A stretch of DNA of 64,000 nucleotides from Limnephilus marmoratus (Eukaryota; Arthropoda; Insecta; Trichoptera; Limnephilidae). Each line of letters begins with the position of its first letter. Position 1 is the first letter of the stretch. This document shows, one piece after another, positions 1 to 64,000 of the stretch. The notes under the pieces were generated by a model. That model did no database searches and was not told the DNA's origin. It saw only the letters and a program-made list of their open reading frames with translations. Position numbers and translations under genes: made by a program. The stretch lies in NCBI GenBank assembly GCA_917880885.1, contig OU862906.1:58322665-58386664 (forward strand). The letters are read 5' to 3'.

Positions 1-58
1 CGTTCCGAAATCGGTCGGCTTTAAGCAAATATACAAGTGGTTCAAACAAAGTAACATT
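1..58 (+). mobile_element. PLE terminal repeat fragment, cut by window edge
   Basis: The first bases read as the 3' half of a hammerhead core (CCGAAA then TCGGTCGG). They are followed by sequence resembling the PLE terminus at 58294-58345, sharing AAGTGGTT and ACAAAGT spaced as there. The 5' half of the ribozyme lies outside the window. This is read as a degenerate Penelope-like element terminal repeat. The match was made by eye and is short. Confidence 0.5.
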
Positions 59-228
59 GTTTAATTTATTTATAAATCATCATTTAAAAAATAATAAAAC
101 ACCATCATTTTAAAAGGCTGTTTATTTGGTACGAATGAATTCTGACTTCACGGTAGTTGGAACAAATCCACAAGATTTTATTGAGTAAATGAAACCTAGG
201 TTTGGTTTGTATTTAAAAGATTTCGTTC

Positions 229-617
229 GTGTTTCACATTGTTGAATTGAAATATAATTTAGACCCAAAACAATTAAAACCCGAACGGAAAATGACAAAA
301 ATCATCCCACATCTAGTTGATAAGGAGATGATTATTTCACTGAAGTATTATTGTACAAACTCAAACAATCACAAAATATCACTCACAGACCGGTTAAATA
401 AGCGTACAAAGAAAACATAAAAACTCCGGCGGTAAACGTACCAAAGGAACCTAGTACCTTTGGACAAACACACCATAAATACCATGCTATAAAAGCATTG
501 GACAGTCTTTCACTTCAATCAAAAATTGAAGAAAACAAAAATAAATTTAGACACAAAATAAAAAAAAAATGGATTAAAGAACAAAAAAGACAATTTTACC
601 AAATTTTTATAATGTAA
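229..617 (+). other. Two overlapping unrecognised reading frames
   Basis: A 63-residue frame (229-420) overlaps a second open frame (402-617) shifted by one base. The second frame is lysine-rich and ends in residues reading WIKEQKRQFYQIFIM before a stop. Together they could be one small protein broken by a frameshift, probably the end of a mobile-element ORF. I do not recognise the family. Downstream to about 780 is AT-rich sequence with nothing further. Confidence 0.2.
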
Positions 618-794
618 AATAATAAAACATATACACGCAACACACAAAACCAATATAAAATAAGCAACACACACAAATCATAATACTCGTATATGCCGAT
701 TTTCATTTAATTTAATTTTTTTTTTTTATTTAATTTATAATCTTTATTTTTAGTTTAAATTTATCTTAATTTTCAGTGTTTTTTCGTCACCAGC

Positions 795-1965
795 ACCTCA
801 TATATTTTTTTCAAAATGTCTTCTTCTTCCTTGCGCTGTCCCAACTCATTGCCTAGGTAGGCTGTTGGGGTCGGCTCTTCTCGTTCTCAGGTTGTAATTT
901 CTTCTATTCTGAGTATCGCCTTCATCCAGGCCGTTTCTCTGAAGAATTTTGGAGCATTGAGTCTTCCAGGAGTTCTTCAGTCTTCCTCTGGATGACTGTC
1001 GATGAAACTCCATAGACATTGCCTGCCTCACTGTGTGGTCTGATGGTCTCCGTCTTATGTGCCCAGACCATCTCAACTGTCGTTCCTCCAGCTTACTATT
1101 TATGTCTGTGACACCCAGGCTACCACGAATGGGTGAACTTTTGATCTTATACGTGATTCTCCTGCCGACCATCTAAGTATTCGCATTTCTGCTGTTTCGA
1201 GTTGCCTAGAGTAGGAGTTGTACATAGTCCAGCATTCGGAGCCATACTTTATTGCGGGTCTTACAATAGTCTGGTATATCTTTCCTTTAAGTTTTATAGG
1301 CATTTTGGAGTCACACAATATTCCTGTTACGGATCTAAATTTAATCCATCCCACACCTATTCTATGGATGACATCCGCTGCACATCCTCCGTCTCTGTGG
1401 ATTAGTGAGCCCGGATACTTAAATCACAGTTGGCTAATGTTACTCCATCCAGTTACATCGAAGGAGTAACAGCATTTGTGTCTTCAAATGGCAAATACAA
1501 ATATTCAGTCTTTTTCCTGCTAATTTTAGGCCATTATCCTCCAGGATCTTTCTCCACCTTTCAAGGCTATTCTGTAAGTCATAATGATTATCTGCTATCA
1601 GTACTACATCATCTGCAAAAGCATAGTCTTGAGAATACTGTTCATTTCTTGACTTGTTAGATAATTCATGACCATTATGAATAGCAGTGGGCTGAGGACA
1701 GATCCTTGGTGTACCCCCACTTTAATTGGAAATTTTGGTGATGTCCCTGATATGCATCTTACTTGGGTTTCAATGTTTGTATACGTATCTTGTATGGAAA
1801 GCACATATCCTTCTGGTACATTGTGGGCTCTCAATGCCGCCCATATCAGGCTTCGGGGTACCCTGTCAAATGCTTTTTCCAAGTCTATAAATACCATGTG
1901 CAAATCTTTTTTTGAATCTCGATGTTTTTCAACTATTATTCTGACTATTTGAATAGCATCTATTG
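795..1965 (-). pseudogene. RTE-clade LINE reverse transcriptase, 3' half, broken
   Basis: Read on the minus strand, this is the C-terminal half of an RTE-type reverse transcriptase. In order: FIDLEKAFDRVPR and HQGSVLSPLLF (1604-1903); after a frameshift, the catalytic box read as YAFADDVVLIAD (about 1605-1640); then a region with KIYQTIVRPAIKYGSECW (1100-1354); and the typical RTE tail with LRWSGHIRRR (846-1172). These are the polymerase palm, thumb and C-terminal segments. The 5' part, including the endonuclease, is missing. At least three frameshifts divide it, so it cannot be active. The 3' end lies near 790. Confidence 0.88.
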
Positions 1966-2033
1966 TTGATTGATGACATTGATCGTCGTATATTTTAAAA
2001 TGTATTACCTATAAATTCTTATATTATAAAATG

Positions 2034-2125
2034 GGGTCTCAGCAAAAGGGTAAGTCACCCAGTGAGACCAACATTACTGGATTGAATTATGAAATGTAAA
2101 ATATTGTATCAATAAATAAATAAAT
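2034..2125 (+). repeat. LINE-type 3' UTR stem-loop tail
   Basis: GGTCTCA pairs with TGAGACC about 29 bases later, with an inner GGGT/ACCC pair, followed by an AATAAATAAATAAAT tail. Comparable GTAAGTCACCC/GTAAAGTCACATGG stem-loops lie near the ends of LINE copies at about 29630. It is read as a stranded jockey-type LINE 3' end; no coding part is attached. Confidence 0.4.
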
Positions 2126-2289
2126 TGGCAGAATTTTGTGGAACTATCACTGTTGTAAAGTCATAGTTTGCTAAAAAAAACGTTTTTTGATTATGCGCTA
2201 CGACCATGTAGTTGAGATTACGATCATGTTACATTTGACAATTTTCTTTACTACAATATCAGTATTTTCGTTTTGCTCTCGTAATTGTG

Positions 2290-2690
2290 TGCATGAGATC
2301 CCTAAGGTGCATGTGTGATGTATGATCGTGTGAGAAATGTGGAGATCCGCAAAGAATGCAAGGCTGATGTTAGCGTAATGAGTAAGATCAAGAAAGGAAC
2401 GCTCGGATGGTTTTGGCATGTAGAGCGAATGAACGAGAAAAGGAGTGTAAGGAGAATATATGACACAAATATGAATGGTAGTAGAAGTCGGGGACGTCCG
2501 AGAAATACATGGCACGACCAAGTGATCAGATAGTTAAGTCGGGCCATGTCAAGAGTCAGAATAATAGAAGAGCATGTATGAGACGATGTATGAATGTGAA
2601 CAAGGAGTGCGTGCTAAGACCGAGTTGTTTGGCGGTTCGTCTTCTCTGCCTAACCCTGCGGGGAAACGGCGTGACGGTTAATTAGTTAGT
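2290..2690 (+). pseudogene. RTE-like LINE C-terminus and 3' end
   Basis: The frame encodes the C-terminal end of an RTE-like endonuclease/reverse transcriptase: GTLGWFWHVERMNEKRSVRR, then RSRGRPRNTWHDQV, then a stop at 2531. Downstream, the 3' tail ends in GTTAGTTAGTTTT after a conserved CTGCGGGGAAACGGCGTGA block. The same tail occurs inverted at the other end of the window (63585-64000). Everything upstream of the C-terminus is missing, as expected for a 5'-truncated insertion. Confidence 0.8.
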
Positions 2691-2699
2691 TTTAACACC

Positions 2700-3330
2700 G
2701 AGGGATTTTAATTTCAATATAACAGTCATCATGATCGGTGTATTACAAATACGTATTTTGCTTTCTTTTTTTGTTTTACATTAGTTCCACCACAGTGTAG
2801 GCAAAAAATCCCTAAACATATAACTTGTTTTTACTTCATTTATGAACTTCTATTATTACATAACCTATATTAATAATAATTGCTACAACACATGATACAC
2901 CGTTGAAGCAATGCTTTTCCTCGCAATATTTTATGTCACCGACGTGAGACTCGACGCTGAAAATAAACAAGACACTACTATACAAAAGAAGCGCGGATCC
3001 GTGTGAAACCACGGGTTAATATCATTCCAATTTTGAAATAGACAAATAAAATTACTTTTATTTAAAATGTTATGTTATAGGTACAGTTTGGCAATTAAGT
3101 GTAGAAAATAAATGAGGGCGCTGCGATCGTTTTCTAGTTTTAAATGGCAACACCAAGATGGCTCATAAGACAATGAATGTATGTTTAAAAAAAACACTTC
3201 TGCCAAAATGCGTATTTCATAGCGTATTTGTATTTTCAAAAATTTTGCACAAAAAACTGTAATTTAATAGAAGTAAAATAAAACAAAACAAGTTTTAAGT
3301 AGGCGTTTATTTCGATATAACAACATAGGT
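2700..3330. other. No gene seen
   Basis: AT-rich non-coding sequence. About 40 bases at 3079-3120 recur inverted at 6270-6313 (AGTTTGGCAA...AGTGTAGAAA), which may mark the ends or remnants of one element. Nothing else is recognised. Confidence 0.4.
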
Positions 3331-3332
3331 AC

Positions 3333-3655
3333 TTAAAAATTTAAGTCTATTAATTCAACACCCGACTTGTAATTATTGTCTTCGTCCTCGTGTGGTTCTT
3401 CTTCTTCCGTAGCTTTATCTTCATCTAAAAGCAGTTCATCGATATCATCATATATATAACTGCCTCGTGCATAATATTCTGCCTCAATTTTCATCACCTG
3501 TTTGCAACAATTTTTCCAATCATCAGCACTTATGCTATTACATATTATTGTTATAATGCCCATTTTCCGTTTTCCCGGTGTTTCAAATTTTCCATCTGCC
3601 TTTTCCCCTTCCTTGGCGATTCGTCTTACCGTTGATTCAGATTTAATACCTTTTT
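3333..3655 (-). pseudogene. IS630/Tc1-like DDE transposase relic, internally deleted
   Basis: One minus-strand frame runs from the poly-T of the neighbouring LINE to a stop at 3333. It begins with residues reading SESTVRRIAKEGEKADGKFE and a short TPGKRK stretch, as in the helix-turn-helix end of an insect IS630/Tc1-superfamily transposase. It then continues straight into DDWKNCCKQVMKIEAEYYAR and an acidic tail, which resembles the C-terminus of the same family. The DDE catalytic middle is absent, so N- and C-terminal ends appear joined by an internal deletion. The LINE J1 inserted at about 3655 removed or displaced the true start. Family assignment is from recall of this protein type. Confidence 0.5.
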
Positions 3656-3718
3656 TTTTTTTTTACATTAACTCCACACAGGAGGCCCTGAGGAAAATAA
3701 TTTCCCTCAGGGCCTATG

Positions 3719-5365
3719 TCATCTGGGATGCTGTGTGGAGGGTCTTTTTGAGGAGAGGAAGGAATGAACATTGGTCTTGAAGAGACCCATGTTGTAGGAA
3801 GGAGGAAACACAGAGGCCGGCAAATCATTCCACAGCCGAGCTGTTGAACACAAGAACGAGTCGAAGAAACGACCCGTTCTCATGTGACAAATGTCAACCG
3901 TGTACAAATGTTGGGCACGCGTTTGGCGTGTTTCCCGACTATGCACCGGTGCCGAAGGGATCAATGATGCTAGTTCCTCGGAGCATCTTCCATTGTAATA
4001 CCGGTAGAACAAGGATAGCATTCCCACCCGACGCCTGTGCTCTAAAGATTGCAATCCGTCTGTTAAGATGGGAGAATCTATCAAACGGACCGCCCGTTTC
4101 TGCACAGAGTCGAGGGTATTTTTCAGGTATTTTGGAGCTCCAGACCAGAGATGGCTGCCAAATTCAACCGTGGGGCGTACTTGTGATTTGTACAAGGTTA
4201 GCAGTTGTGTACTATTAAAGTATCTGCGGGCCCTGTACAGTACGCCCAGTTTTTGGGAGGCTAGCTTTACTCTGGCTTCGATGGAGCCCCCATACCTGAG
4301 CTGGTCACTTAGGGTTACACCAAGCATATCAATGGAGGGCCTGTTCGGAAGATTGCTCCCGTTGAAAGAGACTAGATTTTCATTTCGATCCCTTTTGGAC
4401 GTAATCAGACAAGATTGGGTCTTTGAAACATTAAATTCAACGAGATTATTTTTACCCCAAGAGAAAACACTCTCGAGGTAGCCGTCCATTCTTTGCTTCA
4501 AAGCCCTACGAGCTGTTGGAGTTTGTGAGCCCTTTGGGGGCTTGTCAAACAAAAAGCTATCATGAACTGTACTGTCATCCGCATAACAGTGAATTGGTGC
4601 ACATGACAAAAGGTCGTTGATGTGCAACAAAAACAAAGTTGGAGACAGAACCGATCCCTGCGGGACGCCTGCATTTATCGAGTGTGAGGAAAAAGTGAAA
4701 CCATCGACTACCGTCTGAATCGACCTTCCCCTCAAGAAGTCGGCAATCCACGTACACAAGGATGCGGGAAGTCCGTAAGAAAGCAGTTTGTTGACAAGTC
4801 CTCGGTGCCAAACCCGGTCAAAGGCCTTGGAGATGTCCAGTGCAACCGTTTGGGTCTCACCGAAACGTTCCAGGCATCGCCCCCAAACATGCGTCACATA
4901 CGCGAGAAGATCACCGCACGAGCGGTTCTGCCGGAATCCGTATTGACGGTCGTTGATAATTTTGTTCTTCTCGAGGTATGTGAGCAGTTTGTCGTTGATC
5001 ACACGTTCCATCACCTTAGACAGAACTGATGTGATCGCTATGGGGTGGTAGTTGGCCGGGTTGGAGCGGTCACCCTTCTTTGGAATAGGATGGATAACCG
5101 CTTTTTTCCAACCAGAGGGCACAGAGCCAGTCTTCAGGGACAGTTTAAAAAGCTTCGTCAAAATTGGAGCTAATTCTGCAGCGCACCTCTGCAATACCAG
5201 GGCAGGTATTCCGTCGGGCCCACTAGCTTTATTAACATCAAGCCCTCGTAAAACATGGAGTACTTCCCGATACCGGATCCTCAGCTTTTTCATATGAAAA
5301 CCGCAGTGAGGAACCGACGTCGGGACCGCACCTTGGTCATCGAGGGTTGAGTTATCCGCAAACAT
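3719..5365 (-). CDS. J1 LINE reverse transcriptase, partial ORF2
   Basis: This 548-residue open frame copies element RNA into DNA. Motifs: LDVNKASGPDGIP (42-54), PIPKKGDRSNPANYHPIA (93-110; most relatives have R for the H), LDISKAFDRV (176-185), GVPQGSVLSP (233-242) and the catalytic YADD (261-264). Thumb and C-terminal domains follow, with YKSQVRPTVEFGSHLWSGAP (about 405-424) and LWNDLPASVFPPSYNM near the end. Relatives usually have an upstream endonuclease; here only about 75 further residues survive in another frame (5367-5588). The start Met is probably internal to the ancestral ORF2. The RT domain itself has no stop, which suggests a fairly recent copy. Confidence is high for the RT family and moderate for the jockey subclade. 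Confidence 0.9.
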   Translation of the reverse strand: MFADNSTLDDQGAVPTSVPHCGFHMKKLRIRYREVLHVLRGLDVNKASGPDGIPALVLQRCAAELAPILTKLFKLSLKTGSVPSGWKKAVIHPIPKKGDRSNPANYHPIAITSVLSKVMERVINDKLLTYLEKNKIINDRQYGFRQNRSCGDLLAYVTHVWGRCLERFGETQTVALDISKAFDRVWHRGLVNKLLSYGLPASLCTWIADFLRGRSIQTVVDGFTFSSHSINAGVPQGSVLSPTLFLLHINDLLSCAPIHCYADDSTVHDSFLFDKPPKGSQTPTARRALKQRMDGYLESVFSWGKNNLVEFNVSKTQSCLITSKRDRNENLVSFNGSNLPNRPSIDMLGVTLSDQLRYGGSIEARVKLASQKLGVLYRARRYFNSTQLLTLYKSQVRPTVEFGSHLWSGAPKYLKNTLDSVQKRAVRLIDSPILTDGLQSLEHRRRVGMLSLFYRYYNGRCSEELASLIPSAPVHSRETRQTRAQHLYTVDICHMRTGRFFDSFLCSTARLWNDLPASVFPPSYNMGLFKTNVHSFLSSKRPSTQHPR

Positions 5366-5366
5366 T

Positions 5367-5588
5367 TTACCTACATAGTAAGTTAGCCTTTTCGGTGGCG
5401 GTGTTTGCTAGTGAGCCGTCAGGTCTGGTAAGAGGTGGCAGACTGGATTTGCAGAAATTGCGACCTATTGAGCCCGCAAGTGACCAGAATTGCCTGCTGC
5501 CATGCGGGCATGCAGTCAGCTTTCTGCTGATCTGCTGGTCGTGCTCGAATTTTGACCTATTTATGATTCTCTTGGTTTCCTTTGCCAT
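5367..5588 (-). pseudogene. J1 LINE linker upstream of RT, frameshifted
   Basis: Seventy-three residues in a different frame from the RT, ending ANLLCR just before the RT frame begins. In relatives this linker between endonuclease and RT is continuous, so an extra AGGT near 5367 probably caused the break. The same frame stays open upstream to about 5680, where the element is truncated. Confidence 0.75.
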
Positions 5589-5690
5589 TTTGTTGTAAGC
5601 TGTTCTGTCTTCGGATGTTCTAGATGTGTTGTAGGCTCGGTAAGCCGTAAACCTGTGTGTGAAAAATCATTAAAATTATTATTATAGAAG

Positions 5691-7022
5691 ATAGTTTTAA
5701 AAACGCACACTAGATAATATTCACTTGGAAAGAAAGAAAGAGAAAACGAGAAAAAGGTAACTTTTCTACGAGTTTAAAGAAGTTGCATAATATTTTTTTT
5801 TTGTTGAGTTATTCCCTTTTTCCTGTGGCTGTATATTAACTGTCAAATTGAAGTGTCAAAATCGGATTTTTTTAACATAACCTCAAATCAGATTGTAAAG
5901 GTTATTATCCCTCGAAAATTGGCATAAAACTTGTAATACTAATCAAATTTATTAAAACTATACTACGTACCAGTCTTTTCTGTAGTTCGTTTGTAAACAT
6001 CTTCCAAATTGCATATGAGCTTCTTCACGCGATAATCAGCTAGGCAGCGTCAAATAACGCAGTATATAACCTCTCTCGCATCACTATGTAATGGTTTATT
6101 CATTTTAATTAAATTCAAGCAAACAATCAATAAAAATATTATGAAATCAGCGATGTTCTTCTCAGATTTAAGACAATAAATCAACCATTAACATGCGATA
6201 ACATGACATGACAGCCATAGGAAATGTCACATAATTCGGTGCTGCCATAGTAATGAACACGTTTAGTTCCAGTTTATTTAATTTCTACACTTTCTTGCCA
6301 AACTATAAGTGTCTACTTTATCGTTTGTCCGCACTATTCTAGAAATTAAAAAAAAATGACATTTATAATTTCATGCAGGAATAACGTACCTCATAGACAA
6401 CCGAAATTACTGTTTGATAATGCCTAGGTCTTAATATGCTTAGAGAAAAAAATCAAACACAGTTGAATTCACAATTTAAAATGTGCCCAATTCCCATTTA
6501 AAATAATTATTTTGCTAACCAAAACCTCGATAAGCATCCATAAGACCCGGTTAAACTCATTGAATAGGCCACTTGCATCACATTTTTAAATTTTTTTTCC
6601 GGTTTAGGCAAATATTCTAAGACATTCTGTATTTTTTTTAAATCGTATTTTTGAAACCATGGGGATTTTTTGAAAATTTCAATCCTAAAAATCATACCAT
6701 TTTTTATAAACCGGAAAGACGGGACATAATTTTATAGGTGTGAAAAAACGATAATCATTTTAAAAAAAGAACGTTTTCCACACGAATGGCACAGGGGAAT
6801 AACGAGGCATACCAAAAATATAACATCTCATAAATATTTTTTCCTTGATCCATCTTATTGATCATAAATCATTATAAAGTACAGCGTCTATATTACGAAA
6901 TTTAATGTGATATACTTGTACTTGTAAATTATAATAATAATAAGAATATTATAAAGTTTTATTTTGTTAAAATCAGCACCATAATCATTATACCTCTAAA
7001 TACGTACCGACATCATTTTCAC
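5691..7022. other. No gene seen
   Basis: AT-rich non-coding sequence. It contains the inverted partner (6270-6313) of 3079-3120. A 14-16 base segment, AATAGGCCACTTGC (6565-6579), recurs inverted at 7393-7407, with CCGGT just outside each copy. These could be the ends of a decayed element centred on the hairpin at 7023-7074. No frame there resembles a known protein. Confidence 0.35.
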
Positions 7023-7074
7023 GTTCTGAAGAGAACCCCGTACATCATTAAATGTACGGGGTTCTCTTCAGAAC
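7023..7074. repeat. Perfect 23-bp hairpin
   Basis: Arms 7023-7045 and 7052-7074 are exact reverse complements, starting GTTCTGAAGAGAACCCCGTA, with a 6-base loop CATTAA. Each arm also contains a small internal palindrome (GTTCT...AGAAC). No pol III terminator or neighbouring gene explains it. It may be the centre of a decayed fold-back element. Confidence 0.85.
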
Positions 7075-8015
7075 ATCTGTCAAAAAATCAAACCAAATGA
7101 TAAGTTCGCAGAGAACAAACAATTAATCTAGTGAACGAATTCAAAAATTCGCCTGAAATCAAAGTGATGACATATAAAAAAATAAATCAGTGTGGAATTT
7201 TACAAAATTAATAGGAACATTTTCGGAGACGGGACATTTTCATGTAGTGACGTCACGAGCCCAAATAATGGATTTATTTATTTAAAAATAAATAACAAAA
7301 ACTGTACATTTCTAAACAATTTTACTAACATTTTCTTAATCTTAGTAAAAAGATCTATTCACATGATTTTTTCCAAGTCGTTTTGAAATCCACGCAAGTG
7401 GCCTATTACCTGACCGGATAATTATTAATTGATCGCCTTGCATATAAATAATTTAGTGGCAACACTTCGTTCTAACTTCAGATTCTGAACTCCTGCAATG
7501 GCGGCCGTCCAAGATACATGTCCGGCATTGCATTTTGTCAAATTTACCAAGATAATTGTGTTTAAATTAAGTTATCCGGCAATTTTTCGGGATTAGTGTC
7601 CATGGTTATTACGAATATTTTTTAGAAAAAAAACTTTAGATTCGCCTTAATCACTATAAAAGGAAACTTTTTGCATCACGGGCGTCGGAAAATGATGCAT
7701 TTTAATTTTCAATTGCGTAAAATTAAATTTCACTTCGCGAACCGATACGGCGACAATCCGGCGGCCATTCCGTCACTGTTATGTTGGTATCCCCGATAAT
7801 ATTATCTTTAAGCCCATGCTTCCTCATTTTACAATTTATTGAGATTCCAATTGTTGGGGGTTCAAATCCGTGCGTGCGGAATTAAAAAAAAAAATCATAT
7901 ATAATTTGTATTGTTTTAATTCACCGAAAATAATATACTTTATTTTATTTCGGAACTTTTCAGAACGTATAATACTCTCAATATACCCTGGTTAAAACCA
8001 ACAATCAGAAATGAA
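7075..8015. other. No gene seen
   Basis: Non-coding. GGGTTCAAATCC at about 7856-7870, followed by poly-A, resembles a pol III B box. No A box or tRNA fold is visible upstream, so no SINE is called. Confidence 0.35.
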
Positions 8016-8017
8016 AG

Positions 8018-8292
8018 TGATTTTGAAGTGTTTGGTGACCAAATCTGAATAGCCAGGTACTTCCCTATTTTCCCCTTCCCTACCTCCTTAAAATGGATTT
8101 AGCCGTGTTTGGTCACCAGACCTGAATAGTTAGGTACTTCCCTGTCTTTCTCTTCCCTACCTCCTTCTCTTTCTCATTCCCACTATCTTCAGCCTCACAA
8201 CATATCCAAATTGGGGATGCCATATCTCACTGGCTCCATACGATTGGGAGCAGTTTAGACTCTTGTGCTTTTTCACATAAAATAATAATAAC
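8018..8292 (+). repeat. SINE A body, headless, with internal duplication
   Basis: This matches the body and 3' tail of SINE family A (full copy at 44721-45121): the segments TTTGGTCACCAGACCTGAAT, CCTCACAACATATCC, TTGGGGATGCCAT and GATTGGGAGCAGTT, then an A-rich tail. The tRNA-like head is missing. About 59 bases (8030-8090) are repeated at 8108-8166, a tandem duplication with a 78-base period not seen in the other copies. Confidence 0.8.
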
Positions 8293-9320
8293 TTCACCAA
8301 AATCATTGAATTCTTTCTTTTTGAATTCAATGGGATCGCCATTTTCTCAGAAGTTTGCCAGCCGCTCAGCCGGCGCGGATGCGAAAACTTTTTTTGCTTT
8401 TGTCCGAAGTTTTTCCAATAGAAACACGCACATAATACCTACAAAAACGAATCTTACGAAATTGCCTCCTATCAGCGAAACTCGAAGAAAAGAGGGATTA
8501 GTCCTTAAATCAATACTTTTCCCTGATATTTGTTAAAGTGTTTTCTACCTTGTTAACGAACAAAAGAAAGAGCTTTCGCGATAAATGATTAGTCTTTTGT
8601 ATCGGATTGATTACAAGAAAAACCGATCTCTGAAATGCTTAACAATAACAATGTTATTACCCACTAGCTACACTAAATCAGAAAACTTAAATGTCTGACA
8701 AATAAACGTAGGTAGTTTGCATTTTATACAAATATATATATACTAATTTAATGTAAACCATCATTCAAACCAACCATCCAAAAATATTAATTACTATTCT
8801 TGACGCATTGTTTCAGAATTCTTTTATTCAACACTTATTATTGAATTGGAATTACAATAAACATTTGTTTACTGCGCCTTGCATAGACTGAATCTCGCAG
8901 TAAATGATCTTAATAATGTTGCAGTGGTACGAAATACTATTGGTACTATCAAAGCAATTATTACACCTTTTCGTGGAAGCCCAAAAAGAAGGTCCTCTGT
9001 CCCACATATTCCTCTTCTGTGTGAGACAAAATGACAAGCAAGTATATAAATATTCGGATTTTTTCTAGTAAATTTAAAGATATTTATTGACTAATACTTA
9101 TGTAGCATGTTCAGAAAGAAAGTGCACTGTGATCATAACGGGCGGTAGTTTTTAGTTTTTTGGGGGTTGGTAACACTGAGTGGTAGTGGGGGATCTCTTG
9201 AACAGAGCAAGCATCGCAGGAATATTAAACAGTTGCGTGAAAGATGTCGGAAAAAATCCTGCCAAGTGAAGGAATAACATTTACAAGAAAAAAAGGTGAG
9301 AATTTCTGAGCTAAATTGTG
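8293..9320. other. No recognised gene; one short frame at 8306-8536
   Basis: A 76-residue plus-strand frame (8306-8536) is serine- and lysine-rich and locally less AT-rich than its surroundings, but I recognise nothing in it. The remainder is AT-rich. At about 9105-9320 there is irregular sequence that may belong to the 5' end of the decayed mariner that follows. Confidence 0.25.
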
Positions 9321-9333
9321 ACTGGAAAAGAAA

Positions 9334-9965
9334 GTGAGTGACTTATTACACGCCTGGGGAAAAAAAAACAGTGGTCAAAGTGGCGCCACACTAATTCCCT
9401 ATCTGCAAAAAAATGGAAAACCACAACTTCGTGCAAAAAAATCATGGCCATGTGTTGGGACCGAAATCATGGCCATATGTTGGGACCAAATCATGTGTTG
9501 GGACCGAAAAGGCATCATTTTGCTCTAATGTCTACCTCGGGTTGAGACCGTCAATGCACAACCATATTGTGATATCCTAAAAAAACTCAAAAGAAGCATT
9601 TAAAACACAAGGAGGGGAATATTGACCAGAGAGTGTGCTTGTTTCACGAAAACGTCCGTACTCACACAGCCACCAATAGGCTCTTGGACTCATTTGGTTG
9701 GGATGTTTTGAACCATCCCCCGTATTCCCCTGACTTGGCGTCTTCATTATTAGATTATCATCTTTTCACCTTCTTGAAAGCATATATATGCATTAAAATA
9801 AATTTTCAACCGACGAGCAGGTGCAGAAAGCGGGTTCTGAAGTTGGTAATTGAGAAATGAGAATTCTTCGAGGAGGGCATAAAGAAACTTGTGCCATGGC
9901 TCACCACATGCATGGAACTGAATAGCGATTATTTAGAAAAATAATCAACAATATCCTGTAATTTT
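9334..9965 (+). pseudogene. mariner-type transposase remnant
   Basis: Pieces of a mariner (Tc1/mariner superfamily) transposase in several frames. TEIMA and WDRKGIIL match the segment before the second catalytic Asp. CLFHENVRTHTATNRLLDSF then FGWDVLNHPPYSPDLASS (9633-9760) match the third catalytic segment, whose usual form is HDNARPHTA...HPPYSPDLAPSDYHLF. The catalytic Asp after His is replaced by Glu, and DYHLF is preceded by an altered SSLL. A short phrase (GTTGGGACC) is repeated two to three times at 9450-9510. No terminal repeats were found. It cannot be active. Confidence 0.8.
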
Positions 9966-12265
9966 GTTATTTATACACTTATTCAAGAAAAAATCGGTAT
10001 ACCTACTTTTTTATTTAAAAAAAACTGAACCACGTTACGTACAACTCAACGTCACCATTATAACTGTGTAAACTGTTTAGATAATGTATTATTATACAAA
10101 ACAGGATATAGTTTTTCTTGCTTCTTCTTATTGAAAGGTTTGATGAAATTTGCAAAATGGGTAGGTACTGTATATTACTTCGCTTCCGTACGGGACGGGA
10201 TGAAAGTGGAAAAACCCTTGTTTTTCTTCATCACCCCATTGGATGTTTATTTTCTCCCGGTTGGCCCGAGGTGTAATATCACTTGTGGATAAAATTGTTC
10301 GTTCGAATGAGATTCTATGACTTCAAATGAGGGATGTGCGGTTTATAAAACGAGTCATTCAAATAAAATAAAATTGTTCTAACAACACTCTGTCAGTAAA
10401 CGAAGCATACTTACTCATTTATAACACATCGATAGCGTAAATCTGTAATGCTGTAAAGGAAAACATAATTCTAAATTTTGAAATAACAAAATAAAAAAAT
10501 AAGTTAAACGTGTCACTTTTCTCAGTTTTTTCCTCTTTCCATCTGCGTCGTTGAAATATTTATAGGAAAATAAGTGCGTATTTTACGACGTGCATTTTAA
10601 AAAGATTTTTTCTGAAGAACTAAAAATGATTTAGTTCTTCAAAGTTCTTCTTTGCAAATAGACTTTGTGCCGTCATTTTTAATGAAACGAAAATAAACAA
10701 CTTTGTTAAAACACCTCCATATAGCGGCATGAACAAAGTTATTTGTTTTCATTTATTTAAAAATAAATTAATTACTTACTCTTATTACAGAAATTTATAA
10801 TATGTTAGTTTTCTGAAAGATCTATTCAACGGTATTTTATAATAAAAATTCCCAAACATAATTCCACAAAAATAAGAGACTCAATTTTTTTAATAAATAA
10901 AAATCTTTCCTTTCGATCTCCTGGACAATTAACATTTTGTCCTTTACAGCAATTCAAATTTCATAATCGAATTTAAAAGACCTAATTTAAAATTCCATAA
11001 TCAATATAGGTACATGTAATCATAATTTGTGAAAAAGCATACTGTAATTAAACCGTTGGCGGCGAATTGTGAAGTATTTGTATTTATTTTGCCCTGCTAA
11101 ATGTTAATGTGATTTTTCAACATTGATATGATATTTTATTATCCTACCGCGAATAAATATAGATAAACTTTAAGTGAGTGTTGACCCGTCATTTTCTGAT
11201 TGGTGGATTCCACCTAAGCATAATTTTGCACAAGTTCCTGCCAGATGTTTAATGTTTATGTAGAAATAGATTGAATTAACTTTGTTATTAATAAACTGAT
11301 GTTGTTTGGTTTGCATATTTTCGTTGGTTCCAATTTCATTGAATCAGTAGCGTGATGTGACATATTTGACGGTGAACGGTAGATCAATTGATAAAAGAGT
11401 CGTATTTTTAAACGAAAAATGGATATCGGAATGCAGATGGGTATTTTTCGATTTAAGAAAAATCATAAATTATAATTTGTTTATTTATTTAACGCCCGGG
11501 GGCTTTTACGTAATACAGTATCTACATCATACTGTTAAACAGTTAAATAACTTACGCGATATATTTATAAATATCCGCAGGATATCAGAATAACATTAAA
11601 ATCTCAAAGTTGGAGACTTTGCATGTTCAAAATACCTACTAGGAATAATTTACTTTAAGGCGCCGCAACCGGGCTCATAAAGAAGAAGGTGGAGAGATAT
11701 GAAATTACGAATGTTAGAGGAGCGCGCTAGTATTTAAAGCGACAAAATAGATGCAAAAATTGTGGAAATGTTTAATAAAACACGACTCGTTTAAAATAGA
11801 GCAAAAATCTTGCGGGGGTTGTCTTAAACAGCATTTAAAGAAACACTGTGATTTTTTTCATACATATATAACTTGTAAAATAACTGAAACAAACGTGTTT
11901 ATAATAATTTTTGGAGCATACTTTGCTATTTTGTTTGTTACTTTGGATTTTGTTAAGACCTTTAAAATTAACGTGTTAGGGAGATATGTTAGAAATCGGT
12001 AGAAATTCGGGTAGCGGCGGCTTAATAACATTCCTCTAAATTAGCACAACGAGTCACAAGTCTTGCGAATATCTTCATGTCCAAGTTTCTTGGTGGTTTT
12101 TAAAGTTACGTTGTGCCAGGTATATTCATAAATACGTGTAATAGCTGTTCTCCTTCCTGAACCTTGGCAGGCTGCCATTGAAAAATATGTTATACCTACC
12201 AAATAACAATTATAATAATAACAATTGGATAATTTGTTGAGCGCCATTTTTTTGAAAAATCAGAC
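9966..12265. other. No gene seen
   Basis: Long AT-rich stretch. Short frames at 11357-11593 and 11751-12002 show no recognisable domain. A 12-bp stem with a 5-base loop lies at 10613-10641 (TGAAGAACTAAA/TTTAGTTCTTCA). TTTATTTAACGCCCGGGGGC at about 11480 resembles a LINE 3' UTR, but this was not confirmed. Confidence 0.35.
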
Positions 12266-12269
12266 TATT

Positions 12270-13115
12270 TTCTGCCGAGTGCATTGCAATAATTGAATCT
12301 CTCAAATATATAATAAAAAATCATTTTGAACATTCTCTTATTCTCTCTGACTCTCTCAGTTCCCTCCAACAACTTAAATCCAGTCCTCTCCTTCATCCTG
12401 ATGATCACTTTTTTTGTCTTATTCGAGTACTGATAACCTCCATTCAAAGCTCTGGAAAAACTGTCACTATGATTTGGATTCCTGGACATGTTGGCATAGT
12501 GGGTAACGATATTGCTGATTCCTTGGTAAAACAAGGAGCGTCTAACCCACCGTTACCCTCGTAAACCATATTCCTCTATCTGATATTTTTTCCATCATCA
12601 AAGATAGATCCCGCAATGTTTGGACAGAGTATTGGAACATTGGTAGTCAATCCAAGGGTGCCCGCTACGCCTCAATACAAAGGACTATCCCATCAAAACC
12701 GTGGTTTCAAAAATTCCCCCATTTTTCCAAAAAAAGAAATTTCCTTACTTATTCGAATGAGAATCGGACATTGTTCCGTTCCTTCTCACCTTTTTAAAAT
12801 TCATGTGCTTGACTACCCAGATTGTACGTTCTGTGGTCTAGATGTGGGAACTTTAGATCACATATTTTTTGATTGTCCCTCTCTAAATAAATATCCTCTC
12901 TTCTATCTGCGTTATCAAAAATTGCCTCTCCTCCATTCAACATCTCATCTCTTCTAAGTCTGAACTCTACTCCAATCTTCCATAAAATTCTGAAATTTGC
13001 ACATTTAAATAAAATTAATATATAAATTCACCTTTCCTTTCTCTGTAATTATAAATGATAGCCTAGAACACCCTTGAAGGGTGAAAGCCAGAAATAATTG
13101 AAAAAAAAAAGCTGA
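12270..13115 (+). pseudogene. I-clade LINE C-terminus with RNase H, 3' UTR
   Basis: An RNase H end is visible: VTMIWIPGHVGIVGNDIADS (about 12450-12515), the C-terminal RNase H motif of I-clade non-LTR ORF2. After a stop and frameshift, 12616-12957 encodes the cysteine-rich tail, with RMRIGHCSVPSHLFKIHVL then CTFCG...HIFFDCPSL. The element ends in ACCCTTGAAGGGTGAAAGCC and poly-A (13067-13110). The palindromic ACCCTTGAAGGGT tail recurs at 31436-31465 and 31597-31620. The reverse transcriptase and endonuclease are missing. Confidence 0.85.
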
Positions 13116-13161
13116 AGAGTCTAATTTATATAAGTTCCACACACACTTTTAAATAAAAATA

Positions 13162-13655
13162 TTAGCTGGCTCGGACACGCGTTGCTCTGGCTAACGAAAC
13201 ACAACGCCATCTACTGGATGGTTACCCAGCTTTTATAATCACCGCCATCTGTTCAAATCCACAAAGCCTGCTTGCCAGCCCGCTCGTTCAGCACATACAG
13301 ACACATTTTCCCGCGGCTTCGCTTGCATGGTATTAGGGGGGTTCCCACTCCATCTTCTCTGACCTTAATTCCCCCCCTCCCAATCCCCTTCCCCCCTAGA
13401 GATAGATATTAACTACGACGTCAACATCGTTTCCACGGCAACCGTTTGTTTTGCTTTTCTTCTGACGTTTGCAATAACTCGATTTTGTTAGGAACAGAAA
13501 ACGTATGATAAATAATTTCATAACGCCAGAACTTACCAATATATCTAACCTTTATTACTCGCAAATAATGTAGCTTCCCATTAGCGAAAAAATTTTTAAA
13601 GTCCATTCAATAGTTTTCCGTGAAAAAGTAACAAACATCCGTACAAATTATATAC
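13162..13655 (-). mobile_element. Helitron-like 3' end (non-autonomous)
   Basis: Read on minus, this ends in CGTTAGCCAGAGCAACGCGT, CCGAGCCAG, then CTAA next to T, matching the CTRR/T rule for Helitron 3' ends. The block GGCGTTGTGTTTCGTTAGCC is shared with the better copy at 23160-23245. Farther in, TTTGTTACTTTTTCACGGAA near 13640 resembles sequence common in insect Helitrons. The terminal hairpin is degenerate here and the other end is unclear, so the left limit is approximate. Confidence 0.55.
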
Positions 13656-14816
13656 CTAAACCTTCCTCACGAATCACTCTGATGATTGATCAGTTTTTTT
13701 CAGTTCACTATTGATTGATTGTGCCACAATTGTATTCAGGTTTTGCATTTATTAGTAATTGATTATTACAAAAAATGACCTATTCAATCCACTTATCATG
13801 TTTTTTTAGTGATTCTTTCAACACTTTTGAAAATACTAACAGAATAACTAATTATTCACTAATTCACGTAAATCAAAACGTAACAATTAACTACACGAGT
13901 CGTGTTAATCACAATGTATGAAAGAAATGAGAATGATATAGGTAACAAGCAAGGTATATAATAATTCCCAATTGAGCTAAAGTTAGAGCTACGAAAATAT
14001 AAATAACAGTCAGTGTAAATTGAGTATAAAATATTTTTGTGGCAATATTCTACATTCCTAAGTTTTTTTCATTGTCGGGTATCAACCCTCTTCGGGCGGC
14101 ACCCGGTGCAAATATTACTATATTTAAAAAAAATATGTCTTACATTGAATATTTCGTCGATGAAGCATCTTCAAGTACTGTTTGTCCGACTTGACTTGAA
14201 ATCATTCCGCGATTAAGAGTAAAAATGCAAGTCTATAATGTGGAAATACTATTCAATTCAGCACGAATTTATACACCCTCTGCTAGAGAATATATTTCAC
14301 CTTATGACGTAACACATGGCACGGTTCACAGCGAAGTACCTCTGCGACACGGAAAACAATTTCTATGGACTACTAAACATGGAGCACGGGGAGATTTTCC
14401 ATGTTTCAGCCGCTAACTTCATTTCTACCTTGTATGCCCCGACAAAATGCAAGAGAGTCAATATGAAAATTCTACAATGAAACCGCTTATTCGCTAACTT
14501 TCTGTTGTACTTGGGAAACACTTTTAGGACTGAATTTAGTCTTTGAAAGTTACGAGTTTTAATACCATGCATTATTGAATTACAAATTCTATCAACATGT
14601 TCGTAGATAGGTAACTTGTAATCTTAATATATTAAAAATAAAGTTTCCTTGTTTGTACCTTATGCGGTACCTAAACCGTTCAACATTGGGGTGTTGTTAT
14701 GCGCACACCCGCGAATGTTTCTATTTATAAAATTGATCTCTGGCGTTATGAAATTTGTATAAAAATATTGCAATAGTTGGCGCGCGAGTTGTTTGCAAAA
14801 TGGGTGTTTTTCATAT
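13656..14816. other. No gene seen
   Basis: Non-coding. A 63-residue frame at 14225-14416 and its antisense neighbour have no recognisable domain. A short GC-rich inverted sequence at about 14088-14120 (CGGGT...ACCCG) is noted only. Confidence 0.35.
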
Positions 14817-14975
14817 ATCATTGAAGAAGAAGATAACACTCATAATCTAAACGAATATATGAAAGAGAACAAGACACAGAAAAACAGAAAAATATGATGG
14901 TCGCAACTGGGATTCGAATCCAGAACCTCTCGTCTAACCGGGACGTGCGCTTTTACCAATTCAGCCATCGCCACC
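14817..14975 (-). repeat. SINE C with tRNA-like head
   Basis: On minus, 14898-14975 folds as a tRNA-like head. Acceptor GGTGGCG pairs with CGCGACC-type sequence with one mismatch; the A box is TGGCTGAATTGG; the anticodon stem is CGTC/GACG around a 7-base loop; the B box GGATTCGAATCC differs slightly from consensus. Position 33 of the loop is C, not T, and the 3' end runs into a body ending TTCTTCTTCAATGA. It is therefore a SINE head, not a working tRNA gene. An inverted partner lies at 15057-15185; degraded pieces flank PLEs at 58.4-59.6 kb. Confidence 0.7.
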
Positions 14976-15056
14976 TTCTGTCAAACCGTCATAATTGTCA
15001 ATCTCATATTTTCGAATTTTAGAATGAACTATATTATCTTCGACTAATTTTTTCCA

Positions 15057-15185
15057 TGTCATGGTTAGACGAGAGGTTCGAGAAGTTCTGGGTTCGAGTC
15101 CCAGTTGCGACCATTTGTTTTTCTGTGTCTTATTCTCTTTCATATGTTTCGTTCAGATTATTAGTGTTATATTCTTTTTCAATGA
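15057..15185 (+). repeat. SINE C, inverted partner, head truncated
   Basis: The plus copy starts inside the anticodon arm (GGTTAGACGAGAGG), keeps a canonical T arm with B box GGTTCGAGTCC (15091-15101) and acceptor TTGCGACCA, then the same body as the minus copy (TTCTGTGTCTTATTCTCTTT). With 14817-14960 it forms an inverted pair around an approximately 100-base spacer. Confidence 0.7.
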
Positions 15186-15815
15186 TATTGTTTAGAATTA
15201 AACCCAGGACGCAAACCAATTATGGAGTTGAGTTACTATCAAAGGTTGGATTGCGATCCAAGAGTTGTCTGATTTGTTTGTTAGATGTCGATAGAATCAT
15301 GTTTTATTTTTTGTCTCTCTCACACAACAAACAAGGGAAATATAGAGGTACGAAAGTCTTATAAAAAGGCTTGTATCAGTAAAATTAACTTGCTTCTTTA
15401 CGAAAACTTGCACTAAGAATTTAAAATACTACTGAACCCTTGTCCGTTGGGTGGGGAAAGTTATTGTCGTCAGTTATAAGTTTATAAATATCAAATCATA
15501 ACAATAAAAATTCAAGAACTTAAAGTTAAAACAAAAAAGTGCTTCATTTATAAAAAACCAGTCTGCCCAAAAGAAATCTCCTAAGTGAAGACCTCAATTT
15601 TTTACAGATATATTGCATTAATGGAAATAACCTTCAAAAGTTATAAAAAGAGAATTGTTCTTATAAAAAATGGAGTCTTTCATATAGTTTAGCGGGGAGG
15701 GAAGGAGGGATGGGAGAGGAAGGGGAGGCGGAAAGGGAACGGGTTGAATGGGAAAGGAGGAGCACGGAGAAATCATTTATTTGTTTATTGTGGCAAATAT
15801 ACCTAATTAATTCGC
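15186..15815. other. No gene seen
   Basis: Non-coding. A purine-rich tract (mostly G and A) lies at about 15693-15772. The short frame overlapping SINE C is not a gene. Confidence 0.35.
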
Positions 15816-15817
15816 GT

Positions 15818-16106
15818 CGCTCCGGGAACCATTATTGGATAGTCATACATCTGCAATAGGTCACCCTAAATGGTTTGCTACGTTTGGTGACTTAGCAGGG
15901 TTACGGGTTTGTGAGGTGAGGTTTATTAAAATCTTGATGGTGGATTCATCTGCCCACCAAATGCGTGGAGGGCCAGATCGGAAGAGGCCGATACCACGAG
16001 GAAGATCCTTTGTTCTCTCCATCTGGTCTCTGCAGACTAATACCTTTCGTTGTGACTCCTGGACACACTGACCCTTAATATCTTTTCATCTTCCCAGAAT
16101 TTACTC
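15818..16106 (+). repeat. SINE-like family B copy, 3' end lost
   Basis: Family B shares AACCATTATTGGATA, GGTCACCC...TGGTT.GCTACGTTTGG and GGACACACTGACCC-like segments with copies at 43313-44165, 47161-47440 and 47722-48345. No clear tRNA-like head is visible, so SINE-like is used with caution; it could be a shortened LINE derivative. The J1-type tail is absent because a minus-strand SINE A abuts here. Confidence 0.65.
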
Positions 16107-16499
16107 TTTTTTTATATGAATACCGCACAAGAGTCCCAACTGCTCCCGTCTGAAGCCAGAGAGACTATGGCATCCCCAATTGGGATATTTTGTGAGGCTG
16201 AAGGTATGGGGAGGGGAAAAAGATAGGGAAGAGGAAGGTGGGGAAGTACCTGGCTATTCAGATCTGGTCACCAAACACGGCAAATGCCATTTCAAGCAAC
16301 GTTTCAATTCTGAATGGTGGTCTTACACTAGGGCGATACTGAGAATATCTTCCACTCTGGAACGTGCCGCAAATATACTATATATTATTTTAAATGAATA
16401 ATTTATTAATCAAATAAAATTTATTTTCCACGCCAGGATTCGATCCCGCGACCTTCGGAATGCGAGTCAAGCGCCTTACCACTGCACTACGCCGGCCGT
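16107..16499 (-). repeat. SINE A, full length
   Basis: Minus-strand copy. Poly-T at 16107, then the tail (CCGCACAAGAGTCCCAACTG), body (TTGGGATATTTTGTGAGGCT) and the tRNA-like head at 16425-16499, with B box GGATCGAATCC and head start GACGGCCGGCG on minus. About 393 bases. It lies end to end with the family B copy on its left. Confidence 0.85.
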
Positions 16500-17120
16500 C
16501 ATGTATAACAGTGTACATAATAATAATAATTTCGTGTAATGTAATAAATAAAATGTACAACCGTAATAAAGCTAGCTAGGCCTGTGTATATGGGGGAAGT
16601 GTTATTATTTTATCGTTATTTCTTTATTGTTCTTATTTATGTCAGAATATGCCGTTTAATTAATCAATTAAATGGACCATTGTTTTTTGACATTTTGGAG
16701 TTGGGAGAATTGGTGTTTGACTGAGATTTCTATTATTTTTGAATGGTTCTGTTTTATTTAGATTTTTTTTGTGAATTTGTAATGTTGGGTGGTGTATAAT
16801 GCATTTTGTTTTCTGACTTTAATTTCTGACAGAAGAACCTGCTGAAAATGGATAAGTTTATTGATGTCTTAAGTTTTTAAGATATATACGAAATAGTAAC
16901 ACAAATTAGCAATTAAATTTTGGTAGGAAATTTATAAAGTTAAGAAAAACAACTATTGAATATCCAACCATTTCAGCTTTATTATTGCTCTTATCTAGAT
17001 CTAGATATGTCTCTGTGTAACCAGTTCAATGAACTATAGAACCTTAGCTTTGAATTGTGTCATCGTTTTAAAAATTGGAGGTGTTTAATTGGAGAATTCA
17101 GAAAAGCGATAAAGTACCTA
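16500..17120. other. No gene seen
   Basis: AT-rich, non-coding, with nothing recognisable. Confidence 0.4.
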
Positions 17121-17121
17121 C

Positions 17122-17745
17122 TTTTTTACATTAACTCCACACAGGTGGCCCTGATGTCATCTGCAATGCTGTGTGGAGGGTCTTTTTGTGGAGAGGAAAG
17201 AGTGAACATTGGTCTTGAAGAGATCCATGTTGTAGGAAGGAGAAACACAAAGGCCGGCAAATCGTTCCACAGCTGAGCTGTTGAACACAAGAACGAGTCG
17301 AAGAAGCGACCCGTTCTCATGTGACAAATGTCAACCGTGTACATATGTTGGGCACGCGTTTGATGTGTTTCCCAACTATGCACCGGTGCCGAAGGTATCA
17401 ATGACGCTAGTTCCTCGGAGCATCTTCCATTGAAATACCGGTAGAATAAGGATAGCATTCCCACCCGACGCTTGTGCTCTAAAGATTGCAATCCGTTTGT
17501 TAAACTAGGAGAATCAGACGGACCGCCCGTTTCTGCACAGAGTCGAGGGTTTTTTCAGGTATTTTGGGGCTCCAGACCAGAGGTGGCTGCCAAATTCAAC
17601 TGTGGGGGGGTACTTGTGATTTGTACAGGGTTAGCAGTTGTGAACTATTAAAGAATCTGCGGGCCCTGTACAGTACGCCCAGTTTTTGAGAGGCTAACTT
17701 AACTCTGGATTCGATGGAGCCCACATATCCCCGATTATGTATCTA
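17122..17745 (-). pseudogene. J1 LINE fragment, 3' end
   Basis: 5'-truncated minus copy of J1, closely matching 3653-4290. It encodes the C-terminal part (MQSLEHKRRVGMLSLFYRYF at 17126-17491) with frameshifts. About 25 bases of the 3' hairpin region are deleted: GGTGGCCCTGATGTCATC replaces the full GGCCCTGAGG...CCTCAGGGCC. The tail is only 6-7 A. The 5' end abuts unrelated sequence at about 17746. Confidence 0.85.
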
Positions 17746-18139
17746 CTATCTAATATATTATTTTTGTGACGGAAAATTATTTTGATTGGAATTTTTTAAC
17801 AGATTTCTAGAGAGTGAGATCGTCTCCTACAACGAAATTTCATATTTTTTGCAAAATGTACCTACTCATATCATATTAAAAAATTGGAACATGCTGACCG
17901 TTTCTGCAGCCGTACCATTTGAAATATGAAGTTAAGTTTTACTTATTTTTTATTTATAGAATTGTTCTTAACACGTTGGTCTCCATTGAACTTTTTGGTC
18001 CTTAGGTTGATTGACGTCTATGTGCCAAGTAGAATGGTTCAAGCGAAAGTATCTTACCATTGCAACAATACAGGGACAAACGCAGAATTAATTGCGTCAT
18101 GAATCGTCAACTACAGGGAATAAGATCTGTATTTAGTAC
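17746..18139. other. No gene seen
   Basis: Non-coding sequence between the J1 fragment and the solo LTR. The last four bases, GTAC (18136-18139), are the left target duplication of the LTR. Confidence 0.4.
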
Positions 18140-19019
18140 TGTGGCGGCCACGTCTGCCGAATGCATTGGGCCGCCACTGGACTCCGACCGAACGCGCTAG
18201 AAGCACACTACGAAATATCTACAGCGTAAGGTACCGCGCGCCCGCTGGTACATGCCTACCTACAGCGGAATAATAATTCCGCCACTTACGCGAAATGCCT
18301 AGAACGTGTGGCTGTACCATACAATTGCCCGCAGACGGTTCAGTACCTTTCCATCCATCGGTCAAGCAACACAGTAGCCGCAACTAAGTACGTGCCTGCG
18401 CCGGGCACCGGCCCCGCGCAGTCAACAGTGAACAACATTTGTCCAGTGTGACACCAGGAACGTTTCCAGCACCTTCGAGGAACTTCACCAACCACCAACC
18501 GGCAACGAACCAGCAACCAGCAACCGGCAACGAGCCAGCAACCACCAACCGGCAACGAGCCAGCAACCACCAATCGGCAACGAGCCAGCTACCAACAACC
18601 GGCAACGAGCCAGCAACCAGCAACCGGCAACGAACCAGCAACCAGCAAACGGCAACGAGCCAGCAACTAACAACTCTCAAGGTTCCTTCCTGCGTCACGT
18701 GTGTGTGTCGACTCAAAGGCCACACAGCCGCCATACCTCGTCAACACGACGACGGTCGACCGCCTGGACCACGGTCACTTCTACACCGCCATGGTGTAGA
18801 GCAACACGCCGGCTCCCTGAAGACCAGTGATCTTCACAGCCGTAGTCTCCTGACCTTCTTCACACTTTATCAGGCAGCAGCAACACTCACGGCACCATTG
18901 TCACTCCACTCCGCTCCGCTTTGACCTCCGCTACGTAGCCACAATAAAGACTGACTCACTACACCGACTGACGCCTTTTATTTCACGCCCCGTCTCTGCC
19001 GATACGGCCCGCTCCCTCA
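18140..19019 (+). mobile_element. Solo LTR, 880 bp, 4-bp target duplication
   Basis: The segment starts TGTGGCGGCC, ends CCGCTCCCTCA (TG...CA), and is flanked by GTAC on both sides (18136-18139 and 19020-19023). It is GC-rich against AT-rich surroundings. AATAAA occurs at about 18942, with a downstream stretch that would be the R/U5 region. No internal domains are attached, so this is a solo LTR left by recombination between two LTRs. A 4-bp duplication fits the Ty3/gypsy or Bel/Pao groups. The long open frames inside come from the 25-bp repeat and are not genes. Orientation is inferred from the AATAAA. Confidence 0.75.
18489..18663 (+). repeat. 25-bp minisatellite, 7 units, inside LTR
   Basis: Seven head-to-tail 25-base units of the form CAACCACCAACCGGCAACGA+GCCAG, with few differences between units. 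The period is not a multiple of three, so all frames stay open and give spurious proline/asparagine/glutamine-rich frames. It may affect LTR length or promoter function; that is inference. Confidence 0.9.
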
Positions 19020-19254
19020 GTACCATAATTATAAGTACCTACAACACACCTCAGATTTTAAAATACTATTGACTTAATAAAAAATGGTTACATATTTAAA
19101 TTTGATGGTCCTTAATATTTTGTTATATTACTTCGTATTTATCTTATTTCTTTATTACTTTTAAGTGAATTTTATGCATAAAAATACTTGTGTGCCAAAA
19201 CAAAGGACAAATTAGCAAATGCCTAAAAATACCTAACACGAGGAAATAAATAAC

Positions 19255-19615
19255 ACCCATAAACAAGACCATCTCTACCCAACTATTAACCCCTCTCACG
19301 ACACCCGACACTCTCGGAGAAATTCAATTGCACCACTCACAACCAAAACATCTCTCGCCCAAAGATACTTCACATTCTTGGGTCCAAAACTATGCAACTT
19401 CATGCCTGATGCTTGGAAAAGAAAAGCACAAGTGTTATTCGTAAATTGACCACCACTTGGTTTCATCAGTTAGGGAGAAAAGAAAGTGAACTTTTACTAC
19501 AAAAAATGAAATCAAACACAAACCAAAAACGACAACAAAGATTCCTACAAAAATTCCAACAGAAATTTCAGCAAAAACCAGACTATGTAAAACATACCTT
19601 TATGTTGTAATCTAA
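19255..19615 (+). pseudogene. Jockey-type LINE C-terminus remnant
   Basis: Frame pieces read KTSLAQRYFTFLGPKLCNFM then, after a shift, TTTWFHQLGRKESELLLQKM. This matches the C-terminal pattern of many jockey-type RTs (a TS.A.R.. box, a GPKLYN.LP-like box, then a helical tail). The mariner at 19618 inserted directly downstream. Weak but consistent. Confidence 0.45.
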
Positions 19616-19805
19616 TATTAGGTCCTTACATATGAAATTGGCGTTTTGCCGTACTGGCAACTTTGATCTCAAATATCTTCTCCTTGGTTAGGAATTCCAA
19701 ATTCAAATTTATACAGCTATTTACTCATGTATTTGTGTTTCGAAAATTAAAATTCATTTGTTTTTTCCTTAATTGTTTTTTTTCTTTGCGCCACTTAGTT
19801 TACAA

Positions 19806-20128
19806 AATGGATAACTTGAAATAACGCGTTATTTACGAGTACGAGTTCCACCGTGGTACGAGTTCCAGTGCTGCAGAAACGGCTCGAAGAATTAATGATG
19901 TGTATGGCGACGGCGCCGCAAAAGAAAACACAGCGCGTTTTTGGTTCCAACGTTTTCGTTCTGGAAATTTCGACCTGCAGAACAAGCCTCGTGGACGGCC
20001 GGAGACCAAAGTTGATAATAAAGAATTGAAGGCTATTGTGGAAGCGGATCCATCGCAAACCACGTCCGAGTTAACTGCAGGCTGCGGTGTTAGTGATAAA
20101 ACTGTTTTAAGCATTTTAACCTGCAGAC
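19806..20128 (+). pseudogene. mariner transposase N-terminal half
   Basis: Begins MDNLK then a stop, then continues as the mariner HTH DNA-binding region: RGTSSSAAETARRINDVYG, TARFWFQRFRSGNFDL and NKPRGRPETKVDN. The second helix-turn-helix follows (TTSELTAGCGVSDKTVLSIL). This region binds the terminal repeats. It is interrupted at about 20128 by the fold-back insertion. Confidence 0.88.
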
Positions 20129-20409
20129 AAGCAGCCATGTCGTCGCCTTAGTTCTTAATTGTCCAAACGACCATTTGAAAATTTGACAGGAGGTGAAGGT
20201 TTTCTTTCATTATTTCAATAAAACATTATGATAGGTGTTTAAGATAAAGCTATTTCCGTGAAGGCAAAGGTCTGATTAGTTTAAATAATTCTTAATTAAG
20301 TGATTAACCATCCTTTTTTACACTTATTTTTAGTTTTAAAGTGGAGATTGAACAAAAACTAAAATGGTCGTTTGGACAATTAAGAACTGAGGCGACGATG
20401 TGGCAGCTT
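20129..20409. repeat. 281-bp fold-back inside mariner
   Basis: Arms 20129-20176 and 20362-20409 are inverted copies of 48 bases with four mismatches (core TTCTTAATTGTCCAAACGAC), around a 185-base AT-rich loop. It splits the transposase reading frame. No obvious target duplication is visible. It is either a nested MITE or an inverted duplication formed in place. Confidence 0.75.
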
Positions 20410-20484
20410 CGCGGGACTACCGATAAATTGTTTAAATTATATATTTATGTATACTATGTTTTTGATGGAATAAAAAAAAAAAAT

Positions 20485-20825
20485 CCACAAAAACCTCACG
20501 AATTGAGTGAAGCAAATCAACAAACGCGCGTTAGAACGCTAGACCACACACTGCACAACAGACGACTACCAAATTAGAGGAGCTTCAATTGGAATGTCTA
20601 AGACATCCACTGTACTCTCCGGACCTTGCCCCAACAGATTACCATTTTTTTCGAAATTTGGATAACTTCTTGCAAGGGAAAAAATTCAACTCCGATGGGG
20701 CAGTCCAAACCGCCTTCAAAGATTTTATTGATTCCCGTCCGAATGGTTTTTTTAGTAAAGGGATCGATGAACTACCTATGAGATGGCAAAAGCGCATAGA
20801 TAGCAATGGTACATACTTTGATTAA
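20485..20825 (+). pseudogene. mariner transposase C-terminal part
   Basis: Coding resumes with PQKPHELSEANQQTRV, then jumps directly to HTAQQTTTKLEELQLE. The residues between, which carry the first two catalytic Asp in intact relatives, are deleted. The third catalytic block is present as HPLYSPDLAPTDYHFFRNL, then GFFSKGIDELPMRWQKRIDS and a stop at 20825. A frameshift lies at the deletion junction. Confidence 0.88.
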
Positions 20826-20949
20826 ATAAATATATTATATTATAAAAAATCGACTTTATGTTCCTCCCATACAAAACGCCAATTTCATATGTAAGGACCT
20901 AATATTATTATTAAGTGTATGTATGCACCTACCTATTTCTTTTAAATTA

Positions 20950-22480
20950 GAATGCTAATCATGCAGCAGTCAACTTTATGCTTAACGAGTAATGGAATAT
21001 ATATTATTTTATTCATGAAAAATATGTGTGTAGGCATATTTATACAAAATATGTGTGCAGGCATATTTACACAATATATGTGCGAGCTTATAACATGTAA
21101 TGCAAATATCAGTTACCTTTATCTTATTGTTTAATCCTTCGTTATTAAGTATATACGAGTATAACTTCCATTATATAACGTAGTCCTTAAAAGGACTTTT
21201 AACTCCAGACGTTTCGGACAGGTATGTCTTGAGTTTTGTCTTAAACTGATCGCTTTTGCGTGTATGCTCGGTCCAAAAATCAAAAACTAAGTGAGTGCTT
21301 ATCAATTATATTATTCATTTAATAACTATGCTAAGCAAAAAACAGCGAACAAAAGTATTATTCATGTAATAATTTGTTATTTTATTTTATTATTTCTTTT
21401 GTTTTCTAGTTCTTATTTATCCCTTTCCGACCGGCAAAAAATGTCAAAATTTTGATGGGCCTCACCAGTAAAGCTCTTAATTATGATTTCTTGGGGCTGG
21501 GCGACTTACTGATTTAACCACGTGCGCGTGATGGCGCCCTGCATAAGCAGGCAAAATGTGTATGTAGGACTATAATATGAAATGCAAACACCAGTTATCT
21601 TTACGTTTTAATCCTTTGTTTTTAAGTACGTAAACCTTTTATTTTATTTTATTATTATTTACTACATTATTTATTATTATTTATAAGCTCTTCTCCGCCA
21701 CCGCATGGGAAGTTTATGGCGCAGACTGCGCCATTCGAAGAATGCGATCATCACCGCCATGACTGCCTGGATGGATTCTCCCCTGATGACCCTCTGGAGA
21801 CGGGAGACGATGAAATACCCTCCGTAAACGGCTATTTATATTCATTTTAGTGTTAGATACATACATAATTTTTTTTTCTCAGTTTCATTTTTCATGCTTA
21901 TTCGTTTATTTTATTTTATTTATGTGTTGTTATTTACTTTTTACCTTAACTTATTAGTCTTATTACTTATCTTTTTTTGTTATTTTACATTATGGAATGT
22001 ATTGCATTGCACTTCCCCTGCATACATTCTGGAATAAACTTATTATTATTATTATTATTATTTAAATAACTATGCTAAACATACCACGGATATTTCTATG
22101 TTTTTATTGGTTCTCTTATTTTTATTTTTTTCTTTCCCTTCTCTTTTTTTTGTTTTGTTTTATACAACATTATGTAGAGCTGTAAAATGCAATGCATATC
22201 CCAGTTACCTATATGTATTAATCCTTTGTTATTAAGTATATACATATACCAATTTTTTAAAAATTGATATTATTTTATTAACTGTGCTAAATAAACAATA
22301 GTTACCTTGTTTAAAATTTCTTATTTCATTTTTTATTTTTTATTCTTTCTCTTCTTTTATTTCCTCCATTTTCTTTTTTTTTGTATAAAACATGTTCCAC
22401 ATGTTCATACTCATTCTAATTTGACTGTCCTAAAAGGAGAATCCTCCTAGCTGGGCAGTAAAAACATCTTATAAATAAAT
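20950..22480 (+). repeat. LINE 3' UTR-like array, three degenerate units
   Basis: A block around TGCAAATATCAGTTACCTTT...TAATCCTTTGTTATTAAGTA occurs at about 21090-21170, 21570-21632 and 22180-22250. Each is associated with AACTATGCTAA and T-rich stretches, so the region is an imperfect tandem of roughly 400-600 bp units. It ends (22415-22480) in a stem-loop tail (TTTGACTGTCC...GGGCAGT) also seen at 52415-52460. It is read as a jockey-type 3' UTR with internal duplications, interrupted by another LINE tail at 21680-22062. Confidence 0.5.
21680..22062 (+). repeat. LINE 3' end with (TTA)n tail
   Basis: A GC-richer stretch at 21685-21830 ends in a T-rich region and AATAAACTTATTATTATTAT, i.e. a (TTA)n tail as in I/R1-type elements. 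A short frame reads MGSLWRRLRHSKNAIITAMT. The clade is uncertain. Confidence 0.4.
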
Positions 22481-22978
22481 AAGTAAAATATATGTATAAT
22501 CTTGTACAAAAAAAAAATAATAAAATAAATGTAAATCATAGACATCCAAATTCAATAGACCAGAAATAACAGGTGAGGGGAAAAATCAACTATGGCGGTA
22601 CGAAGAGGGGAAGATGACTGTGATTGGTTGAAAAATTAATCTGACAGTATATAGGCATCTCGCATTATAATATCGCCATTTAGTTCTTAAAAATAACATC
22701 TGCTTTTTAATGAATAGACCTTTTTATGTGGGAGCGCGAATTGCTCGCTACGTTATTAACATATTTGCGAAGTCTGAATAAGCAAAGTAAAGTTCGCATC
22801 TTTTCACAGACAACTATTTGGTTGCCGTATTTAGTTAAGACACTTTTACAAATGTTCCATAATTTACTTACCCCTGTAACCAGCGAGGAGCACATTCGAG
22901 AACCGCCCACATTCGTGATGATCGACAGATTTTAGGGTTATCACAACCGCTCTGTTGCTATATAATAATTACATAGTA
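22481..22978. other. No gene seen
   Basis: Non-coding. Overlapping short frames on both strands at 22707-22935 have no recognisable features. Confidence 0.35.
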
Positions 22979-22979
22979 T

Positions 22980-23245
22980 AAAATGAAGTCACTCAAAATG
23001 TATGTGCGCATTGATCTTTTAAAATACGCAACGGATTTTCATGCGGTTTTCACCAATAGATAGAGTGATTCAAGAGAAAGGTTTATGTGTATATTACATG
23101 CTTATTATAGTAGAGAAAAGCCGAGAAATTCAAATATTCAATTCAGGCAGCGGGCAGCAGGCAAGCGGGTGGTGAGGATTTTATAAAGGTTGGGTAATGG
23201 CGTTGTGTTTCGTTAGCCACAGCAACATGTGGCCGGGTCTGCTAG
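22980..23245 (+). mobile_element. Helitron-like 3' end, plus copy
   Basis: Ends with hairpin GCCACA-GCAACA-TGTGGC (23216-23233), eight spacer bases, then CTAG at 23242-23245 followed by T, the textbook Helitron 3' terminus. Upstream, CGGTTTTCACCAATAGATAG and AGTGATTCAAGAGAAAGGTT resemble sequence common in insect Helitrons. The 5' limit is approximate and no Rep/helicase coding is present, so it is non-autonomous. Confidence 0.7.
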
Positions 23246-23371
23246 TTAATAAAAATAATGTAATTATCTCTTTTAATTAAAATTATTTTACCTAAATTAT
23301 TTCACACGTTATTTAATTACAATAATACGTAGCACGTAGCAGTTACATTATTATTTGCTCCTTTTTGTAGA

Positions 23372-23455
23372 TACTCTTAGTATCGCCCCAACTGCTTGAA
23401 ATGGCTTTAGGCGTGTTTAGTGACCAGATTTACATAGATAGGTACTTCTCACCAC
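23372..23455 (+). repeat. SINE A internal fragment
   Basis: Matches the middle of SINE A (AGTATCGCCC, CTTGAAATGGCTTTAGGCGT, TTAGTGACCAGAT, AGGTACTTC) with neither head nor tail. Confidence 0.65.
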
Positions 23456-24600
23456 CACATCGACGCATTGTGTATAGGCAACAACTTCCCCCCTCCCCCC
23501 TAAACCTCCCGACTTATCTGGGTTCTGCAAATCGGATCGTGCGTAGCCAGGAGTGGGGTATTAATTGGAATATTTTGACGACGAAGGTGCTTTTTATTTA
23601 TTTTTTGGGTATAATATTTTTTGTTTAGCTACATTTAAGCATATATCAGCAGAAACTTAGTAAAACTGTATTATATACCTATACCGACACAGTAACAGTA
23701 TTCTCAGACTATGCATAATATTGTTTAAAGAAATAATATTTATATAATATATATAACTTCCATTAAATTATTTCTTACATTGTCTATGGACAATGGAAGA
23801 AGTGAAAAGAAAAAGACAAAAAGGGTTAAGGATAACATTATATTTTTGAGAACAGCATTCAATAAACAACTTACAGAGGTTTAAATAACGTACAAAAATA
23901 ATAGCACAGCTTAAGAGAAAACAACATAACATGTACAGGAGTTATATTATCGATGCTAAAAACAGTACAATAATAACAGCTGAATATATTAAAAAGATGA
24001 GCCAACATAGTAAGAAGGTATTAATCTGTTGACTGTGATGATGGCCGTGAGCACTCATTCTCGTTCCAGCACTCAGCAATACCGTAAATACGAAACAACG
24101 CGCTTACCTAACACGTGGTCCGCTGAGACGTGACAGTGTGATCCAAAGATAATATAATCGGTGGCGACGTGCGTTAGAAAAATATTTTATTTTAAATTTT
24201 GATTGATAAAAAATATCATCGGACAGCAAAATGTCACATACATTTTTCATTCCAAACATGCTCACTGTATCTACATTTTACTTCTAAACATACCACGATG
24301 GAGTACATAATTAAGAAAGCAAAATATACAATAACGCCTAATAAAAAAAAACCATACTTTATTCCACGTTTATATATGAGTTGCGTAAAATTCAAAACTC
24401 GTTTAGTAATAAGGCCCTTAAAGTGTGATAAATTTAAAAACTATTGGTTTATTATCCTTTATTAATACCACGGATTTCCAGCAAGAAATAACACATGAAA
24501 AGATAGACGTTCCAAATGATACGATTAGATATTTTAGCAGAGCGCAAAAGGCGAAGGCACACCCCTGATTCTTTTGCAAATGGCTGTGTGTTTTACGTCG
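23456..24600. other. No gene seen
   Basis: Non-coding, mostly AT-rich. Short frames at 23401-23628 and 24199-24465 show no domain. Confidence 0.35.
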
Positions 24601-24605
24601 CAGCT

Positions 24606-24776
24606 GTGTGTGAACACGCCCTCTGAGCGTTAACACGTGTTCACACACACAACTGTAATATGCGTGGGATGGCGTATTTCGGCATATCGCTCGCCGTACA
24701 TTCCCAATCGGAATATATGGCGAGCGATATGCTGAAATACGCCATCCCACGCATATTACGGCTGTGTGTAAACACG
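24606..24776. repeat. Long hairpin with triple GTGTGAACACG motif
   Basis: Arms 24636-24704 and 24710-24776 are inverted copies of about 68 bases (core GCGTGGGATGGCGTATTTC and CATATCGCTCGCC) with a 5-base loop. The outer end of the left arm (CGTGTTCACACAC) is also inverse to GTGTGTGAACACG at 24606-24618, so the left flank can pair with it too. An RNA from either strand would fold into a rod of about 140 nt. Short frames crossing it are by-products. Confidence 0.88.
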
Positions 24777-25448
24777 TTCATGATAGTATATGTTACAAAA
24801 CTGATAATATAATAATATAATTCGAATAAGCTTAAAATAAAGTAAAATAATGCTTCCCTATGGAATGTAATACGACAATTTGGTTTATTCTCCTTTTCAC
24901 TTCTATTTTTACACGTTTTCATAGCACAAGCTACCATTTTTGCCTTGTTATTTCGTAAAATGTACTATGTGACTTCGGCGCTGGTCAGAACAAGAATGAT
25001 GACGTCACGTTTTTAGATTCAAGGGAGGCGGCTCTCGTAAGCCCAGGCGGTTCCATGGAACCGTTATGGGGAGGGGGAAATAATACGCTTTTATTACTTA
25101 GGGCAGGTCCATATATTCCTACGTCCGTGATGTAAATGTAATAAATGCAACAAATATCGTTTTTATCATTAAAAACAATAACACAATAATAAAAAGGCAT
25201 ATCGATTTCTCTTTCATCCATGGGTCTTCTTTAAGTTGTTTCAGAGTTAATATTATCTAACACACCTGCATTCGTACGAGTTATGAGTTAACAGCACCCT
25301 CAAGGTGATTTTTAATAGTGCTATACAAATTGTAAAGGAATCTATTTAATTATTTTAGTTGGGCTTCAAATATGCATTATTTTTTCAGTTAATATCTTCA
25401 GTTTAGTTAGTTTAGTTAATGTTCAAAAAAATAATGAATAATTGTATT
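24777..25448. other. No gene seen
   Basis: Non-coding apart from unconvincing short frames on minus. The 9 bases ending at 25457 (GTTTATTTT) are the left target duplication of the next element. Confidence 0.35.
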
Positions 25449-25457
25449 GTTTATTTT

Positions 25458-25724
25458 GGTTCCATGCCAACTCAGAATGAAACCAAATCAGAAACACCTC
25501 AGAAAGGTCATTAAAAGTTATGAAAAAATAATTTTAAAATAGCCGGTAACCCTAACCTAACTTAACCTATTTATCATTTTTTTATATTTTCTTATCATCT
25601 TATGACTATATACAGCCGGTAACCCTAACCTAACTTAACCTATTTATCCATTTTTTATCATCTAAATATAATGACCTTTCTGAGGTGCTTCTGAGTTGGT
25701 CTCATTCTGAGTTGTCCGGTCACC
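25458..25724. mobile_element. Fold-back element T1 with telomere-like core
   Basis: 267 bp flanked by GTTTATTTT (25449-25457 and 25725-25733). Termini are GGTTCCATG and, on the other strand, GGTGACCGG. The arms are inverted (about 25468-25514 and 25666-25715) and made of about three short units built on AACTCAGAA.GA.ACC / AACTCAGAAGCACC / TCAGAAAGGTC. The centre holds two copies of a roughly 40-base block, AGCCGGTAACCCTAACCTAA then CTTAACCTATTTATC (25541 and 25614), with CCTAA repeats. It has the same plan as 46153-46636 and the same termini as 50979-51499. No coding. Confidence 0.85.
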
Positions 25725-25733
25725 GTTTATTTT

Positions 25734-26095
25734 ACCACCTCTAAGCAGACTGATTAGTATTATAAATTCACTGACTCAACGTATATTTGACCTCTTGAAA
25801 TGCTTATTTAAGTATAAAAACATTTCACAAATTATTCAAATATTTTATTATACGTATGACAGTTTGTGCCCAGTGTTTCTCAGCATAGGTAGGTACGATA
25901 TTTTCTTCTTGTCACCCAATATGATTTGCCTTTTATGATATATTACGAAACATAATTTTTAAATCTCCCTACTTAAAGCAAAAGTATTAAAGTGCTTATA
26001 ACGCGCTGCAGCCTTTCCAGTTGTTAAAAGAGGCTTTAACTTTGAAACAACAAGCCTTGCCAGGTCCAGGGGGCGAAAATTCGTTGATAGCAGAA
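25734..26095. other. No gene seen
   Basis: AT-rich, non-coding. It borders the GC-richer open frame that follows. Confidence 0.35.
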
Positions 26096-26097
26096 TA

Positions 26098-26341
26098 ATG
26101 TAACTCCCTGGAGATTTCCGCCTTCAGCCATCCAACCTCCTCACGCCACCCCCTCCTGTCTGACCGCACGGGCAGCGTTTTAACCGACACCGACGCCAAT
26201 GCCAGCGTCGAATTTTCCGGTTCGACGGATGAGAAAAGTACGTCTTTATCAACACATCACAATCCTTTCCGGCAGGCGGCTGCTTTTGGCGTCTCTAAAC
26301 TGCTCCAACACCTTGCGGACAACCTAAATAAAATACTATAG
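26098..26341 (+). CDS. Possible exon, unrecognised
   Basis: A plus-strand frame of about 80 codons has no ATG start. It opens after a TAA near 26095 and ends TAG at about 26341. It is markedly GC-rich at third positions compared with its surroundings. Residues include SAFSHPTSSRHPLLSDRTGS near the start and NPFRQAAAFGVSKLLQHLAD near the end. A CTGGAG/ATT at about 26112 could be a 3' splice site, and AATAAA overlaps the stop. It could be the last exon of a host gene or a decayed element ORF. I do not recognise it. Confidence 0.3.
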
Positions 26342-27810
26342 TGAAATATTTATAAGAACCATCAAGCTTGTTTATGACGCACTGGTGCTTTTATTCAGGT
26401 CGTATTGAATAATCGCCTGGGGAGGAACTTAAAATAAACATGTGAAACTACTTAAAATTGCTTAGAATTACACGGAGGTTAGGGTCTAGCCGAGTTTTTT
26501 GTCAATGCTTTTTTCGAAGATATATTCAATCACGAAATTTTTATTACGTTTAGAGGTACATTTGAAAAAGAAAAAACACTATTGAAAATTTGCTTTGAAT
26601 ATCTATATACATAGATATAGCGGCCGCGAGTGGGGGGAACCCATCAAATCAGGCTGAAATCCTTGGAAATTAAGTGAAGCATGAAATTCAAAAAAATTTC
26701 ATTATAGTATAAATGTAGAATGCTCATGAATCATAAATTGCAAAAAAAGTATTGATTGCAGCAATAGTGAAAATAAAATGGAAAGTGACGAAAAAAATCG
26801 GACATAATTTTGCAATAACTTTGCCCTTTATAATAATTTTAATAAGTGGGGGTACATCCCGTGTAATTTTAATTCTCTTTAATTTAAACTTTAAATGAAG
26901 TGAATCGGATGAAAATTCGATGCTCTACGATTCCAGCCAACTTGAAAAATGTGATTGTGAGAAAAACGCTTGTAAATTTTTGCTTGCAAAAAGCATTAGT
27001 TTTTAAATACTTCCGGCTGTTTAAAGATAATCTGCGATTCCAGGAGCATAAGTAGGCCCTAGACTCCTCGAAGTACTGCCGCTTTTGAAGTTTCTTCATT
27101 TTTTGTGCAGATCGACCCTCCTCTGTACTTTCGAGGCTGCGCCATGCTTGCCGCTTCGTGCGTGCGCTATCGAACATATCGGTTTCAGTTCAGTATCGAA
27201 CAAGTTCAGAATGTTCAAGGTCGAACTTGATGCTATAACTTTTGCAATGTTTCTCCACAAGCAAGATTTTAAGGCATTGGGTGGACCAGACTACCCCCTT
27301 AAGATAATGTATCAGGCCTATTGCACCAATCAATTGTTTTGGGTAATTAAAATTATGGAACTAAGGCGGAACTAACTTGTCCAATGTCTTAAATATATGT
27401 AAAAGCTCGTCCTAACAATAAAAATCTAAATCGCACTTTGCCATAAAAAGACCTTGTGCGTGTACCGAAACCTGTCTGGCATTTCCCCAAAATTGTTCAA
27501 TTACCCAATTCAATCAACGTGTGCTAAAATCTGAACTCATGAAAAAATGTTAAAGGCTGGGTAAAAAAAAAATCCGAATTGAGTAACCTTTTACTATAAA
27601 TTATCAACATTTATCTAATTATCTAAAATATGCTATGCCTAGCTACAATTATTAATTGTGTACTCTAAACGTTATAAAATGCAATTTGTTAAATGACAAT
27701 TAATTCTATTTTTAATTTTTTTAACGATTAGGGAACATTAACACTAATCTACTAAGCATGTGTTTCTTTGCGAAAAAATTATACTATAATTTTTTTCCAA
27801 TTTCTACGGT
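26342..27810. other. No recognised gene; minus frame 26884-27177
   Basis: Mostly AT-rich. A 97-residue minus frame (26884-27177) starts MFDSARTKRQAWRSLESTEE and is rich in Lys, Arg and Glu. Upstream on that strand the frame is partly open as well. It may be a mobile-element ORF fragment; the family is not recognised. Confidence 0.25.
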
Positions 27811-27811
27811 A

Positions 27812-27853
27812 AAAAAAAACCCGACAACAAAACTTTTGTCGGGTTTTTTTTTT
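27812..27853. repeat. Hairpin CCCGACAA/TTGTCGGG with A/T flanks
   Basis: CCCGACAA and TTGTCGGG around an 8-base loop, preceded by nine A and followed by eleven T that can also pair. It looks like a bacterial intrinsic terminator, but in this setting it is more likely a short palindrome, perhaps where two A-tailed insertions meet. Confidence 0.7.
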
Positions 27854-27949
27854 TAGTGATTTTTTATTAATTAATTTATACAACACTTATTTAATCAAAA
27901 TTATCAATTAAACATGATGAATAATTTGATTAAATAAGTAATATATAGG

Positions 27950-28015
27950 TACAATGTGATTTGTTTTGATTTAATTTGATTATGAGTTGGTCACTAAATT
28001 TCTGTTAAATTAATC
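27950..28015 (+). repeat. Dispersed repeat, copy 1 of 3
   Basis: TACAATGTGATTTGTTTT followed by TTTGATT.... and AATT.CTGTTAAA. Related copies are at 34661-34735 and 35715-35790. The family is unknown, about 70-90 bases visible. Confidence 0.45.
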
Positions 28016-28028
28016 AATCAATCAATCA

Positions 28029-29414
28029 ATGAACGAAGGCACGGTACCTGAAATATGGAAAAGAGCCTATGTAACACCAATCCACAAAAATGGTGAAAAA
28101 AATAATGTTAAAAACTATCGGCCGATTTCAAAACTAACAATATTCAGTAAGTTAATGGAAAAAATTGTTTACAAATATCTAAGCCCACAACTGAATCACA
28201 TCATTACAACAAAGCAACACGGTTTTACAAAAGGCAGAAATGTGGAAAGTAACCTCGTTCTTCTTACTGAATTCATTGTCGATCACATGGACAACCGCAC
28301 TCAAGTAGATATCATTTATACAGATTTTGCCAAAGCATTTGATAAAATTAATCAAAAACTATTACTCAGAAAACTTTGGTCATTAGGTATACGTGGTAAT
28401 TTATTTCGTTGGGTTACATCTTATATACTCAAGAGATCACAGGCAGTAGCAATAAAGGGTTTCGAATCAGATTTCAGTGAAATTTCCTCTGGGATCCAAC
28501 AGGGTTCACATCTCGGACCATTATTTTTCATTTTATATATCAATGATTTGGTCAATGTTGTTAAATACTCTGAAATAGAATTATTTGCTGATGATGCCAA
28601 GCTATACAAGCCAATAAAAAGTCAAAACGATTGCCTCAATTTACAACATGATTTAAACAATATATTTACCTATAGCCAACAAAATCAACTATTTCTAAAT
28701 GTCTCAAAATGTCATCATATTACCTTTTCAAGAAATAAAAATAAAACATTATTTAATTATTCTATAAATAACAACAACATTGCAACAGTCTCAGATATTC
28801 GTGATCTTGGAATAACCCTTGATAGTAAACTACAATATAACCTTCATATACAACAAATCACAAAGAAAGCTGCTAAAATGTTAGGTTTTATCATGAGAAA
28901 CACAAAACTTTTTAATAGTATCAACGTCATTAAGCAACTCTACTTTGCCTACGTACGAAGTCATTTGGAGTTTGCGTCAGTTGTTTGGTCTCCATTTTAT
29001 AAAATCCATACGAACAAAATTGAAGCAATTCAAAACAAATTCCTCAAATATCTTTGTTACAAGTCATAAGTCGTAAGATTTAATAATTATGCAGAGGCAG
29101 CCTCATACTTTAAAATTGATTCATTGAGTGTACGAAGGCATCATAAGGATGCAATATTCCTGTATAAATTAGTTAACAATAATATTCAATGCCCAGAGTT
29201 GCTAAATAAAATTCAATTTAATGTACCTGCGCGTACAACACGCTCTTCTGTCCTGTTCAGGGTTGATCAATGCAAGACAAACTGCAAGCAAAATTCTTGT
29301 CTGAACAGACTATGCAATAGTTACAATAGCATATTATTCAAGGTGGACATTTTCAATTCCGAACCTACCAAATATAAGGGGTACATAAAAGAGTATTTCT
29401 CTGATGTTTCATGA
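28029..29414 (+). pseudogene. Jockey-like LINE J2 reverse transcriptase, one stop
   Basis: A single frame of about 461 codons interrupted once, by TAA at 29067-29069, and otherwise open to 29414. The first 346 residues hold the RT: NYRPIS (29-34), TDFAKAFDKI (98-107), GIQQGSHLGP (155-164) and the catalytic box as FADD (186-189). The thumb and the C-terminal region follow, and after the stop residues such as SVRRHHKDAIFLYKL and PARTTRSS. The N-terminal endonuclease is missing, so it is a 5'-truncated copy starting at about 28020. Only one inactivating change in the RT implies a fairly young insertion. The 3' UTR continues to about 29690. Confidence 0.9.
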
Positions 29415-29690
29415 ATATGTTATGTGTCTATGTTTCTATCGTTTATCTTTAATTCTGTTATGATTTGATTTATATGTACAATCTGGCTTCTTATGGTTAC
29501 CAATGTATTGATATTTTATGTTTTATGTAAATTTTAGTTTTATATACTTAATCTTTTGTTTTATAAATTTTTTTATCTCATGCTGCTTTATTATAAATTT
29601 ATTATTTAATTTTTTTTATTATGCTGTTAATCAGAGGTAAAGTCACATGGAGGAAATCCATAATTGATTTTATTTTGGCTATACAAACAT
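29415..29690 (+). repeat. J2 LINE 3' UTR
   Basis: AT-rich 3' UTR following the J2 stop, with a stem-loop-like GTTAATCAGAGGTAAAGTCA...ATGGAGGAAATCC segment near 29625-29670, as in other jockey-type tails here. It abuts the inverted-repeat element at 29692. Confidence 0.5.
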
Positions 29691-30364
29691 GTAGTCCAGT
29701 AAACGAATGGTCCAAAAGGAGGTGTAGAGTGCGTGAGCAGGAACCTAAGCGATTCTTTCAGGACTTGTTTAGGATGCTCAGGGTGTGAACATACTAAAAG
29801 TCCTGATGTCTAGGTGGTGAGCTAGGGGGGGAGGGGGGGGGGGGAAGGTCCCGATTTTCGGTTTTCCATTTATATCTCAAAAATGGTGCGTCACAGAGGA
29901 AAACTTTTTTAGAATAAGTAAAAGCTCATAAAATTATCTACATCTTTTATTCTATACGTAATTTTGGAAATCCCAGCCGTTTTTGAGTTATACGCTCCAC
30001 AAATGTCAATATTTTCGAAAAAAATCATTTTACCTCACATTTTTCGTCAAACATTCCTTCATATCGTCTAAAATATTCATCCAAGAAAGAAATTTATTTG
30101 AAAGAAGTTGTAAATAATTTAATTATCTTCTAGAATATTTAAACATATGTGAGTAAATCTCTAACCAGTAAATATTTACAGTAATTTTAAGTTTTTTCGT
30201 AAAATGTCGTCATTTTCAGAAAAAGCTGTTTTTTCTAACCAATTAAGACGGGTTTTTTCTTCATGGGAAATTCCTTATTAATTTTTGCACGCAAGAAAGC
30301 AGGTAAGTGGTTCTCAAACAGATGATTAGTGGAATTCATTTTATAATCATTATTATTGTAATGG

Positions 30365-30802
30365 GTGATTAGGTTAGTCGTCGGAGATGCTACAATAACG
30401 TGCTACAATGCTGTTCGAGTTGGTGAAAAGGCAATGAATGCGATAGTGGGCTTGACATTCTCAGACATCAAGTTGTCCTGCAAAGATCGGGCATTCCCAA
30501 TGTCTTCTGTCAGCTCGTCGATAAAAATTCACGATGAAAAGGTTGCAGTTGACCCAACATTGCTGTTTCAGCGGATGTGTATAAGCAAACGATCTGATGA
30601 GGATTTGATGAAATTCTTTGAGTATGAGTTGGCCCCATTTCCCTTGGCACTGTTCAATGAAAGTGGGATGCGAAAGACAAATAAACCTGTTCTGTATAGC
30701 TCATTCGAGCCTACCAAAAAAACTGTTCTACTCTCTCAGATGAACATAGTTGTGGACGGAGGATTTCTATCATATTATATCGACGCTGGAAAGGAAGACT
30801 GA
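30365..30802 (+). pseudogene. PIN-like nuclease ORF, N-terminal part
   Basis: A 145-residue frame with VDPTLLFQRMCISKRSDEDL, FEYELAPFPLALFNE and VDGGFLSYYIDAGKED, then a stop. This matches the N-terminal part of an uncharacterised protein family that I recall as common in insect, mollusc and cnidarian genomes, where the same polypeptide continues into the segment at 32333-33574. The first about 97 codons lie in the terminal repeat and recur inverted at 33584-33880. The insertion at about 30801 cut the gene. Confidence 0.6.
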
Positions 30803-32330
30803 CTAAAACGCCACATCGGGTGAATATGAGTTATATATTGCCGAATTTTCCAGATGGTGGAATTTTCCAGATTACCGGAAATCTCCAATATTTACGATCC
30901 CCACGAAAAAACACAGACGAATTTGAACCGATGGCAAAATCTACTGCAGTTGACACATCAATTATTAATGAACGACACTATGAAGGTTTTGAAGATATCA
31001 ACTATTAAGGAGAAGAATCATGTCCCTTAAAAACCCAAAGGAATGATCTAAAGCAAATACGAGCTCTTCTTAAAAAACTGAACAAAAAATGGCACTCAAA
31101 AGCCTCAGAAATAAAAAGCTTTTTGTCCAAATATTTTTTTTGCATTTTAAGCCGATGAAACCATTCGTACTTTTATTTTAGAAACTACTTTAGATATTAG
31201 CCAAAAATTCTTACACTATACGCTGTCCAATACTTACTTTGGAGTTTCAAAGTTGGATATGAGAGGCAAGACAATTGCAGCTAATAAAACAAAAGCCGAT
31301 CTATTACAGTCCGCAAGAGATTACATAAAAAAACTTTTTTGAAATTAATAGCTGAACCTTTCAAGCTTGTTTTAATTTATATTAAAATTGTAGGCCTGCA
31401 GAGTGTAGGCCATTCATTTTTATTTTTTCATATTTTAATGGCTTTCACCCTTCAAGGGTTAAATAATATACTACGTCGTTATTTGCTCATCGTAGTATAT
31501 ATATATTTTTTTTAAATAAGGCTTCTTAATTTCAAATTTATATTGATTGAAAAGTATAATTTATAGGCCATTAATCCCCTTTTTCCATTTTTTCAGGCTT
31601 TACCCTTCAAGGGTTAAATATTATTTAATAAATCGTTATTTTCTCATCGTAGCGTATTATAACAAAATACTATATTCTTTATTTCAAATTAAAATTACTG
31701 AAAAGTTAAAATTGTAGAAAGCAACTTTATACAAATGTTTTGGCGATCGAAATATAATAAAATCCGTGTTTTTACTATTTTTTTTCTTTTTTTAACCAAT
31801 AAAATACCCCAATGACCATAGTTTAAATATGTATTCGTCATGTCCGTAAGTCTTTATGTCGGTCAAGAAATCACTTACGGTGGATCATTAGCCATTATTG
31901 CTTGGAATATCTATTACTTTTCTAATGATTAGCTTTTTTTCCTCACTACATTATTGGTACATTTGTCCGTAGGGTATTTTTCCTCTCGTATTAATGTGTA
32001 GTACAAAGAGTTTAGTTCTTCATCCTCGTGTGAAAATAACATAAACATGCACATTAGTCTTTTTTCCTGCCTAAATTTTTAGGCACTTTTGACTAAAGCG
32101 CCACTATCTTCGGAATTATTAATATTATTAAAAATATATGTATTACAATTGATTAGGTTTTATAAAAGCATTTATAATTTTCAAGCGGCAACAAAATCAG
32201 ATAATCTTTTTCAGAGTTATGATTTTTTTAAACTTTCAAACAGCTCTCCTGAACATTTAGCATAATGGCGCTTTAGCCATTTATCCTTTCCAGCGTCGAT
32301 ATATATTATCTATATTATACAGAGTAATTT
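30801..32330. mobile_element. Insertion splitting the nuclease gene
   Basis: Begins TGACTAAAACGCCAC (30801). About 38 bases across this junction (TATCGACGCTGGAAAGGA then TGACTAAAACGCC) recur inverted at 32268-32308, so inverted sequence bounds the insert; GACTAAAGCGCCAC occurs again at 32088. Inside are degraded coding scraps (YTLSNTYFGVSKLDMRGKTI at about 31210-31270) resembling a known insect element protein, a 62-residue frame (30820-31008), and two I-clade tail pieces (31409-31690). It is read as a decayed DNA transposon. Confidence 0.5.
31409..31690 (-). repeat. Tandem pair, I-clade LINE tail-like
   Basis: Two imperfect direct copies of about 160 bases (starting TAGGCCATT at 31409 and 31566). 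Each contains, on minus, AACCCTTGAAGGGTGAAAGCC-type sequence matching the 3' tail of the I-clade LINE at 13067-13090, then TCATCGTAG. No coding. Confidence 0.6.
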
Positions 32331-32332
32331 GA

Positions 32333-33574
32333 CAAAAAGATGCCTCCGTTGCCGCAATTTGTGATCGTTATATCACCTATGTCAACCACCACTATCCTGG
32401 AATGACTCGCACTGTGGTATTTGATGGGTACGCAAATCCAGTCAATAGTTCGAAATCACAAGAACAGATGCGACGATACAGACTGAGAAGGTCAGCAGAC
32501 ATCAATTTGACATGGAACAAATCAATACCCGTTAAACAGGAAGATTTTTTATCCAATCCTACCAACAAAAGTAACTTCATCTTCTTACTACAGACAAAGT
32601 TTCGGGAGAATGGGATACAGACTCTTCAGGCCACCGATGATGCTGACGTCCTTATCGTGAAGACTGCTGTGAAACTATCCTTTCACAATTCTGTGGCTGT
32701 CTTTGGTGAGGATGTGGACCTCACTGTCCTTTTGATTGCTTCCACTCCTCCCACCTAAGATATTCTGTTGCTGAAACCCGGACGAGGGAAAACCAAAACA
32801 TTGGCACTGTCCACCAAAGAGATGCAGCATCGTGGATTTGAACACATCATATATTTACATTCATTTACCGGATGCGATACAACGTCTGCAACTTTCAGGA
32901 GAAGCAAGGTGGGCTTTTCAAAATTGTACTTGGAGTCAGAAATGATCAAGCAAGCGGCAATGATCTTTTACAACCCCTCCTCTACTCACGATGAGGTTGA
33001 AGAGGCTGGAAATAAATGCTTCCTGAAATGGTATGCGGCGCCAAAAAGACAGACCTCCCTTAACCAGTACCGCTCCCAATCGTTCACAAGGTCCGTGGCA
33101 AATATGAAGCCTGACATCAGCTCCCTCCCTCCAACAGAGAGTGCAGCTAAACAGCATTCCCGGCGGACATACCACCAAGTTCAGCAGTGGCTCGGGATTG
33201 AGCTGTCCCCTGAAGATTGGGAGTGGAAACACGAAGGAGACACCCTGGCGCCAATTACAACAGAAGATCCTCCAGCACCGGAGGTCCTTCTGAAAATGAT
33301 ATTTTGCCGCTGTACCAAGGATTGTGCAATTGGCAAATGTGGATGCCGAAAAGCAATGCTGACCTGTTCTGCAGCGTGCCTTCACTGCCAAGGGAGATGC
33401 CTCAATAGCGTGCCTGTTGCCGAGGACGACGATGAAGACGACGTAGAGCCCTTTCAGCAAGAACATCCACCACTGAGAATGACGATGCCATGGATGAACA
33501 ACGCTTGCCAGGACCCTCACGTCCAAAGAGGATATGAAAACGTGATTCCACATAAAGTTGAGAGTGCAACATGA
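32333..33574 (+). pseudogene. PIN/FEN1-like nuclease ORF, C-terminal part, one stop
   Basis: One frame from 32333 to 33574 with a single stop at 32756-32758. In order: DASVAAICDRYITYVNHHYP, TRTVVFDGYANP (about 32399-32440), KQEDFLSNPTNKSNFIFLL, ATDDADVLIV and GEDVDL (acidic pairs as in PIN/FEN1-type metal sites; relatives usually read GEDTDLLVLL), HSFTGCDTTSATF, QVQQWLGIELSPEDWEWKHE, then a cysteine-rich end CRCTKDCAIGKCGCRK...CSAACLHCQGRCLN and an acidic tail. It probably once made a metal-dependent nuclease with a zinc-binding C-terminus, carried by the element. The nuclease fold is an inference. Confidence 0.65.
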
Positions 33575-34544
33575 TGTTATTGAGAACAGTGCCAAAGGAA
33601 ATGGGGCCAACTCATAATCAAAGAATTTCATCAAATCCTCATCAGATCGTTTGCTTATACACATCCGCTGAAACAGCAATGTTGGGTCAACTGCAACCTT
33701 TTCGTCGTGAATTTTTATCGACGAGCTGACAGAAGACATTGGAAATGCCCGATCTTTGCGGGACAACTTGATGTCTGAGAATGTCAAGCCCACTATTGCA
33801 TATCTATGCCTTTTCACCAACTCGAACAGCATCTTAGCACGTTATTGTAGCATCTCCGACGACTAACCTAATCACCCATTACAATAATAATGATTATAAA
33901 ATGAATTCCACTAATCATCTGTTCGAGAACAACTTACCTGCTTTCTTGCGTGCAAAAATTAATAAGGAATTTCCCATGAAGAAAAAACCCGTCTTAATAA
34001 TTTGGTAAGAAAAAACAGCTTTTTCTGAAAATGACGACATTTTACGAAAAAACTTAAAATTGCTGTAAATATTTACTGGTTAGAGATTTACTTACATATG
34101 AATATATATTCTAAAAGATAATTAAATTATTTACAACTACTTTCAAATAAATTTCTTTCTTGGATGAATATTTTAGACGATATGAAGGAATGTTTGATGA
34201 AAAATGTGAGGTGAAATGATTTTTTTCGAAAATATTGACATTTGTGGAGCGTATAACTCAAAAACGGCTGGGATTTCCAAAATTACGTAAAAAATAAAAG
34301 ATGTAGATAATTTTATGAGCTTTTACTTATTCTTAAAAAGTTTTCCTCTGCGACGCACCGTTTTTGAGATATAAACGGAAACCCGAAAATTGGGACCTTC
34401 CCCCCCCCCCCCCTCCCCCCCTAGCTCGCCACTTAGACGTCAGGACTTTTAGTATGTTCACACCCTAAGCACCCTAAACAAGTCCTGAAAGAATCGCTTA
34501 GGTTCCTGCTCACGCACTCTACAACTCCTTCCTTTACTGGACTA

Positions 34545-36680
34545 ATGTACAAACTGTAAAAATGTAAACTGTCGATTTCCCGAAAAAATAAATAAATAAA
34601 TAAAGGAATAGTTAGTAAATATAATGAAACACGTTGATGATTTTGTTTAAATAAATGGTGTGTACAATGTGATTTGTCTTTTAATCTGATTGCATTTTGT
34701 TCCCTAAATTCCTGTTGAAATACAGGAGTAGTTTGTAAATATAATGAAACATGTTGATGATGGTATATCGAACGCGTTATGCAGACTAGATGAAACATTT
34801 CGTAATTGGCTTTTGATAACAACGACACTGTCACCAGATACTCACCATTTACTCACGACAGTTGGATTTGCGATAATTCACTGTGGATTTTTACGCGATG
34901 GATGAATCTCAATCATTAGCTCATCAATAATTTGAGGATCCAGACATTAGACCATAACTTTCGGTAAAACTTTTCAAAAACGTAAGATAGTCTGTAACAC
35001 TGTAACGGTTTGAAATTATAATGTACAAAATCACTTGATGAAGCAAGCACCCAATAATTAAGTTAGTTACTACGTATCAATTCAAATTGAAATTTGAATT
35101 CCTAATTGAATATATTCTTTGAAAAAATCGAATCCAGCATTTCTTTTGTTGCCCAAAACATACTACGAACAATAGAATTTTTCTTCGAGGAGTTCCAAGT
35201 AGGCAGCCAGAGGGTCCGCAAGTTTGTTTTAACGTGAGAAGATACATACTTCGGTGAGATCGCCATTACCTGTGAGCTATAACTTCGGTTAGTTTTGAGT
35301 TTATTGATTTACCATTTAATATTTTGTTCAATTTGAACTGGCGCCCTTATAGTAATTTTAACATCTTGAGATTATTTTTAAAACACGATACGCTATCGAT
35401 TCATTTTATAGTTTTTTTAAACTATTTAGTTTCTTTTTCCAAATACTAAACACGACCCTGATGTATTAGAATATTATTTTGTTAGAGTCTCATGTTCTGA
35501 TTTTGTTATTTAATAATATAATTTAATTGTTGCCACAACTTTTTTATTTATAGCTAATGTTTTATTAAGTATTGTACTTATTCATATTCTAGCATTACAT
35601 TAACGCCCAAGTGTGGTGTACATTTACGAACTATTTACAAGTCGGGAGTCTCTGGGTGCCGGTGCTTATTATTTACATTTTTTGTGCAGGTCTACAGGTC
35701 TTGTACAAATGGTGTTTAAAATGTGGTTGGTTTTCTTTTAATTTGATTGCATTTTGCTCAATTAATTCCTGTCGAAATACAGGAGTAGTTCGTAAATAAC
35801 GTGTAAATAAGAATATACCATATTATAATATTAATACATTTAGGCATATCATGATGAATAAAAATATTTCTAGGTAAATGAAAAATTTAAAGTATAAAAA
35901 TATTTCTAGTCGAAAACTAAAATTCCATATGTACCTACTATAAAATATGAATGAATCTTACATTGTAAACTGACATGATTAGAGATTTTGAAAAATGCTT
36001 CATGTGTTAAGTTAACTTAACTTAAGTTCATGTGTGACAAAAGGTATCTTGAATCGAAAACTATTTTATAAAAAGTGCGCAATTCATGTACTAAAATATC
36101 TGCAACCGAATGTTTTCTTTGCAAAACATCCTCAAAATATATACATCCTTAAATAAGCATATAAAAGTAAATCATACAAATATTTTATCATGAAACACTT
36201 TGCGCTACCAAAATTATTTCATTCCCGGAAACGTACACAAAGTATTACTTGTTTACTCATTAAACACATTGTAAAGAACACAGATACCAACCTTTAATTA
36301 AATATTCTACTAATTAACTTGTTTTTATTAAAAAAATATGGGTTATATACCAATAGAGAAATGTTAATTAGTTGCTCAAAGAACTTCTGGTTAATAATAC
36401 TGCAGTGAATTTTGAAATTTGTGCATAGCCTTTGTAAAAATGCATATTTTTCGTTGACGTGACAAATTATTAGTTATTCTTTGTTTTTTGCTTTGCTTTC
36501 AATAAAGAGTAAAAGTTAAATATTTTAGATTTACAGTTACCTAAATTAATCACAGCTCATCTTCAAAGAATGAATTTTTTAACGTTACGACTCTATTCTC
36601 AAAACAGGAAAACCATATTTCAATGTATGAATAAAAATGCTATATTATCGTGATATTATAGCCGTCTCAGAACAGACATC
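34545..36680. repeat. Non-coding with dispersed repeats
   Basis: 34604-34645 and 34725-34765 are direct copies (GTAAATATAATGAAACA.GTTGATGAT). 34661-34735 and 35715-35805 share ATTGCATTTTG...AATTCCTGT.GAAATACAGGAGTAG and relate to 27950-28015. No gene is seen; a 62-residue frame at 35611-35799 overlaps the repeat and is not convincing. Confidence 0.5.
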
Positions 36681-36682
36681 GT

Positions 36683-36864
36683 CGAAGGCGGAAACACACT
36701 TGTGTGGTGTGGTGTGTTGTGACTACAAATTAACCAATCATCGTCGTCGCTTGTCGACACGCCACAACCTACAAATATGTCTCTAACCATAATAAATGTA
36801 TGAAACCGATGTGCTTCTGGCGCGCCACGACACACCACACCACACAAGTGTGTTTCCGCCTTAA
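36683..36864. repeat. MITE-like element with 37-bp inverted ends
   Basis: AAGGCGGAAACACACTTGTG then TGGTGTGGTGTGTTGTG (36683-36719) is inverted at 36827-36864 with few differences. About 180 bp in all, no coding. It is a short non-autonomous DNA element by structure; the target duplication is unclear and the superfamily unassigned. The minus frame crossing it is spurious. Confidence 0.8.
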
Positions 36865-37650
36865 GACAGGAGACATGTTTTCATTTGTATCGACCATACA
36901 TATTTCAATAAATGCCTAGGTTGTCAGCAATGACACTTAAAAACTAAAATTTAAGGCAAAAAGCAGTTCCGATCCACGGATAATAATATTTTTGCTGAAC
37001 ATTAACAACTTATCTTGCAACACTCGGGTGCGTGCATACATCATAATAGGGTAGTTATGATTTTTGGTATGTTGTATTTACATGATGGTGGCACAATGAA
37101 AAAAAAGGCCTAACTCGACCGACCTCTGGATCTTTGTCAAAATCCAAAAAAGCCTATTTGCGCAATATTATTTGACCTTTATTTAGTTTTTGCCAATTTT
37201 GACCCCGAAGGTAAAATTCTTCAGTAAAGAATGGTCAATAAAAAAATTGTGAATTTAATGATGTTTGAGATAGAGATGTTCAAAATTAATTAAATTTTTT
37301 AATTTTTTTGAAGTTTAGCAATTTTAGCGGTTTTAAAATAGAAGCTGTGATGTACCTACCCGAGGTTAAAATGAAAATTCAATAAATTCACACCTGGCCT
37401 CAAAAGAGTCCCCCCCAATCGTGTGTCAAAACATTGAATGCCATTGAGTCTGGCTGGTAATTTAAAAACAAGATTTGCGTTTTGGAAATTTTCTATTATT
37501 TAATTTAATTAAAAGATCTGGAAGTCGGCCGAGTTGTGCTGAAATGTGCCGATCTACAAAATAAAAAAGATATATTCTGGTATAATATTATATGGTAAAC
37601 TTTGAGAATATTATTAATTTGTATTTGAAATCAGCCCACAAAAAATTATT
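36865..37650. other. No gene seen
   Basis: AT-rich, non-coding. Confidence 0.4.
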
Positions 37651-37651
37651 G

Positions 37652-37652
<1 letters not shown>

Positions 37653-37699
<47 letters not shown>

Positions 37700-37905
37700 C
37701 ATAAGAAGCAATTACTTTGTGGTTAGACATTATATTATAAAAATAAATAAAACACTTTGTATTTTAACCACAAATTTATTATATTACATATCGACCGGTT
37801 TCGCTTACATCAAGCTTCTTCAGGATATAAGTAATAATAACTAAATGTTAAGTGAGAGCTATGGCTTATATATAAGTTGAGTGACAGAGGGAGAAAGAAA
37901 ATGAC
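37653..37905 (-). mobile_element. PLE terminal repeat with 47-base poly-T
   Basis: Starts with 47 T (37653-37699), then TTACTTTGTGGTTA, shared with the PLE ends at 58150 and 58510, then a hammerhead core on minus (37792-37823). Downstream on minus, sequence to about 37905 has no coding. It is the 3' part of a Penelope-like element with a long A tail on its transcribed strand. Confidence 0.7.
37790..37825 (-). ncRNA. Hammerhead ribozyme motif (PLE)
   Basis: On minus: CTGAAGA (complement of 37817-37823), stem II GCTT-GATGT-AAGC, GAAAC, then the short stem III ACCGGT and cleavage-site C. This matches the CTGANGA...GAAA...UH core with the minimal stem III known for PLE type I hammerheads. Confidence 0.7.
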
Positions 37906-37936
37906 CAAGAACATAATTAGAAAGGTGGTAATGAAT

Positions 37937-38050
37937 TAATTGTGAAATAACACAAATTAATCAAATAAAATTTATTTGCCTCGCCGGGATTCGATCCCTC
38001 GACATTCGAATTGCGAGTCAAGAGCCTTACCGCTCGACCAGGCCGGCCGT
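37937..38050 (-). repeat. SINE A head fragment
   Basis: Minus copy of the tRNA-like head (37980-38050: GGCCGGC..., B box GGATCGAATCCC) and the adjacent AAATAAATTTTATTTGATTA linker. The body is missing, cut where the PLE piece begins. Confidence 0.75.
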
Positions 38051-38297
38051 CAAATTTAAGTTCCAATAATCCAGATTTAAGAAAAAATATTTTTATGTAG
38101 GTATCTACTGTTTTCAACATATTTGTGTATTTTCTGGTACGCTTAAAAAACATCAGGTCATTAGAATTATCGTAAAAGTCTACGGAAAACAAACCAGAGC
38201 AATTCACACGCGTAGAAGTAAAACCTTTAAAAAACTAAAGTAGATAAGAGTGGGGAGGCATAAGAGGAGACTGATTATACTATCTCATTCCCTTGTA

Positions 38298-38420
38298 GGT
38301 TAAATTCTATAGATATATGTCTTTGTTCCTTTTTAGTGTCGCTATTTTTCGATTTATCGAGTTTCAAATCACAACGGTGCTAAAGAAGTTTTCACTTTAA
38401 AAACTCTAATTTATAAAAAA
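38298..38420 (+). repeat. Dispersed repeat D2, copy 1
   Basis: About 115 bases (AGTGTCGCTATTTTTCGATT, AACGG.GCTAA.GAAGTTTTC) recur in the same orientation at 45360-45475. The family is not recognised; no coding. Confidence 0.6.
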
Positions 38421-40550
38421 AACACCATGATTTCATGTTAGTCTGTGACCTCGTCAACACATTGACAATAGTATATGGTGTACCTACATCTTGCATGGTA
38501 AGGTACATGTTTATGTAGGTACACATCCTCGCGAATTATCTAAATTTCCTTAATAAAATCGTCGCAGAAAGTTTTCTCAATAAACATTTATTTTTCACGC
38601 TTTAAAAATGCACATTTCTTCAGTTCGTGTTGGCCAGATAAAACAAGTTCGGTAACTAACATTCAAATTGAAGAACAAATTATAAATTCTATGTAGTATT
38701 TAGGCATTTTTGAAAAAAAAATTGCATTTACAACACCTCCAGTGAAAAGTACGAATTCGTTTCAGAAGGTTGCGTTAATGTACATCCAAAATTTTGATTA
38801 TTCTCACAACAATTTGACAGAGTGCTTTCTGAACTTTATTTTAAAGAAAACCCCAACGTCACATAAAATTATATTACGACTTCACTTAGAATTCTGATAT
38901 AAAACGAATGAAAATAACATAATCTAATATATAATATTTTACCACATGATTTTAGGATGAAAAATTTCAAATTTATAAAAGTTTTAAAAAACTGTTTCAT
39001 GCTTAATATTTCGATGCAAGCGTAACGATATTTTAGAATTTAAGTTTTTTTTTCTTTTTTTAACTTTACATATTTAATAATATTATTATTCAATTTATCA
39101 AAGCAGTTCATTTGCAAAACAAATTCCGGAGTGTAATTATTATAACAGCTGTCCGCGTAATAATAATTACACAGAAGTTGTTTAGAAATAAACGGTTTTT
39201 ATATAAATTGAATGATAATATTATTGAATATACTCGTACTAACATAAAAGACAAAATTAAAAGGAGTTCTACAATTTAAACTTGTTAACAATAAATACAT
39301 AATTATGAAAGCCTTAAAATTTTGTTATTATTGTTTTCAGATTTCGTTTACTTGAAGGGTTTTGATTGATTTTAAATACTCTTTGCAAAGCTCTTAACAA
39401 AACATTTACGGAATATTAATAAGTCTTATTAAAGCTTTAATTCTATCGTAAAGTTCCCAAATCGTTTGAAATTATCAATTTTATATTTTCTAAGATAAGA
39501 CGTTTATAATTACTGTACTCGTATGCTAATGCCCAATTGGAATATTGCATGTTTTGCACCATTATACTTTTTTCGAGGGTATAGTGAGTGAAAATTCCTT
39601 TGTGGAAGACCAGAAATTGAATGTTTTTTGATGTACCTAACAAGATTTCTCCACTTCCCACAATATTGGGAATCGCACTGGCTAACTTTATTTTTTCTGC
39701 CTTTTATGCAATTACATATTGTGGTAATTTGCATCGGACGTTATTAATACCCTAGCAACTGTACAGTTGAAATTTAAGAATCGGACACCGAGTACAACTC
39801 TGACGCCGCGCCATATGAAACCATCTGTGAACGCGAAGTTTGTGACTTAAGCTACTATCGTAATGTGACCGATTTAAAGCAAGTAGCTAATAATGCGAAA
39901 AGATTGCACCATTTACGTTAACAGCTAGTATGAAGGACGTTGGCTGGTAGGCGTAAGTACTCTTGATTTTGAATTTTCATTAATCTCTCCTATCTGGATA
40001 AGGATGGCAGTTTGTACACTGTTGTTCCGCCCGCAGTGCCTAGCAGCAAAAACCTACGGAGCGGATAGTCTTATTTATTGTACGCAGAACTTATTTGAAT
40101 CCAAACATTGAAATTAGGACATCTGCGTAGTTTGGCTAAACATAATTTTCTTTAAACTTTACGGAGTTTGCGTTTTTACGCTGCCCTTTACAGCTTTAAA
40201 AATAAAAACATATTTCCCAAGTCAACCAGAAACCAAAAATTCTTCTTTTATAATTAAATCCACTCCGAAGGCAAAATAAACCAACACTAGTTTTCTTTCT
40301 CACGAACACGAAGAAAAAATAATATCTCTCGTATTTGTGAAACATATTGTCCCGTGTTTTGCTTATGGTTTGTGAAGCATATTTTTTATGGAATCTGTTT
40401 CCTGCTAGTTTCGGTGGCGCTTCTAGGTCAGGGATAAATTATTATTTCATGTTATTTTATGGTTAGTTTATGTTTGTATTATACCCGAAACGAAATTTAA
40501 AAATCAAGAAAACAATTTTTTTTGTAATAATTATCTGAGGTGTTATCGAA
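38421..40550. other. No gene seen
   Basis: Long AT-rich non-coding stretch; short minus frames at 39443-39734 show no domain. Confidence 0.35.
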
Positions 40551-40552
40551 CG

Positions 40553-40624
40553 AACGATATTGCTCTGGATATGCTTTAGATGAACAATATGCTTTAATAG
40601 TACACTATGCTCTAGACTCTAGAT
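40553..40624. repeat. 18-bp satellite, left part
   Basis: Degenerate units related to TGTACAATATGCTCTAGA. The array is cut by the transposon at 40625; ACTCTAGAT (40616-40624) is the left target duplication. It continues at 42574. Confidence 0.75.
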
Positions 40625-40944
40625 TAAAGTGGTCCAGGCCTGCAAAGTAATTTTTTTTTTCAAATATAAATGTAGCCACCCATTTTATTTGTTACACCTA
40701 TCATTCCTATTATGTATAAAAAATTTCAGCCCCCTATCTTATATACAAGGGAGTGCTCATCGAATTAGAAGTTTCTGACAAAAGTTCTGGATTTTAAGTA
40801 AAACACGTAATTGAGGGTTAATTAATTTTACAACTACTTTAGTAAAATAAGTATAAAACGTATTTAAATTTGAACAAAATTTGGTAACAAAGCAATAATT
40901 AACATACTATTAGTCGCAATCTCTCAAAACTATGTTTGTTAACT

Positions 40945-41481
40945 CCATTTTGTTTCAGTAGAAACGATTTTTCTATTTTGTTCAACGATGTGAAGTAAAA
41001 ATTGCTTTTCTTCCTCATTCTTAGTGTTGTAATCTTCAAATAGTTTAACACCTCTCTCCGCTGTATCATTAACAACACGCAAATTTTTGACTCGGCTTTT
41101 GCCCTGAAGGTAATCAACATTGTTATTCCAAGTCTTAGGAGGTAATTACAAGAAAGAGTCCTTGATATCAAGACCTAAGAGCGTTTTCAACGTTCTTTGT
41201 GATGGAAAAGCTTCTAATTTAACCTCTGAGGCAAGCTTAGCAAAATCACCTCGTACTGAACGATTACCGCCATCAGAATTTATTTTTTGAATAATGGCCT
41301 GTTTCTCAGCATCAGACAGCTTCTCAGAAAACAAGGTAAATGAGACTAGTTCATCTGACAAATACCATAAGTGACGCTCTAAGACACCCCTAGCTGCTAT
41401 ACTGATTTCGGAATCAATGGCTTCGTACAATTTTAGGCTATTCCAAAGTATTAAGTCATTTACTGGTGCATCCGCTGCCAA
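40945..41481 (-). pseudogene. Transposon ORF, C-terminal part, one stop
   Basis: A continuous minus frame with one stop (41146-41148). It reads VNDLILWNSLKLYEAIDSEI, RHLWYLSDELVSFTLFSEKL, then after the stop RVVNDTAERGVKLFEDYNTK and EEEKQFLLHIVEQNRK. These phrases match a mobile-element protein that I recall as repeated in arthropod and cnidarian genomes and of unassigned superfamily. The C-terminus is near its usual end. Confidence 0.6.
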
Positions 41482-41616
41482 AGACGCTTCGATTCAAACT
41501 TTGGTGTAGATGATAACTAACAAATCGAACCATTTGTTTTTCTTCTCTCTTGATTAGTTTAAATCTTATTACGATCAAGCGCAACGTATTGTGTAAATAT
41601 GTCACTTGTAGACAGT

Positions 41617-41838
41617 TTAACGCACTGCAAACTCATCTTTGAACTTATCCTCTAATATGCCAGCAATACTAGAAGTGCTACTGAAACTGCACTCAAGTTT
41701 TAACTCTTGTCTCGACACCACCGAAGATGAAGCATTGCTTTCAGCAGCTGTTTCTTTCAATTCTTCAGATCTTTGTTTCCATTTTAGAGAACTTTCTTTG
41801 ACCTTTTCTAATTTCTTGTCGATTGAGGTCATAATCAT
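41617..41838 (-). pseudogene. Transposon ORF, middle fragment
   Basis: Minus frame of 73 residues (SLKWKQRSEELKETAAESNA...), Lys/Glu/Ser-rich. It lies between the N- and C-terminal pieces and probably belongs to the same ORF. The rest of the middle region appears deleted, so the element is non-autonomous. Confidence 0.45.
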
Positions 41839-41944
41839 CTTACGTTCTCATCTTTGATCGATGAGAAACGCTCTGTCTTCCGAAATTTTTATCAAATTCA
41901 AAGCGCTTGCATGTGCAATATCAAAAAGTTTGTCTAGTTCTTTT

Positions 41945-42286
41945 TTAAACAAATACTCTCCTTTTTTGTGCTTCAGAATTTTTTCCTCTATTTTTATTCA
42001 ATTGCAGCCAGTTCTTAAGAAACTTAATCAGTTTTTCAATGCAGTGATTTTGTTGTCTGGTCGGAATACTAGATTTACTCCATACTTTTAGAAGTTCTTG
42101 AATAAGTACATGCGCGGAATCTTTCACATTTTTGGAATCATTTAATATGTAGTGATAACGGAGTAAAACTTGCCAAAGAGTAGGATGTTGGTTAAGCCTC
42201 ATCAATGGCTCAATATCTCGAACCTCAAGTAGAAAAATTTCGTATTTTTTTCGAGTAGATGAACACATTTTACTACACTGATTCAC
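41945..42286 (-). pseudogene. Transposon ORF, N-terminal part
   Basis: Minus frame of 113 residues, including LMRLNQHPTLWQVLLRYHYI, LIQELLKVWSKSSIPTRQQ and a basic end (NWLQLNKNRGKNSEAQKRRV). It resembles the N-terminal segment of the same element protein (an LPT...VLRYFF-like box, then a helical EIW..A.IPT box). Separated from the next piece by a frameshift. Confidence 0.5.
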
Positions 42287-42573
42287 TTCACAGTCTACTA
42301 AATAAGTATCAAATACTGTTCAAATTTGTCTATAAAACTCTTCAGTAGTTTATTTTAATATTTATTTAATAGTTTAACACACAAAACTGACCTGTAGCAA
42401 AAAGTAAAAATTAAGCATTTTACCCAAAAAATTTAAAAACAACACTCGATTGAGCACCCCTTTCTACTTAAACTATCTCGCTGAAATTTTACTATGTTTT
42501 TTCTATGAATACGTGTAACAAATTCACGGGGTGGCCTAATGAAAAATAATAATAAAAAATTTTGGACCACCTT

Positions 42574-42840
42574 ACTCTAGATGTACAATATGCTCTACAT
42601 GTAAAATATGCTTTAGATGTACAATATGCTTTAATGGTATACTGTGCTTTAGACTCTAGATGTACAATATGCTCTACGTCTAAAATATGCTATAAATGTT
42701 AAATATGCTCTACATAGATGTACAAAACGCTCTACAATATGCTCCTAAAGTACAATATGCTCTAGACTCTATATGTACAATATGCTCTACATGTACAATA
42801 TGCTTTAGATTTAGATGTACAATATGCTCTAGATGTGGAA
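42574..42840. repeat. 18-bp satellite, right part
   Basis: About fourteen units of TGTACAATATGCTCTAGA with variation (TGTAAAATATGCTTTAGA, TCTAAAATATGCTATAAA). The period is 18, with a few irregular insertions. Continuous with the array at 40553 before the transposon inserted. Confidence 0.88.
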
Positions 42841-43312
42841 ACAAGTGCGGTCCTGAAAAGTTGCTATATTCACGCTCCGATAAATACTTGGTCTATTCCC
42901 GGCGGGACCATCGATGAGTATTACGAGTACCGCCAGCATTATAAAGTATTGAATGTGGTAATAGTCCTTGCAAAGTACTCTTCACTTAACAGGATTAGTG
43001 TTCTAATTCCGTTAATTCTGTTAGCCAGGGCTTAGTGCAGTCCGCAGGACCTCTCCACTGGTCAGAAGGATTACGGGATCCTACCAAGATACTGGGCACA
43101 CTGGTAGTCACAAGATAAATTAAATTCCTTTTTATTAATCTCTTGAACCTTTGAAAAGTATCTCCTTTAGGATCAAAAAATGTTGTAAACCTTATTTCAG
43201 AGTTAACTTTGCAGATGCTGGCAGATGCCTACTAAAATTATTCATACATATTAGTTTTGCATTATTTTTTAAAGTTTTCTGTGTCTTTCGCGGGTGAAAG
43301 TAAATTCTTTAG
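42841..43312. other. No gene seen
   Basis: Non-coding. Confidence 0.4.
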
Positions 43313-44165
43313 GCCCTGAGGAAAGTAATTTCCCTCAGTGTATGTGTCATCTTAGGGGATGCTCTGTGAAGGGTTTTTTTATGGAAAGGAAGAGAGGAAG
43401 TTCTGGGAAGGAAAAATGTACGAGTGGTAGCTAGGAATCTGGGGGTCAGTGTGTTCAGGAATACGTGTAATACGTATGATATAATAATACGTATGAAATA
43501 GTCCCTCCAACCACCGTACAAGGCGATTGATCAAAAGAGTCCGGCTGAAGAGGTCAAAATGCATCCCTCAATCAGTCTCTCTCGATCCGGCCCGCCACGC
43601 AAGACCTCTATCAATCTCACCCCATGAACCCAGGTACCATTGCTAAGTTTCCAAACATAGCCAACCACTTTGGTCGACCTATAACAGAGGTGATGATTTT
43701 TTTTTTTTTTACATGAAAACCGCACAAGAGTCCCAACTGCTCCCGTCTGGAGCCAGTGAGACTATGGCATCCCCAATTGGGATATGTTGTGAGGCTGAAG
43801 GAAGTGGGGAGGGAAGGAGATAGGTAAGAGGAAGGTGGGGTACCTGGCTGTTCAGATCTGGTCACCAAACACGGCGAAAGCCATTTCAGGCAACGTTTCA
43901 ATTCTGAATTGTGGTCTTACACCAGGGCGATACTGAGAGTATCCTCCACTCTGGAACGTACCGCAAATATGCTATACATTATTTTAAATGAATAAATTGT
44001 GAAATACACAAATTAATCAAATAAAATTTATTTGCCACGCCGGGATTCGATCCCGCGACCTTCGGAATGCGAGTCAAGCGCCTTACCGCTGCACTCTGCC
44101 GGCCGTCGATTATCCAATAAATGGTTCCCGAGGCGGCGGTAACTATACCCGCCTCCCAACTTCTA
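43313..44165 (-). repeat. Family B copy split by SINE A
   Basis: A minus family B element in two parts: 43313-43696 (J1-type hairpin tail GGCCCTGAGG..., body to the GGTCGACC segment) and 44108-44165 (TTATCCAATAAATGGTTCCC, GAGGCGG...CCGCCTCCC). The SINE A at 43697-44107 inserted between them. TGATGATT / TCGATTAT at the joints are consistent with a short target duplication. Its own poly-A is not visible. Confidence 0.8.
43697..44107 (-). repeat. SINE A, full length, nested in family B
   Basis: Poly-T at 43697-43710, tail ACATGAAAACCGCACAAGAG, body, then the tRNA-like head 44035-44107, with B box GGATCGAATCCC and head start GACGGCCGGCAGAGTGCAGC on minus. A good reference copy, about 411 bases. 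Confidence 0.9.
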
Positions 44166-44716
44166 GTTGTTTAATCTCTTGTTAATATTAAATATATTTT
44201 TACCAAAATCTTGCTTTTCACAAAATTTCATCATCAAAATTTGAGAAAGTACTGCATTTCTCTGATTCTCCTATAACGAATCGGTGTTATAAACTGGATC
44301 AGCAGGAACTTGAGTCTAGAACTGAAGATGAAGTGAGATATTTCGAGATCGGGAGATTTCTCGTTTCTCGGCTACACAATTTACACAAAATATTTCGTTT
44401 GAACCGACTCCGAAGGTACAATTTTAAAGTTCTATGTTTTAATCTATTAAATAAAGCAATAAGTTGAATAATTTGACATCTCACAAATCACAAAACCAAA
44501 TGAAATAGAAATATGTCTGAAAAAATATCTACTCATGCCAATATCAATTTTTTACGCTGGAAATCCATTTAAGCTCTAGTACAAGCGAGATTTTTATCGG
44601 ATTAAGAGATCAATTTTCTGTTAGGGTTGGAATTGCAGTCAAATCACTGTCGGAAAGAATATATGTGTATTTAAGGTTTGTAATAAAACCCAGTGGCATG
44701 CAACTTCTTTCAACAA
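44166..44716. other. No gene seen
   Basis: Non-coding. Confidence 0.4.
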
Positions 44717-44720
44717 ATCG

Positions 44721-45121
44721 GTCCTCGTGGTCGAGGGGTAAGACTTCAACTAGCAATCCGGAGGTTGCGCGTTCAAATCCCGGCGAGAGCAGGTAAATTT
44801 TGTTTGATTAATTTATGTTATTTCGCAATTTATTAATTTAAAATATAATATAGAACATTTGCGGCACGTTTTCGAGTGGAAGATAGTGTCAGTATCGCCC
44901 TGGTGTAGGACCACTATTCTGAAATGAAACGTTGTTTGAAATGGCTTTAGCAGTGTTTGGTCACTAGATCTGAAAAGCAAGATACTTCCCCATTTTCTCT
45001 TTCTCATCTCCTTCCCACTGTCTTCAACCTTACAACATACCTCAATTGGGGATGCCATAGTCTCACTGGCTCTAGACAGTTGGAACAGTTGGGAATCATG
45101 TGTGATATTCTAATAAAAAAA
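44721..45121 (+). repeat. SINE A, full length, plus copy
   Basis: Head 44721-44793: TCGTGGTCGAGGGGTAAGAC as A-box side, B box GCGTTCAAATCC at 44769-44780. Then the TTTGATTAATTTATGTTATT linker, the body (GGCACGTTTTCGAGTGGAAG, AGTATCGCCCTGGTGTAGGA, TTTGGTCACTAGATCTGAAA), a tail resembling TTGGGACTCTTGTG and an A-rich end. The head is tRNA-derived but not a functional tRNA. Different copies carry different anticodon-loop sequences. Confidence 0.88.
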
Positions 45122-45237
45122 GGAAAACTAAATTATTGCTTTCATGTAGGTATGCATCAAATAATTTGCGCACTAACACAATTAAGTGATAAAAAAAACT
45201 AATTGCAAGTTGAATTTTATGTCCGGTTTTGAAAAAA

Positions 45238-45267
45238 TGTTTAGAATTAATAAATTAATTCTAAACA
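45238..45267. repeat. Perfect 14-bp palindrome
   Basis: TGTTTAGAATTAAT-AA-ATTAATTCTAAACA. AT-rich, no known role. Confidence 0.6.
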
Positions 45268-45359
45268 ATTAATAAATTAGCAGAAATTTACTTTATGAGA
45301 TAATTATTTACACTGATTTAACTTTAAAAAAAAACAAAACAGAGTGTGCATTTCACTTT

Positions 45360-45475
45360 CTGGATAAATCCTATAGATGTATGTGTCTCTTTGTAGTGTC
45401 GCTATTTTGCGTTTCATCAAGTTTCAAATGACAACGGCGCTAATGAAGTTTTCACTTCAAAAAGTTATGAAAAAC
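45360..45475 (+). repeat. Dispersed repeat D2, copy 2
   Basis: Same-orientation partner of 38298-38420 (AGTGTCGCTATTTTGCGTTT, ACAACGGCGCTAATGAAG). In both places it lies about 240 bases beyond a SINE A element. Confidence 0.6.
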
Positions 45476-46143
45476 TAAACAAATTTGGAACCATATCATT
45501 ATCGCACTCTAACAAGTAGGTCCATAAATGTAAAAGAATAAATACCCTCAGTTTTATATTATCATTTCATCAAATAAAATTTCTCCAAACACGAGAAAGG
45601 CATAGAAAAAGCAGAGACAAGTGAATTAATATGGTACAATAGATTTGTGTGCTCACTGCCAAGTAAATGTCGATGGGCTGTAAGCAATCAAGCGAATTGC
45701 GGTGAATCAGGAGTGCTGAAACGTAATTATATTATAAAGCTTCCCTTGATCCAAGGCGCTCCCCACACCGTCTCTTGTCCCCTGCCATGCTTTTTACCTA
45801 CTATATTTCTTTCGCTTCACTGTCACAGACGTTCGGAATGATTTTTATTAAAGATTTCAGTCGATAATTTTGAAAACATGTTCATTCAAACTTTGCATGG
45901 AATTAGCGACAAATTACTGCTTTCTAATATTCTGACGCTTTCTTGTATTATTCAGCAGAAACACATATTTTTATTTCCTTTTGCCCATGTCACGACTAGG
46001 TATTGCAAATGTCAAATTATTTTTCTTAAATATTTGTGTGAATATTTTTACACAGTATATTTTCTAACATGGTTTGGTTAAATTACGCACATGAAACATG
46101 GTTTGGGTAAATTACGCACCCGTTTAGAAACTATAAATTACTG
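45476..46143. other. No recognised gene
   Basis: Short frames at 45647-45841 and 45878-46081 show nothing recognisable. GGTTTGG.TAAATTACGCAC is repeated at about 46070 and 46100. CTTTCTAAC (46144-46152) is the left duplication of the next element. Confidence 0.35.
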
Positions 46144-46152
46144 CTTTCTAAC

Positions 46153-46636
46153 GACTCCAGATACTAATATCTACAGCCTGTATGTCGGACGAATATCTAC
46201 AGCTCATATGTTGGACTAATATCTATGAACTTCAGAGTGAGGACTAATATCTACAGAGCTAAGGTCGGACGAATATCTATGACGGTCCCAGGTCCCAGTG
46301 GTGACTAATATCTATGGATCGTAGGTTGAACTAATATTTACAGAGGGCAGCTGAGCAAGAGGTTGTACGGAAAAGCATAAATTACTTCAATTACGTAATA
46401 ACTAACCTAACCTAACCTAACCCAACCTCTGCCAGTGCTGTAGATATTCGTCCACACCTTGGTTCTCATAGATATTTGTCAGCAGTTTGAGCCGTAGATA
46501 TTCGTTCTCACTTTGGTTCCCATAGATAAAAGTCAGCCGTTTGAGCTGAAGATATTCGTCCTCACTTTGGTTCTCATAGATATTAGTCCGATTTGTTCAG
46601 TTTTAGGAATTCCTGTAGATATTAGTAGACGCCTCC
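46153..46636. mobile_element. Fold-back element T2 with telomere-like core
   Basis: 484 bp flanked by CTTTCTAAC (46144-46152 and 46637-46645). The left arm has seven units built on GGACTAATATCTACAG (variants GGACGAATATCTACAG, GGACTAATATCTATG). The right arm has seven inverted units built on TAGATATTCGTC / TAGATATTAGTC. Between them is CTAACCTAACCTAACCTAAC then CCAACC (46402-46427). Spacers between units differ from arm to arm, so the arms match by unit rather than base for base. GGTTGTACGG beside the core is shared with T3. No coding. Confidence 0.85.
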
Positions 46637-46645
46637 CTTTCTAAC

Positions 46646-47160
46646 TACTAATTCTGTTATCTTGCCACGTGTCATCATTGTTTCTCTTAAAAATACTACT
46701 AGAGTTGTTTGAATAATTTTTCCTACGTGAGAATTGAGTACAGGATTTTTCATGCACATGATTTTAAAACTACGCATCTGATTTACGACTTATTACTATT
46801 TTCTGCATACAATTTTTGGAATCCTGGTTCTTAATTCCACTATCGCCTATGCAAATTAACCACCCGTTTAAGTAAAAATGTTTTAATCTACTATTATATA
46901 ATAATTTAAATACCATTTTTGTCACTGATCAATTCAAGATAACCAAATTCAATATTCTCTCTGTATTTTGACAATCGGCTTAATATGAAAATATTATATC
47001 AAAGAGAAGAAATACTCTGCTTAGAATCTATTTTTGTTCAATATTGATATTCTTATACTTTTGGGGGCTTTGATATAACCAACATTGGCTACCAAAGTCT
47101 AAAACATTAAAAAATAATAATTTCAATTGATTCATTATTTTCACTTCACGGACACTGTAT
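46646..47160. other. No gene seen
   Basis: AT-rich, non-coding. Confidence 0.4.
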
Positions 47161-47440
47161 TTTTTTTTTTTACATGAGCTCCACACAGGAGGCCCTGAGG
47201 AAAATAATTTCCCTGAGGGCCAATGTCATCTTTGGGGATGCTGTGTGGAGGGTTTTTTTTTAGGGAAAGGAAGGAGAGGAAAGTTATGGGAAGGAAAAGG
47301 GTTTAAGGGGTGGGTAGGAATCTGGGGTTCGGTGTGTCCTGGTCATCAGACGTAGACAAATCTCATCCCATTAACCCGGGCACCCCTGCTAAATCACCAA
47401 ACGTAGCGAACCACTTGGGGTGACCTATGGCAGAGGTGTT
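47161..47440 (-). repeat. Family B copy, minus
   Basis: Poly-T, ACATGAGCTCCACACAGG, the J1-type hairpin (GGCCCTGAGG/CCCTGAGGGCC), GCATCCCCAAAGATGAC-type tail on minus, and the body to the TGGGGTGACCTATGGCAGAG segment. The 5' end is truncated. Inverted with respect to the copy at 47722. Confidence 0.85.
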
Positions 47441-47721
47441 GTGTATGTGTTTAGATTTGTCTCTTTTGTTGCTTAATAGTATTGTCACTTTATGAAGAGC
47501 CAAGGCCAAAAAAACCAAGGTAAACAGTTAATATAAACAAGGTTGTGTTGCGTTTGAAAACTAGTGTTGGTCAGAATTGAGGTCAAATAATTATAACACC
47601 AATTTTAACATTTCGTAATAGTGAAACGACCGATTTGCGTAGACACGCCATAGACTGGTACAAAATTCATAAAAATTAAAACATTATTATCAAACAGCGC
47701 AAAATTTACATAATATACCCA

Positions 47722-48345
47722 ATTTGGGAGGCGGGAATGGGTACTGCCGCCTCGGAAACCTTTATTGGATAACCAACACCTCTGCCATAGGTCACCCCAA
47801 GTGGTTCGCTACGTTTGGTGATGTAGCAGGGGTGCCCGGGTTCATGGGGTGAGGTTTGTCTAGGTCTTGGAGGCGGATGACCAGGACATACTGAACCCCA
47901 GATTCCTACCCACCCCTTAAACCCTTTTCCTTCCCAGAACTCTCCTCTCCCCCATTTCCTTAAAAAAAAACACCACACAGCATCCCCCAAGATTTTATTT
48001 TTTTTTTTTAATTTTTTTTTTTTTTTAAGTATATATAACAGGCATGGTGCCCAAAAAATTATATACATGTATGTTTAAACATAGTGATAACGAAAATACA
48101 TAGTATCGAAAATGATAATATTAACATAACATAACAAATAAATGAAATGATAATAATAACAAAAGATAGTAACAAAAGTAATTAAGCTGAGGTGAATGAC
48201 AAGTAGGAATGGGTAAAAGGTAAGTACATGGTAGGTAAATGTTCATAAATGTTCATAAACAACAAATGTTCATAAGATGACGTAAGCCCTGAGGGAAATT
48301 ATTTTCCTCAGGGCCTCCTGTGTGGAACTCATGTAAAAAAAAAAA
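47722..48345 (+). repeat. Family B copy, plus, with insertion
   Basis: The longest 5' end of family B (TTTGGGAGGCGGGAATGGGT, CCGCCTCGGAAACC), body, C-rich stretch, then GCATCCCCCAAGAT. There an A/T-rich 285-base insert interrupts, and the tail resumes GATGACGTAAGCCCTGAGGG...TGTGTGGAACTCATGT plus poly-A. Confidence 0.85.
47994..48278 (-). mobile_element. A-tailed insert within family B
   Basis: Begins with T-rich sequence (poly-A on minus), and AAGAT is duplicated at 47989-47993 and 48274-48278. About 285 bases counting one duplication, no coding. ATGTTCATAA is repeated three times near its right end. A short 3'-end retroelement insertion of unknown family. Confidence 0.7.
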
Positions 48346-48850
48346 ATACTCAAGATTAATGAAATTGTGGACTCTATTGTAAGCATCTAGGAATTGAGCA
48401 TTTTTTACCGCAAGCAATCTCTTTTCCTGAACGTTTCATATAATATATTTGTCATTTCCAGCATTAAATCCCGGAGTTGAAGTCATGGTATTTTGCAAAA
48501 TTGTTATAATTGTATAACGGTATAGTAATTAAAATTATAAGCATTTAGAACATCTAAATCTATCTGGATTAGATAGAGATTGCCAAGATTTTTATCTCAT
48601 GTTAATTGGTCTTTTAGCAGTTGATAGGAAAAATGTTGAAAAAATTTTTTACCTCTAGTTTCAGGTCGGTTTTCACAAAATATTTTTCGACTATATAAAA
48701 TAATATAACTAATCATACAAAATTCGATTGTGGGTCTGCCCGTGATTGTAACTCTGGTTAAATGAAATCGGAATTTATATTTAGAATTGGAACTGATTGT
48801 CAATAATTCAGACAAGTGATAATATCACACTTAAGATATAAGACAGGAAA
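48346..48850. other. No gene seen
   Basis: AT-rich non-coding. Confidence 0.4.
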
Positions 48851-49725
48851 TTATATATATATTTTATTTTTTTTATATATATTTTTATTTTATTTTTAAT
48901 AATAAGGTTTACATGGTATTTACATGATAATTTTACATCTCAGGTTTTTTTTACTACCCTTCCATTAAAAGCACTTGCTTGTGTATGGAAGGGGAGTGTA
49001 CATAAATGCTATTAGTTATTAGTTATACAAGTTAGTACTTAAATAATTCATTGTACATAAATATATGTGAGCTGCAGTATTTATTTTGATAAAGGTGTGT
49101 ATTTAAAAAAAAGAAAGAATGTTATGAAAAACATAGGATATTTTTGTAAGATTAATAGACAGTAGTTTTTTTCTTAAGAATATTTTTAAAATGTCTCTTG
49201 ACAGAGAGCAGAATTCGGGTTTTATCATTAATGCTTCTGATTTCTTCTGGTAGACGATTGAAAAAAGTTCTTCCCTGGTAAGTGTAATGATGCTGTGCAA
49301 AAGACGTATTTAGTTTTGGGCATAGAAAAACATGTTTAAGTCGAGTTCTGTTTTCATTTAAAAATGGATATTTATCTTTTTCTTTTATAATTTGAATTAA
49401 TGAATTTTTAATATATAAATCATTAAATGTTGGTACTTGAAATTCTTCAAACAGGCGTTCTGTTGGGTAGTCCCAGGATTTTTTTAATATAATTTTAATA
49501 ATTGTTCTTTGTATAATTTCAATCGGAAGAAGGTTACATTTATACGCGGATCCCCAACTAATAATAGCGTATTTTAAAGTGGATTGAACTAAGGCATAGT
49601 AGATTAAATATAGATTTTTTATCGACAGAAAATTTCTAATTCTTAAAAATATATATATTAATTTTCTGATTTTGTTTACTACATGACATATTTGTTCCTT
49701 CCATTTCAGATTTAAATATTAATTG
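48850..49725 (-). pseudogene. Jockey-type LINE 3' end
   Basis: A minus frame (with breaks) reads YYALVQSTLKYAIISWGSAY, IIQRTIIKIILKKSWDYPTE, RLFEEFQVPTFNDLYIK and RTFFNRLPEEIRSINDKTRI, the thumb and C-terminal part of a jockey-type RT. The 3' UTR (to about 48850) has hairpin-prone GAAGGG...CCCTTCC sequence. Truncated upstream at about 49725. A different family from J1 and J2. Confidence 0.8.
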
Positions 49726-50481
49726 TCATTTTCAAAATTACAACTGATGTGTTCAGAATTTCAGATAAGCAATAAGTTTCTACCTATAATAATGATATAA
49801 TATATTTTTTTAATCAGAGATTATTAGGGGTATGGTATGGGTAATCCACAATTAAAATATCCCGTAATGTTTTGCGGGCCTGCGATAGTTTTAGCAAATA
49901 TTTGTAGAATGTTCATAATATTTTGTTTATTAATTTTAGATGTAAACATAGAGCTCTTATTCCCTTATTCTTTGTTACGGTAGGCACCGTCATAAATCAA
50001 GCCGAACAGGTACTGTAACGAACATTCTCAATTCAAAAACGTGTAAGCGACAGAACAGCCTCCGTCGGCATTACGGCGGTCTGCTTTTCAAAATTTACCG
50101 ACAAATTAGATAAGAGGCCGCATAATATTCAGCAGTGGGTATGGTTTAAAAATAATGGAGAACATGTTTAAAAATAAAAGTAATGTTTGACTTTAATGAA
50201 GGATTATTTAAGTTAGGCATTTAAATTGATACGACTTAATTCTTCAAATAAATTATTCTTTGTTAGAGTCCTTGATTCATATTCCCGAATAAGTTATACT
50301 CTCCCATTTCAAATTTCCATACATTAAAATAAGCCTTTTTTTGTTTATCAATAAATTAGTGAAACCATAATTGACAACTACGGAGAGAACAGTATTATTA
50401 TAGCGCCTTGTTTAGAGAGTAACTTCCAGAGCCTGCATTGTAAATATTTTGTAAAATAATGACAATAAAATAACAGTATTT
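49726..50481. other. No gene seen
   Basis: AT-rich non-coding. Confidence 0.4.
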
Positions 50482-50790
50482 TTATTTAACTTTATTATAT
50501 ATCCTTAACAAAACGGTTTCGGTTCGACCTAAACCTTCATCAGAGGTGAATAAAATATATTGAATAAAACACAGAGTTACAGAGTATTTAAATGAAAAGT
50601 AGAAGACGGAGAGAGAGAACTTTGGTGGGGAGCGAGGGGAGGTTACTAAGAGGGAGGGGGTAAAATTAGGCGTGGGGAAGGGAAATATGTGAAAAATGGG
50701 ACAGTTTGACAAATCTAACTGTTTAATTTTAGTAAATTGGTTTAATTTATTTTTAATGTTTTTTTTTTGTTTCAAGAGCTTCTAGATTAT
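50482..50790 (-). pseudogene. PLE C-terminal tail with hammerhead overlap
   Basis: On minus, NNLEALETKKN leads into a 97-residue frame (50482-50775) ending in a hydrophobic and Ser/Phe-rich tail, the segment after the GIY-YIG endonuclease in Penelope-like elements (compare 59780-60000). The frame runs straight through the hammerhead core, coding TSDEGLGRTETV there. RT and most of the endonuclease are missing. Confidence 0.65.
50510..50543 (-). ncRNA. Hammerhead ribozyme motif (PLE)
   Basis: On minus: CTGATGA (complement of 50537-50543), stem II AGGTTTAGGTCGAACC, then GAAAC (complement of 50516-50520). The stem III side reads CCGTTTT instead of CCGGTH, so activity is doubtful. Confidence 0.55.
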
Positions 50791-50814
50791 TAACTTATCT
50801 CACGATCATTATTA

Positions 50815-50940
50815 AGGCGCAGACATGTTCCATGAGGCACATCCCCTGATGAAGATTCAGGTTGAACTGAAACCGGTTGGTTAAGGATATATAATCAAGT
50901 GGAATTAGAACAACGTTACTTTATTGTCAAAAACTTAAAT
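50815..50940 (+). mobile_element. PLE terminal repeat, plus
   Basis: A second PLE end facing away from the one at 50482-50560, with a hammerhead core at 50846-50879 and GTTAAGGATATATAATCAAG shared in inverse with 50490-50510. No coding. Confidence 0.65.
50846..50879 (+). ncRNA. Hammerhead ribozyme motif (PLE)
   Basis: CTGATGA (50846-50852), stem II AGATTCAGGTTGAACT (one mismatch), GAAAC (50869-50873), ACCGGT closing stem III, then T at the cleavage position. The core matches the consensus. Confidence 0.65.
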
Positions 50941-50978
50941 ATATATATACCCACAAAGTGTTTGCTACATGTGAAATT

Positions 50979-51499
50979 GGTTCCATGACAGTTCATCCTG
51001 CGACAATTCATCCGGCGACAGTTCATCCTGCGAAAGTTCATCCGGCCGACAGTTCATCCTGCCGACAGTTCATCCTGCCGACAGTTCATCCCGCCGACAA
51101 TTCATCCGGCGACAATTCATCCTGCCTGATTATTTAGAAGATTTTTCTTCAAGTAAGTATGCAAAGAGGATATACGGCCGTACAACCTAACCTAACATAA
51201 CCTAACCTAACCTAACCTAACCTATTTAGTAAAAATATTTTTACAGCGCATTTCCACTCAAGATGCCTTCAGATATAAGTATATCGATTTTGGTTGTACG
51301 GCCGTATATCCTCTTTGCATACTTACTTAATAAAAATCTTCTAAATGATTAGGCAGGATGCATTGTGGCCGGATGAATTGTCGGCCGGATGAACTGTCGG
51401 CAGGATGAACTGTCGGCAGGATGAACTGTCGGCCGGATGAACTGTCGCAGGATGAACTGTCGCCGGATGAATTGTCGCAGGACGAATTGTCGGGTCACC
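50979..51499. mobile_element. Fold-back element T3 with telomere-like core
   Basis: 521 bp flanked by GTGAAATT (50971-50978 and 51500-51507). Termini GGTTCCATGAC and, inverted, GGTGACCCGAC match T1. The left arm has nine 15-17 bp units of CGACAGTTCATCCTG/CCGG type (50985-51125). The right arm has nine inverted units (CAGGATGAACTGTCGG type, 51352-51492). Inside the arrays, a further inverted stretch (TAAGTATGCAAAGAGGATAT, ACGGCCGTACAACC; 51152-51186 with 51294-51330) surrounds a core with seven to eight CCTAA repeats (51184-51227). No coding. Confidence 0.88.
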
Positions 51500-51507
51500 G
51501 TGAAATT

Positions 51508-52235
51508 TTAATAATATTGTATTAGAATACGTAAATTGAATGGCGTTTACTCATCCCAATCATACATTGATGGCATTTCTTCACTCCTACTCTTGTGAAT
51601 GATTTGAAACTGTAAAAAAATCACAAGGCCCAATTCACCCACTGCATTCTTCTATTTATACTTTTTTGTTTTAATTTGTTCATGCATACTTATTCATTCC
51701 ACTATAATTTTATAGTTTCATTCGTGTTAAGCTAATTCAGAAATCGATTTACGCGAAGCTTTTCTCAATATAAATTTATTTGCAGCAAATATATACATTT
51801 TTTTTGGCCAACCGCCTCTATCATTTTCATCATGACTTTGCAAACAGTTACTACACTATAATCTGATCATAATAGTAGGCTATCATGTAGGAGTACCTGT
51901 CTCACCAGATTATTTATTTAATACACCGCAAGAAATCGCGGTGAGAGACAATGCTACGGTTATGTAGCGCTCTAGCTCTGGCTGGTAGCTAACACAGCCT
52001 TCCCATATAACCTAACCGCGACATTACACCGCGGGTATTGTACGGTGGCGTTATAAGTGTTTCTCGTAAATTTTCAGCAGGTGACTTCATAACTGAGAGT
52101 AATATTATGATATCTGGGATACTAGGGAAACCTTTATAAAAGCAATTCAGAATGAATAATATTGAAATCTTCGCACCTTACTCTAATACTTCATCTTTCC
52201 GTGAGTCGTTAACATATTTTTTAAATTCATGGTTT
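51508..52235. other. No gene seen
   Basis: AT-rich, non-coding. Confidence 0.4.
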
Positions 52236-53157
52236 CATTGTATTAAAAATAATCTCGTTGAATTTAATGTTTCAAAGACCCAATCATGTCTGATTACGTC
52301 TAAAATGTATCGAAATGAAAATCTAGTCTCCTTCAACTGAAGCAATCTTCCGAACAGGCCCTCCATTGAAATGCTTGGTGTAACTAACCTACATATCCAA
52401 TATAAATGTAACCTGTCAATTTGACTGTCCTAGAATGGGAGACCTTCCTAGTTCGACAGTCAAAGCTTCTTTATACCGTTAATGTATTATTCAAAACGAA
52501 ATAAAATAACTAAAAATACACTCTACGTGACAAGCTCCGACATGGTGGCTCCATCGCGGCCAGAGTTAAGTTAGCCTCCCAAAAACTGGGCGTACTGTAC
52601 AGGGCTCGCAGATATTTTAATAGCACACAACTACTAAATCTGTACAAATCACAAGTGCGTCCCACGGTTGAATTTGGCAGCCACCTGTGAGCAGTAGCTC
52701 CAAAATACCTGAAAAATACCCTAGACTCCGTGCGGAAACGGGCGGTCCGTTTGATAGATTCTCCCATCTTAACAGACGGATTGCAATATTCAGAGCATCG
52801 GGTGGGAATGCTATCCTTGTTCTACCAGTAATACAATGGAAGATGCTCCGAGGAACTAGTGTCATTGATCCTTTCGGCACCGGTGCATAGTCGGAAGACA
52901 CGCCAAACGCGTGCCCAACATATGTACACGGTTGACATTTGTCACATGAGAACGGGAAGCTTCTACGACTCGTTCTTGTGTTCAACAGCTCGGCTATGGA
53001 ACTCTGTGTTTCCTCCTTCCTACAACATGGGTATCTTCAAGACTTTTCTTTCTTTCCTTCCTCTCCTCAAAAAGACCCTTCACACAGCATCTCAGATGTC
53101 ACAGGCCCTGAGGGAAATTATTTTCCTTAGGGCCTCCTGTGTGGTGTTAATGTAAAA
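52236..53157 (+). pseudogene. J1 LINE copy, interrupted by another LINE tail
   Basis: The plus copy of J1 starts NNLVEFNVSKTQSCLITSK (52240-52300), breaks at about 52387, and resumes at 52509 with a VTSSDMVAPSRPELS-like frame, then the C-terminal coding (frame shifts, a stop at TGA 52687) and tail: CCCTGAGGGAAATTATTTTC (53106-53125), TGTGTGGTGTTAATGT, poly-A. 5'-truncated and clearly dead. Confidence 0.85.
52387..52508 (+). repeat. Nested LINE 3' UTR fragment
   Basis: 122-base insert in J1 consisting of a 3' tail: TTTGACTGTCCTAGAATGGG...GACAGTCAAA stem-loop, then AACGAAATAAAATAACTAAA. The same stem-loop family ends the array at 22415-22480. A very short 5'-truncated LINE insertion. Confidence 0.75.
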
Positions 53158-55250
53158 AAAACAATGTTTTAAACATCTCAAAAAGTTACGTAATATTTTT
53201 ATGTCAATTTTACCACGGAACAAACCAATTAATCAAAATTTTCCAAAATAGATTATTAATTTAAATATGGGTTTATTTAAAAAAATAACATGTTTTTAAG
53301 CAAATTATTCCAATGGTAGTCTGTTGGAATCGTAATGGAGTTTTATTTTAATGATTTGATTTAAACTTTGTTTTTTCCTGTTGCTTCTGCTCACATAAAG
53401 TTGAAATGAAAAAAGTTGCAAACCTACTCGTAGAAAATTCAGACAGATAGAGACGTAGAATTTACATTTTTTAATTTTTTTTTATTAAATTTACTTATTA
53501 CAATCATTAAGGTTCTTAAATGAACATGATAATATATATATTTCAAATTATAAACTAGACATATCTACCTTTACGAAAGTTAAAAACTCGTGTGTAAAGG
53601 GTGAGGTACATGATGTGAGTTTTTACAATTCAAGGGTTTTTATCGGAGCATACAAGCAGATTTTCTGCCATATTGTTCAGAAACTATTCGACGTACAGTG
53701 TATACCTTCACCTGCTTTATTCTATAAATGTAACATGTTTTTATCAACGGAGACGTGAATAATTATGTACATAGTACATAATTTTTAATATTTCAGTTCA
53801 TCCAAGAATAACATGTAATCTATGGATGAAGGAACATCTTTTGCCAGAACGATTACTCCGAATAGTACACATTTTACCACACAGACAAAAAAAGTCCTGA
53901 TTAACTCAGAAAAAGTCAACACCAAGTCGGTACAGTACAGACTACAGAGTATAAGCAGCACCCTACCCGCCTACACATGTAAAGTAATATTATATACAAC
54001 CTTGTCTCGCTTTGGGACATCAATGACAGAAATACTTTACAGCTCGATGCAGGTGGCGTAATGGAGTAATTCTAGTCTTACTAGCGAGGAATGTTTTTAG
54101 GGGTTCAGATAAGGCCGAAGTTTCCCCCCGGAATGCCCGTATCTCGGCAAATGAAAGGCATTTTTACGTTCATGACACCGTTAAATTTTTGATGGTTCAT
54201 TTACTAGAAATGATATACGGTGGCGTAGTACGCAAATGACTGCGAATTAATTTATTACGGCATAATTAAAACATGACGAGTCTAATGAAACACGCCTTTT
54301 TGACATCATACTTTACGGAATATTTCTATTAAAAGAACTTAAAGGGGCCTTTATTGCCAATCTATTCGGCGTTCTTCATTTCATTACCTTTCAAACATCG
54401 TTCGTAATAGTAATAAATATTCGCGAATTTTATAAAATTTCAATTTTTTTAAACATCTACACAAGATAATGCAAATATAGCGTTTTCATCCAGAATTTTC
54501 AATTGAACATTAGAATGAAAATTTACGGGAAGTTAAAATTTATGAGATATTGGATGGCGAAAGTGACGAATAAATATAACCGGTTTAACCTTTAAAGTCT
54601 ATTTGTCTCTTTTAAGAGGGTATTATCAGAGAATACCAGAAATATGTCATTTTCAAATCAGATTTTAGACGTATTGACTGTTTTCCACAAAAAATATAAA
54701 TGGATTTCGAAAGACTGTTCCTTTATCTAGCAGTCGCATGTTTCAAATTTCGAGAAAAATGTTTATTTTTAGTATAATACGGTTATACCATAGGTCGTTG
54801 GCAGATTTGTTAAATTTTCAAAAAAGATTTTGTTTTATCCCACACCCATTTCAAATCATATAATCATGTATTGAAATAAATCAGTACATTATTTAGGTAT
54901 CGCATGTTTTAGAATTTTAATTTTAGTTTAAATAAAATCATTAAAAAGTATATAAGTACATGAGCTTCTTGACGAAAATTGGTCCGTTTAAGTATTTATT
55001 TGCGCACTTATAAACTAATATATTTCAGATTTTTTTTACATTCCTGTTTAACTTAGACATTATTGAAAAATGATAAATACTTATGATCAAAAAATAATTA
55101 CAAAAAGTACATTATTTGAATAGTTTTATCATCACGCCTTTCAGCATTATTGAATGTAGGTGTAAATTAAAGCAAATTTGGAATGAAATAAAATCGATAT
55201 TGAGTTATAATTTTAAAAAGCTCGTACGGAGAATAATTAATCTTTCTCAT
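53158..55250. other. No gene seen
   Basis: AT-rich, non-coding. A 79-residue frame at 53822-54061 is Ser/Thr-rich with no recognisable domain. Confidence 0.35.
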
Positions 55251-55254
55251 TGTA

Positions 55255-55301
55255 ACCGCCCTGCACGATCGTAAGAACCGCCCTGCACGATCGTAAGAAC
55301 A
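55255..55301 (+). repeat. 22-bp direct duplication
   Basis: AACCGCCCTGCACGATCGTA+AG occurs twice head to tail. It is GC-rich in AT-rich flanks and contains the palindrome ACGATCGT. Confidence 0.7.
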
Positions 55302-56785
55302 ACTTTCGACGAAATGTGGATTTTTAATCGCTCTTAAGGGACAACTCATATGGGTCTCATAGTAGTGGTTATATTTCCCTTACTTTCATAGTGAGAAAAA
55401 TGATATAAACAGTGTTTAAAAGAGAAAAGACTACAATTTATATTAGATACAACTAACCGAATTTGTAACAAAAAGAAGTAACATGTACACCTTTACGAAA
55501 CAAAAGTTTCGAACTGCATTTTGAAATAAATTTAAAACTTTGGAATTTTTTATTATTTATTTTTACATGGAACGATGAGCAGATAATAACTTTAATAATA
55601 CATTTGTCTAATTAAATATGTACGTGTTTTTATTTGGTTATGTTATCAGTAATTTTAGTTAGAAAAAACGTAAGGTGAGCAATTTTTAAAACTTTTCCAT
55701 GCCTGTGAGTAAAATTTTTATATTTGAAAAATTATTTGTTTATTTTGATTTATAAAATTTAAGTGCGTATTTTACAAGTTTTTAGATTATTTATTTGGAT
55801 TTTATTGTAAAGCGCAAACATTTGACCCTCTGAAATAATACAATCATACACACAATAATACAGAATCTTATAGATACTCAAAGAAAATAAACTAAATTCA
55901 TTTTTTATATACTTATGTATAGATGATGATGATGATCGATGTGATACGCATAAAAGTAATCCAGGTAAAAGAGAGTGAAAAGAACGTTAACCGTTATCCG
56001 TCTCTAAATCTCGAGCAACATTAGTCATAGCCTAAATCAACACCATTCAATTAACTCAATCAATTGAACCAAATTACCAGCGGTAAACACGATTTTTCTG
56101 ATTTTTAAGATTTTGCTTTGTAAATTACCCACCTGTTAAAATTTAAATATTACATTAAAAAATATTTAGTTTAAAATTTAAAAAAAATCGAACATTTGAA
56201 ATACGCATCTCGCCCTACTGTCTGCATTTTATCAGAAATAATTTCATCGTTCAAAGTTAATCATGAAATAAGCGTGTTCGAGCGCAATTTATATTTTTCT
56301 CAATAAATCAATTTACCTGAGCGTCAAGTGGAAAAAGTGTTGCAGCCAATTTGATGATTGCCTCACCGCTTTTTACCCAATGATATTATGATCGGTTCTT
56401 TACTTTAAGAGTATAATAAATTCTGCTGTTTTTTCGTTTGTTTATTTTTAGAAGATACTTTTTAACTTAGAATACACAATACCGGTTCTATTATCGATGA
56501 TTTGCCAACTATAATTCGGTCGATGCACATTCCGAAGAGAACAACACCATTTAAAATTGACCGTAATTGTTGTACCAATATCTGGGAGAGGACATTCAAC
56601 GTTCGCTTGTACTTAGCTTGCATTACAAATATTGCATATAATGCAGCGGTGGCGCGTGTGCATAATTGTTCTGAATGTACAATACGGCTTTAACAGCTGT
56701 AACACTTGCAAAAGAGATGCAATAAAATGTTTATTTAATTCACGGATAGGTACTCGGTTCCAATATAATACGATAAATCCACAGT
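55302..56785. other. No gene seen
   Basis: AT-rich. A (GAT)n microsatellite lies at about 55922-55937. Short frames at 56502-56838 show nothing recognisable. Confidence 0.35.
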
Positions 56786-56787
56786 CC

Positions 56788-56875
56788 CACATAAGGCCCC
56801 TTTGGTGTAGTGGTAAAAAGCGGCTGACGAACCTCTGAAGACATTTAGCGGATCAAGGAGCAAATCCTATGAAAT
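56788..56875 (+). repeat. tRNA-like SINE head, family D (tentative)
   Basis: GGCCCCTTTGGTGTAGTGGTAAAAAGCGGC resembles a tRNA 5' half with A box TGGTGTAGTGGT. GGAGCAAATCC 45 bases later is a weak B box, then A-rich sequence. It cannot be a working tRNA. A single copy in the window. Confidence 0.4.
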
Positions 56876-58130
56876 TTAAAAAAAAGTTTTGTAGGTAAAA
56901 TCAATATCCAATCTTCAAACCACTCCAAAAGGAACAGGCAAAATAAAACGACATCTAGCGACTCCAAAGACGAACACACAAATACTAAAAATACTAATTG
57001 GGATGGTCCGATGCTCTGTAGGGAACCAGCTTGCACAGCGCGGGTGTAAACTGTGCGACCTAAATTATAACTTTAGACTTATTTAATTTAATATTTCGTT
57101 TGTGTGAAAGCACTATGAAACCATACACGATTTTTTACTAAGATGACCAAATGTTTTGAAAAAGGTGCACTGGAATTTGACGACAAACATATGGAAAAAA
57201 ACATCCTTGACATTGAAAAAAAAGTTCTTCAAAGTCTCCCCACTCTTGTCAACTTTAGTTTTTTCTACTTCACTTCTACCGCATTTGATTTTTTTTATAC
57301 TTTTTTATTATGCATACCTACCCACCTGCTGTAAATAATATTTTGTCAAGTGAATTCTATCTCCTTATATTTATTTTTCATCTGTCAGAACACAATGTAC
57401 CATTTTTTAGTTATAATTTTTATTTAGATGCTAATATTCAAATCAAGTGTAAGTAAAACTTTTAAAAAAGTTCGTTGATTTCAAAGTTATGATCTTCGTT
57501 ATGCTAAGTATAAAATAAATTATAACATAACAAATTGAACATGAACTTTAAATACCAATATTTTCCCATCCCATGATTGAAAAAATCTAAAATAATAAAC
57601 AAAAAAATCTGATGGTTGATATTATAGATATACTAATGACTGATTTTTTAAAACTATTAAGTTGTGCATTTTTTATGCTCGTTTTTTTAATCTTCACCAG
57701 CGTGATTGCTTGATTGCTTTTCAATCTCATTTATAACAATGGTTTTTCGATACTTGTTCATATCTGCAGCGGCCAGTAAACTATCCGAACCGTCACTTAA
57801 GCGGTGGTAATCGGCTGACATTACAGTCGATGGTGGAGCAGCCACAGCATTAGCATAGACATGAATATATTAACTCTTAATTGGGAACCTACAAGGGCCC
57901 CGCCATTACGATAGACATGATATATGCGATAAAGACAGATTATAGAAATGGTCCAGTAATTGGATCTTGCTCTGTACCCAGCAATAACTGACATGTATTC
58001 TGTTGTTTACGACCTTTTAATGCTAATATTATGTATCACGTAAATTATAGGATTACCTTAACATTACGTTAACGCTTGGTAAAGGATACTTTTCTACGCA
58101 AAACTCTTCTACGCAAATAAAATATACATA
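56876..58130. other. No gene seen
   Basis: AT-rich, non-coding. Overlapping short frames at 57143-57338 are low-complexity. Confidence 0.35.
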
Positions 58131-58217
58131 TTTTTGAATGTAGCTATTACTTTGTGGTTATCCATTATAGAAAAATGAAATAATTCAACTTTGTATAAAC
58201 CACTTATATGATGCGCA

Positions 58218-58254
58218 AATCCGACCGGTTTCGGAACAAACGTTCCTTCGTCAA
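58218..58254 (-). ncRNA. Hammerhead motif, core base changed
   Basis: Same arm as below but on minus. The first core base lies at the edge of the palindrome and reads T (TTGACGA instead of CTGACGA), so this copy should be inactive. Confidence 0.5.
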
Positions 58255-58271
58255 ATTAGTATAAGCTTTCC

Positions 58272-58303
58272 CTGACGAAGGAACGTTTGTTCCGAAACCG
58301 GTC
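58272..58303 (+). ncRNA. Hammerhead ribozyme motif (PLE)
   Basis: CTGACGA (58272-58278), stem II GGAAC-GTTT-GTTCC, GAAAC (58294-58298), ACCGGT as minimal stem III, C (58303) as cleavage base. Stem I can start with TCC/GGA. The full catalytic core is present. Confidence 0.72.
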
Positions 58304-58484
58304 GGATTTGCGCATCATATAAGTGGTTTATACAAAGTTGAATTATTTCATTTTTCTAAAATATACATGTTTATAACTTTTAAAGGTTACTCCCATCAAC
58401 GTACGAGTAATATATCGTTGAAAAAGATAACACTAATAATCTAAACAAAAATGAGAAATAGAAGAAGACACAAAAAAATAAAAA

Positions 58485-58940
58485 AGATATCTTTGAATGT
58501 AGCTATTACTTTGTGGTTATCCATTATAGAAAAATGAAATAATTGAACTTTGTATAAACCAATTATATGATGCGCAAATCCGACCGGTTTCGGAACAAAC
58601 GTTCCTTCGTCAGGGAAAGCTTATACTAATTTGACAGTTTCGAACAATATTTTATTATGGTAGGGGTGGAGCCGTTGCTAGTTAATAATGTAGATTGGGT
58701 GGGTAGGTATTAGTGTAGAGTGGGTGGGTAGGGGAACAAATCCATGATTGGGCTATATGACAATATTTTTTGTTTGTTGATAATAGATTCATTATTTTTA
58801 AGGGATTTTTTAATTTCCGAGGCTTCTAAGTTATCTAAACGTTTTCCTTTATGATTAATATGAAGAATATTTATCCCTGTATTTTTTTCAAAACTATGGT
58901 TATTTTCAATGATATGGTTAGCAAACTCAGAAAAATTATT
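58485..58940 (-). pseudogene. PLE GIY-YIG endonuclease C-terminus and end repeat
   Basis: On minus, NNFSEFANHIIENNHSFEKN, TGINILHINHKGKRLDNLEA and SEIKKSLKNNESIINKQKIL (58960-58745) give the distal part of the GIY-YIG endonuclease of Penelope-like elements, including the conserved FA.H and L..LE boxes. Then a stop, and the terminal repeat with hammerhead at 58581-58613. The catalytic GIY-YIG motif and RT are missing. Confidence 0.78.
58581..58613 (-). ncRNA. Hammerhead ribozyme motif (PLE)
   Basis: On minus: CTGACGA (complement of 58607-58613), stem II GGAAC/GTTCC, GAAAC (complement of 58587-58591), ACCGGT, C. Identical core to 58272-58303. Confidence 0.72.
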
Positions 58941-59040
58941 ATTATTAAGACACCTTAGTCTTGTTCTCTTTCATATTTTCATAAAGATTATTATTGGTCT
59001 TTTATTCTTCTTCAAGAAAAAAATTATCTAAATTTTTAAT
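58941..59040 (+). repeat. SINE C tail fragment
   Basis: CTTGTTCTCTTTCATATTTT, ATTATTATTGGTCTTTTATTC and TTCTTCTTCAA match the SINE C body/tail (15120-15185). It directly adjoins the PLE coding remnant. Confidence 0.5.
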
Positions 59041-59069
59041 AGAATAAATAACTCTCTTTTATAATATCT

Positions 59070-59381
59070 GACGACCTCCATAGTCCAGTGGGTAAGACTC
59101 TTGACTCACAATCCGGAGGTCGCGGGTTCGAACCCGGCATGCGCAAATAAATTTTATTTGATTTTAATTTGTGTTTTCACAAATAATTCATTTAAAAATA
59201 ATATATAGTATATTTGCGGCATGTTCCAGAGTGGAAGATACTATCAGTATCGCCCTGGTGTAAGACCACCATTCAGAATTAAAACGTTGCTTGAAAATGG
59301 CTTTAGCCATGTTTAGTGACCAGATCTGAATAGCCAGGTACTTCCCAACCTTCCTCTTCCCCACCTCCTTCCCTGCATTGT
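59070..59381 (+). repeat. SINE A, 3' truncated
   Basis: A good tRNA-like head (GACCTCCATAGTCCAGTGGG as A-box side, B box GGGTTCGAACCC at about 59123), linker and body to TTCCCCACCTCCTTCCC. The tail is lost where SINE C sequence begins. The head has a near-canonical T arm, but the 5' and 3' acceptor sides do not pair. Confidence 0.88.
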
Positions 59382-59385
59382 AGAA

Positions 59386-59600
59386 GAAGATAATGCTAAC
59401 AAATCTAAAAGAAATATGCAAAAAGAACAAGACATAGAAAAATAAAAAGCTAACGGTCGCAACTAATACTCGAAACCAAGATCTTTCGTCTTACCGGGAC
59501 GAAAGCTTTAACAAATTCGGCCACTGAGACCTCTTATTTTGAAGTTATTTTGTCAATCTTTTATTTCAATTTCGGAATTAACAATATTATCTTTACAATA
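59386..59600 (-). repeat. SINE C, degraded minus copy
   Basis: GAAGAAGATAATGCTAACAA and AGAACAAGACATAGAAAAAT then GGTCGCAACTAATACTCGAA...TTCGGCCACTGAGACCTC match the minus SINE C at 14822-14975, including the sequence beyond the tRNA-like head (TGTCAATCTTTTATTTC). Confidence 0.6.
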
Positions 59601-59604
59601 AAAA

Positions 59605-60090
59605 AAATTGTCCTTCGTTCTACATAGGTAAAACAACTAGAAATGTAAACATTAAAATCATAGAACATTTAAGATGCTGAAATAATTTTAATTTTTCAGA
59701 GTTTGCTAATCACCTAATTTCCACAGATCATACTTTTAATAAGGACACAGGGGTTAAAATTCTTCACCGTAAAAAAGCAAAAAATTAGATAATTTAGAAG
59801 CACTAGAAAACAGCAAATCCCTAAATAATAATGCTAGTATTTTGAATAACCAAATTAATTTATATTTCAGTCCCATTCTAAATATTTTTCCAATTAACCG
59901 CTCTGTTCTTTCCGGAAATCCCGCAATTACCCCCACCCCTTTTCTCACTTCCCACTCAAACACTAAAATTTGTATATCTGTCAAAATTCTGTTTCATAGT
60001 TTAGTTATAATATTCTCCTGATGAAGGAAGGGTGCTTCTGAAACCGGTAGAGTGTTTTAAAATAAAAGTTGTCTTAAACAAATTTATGTG
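59605..60090 (+). pseudogene. PLE GIY-YIG endonuclease C-terminal half and end repeat
   Basis: Plus frames read SFYIGKTTRNVNIKIIEHL (59615-59670), the YIG half of the GIY-YIG catalytic motif with its following Arg. Then FANHLISTDHTFNKDTGVKI, and after a frameshift LDNLEALENSKSLNNNASIL, NQINLYFSPILNIFP and a stop (TGA at about 60019) that overlaps the hammerhead CTGATGA. It would nick DNA in an intact Penelope-like element. RT is missing. Confidence 0.82.
60018..60049 (+). ncRNA. Hammerhead ribozyme motif (PLE)
   Basis: CTGATGA (60018-60024), stem II AGGAAG/CTTCT, GAAAC (60040-60044), ACCGGT, A as cleavage base. It overlaps the ORF stop codon. Confidence 0.7.
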
Positions 60091-61225
60091 CTTTTTTATT
60101 GTAAATTATGGCGAGCAACAAAGTTAATGCTTTTTACAAATATGTAATATTATCTTTGACAAATATTTTTCTCATGTTTTTGACAGCTACTTTTTAAAAA
60201 TGGAAACAAATGTTCGAAGAACTGGTTTGTGACATAGATAGTGTCTCGGATAAATATATCCGATTTTATTTATACGGGACAAAATGACGTCAAAATATTT
60301 TCATCGACAAGATGAAAGTTTTTAATAAACTCTATTGGTAATTAGTCAACACTCTTGCTGATCCTAAAGCAAATTGCTTTCTTTTCTACATAGTTATCCC
60401 GAAAATTACTGTAGATTGTCAACGAACAAACAACTGTTCACCACGTCTAAGTGTTCTTAATTTTTTCGACGTAAAGTGTTGTTTGTTCGTTAGTTATAGT
60501 CATGCATGTGAACGATGACAAGTTATCGACATTATAGATAAATTCTTTATCGATTGACCGTGCTAAATATCTTGCACCCATTAAAGTACTATATTAATGC
60601 ACACGGGATATTTATCATTAGTTCTTTCAACGTAAATACTCTAATTGAGTATGACCAAAAATGATTTAATGACGATTTTGCATAATTGAAATCGTCTTTA
60701 AATCTCCCTAGAATTAGCCACAAGCCTTAATATAACATTATCATGGAAACTTACTGTCTGTCAAAAGTGTTTACAACTGTAACATTAATTATACCAACAT
60801 TCTTATTTATTAATCTCTAAAATGGCAGCACTTAACTACATTACCGTTACTTTAACAACAACATCGTAGTGTTGATACAACCCGTCATGCCTTGTCTTTA
60901 ATTAAGGAGGTAAAACAAGTTTAAATATTTAACCTAAAGCTTTGCTTTCACTTAATTTGTATTAGCATGGTCTACGTCAGGCTTAATGACGTCTCGTGGA
61001 AAGAATTAATATGTTTGTTTTTCGTTTTGTTATTTAGGTATTTTTTTCACACAACGACCATTGTGGAGTTTGATGTTTATTGAAACAATGTATGTCAATA
61101 AGATAACAAAATTTAAAAAAAAATTAAAACACATTGTTAATTACGAACTCTTTACCCCCTGCAGTGCGTCATTTTCTCAGTCTCGTCACGTTGTTTTTAT
61201 TTATTTTTAAATCTTTTTTATCTTT
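60091..61225. other. No gene seen
   Basis: AT-rich, non-coding. AACGAACAAACAAC (60420-60433) is inverted at 60477-60491. Confidence 0.35.
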
Positions 61226-61229
61226 ACTC

Positions 61230-61995
61230 ATTCTCCCGAAACATAAAACCGCTGTATTTGAGGGTAGTTTCAGCTATTATTCTTCAAAACTTTGGAATGA
61301 AATAGCACTGTCTATTCGAATATCGAAATAGAACTTCAAGAAGCTCTGCGGCGAATGGTTGCTGACTGCACAGTCAAACGCATAACATCTTAATTAACAA
61401 AATTTACTATTTAAGGAAAAAATTCTTGTATTTTTGTTTCGGTTTTTATTTTTATTAGATTTAATTTGTTTACATTTTTTATTATATTTTAAATATATTA
61501 TGTATTTAAATATATTATATAATTTAAAAAAATTTATTTAAGAATTGATAACATTATTTATTGAGATTAAATATGTGATTATATTTTAAACTTAATTTGA
61601 TTTCATTTTGAATTTGGTTTGATTTGAATTGATTATATTTTATTTAAATTAAATTTAATTTTGTATTGGACTTTTATTATTAAAATTATTTGCTTTAATT
61701 TAATTATTAGTTTCCATTTATTTTTTAATTAAATTTTATTTTATTTTAATTTTAATTTCCATTTCCATTTTTTATATTATATTATATTGTGTGTGTTGAA
61801 TTAGAGATTTGATTTAACTATTATGTATGTAATAATTTAATTTAATTGTATTTATTTTATTTTAATTTAATTTAATTCAATTATTGATTAATTTTTATTT
61901 AATTTAATTTCGGTTTTATATTGGAGGCACTACTACCAGCTGCTATCCAGGAGAAATCCTCAATTGTAGCTGAGCGGTGACCTTTTCATCAATAG
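61230..61995 (+). pseudogene. LINE C-terminus and AT-rich 3' UTR
   Basis: VFEGSFSYYSSKLWNEIALS (61255-61315), a stop, then NFKKLCGEWLLTAQSNA match the end of a jockey-type ORF2 (SF.Y....LWN.IPL, FK..L..WL). The following 530 bases are low-complexity ATTTA/TTTAA-rich UTR, ending in a GAGGCACTACTACC...AATCCTC stem-loop at about 61923-61960. Confidence 0.55.
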
Positions 61996-62060
61996 AATCA
62001 GTGATAAAAGAATAGTTGTATATTGTGAAAAAAAATCTATTGATGAATAAACGTTTTTAT

Positions 62061-62739
62061 TAGTGACCGACCGAAGGTTCGGTTTCGGCAAATTTCCGCA
62101 AAAAATCTAGTTTCGGCATCAGTTTCGGTTTCGGCAGAAAACCTGCCGAACCTTCGGCCGCACCGAAACTCTGCGTTCGTGAATTATCGCGCGTCATTCG
62201 GCCGACTTCGGGCGATTTCGTGGCTCGTGTGTCACATATTATAGCATGACGGCATATTACAGTTTGTTTTAAAGCAGTAATATCAAAAAAATAAATAATT
62301 ATTTTTTCACATACTTCATTTATTGATTTTTTGTTTATTTCATTTAACACGTGGATAAGAACTTTGTGATTGTAAGGGCAATTGAAATTAAAATAATCAA
62401 TTGGTGAGTTCCTTCATTTATAATTTAAGTGTTGATTAATTATTGACAATTTTTTGTTCCAACGTTTAGTTAACATGTTTTGTTAATTTTTTATAATTAT
62501 TGTTTGTTTTATATCAGTAATATAAAAAAAATATTACATATTTTTTCACATAATTCAACTATCGTTTTTTATTTCATTTAACACGTATAAAAAAGTGTAA
62601 AAAATAAGCTGAATTTCATTAAATAATAGATTTTTAGCATGTCTAAAAAAGTTTTGGTTTCGGTTTCGGCCGAAACTGAGACAGATACCGAAGATTCGGT
62701 TTCGGTTTCGGTAGAAAATCCTGTTTCGGTCGGACACTA
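62061..62739. mobile_element. Non-autonomous hAT element, 679 bp
   Basis: Inverted ends TAGTGACCGACCGAA (62061) and TAGTGTCCGACCGAA (complement of 62725-62739), flanked by the 8-bp duplication GTTTTTAT (62053-62060, 62740-62747), as in hAT elements. The subterminal regions are rich in repeated CGAAACCGAAA/TTTCGGTTTCGG motifs, probable transposase-binding sites. The interior has a direct duplication: about 110 bases at 62245-62350 and 62490-62590 share TTTGTTTTA..GCAGTAATAT and TTTATTTCATTTAACACGT. No coding. Confidence 0.92.
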
Positions 62740-62747
62740 GTTTTTAT

Positions 62748-63584
62748 TATTTTTGAACGGTGTCCTATGATGTAAATAAATATTATGTTTATATAGATAC
62801 ATAGTTTAATTTCATATTATCCATCCTTCATCCTGTAATTTTCTTTTTCTTTTTTTCGATTTTTTTTTTCCACCAACTCTACTTTATAATATCTTTAATC
62901 GTCTATTTTTTTCTGTATGTAACATGAATTTTATGCGGAAATTTTGCTGGTTCATGCAACCATATACATGTAGATAATTAGTTTAAAAAAATGTACGACC
63001 GTTTCGCTAAAAAATAAAAAAAGCTATGTACGATCCTTTAAGAAATGAAGACATGCACGAAGAATAAGAGTCTGACGTAAACGAAATAAGTATCTAATAT
63101 TGGAAAACTTCGTGCTCTTTAGAATTTTAGATTGTCAAGGCTAATTTGACAACGGAAATTCACTTACCGTGCAGTAGTTTTCTATTTACAATAAATCCTA
63201 AGTTGCTCTTACTTTTAGAGGAAGGTTTATTAAAGGAGCATGGTAAGTAAAATAAAAAAAAACATTTTACATTATTCAAAAAACATTTCATAAGAATCTG
63301 TTCCGTCGAAACTCTAAATTTAGACTTTATCCTTCTCGACAGCAAGCTATGAAATATCCATATTGCATAAACTTAATAGAATTCGCTCGCCACCACGGGC
63401 TTGTTCCTGTAAGGTTTTGTAGGTATGTACTTGAGCATTGATGTAAAACTACAAAAAGGCTTGAATTTCACGTACCCACGTGAATAACACATGAATTACA
63501 CATAGACGGAATTATACTTGGAAAAAATTAAACGTATGGATAATTACACCTAAACTTTAATTATACATGTTAAAAAAACCGTTT
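62748..63584. other. No gene seen
   Basis: AT-rich, non-coding. Confidence 0.4.
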
Positions 63585-64000
63585 TTAACTAACTAACTAA
63601 CCATCACGCCGTTTCCCCGAAGGGGTAAGTAGAGAGGACAGACCGCCAAAGAACTCGATCTTGGCACACGCTCTTTGCCTCGTTCATAAACATTCATCGT
63701 CTCATACATGCTCTTCATTATTTTGACTCTTGACATGGCACGACTCAAGTATCTGATTCACTTGGTAGTTCTTTGTCTTTCTCGGTCGTTCTCGAATTCT
63801 TTTACCATTCACATTTGCGTCATGAATTCTCCTTACACTCCTTTCCTCGTCCATTCGCTCTACTTGAACCATTTGAGCGACTCTTTCGCAATCTTACTCA
63901 TTACGCTTACATCAACCTTTCATTCTTTGCGGAACTCCACGTTTTACACACGATCGTACATGGTTTTACCACACATACGCCTCAGGGAACTCATTTCTAC
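63585..64000 (-). pseudogene. RTE-like LINE C-terminus, minus, runs off window
   Basis: Inverse relative of 2290-2690: (TAAC)n, then the complement of CCCTTCGGGGAAACGGCGTG. On minus the coding has frameshifts but keeps the same tail (KEWR.. / VQVERMDEERSVRRIHDANV-like reading, RERPRKTKN). It continues past the right edge. Confidence 0.8.

What the first reader, a model, noticed from the sequence alone, without database searches (positions are those of the whole stretch)
25458..51499. Three fold-back elements with a telomere-repeat core and different arm units
At 25458-25724, 46153-46636 and 50979-51499 the plan is the same: an array of short tandem units, a (CCTAA)n core (insect TTAGG telomere repeat type, CCTAA on the plus strand in all three), and the same units inverted. 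Each is flanked by an 8-9 bp duplication (GTTTATTTT, CTTTCTAAC, GTGAAATT). The units are unrelated between elements: AACTCAGAA..., GGACTAATATCTACAG, and GACAGTTCATCCTG. Drosophila FB elements have tandem-repeat inverted arms and 9-bp duplications, so a MULE/FB-like relationship is possible. A conserved telomeric core with exchangeable arms is not something I know as a described family. It could reflect capture of telomeric DNA, or a replication or pairing role for the core.
Basis: partly seen in the sequence, partly recalled or inferred. Interest (0 to 1): 0.88.

Follow-up and report, generated by a model that had tools for sequence, protein, structure and literature searches.

The report
Jumping hairpins carrying a telomere piece
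Three families of hairpin-shaped jumping DNA in an insect-like genome carry a short piece of chromosome-end repeat in their middle, and a retrotransposon of the kind that lives at chromosome ends appears to have landed in that piece and spread with it.

Summary
The three elements are real: inverted arms, a (CCTAA)n core, 8-9 bp duplications. Each belongs to a dispersed family; all 20 copies fetched per family keep the core. Duplications flank 16 of 16 testable E3, 19 of 20 E2 and 11 of 20 E1 copies; 11 of 50 copies have empty paralogous sites. E1 and E3 share asymmetric ends (GGTTCCATG/GGTCACC); E2 differs. Among 20 places chosen by the end alone, 11 have the core, always in one orientation: inherited, not universal. 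The plan is that of Mutator/Phantom foldback elements; an autonomous one with FLYWCH+MULE transposase is abundant here but has other ends and no core. About a third (1,485 of 4,637) of telomere-type array starts in one repeat phase have E3-type context. One E3 subfamily carries in its array a poly(A)-tailed insert sharing its last 24-28 nt and target site with a retrotransposon concentrated at chromosome ends. Best reading: foldback DNA transposons carrying telomere sequence, which a TRAS-like retroelement used as landing site. New variant of a known kind.

The parts
25449..25457 (.). E1 left 9-bp target duplication GTTTATTTT
25458..25724 (+). E1: non-autonomous foldback element, left end GGTTCCATG, right end GGTCACC; family copies with both ends measured 187-206 bp, this one has a duplicated centre
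25468..25513 (+). E1 left arm (degenerate ACTCAGAA units)
   Evidence: alignment of the arms
25551..25569 (+). E1 core copy 1 (CCTAACCTAACTTAACCTA)
25624..25640 (+). E1 core copy 2 (duplicated centre)
25669..25714 (-). E1 right arm, inverse of the left
25725..25733 (.). E1 right target duplication
46144..46152 (.). E2 left 9-bp target duplication CTTTCTAAC
46153..46636 (+). E2: non-autonomous foldback element, ends GACTCCAGA / rc GGAGGCGTC followed by shared TACTAATATCTACAG units
46402..46428 (+). E2 core (CTAAC)n, 5.4 units
46637..46645 (.). E2 right target duplication
50971..50978 (.). E3 left 8-bp target duplication GTGAAATT
50979..51499 (+). E3: non-autonomous foldback element, left end GGTTCCATG, right end GGTCACC
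50987..51190 (+). E3 left arm: 14-16 bp GACAGTTCATCCTGCC units plus an inner unique part; its last bases overlap the start of the core
51184..51224 (+). E3 core (AACCT)n, 8.2 units; unpaired in the centroid of the predicted single-strand fold (the minimum-energy fold pairs a few of its bases)
51289..51491 (-). E3 right arm
51500..51507 (.). E3 right target duplication

Best explanation
The three elements are non-autonomous foldback DNA transposons of the Mutator/Phantom kind, moved in trans by a MULE transposase that reads the asymmetric 7-9 bp ends and adjoining units and leaves an 8-9 bp duplication (ends, duplications and empty sites are shown; the transposase acting on these ends is inferred). 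The CCTAA core is an inherited passenger in the hairpin loop of many E1/E3-type subfamilies and of E2, kept in one orientation by descent (inferred). It is short and nearly fixed in E1, and varies mostly by 5-bp steps in E3 (17-142 bp as measured). It seems not to be needed for mobility, since related copies and the autonomous foldback lack it. Transposition has spread telomere-type arrays to probably more than a thousand sites. In one E3 subfamily the core was used as a target by a telomere-specific, TRAS-like retrotransposon, whose shortened copy (about 337-bp units, the last 24-28 nt, poly(A)) then spread with the DNA transposon (junctions, tail and distribution shown; the event inferred).
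For: Ends and duplications; E3 16 of 16 testable copies (4 of 20 had an end outside the stretch or not recognised) and E2 19 of 20, chance 0.00135 per fixed pair of ends (two left-end positions were allowed for E2); E1 11 of 20 by the rule. Empty paralogous sites without a gap at the junction for 11 of 50 copies. Core in 20 of 20 copies of each family. Of 20 places chosen only by GGTTCCATGACAH, 11 have a core of at least 9/10 in the CCTAA sense and 0 in the TTAGG sense; background 8 of 400. GGTTCCATGACAH occurs 2,393 times against 59 for the control. Autonomous foldback: FLYWCH and MULE domains, two copies read with 9-bp duplications and tandem-unit arms, among 97 MULE matches of which 67 show a 476-aa open frame (my count of the rows). 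Retroelement: 14 of 14 copies of the D insert begin after ...AACC of an array; in the 9 whose 3' end was compared, 24-28 nt equal the telomere element's tail, best chance match in the 200-kb sample 13 nt; 19 of its 28 best matches (at least 88% over at least 100 bases) lie within 150 kb of a chromosome end (0.55% of C1-C30), all 19 in the telomeric sense. TRAS inserts between C and T of the CCTAA strand (PMC7265360, passages).
Against: No MULE frame with GGTTCCATG or E2-type ends was found at the 7 MULE places read (of 97 matches), each read only 1-3 kb to either side; the one GGTTCCATG nearby (L117) is a separate E1 copy with its own 8-bp duplication, and a GACTCCAGA in L116 is not followed by E2 units. 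The three families were fetched with queries that contain the core and from the best 40 scored, so 20 of 20 leans towards core-bearing copies; the unselected set gives 11 of 20, all on one contig. E3-like arms without a core exist (L089, L104), and a diverged E2 relative has only CCAACC there (L097). The 1,485 count rests on a four-letter context, not on reading each copy. The retroelement link rests on 24-28 nt, the poly(A) and the target site; the body of the D insert was not seen in a telomere, and the 40 scored D copies of 196 candidates are all more than 700 kb from the ends of their contigs. Of all 40 scored rows for the telomere element, 22 lie near an end, 21 in the telomeric sense and 1 (41 bases, C6) opposite; 17 are interior and 1 is on a small contig. 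All D copies may stem from one insertion.
Confidence: 0.8

Rival explanations
1. The core has a function in the element (for example a binding site for telomere proteins, a pairing site, or a protector of the hairpin loop) and is kept by selection.
For: All 20 fetched copies of each family keep it; in E3 subfamilies the sequence bordering the array differs on both sides yet the array is kept; orientation 11 to 0 in unselected copies; it is unpaired in the centroid fold.
Against: 9 of 20 unselected places with the same end fall below the core threshold (one, L108, may be a chance match of the end), and the two autonomous foldback copies read lack it while that family is abundant. Descent alone explains one orientation.
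Confidence: 0.12
2. The core was added by telomerase at breaks in the hairpin, several times independently, and not inherited.
For: Different sequence borders the array on the right in subfamilies A, B, C and D and on the left in B. Insertion of telomere repeats at breaks is described in vertebrates (PMC8537989, passages).
Against: Independent additions to a hairpin should give both orientations relative to the ends; only one is seen (11 to 0; 20 of 20 in E3). The different borders are also explained by deletions and by the D insertion.
Confidence: 0.15
3. The core is an ordinary 5-bp microsatellite that arose by slippage from AACC-rich sequence, with no link to telomeres in origin.
For: E3's inner arm tips read AACC; a diverged E2 relative has only CCAACC at that place; length varies mostly in 5-bp steps.
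Against: AACCT is not a common 5-bp repeat in the random sample plus masked window (16 two-unit matches against 237 for AAAAT), yet the same unit occurs in E1-, E2- and E3-type elements. This rival concerns origin only: the array has telomere sequence and was apparently used as such by the retroelement.
Confidence: 0.35
4. The arms are satellite DNA and the boundaries are accidental.
For: Tandem units in the arms; one tandem run of element ends at C1:25581147-25581708.
Against: Precise ends, duplications and empty sites in all three families.
Confidence: 0.01

Closest known systems
Tm1, Mutator/Foldback element of root-knot nematodes (PMC3169594; passages and section 5 read)
   Same: Asymmetric 7-bp outer motifs at the two ends, then 13-15 bp tandem units in inverted arms, mostly 9-bp duplications, non-autonomous copies, Phantom-type transposase in the autonomous form.
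   Different: Different end and unit sequences; the elements of section 5 hold a histone hairpin between their arms, and no word beginning telomer occurs in the paper's main text.
Autonomous foldback Phantom of this genome (L109/L110 with L113/L114)
   Same: Left GGGAATGG / right (rc) GGGTCTAG outer motifs followed by shared units of about 15 bp, 9-bp duplications: same plan as E1-E3.
   Different: Other end and unit sequences, codes for a FLYWCH+MULE transposase, no CCTAACCTAA in the two copies read.
Tetris of Drosophila virilis and foldback elements (PMC4079207, passages)
   Same: Foldback structure with internal tandem repeats, 8-10 bp duplications, placed by its authors in Mutator on duplication length and on earlier suggestions.
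   Different: No telomere core in the passages seen; sequence relation not tested.
Rehavkus (PMC6446971, passages)
   Same: 9-bp duplications, long inverted repeats, a minisatellite inside.
   Different: PHD-finger transposase and a minisatellite before the 3' inverted repeat; not tested here.
TRAS telomere retrotransposon of Bombyx (PMC7265360, passages)
   Same: The L131 element and the D insert: poly(A) next to CCTAA repeats; the D insert begins after ...CC of the CCTAA strand, in the same sense.
   Different: No reverse transcriptase was read here; the D insert is short and sits in interior foldback elements, whereas the paper says most TRAS/SART copies are in telomeres.

Membership tests
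Foldback-type Mutator/Phantom element (Tm1 plan) | 8-10 bp (mostly 9) target duplications | tested here: met
   E3 16/16 testable, E2 19/20, E1 11/20
Foldback-type Mutator/Phantom element (Tm1 plan) | Asymmetric 7-9 bp outer motifs followed by shared tandem units in inverted arms | tested here: met
   E1 units are degenerate, E2 periods found are 26, 28 and 54
Foldback-type Mutator/Phantom element (Tm1 plan) | Autonomous partner with the same ends coding FLYWCH + MULE | tested here: inconclusive
   FLYWCH+MULE elements present, one family with foldback arms but other ends; 7 of 97 MULE places read, none with GGTTCCATG or E2-type ends on the MULE frame
Tm1 proper | End motifs CGGTTAA / CCTACCC and unit CGATTCAGTATCCGC | tested here: not met
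   ends and units read; motifs from PMC3169594
Drosophila FB | Sequence homology to FB arms or to its coding part | not tested
   no FB sequence was compared
Rehavkus | PHD-finger transposase | not tested
   definition from PMC6446971
TRAS-type telomere retrotransposon (L131 element) | Located at chromosome ends in one sense | tested here: met
   19 of the 28 best matches within 150 kb of an end, 7 '+' at starts and 12 '-' at ends; 8 interior, 1 on a small contig. Among the 12 weaker rows, 3 near ends, one of them in the opposite sense
TRAS-type telomere retrotransposon (L131 element and D insert) | Insertion between C and T of the CCTAA strand, poly(A) followed by the array | tested here: met
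   5' junction in 14 of 14 D copies; poly(A)+CCTAA at the 3' end in 8 of those 14, in L130 and in L131
TRAS-type telomere retrotransposon | Endonuclease and reverse transcriptase coding region | not tested
   only 206 bases of one telomere copy were read

The most novel reading that the evidence does not exclude
The telomere core makes these DNA transposons portable decoy telomeres: they carry telomere-type target sites into chromosome interiors, telomere-specific retrotransposons accept them as targets, and the resulting hybrid then multiplies by DNA transposition, so that telomere retroelement sequence escapes the telomere without being able to target the interior itself.
Probability: 0.6. 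Interest if true: 0.8.

Novelty: new variant of a known kind. Interest (0 to 1): 0.72.

Why it matters
Interstitial telomere repeats are usually put down to fusions or break repair (recalled); a survey of one vertebrate class of them says that transposons seem not to have been involved in their dissemination (TERC-ITSs, PMC8537989, passage). Here, by a four-letter context test, DNA transposons appear to have carried such arrays to some 1,400 sites, which bears on reading telomere-probe signals and putative fusion points. The insertion of a telomere-type retroelement into such a core suggests that its target choice can act on a short interior array, a possibility raised but not seen as the rule in the SART/TRAS paper (PMC7265360, passages), and shows a two-step hybrid mobile element. 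A SINE inside a rat interstitial array (PMC8537989, passage) is a partial precedent.

Tried and rejected
Satellite or chance boundary reading: rejected by duplications and empty sites. Universality of the core: rejected (11 of 20). Partnership with the amplified 476-aa MULE family: rejected on ends and arms. Viral and phage collections: no match for the E3 arm pattern or E3. Solved structures for the MULE protein: none. Literature: eight searches listed no paper whose title or abstract start describes foldback transposons with a telomere-repeat core; only the passages and the section named were read, and most subscription journals are not held. The Phantom paper is not held. Random sampling: 20 stretches of 10 kb held two CCTAACCTAA clusters, neither in a foldback element by eye, and two GGTTCCATG places without a core. 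The organism was not identified; insect is inferred from TTAGG telomeres and the TRAS-like element, by recall. A last count of D insertions in E3 context did not complete. My note says about 85 near-identical MULE copies; a recount of the rows gives 67 with a 476-aa frame.
Full report
What is there. E1 (25458-25724), E2 (46153-46636) and E3 (50979-51499) are inverted-arm elements around a (CCTAA)n core with target duplications of 9, 9 and 8 bp. E3's predicted single-strand DNA fold is a long hairpin (z -35.5 against 100 shuffles); the core is unpaired in the centroid structure, while the minimum-energy structure pairs a few of its bases. The window lies at C1:58322665-58386664 of a 1.63-Gb, 67-contig genome whose C1 begins with CCTAA repeats.

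Families. A genome search with E3 gave 1,113 candidates of which 40 were scored; with E2 2,884 and 40; with E1 999 and 40. I fetched 20 copies of each. E3: all 20 carry at least two exact CCTAA units in a row, none TTAGG, on the strand of the left arm; arrays measured with one variant base allowed per unit run from 17 to 142 bp (20 copies plus the window), while nine subfamily-A copies (window included) differ by a median of 2.4%. E2: all 20 have a core of two or more units; median difference 5.1% among 21. E1: 18 of 20 have 10 of 10 core bases and 2 have 9 of 10; the 11 copies with both ends found by rule measure 187-206 bp, and each of the 20 has one core. Duplications: E3 16 of 16 testable, E2 19 of 20, chance 0.00135 for a fixed pair of ends (two left-end positions were allowed for E2); E1 11 of 20, several others having lost the right arm or mutated its end.

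Empty sites. Joining flanks across one copy of the duplication for 50 copies (16 E3, 20 E2, 11 E1, 3 in the window) and comparing with all fetched DNA and the window, 11 copies have a related repeat that runs through the junction without a gap there: E3 L030, L034, L037, L042, L047; E2 L061, L067; E1 L074, L076, L084, L087. Set aside: self-matches (L053, L057, L063) and matches gapped at or near the junction or in a copy without duplication (L046, L058, L075). The insertions are thus precise.

Is the core general? The 12-base left end plus a non-G (so not E3 itself) occurs 2,393 times, control 59. Of the 100 listed places, all on C1, I took every fifth, 20 in all. Eleven contain a core of at least 9/10 in the CCTAA sense within 350 bases, none in the TTAGG sense; 8 of 400 random stretches do. 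Of the nine others, two reach 8/10. Many of the 20 are diverged E1 relatives by eye; two (L089, L104) have E3-like units and no core. The two further places with this end in the random sample have no core either (L019 at 6/10, L026 at 8/10). So the core is widespread in this superfamily, held in one orientation, and dispensable.

Carriers of telomere-type arrays. Array starts of the form VAACC(TAACC)3 number 4,637; those preceded by the E3-type letters RTWC number 1,485, and of the 100 listed 94 read GTAC or ATTC as in E3 (my count). This covers one of five possible start phases and a loose four-letter test, so it is a rough share (about a third). Not every such array is in a foldback: two clusters in the 200-kb random sample were not, by eye.

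Transposase. The genome has 97 MULE matches over the cut-off, 67 of them with a 476-aa open frame (my count of the rows). Two copies read (L109 with L114, L110 with L113), 99.8% identical over 3,390 bases, have 9-bp duplications (TGTCTATGG, TTGTAGAGT; read by eye), outer motifs GGGAATGG and (rc) GGGTCTAG followed by the same GACGTTTCTACGCC units, and a protein with FLYWCH and MULE domains, the Phantom signature given in PMC3169594. This is a foldback element of the same plan with its own transposase. Its ends differ from E1-E3 and it has no CCTAACCTAA. Five other MULE places read (L111, L112, L115-L117) show no GGTTCCATG or E2-type ends belonging to the MULE frame within the stretches read; the E1 copy in L117 has its own duplication TTTATTTT, and an E3-like arm lies in L110 about 1 kb beyond the MULE element's end. 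The mover of E1-E3 is therefore inferred, not shown.

The retroelement in the core. E3 subfamily D (L038, L040) has a sequence directly after its telomere array; in L038 it ends in poly(A) and returns to CCTAACCTAACCTATTTAG and the right arm. Searching it gave 196 candidates, 40 scored, all 98-100%; 12 further copies all begin right after an array. In L121, L123-L127 and L129 (7 of 12) the right side of E3 was reached; L128 diverges, and L118-L120 and L122 run into a second ~337-bp unit within the stretch, which for L119 is followed further on by poly(A), the array and the E3 right arm (L130). All 14 junctions read ...AACC followed by the insert, with single-base variants in the insert's first bases in L126 and L129. 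The C1 telomere holds at 16 kb an element ending in the same 28 nt and poly(A) before CCTAA (L131); the 9 insert copies compared share 24-28 nt with it, while the best match in 200 kb of random sample is 13. That element's 3' part has 92 candidates, 40 scored. Of the 28 best rows (at least 88% over at least 100 bases) 19 lie within 150 kb of a chromosome end, all 19 in the sense that puts poly(A) before CCTAA, 8 are interior and 1 is on a small contig. The 12 rows left out of that count are shorter or less alike: 9 interior and 3 near ends, one of these in the opposite sense. TRAS of Bombyx inserts between C and T of the CCTAA strand (PMC7265360, passages), as at the D junction. I conclude that a TRAS-like element used the foldback's core as target, once at least, and that its remnant spread by DNA transposition. 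The step from 24-28 nt and target site to 'same element' is inference; the insert's body was not seen in a telomere.

Comparison. The nearest described plan is Tm1 (PMC3169594); Tetris and Rehavkus share parts. The eight searches listed under what was tried, which cover open-licence papers only, listed no description of a telomere-repeat core in such elements.

Noticed in passing
L109/L110 with L113/L114 and 97 MULE matches: An abundant, apparently young autonomous foldback-type Phantom MULE family (two copies read are 99.8% identical over 3,390 bases; 67 of 97 MULE rows show a 476-aa frame) in this genome.
   Followed up: partly
C1:25581147-25581708 (L094): Four GGTTCCATGACAA ends at about 180-bp spacing: short hairpin elements in tandem, like a satellite being born from a foldback element.
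   Followed up: no
window 25541-25650: E1's centre (AGCCGGTAACCC...TTTATC) is duplicated, unlike the 20 other family copies read.
   Followed up: partly
window 30438-33801: Inverted repeat with 218-bp arms, 97% complementary, 2.9 kb apart, around an open frame of 268 aa without a Pfam match.
   Followed up: no
window 43745-45077, 47157-48349, 58164-58635: Further inverted-repeat elements; no convincing 8-9 bp duplication at their outer borders in the simple scan (low-complexity 8-mers at 47157-48349 and a 12-bp match near 58164-58362 were not examined).
   Followed up: partly
window 3719-5365 (-) and 28029-29069 (+): Reverse transcriptase open frames (RVT_1); the first repeat family also provides empty sites for E2 and E3 copies.
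   Followed up: partly
C2:46647969, C5:37683958, C9:4113666, C12:33432683, C16:24972251, C23:16105622, C26:8067729, C28:20807241: Eight interior copies of the telomere retrotransposon 3' part; whether they sit in foldback cores is unknown.
   Followed up: no
L110:4423-4581: An E3-like arm without a GGTTCCATG end about 1 kb beyond the right end of the autonomous MULE element.
   Followed up: no
L037, L039: E3 subfamily C has another dispersed repeat sequence next to the telomere array, a second kind of centre.
   Followed up: partly
window 42575-42836 and 18489-18674: Tandem arrays (18-43 bp and 25 bp units) unrelated to the finding.
   Followed up: no
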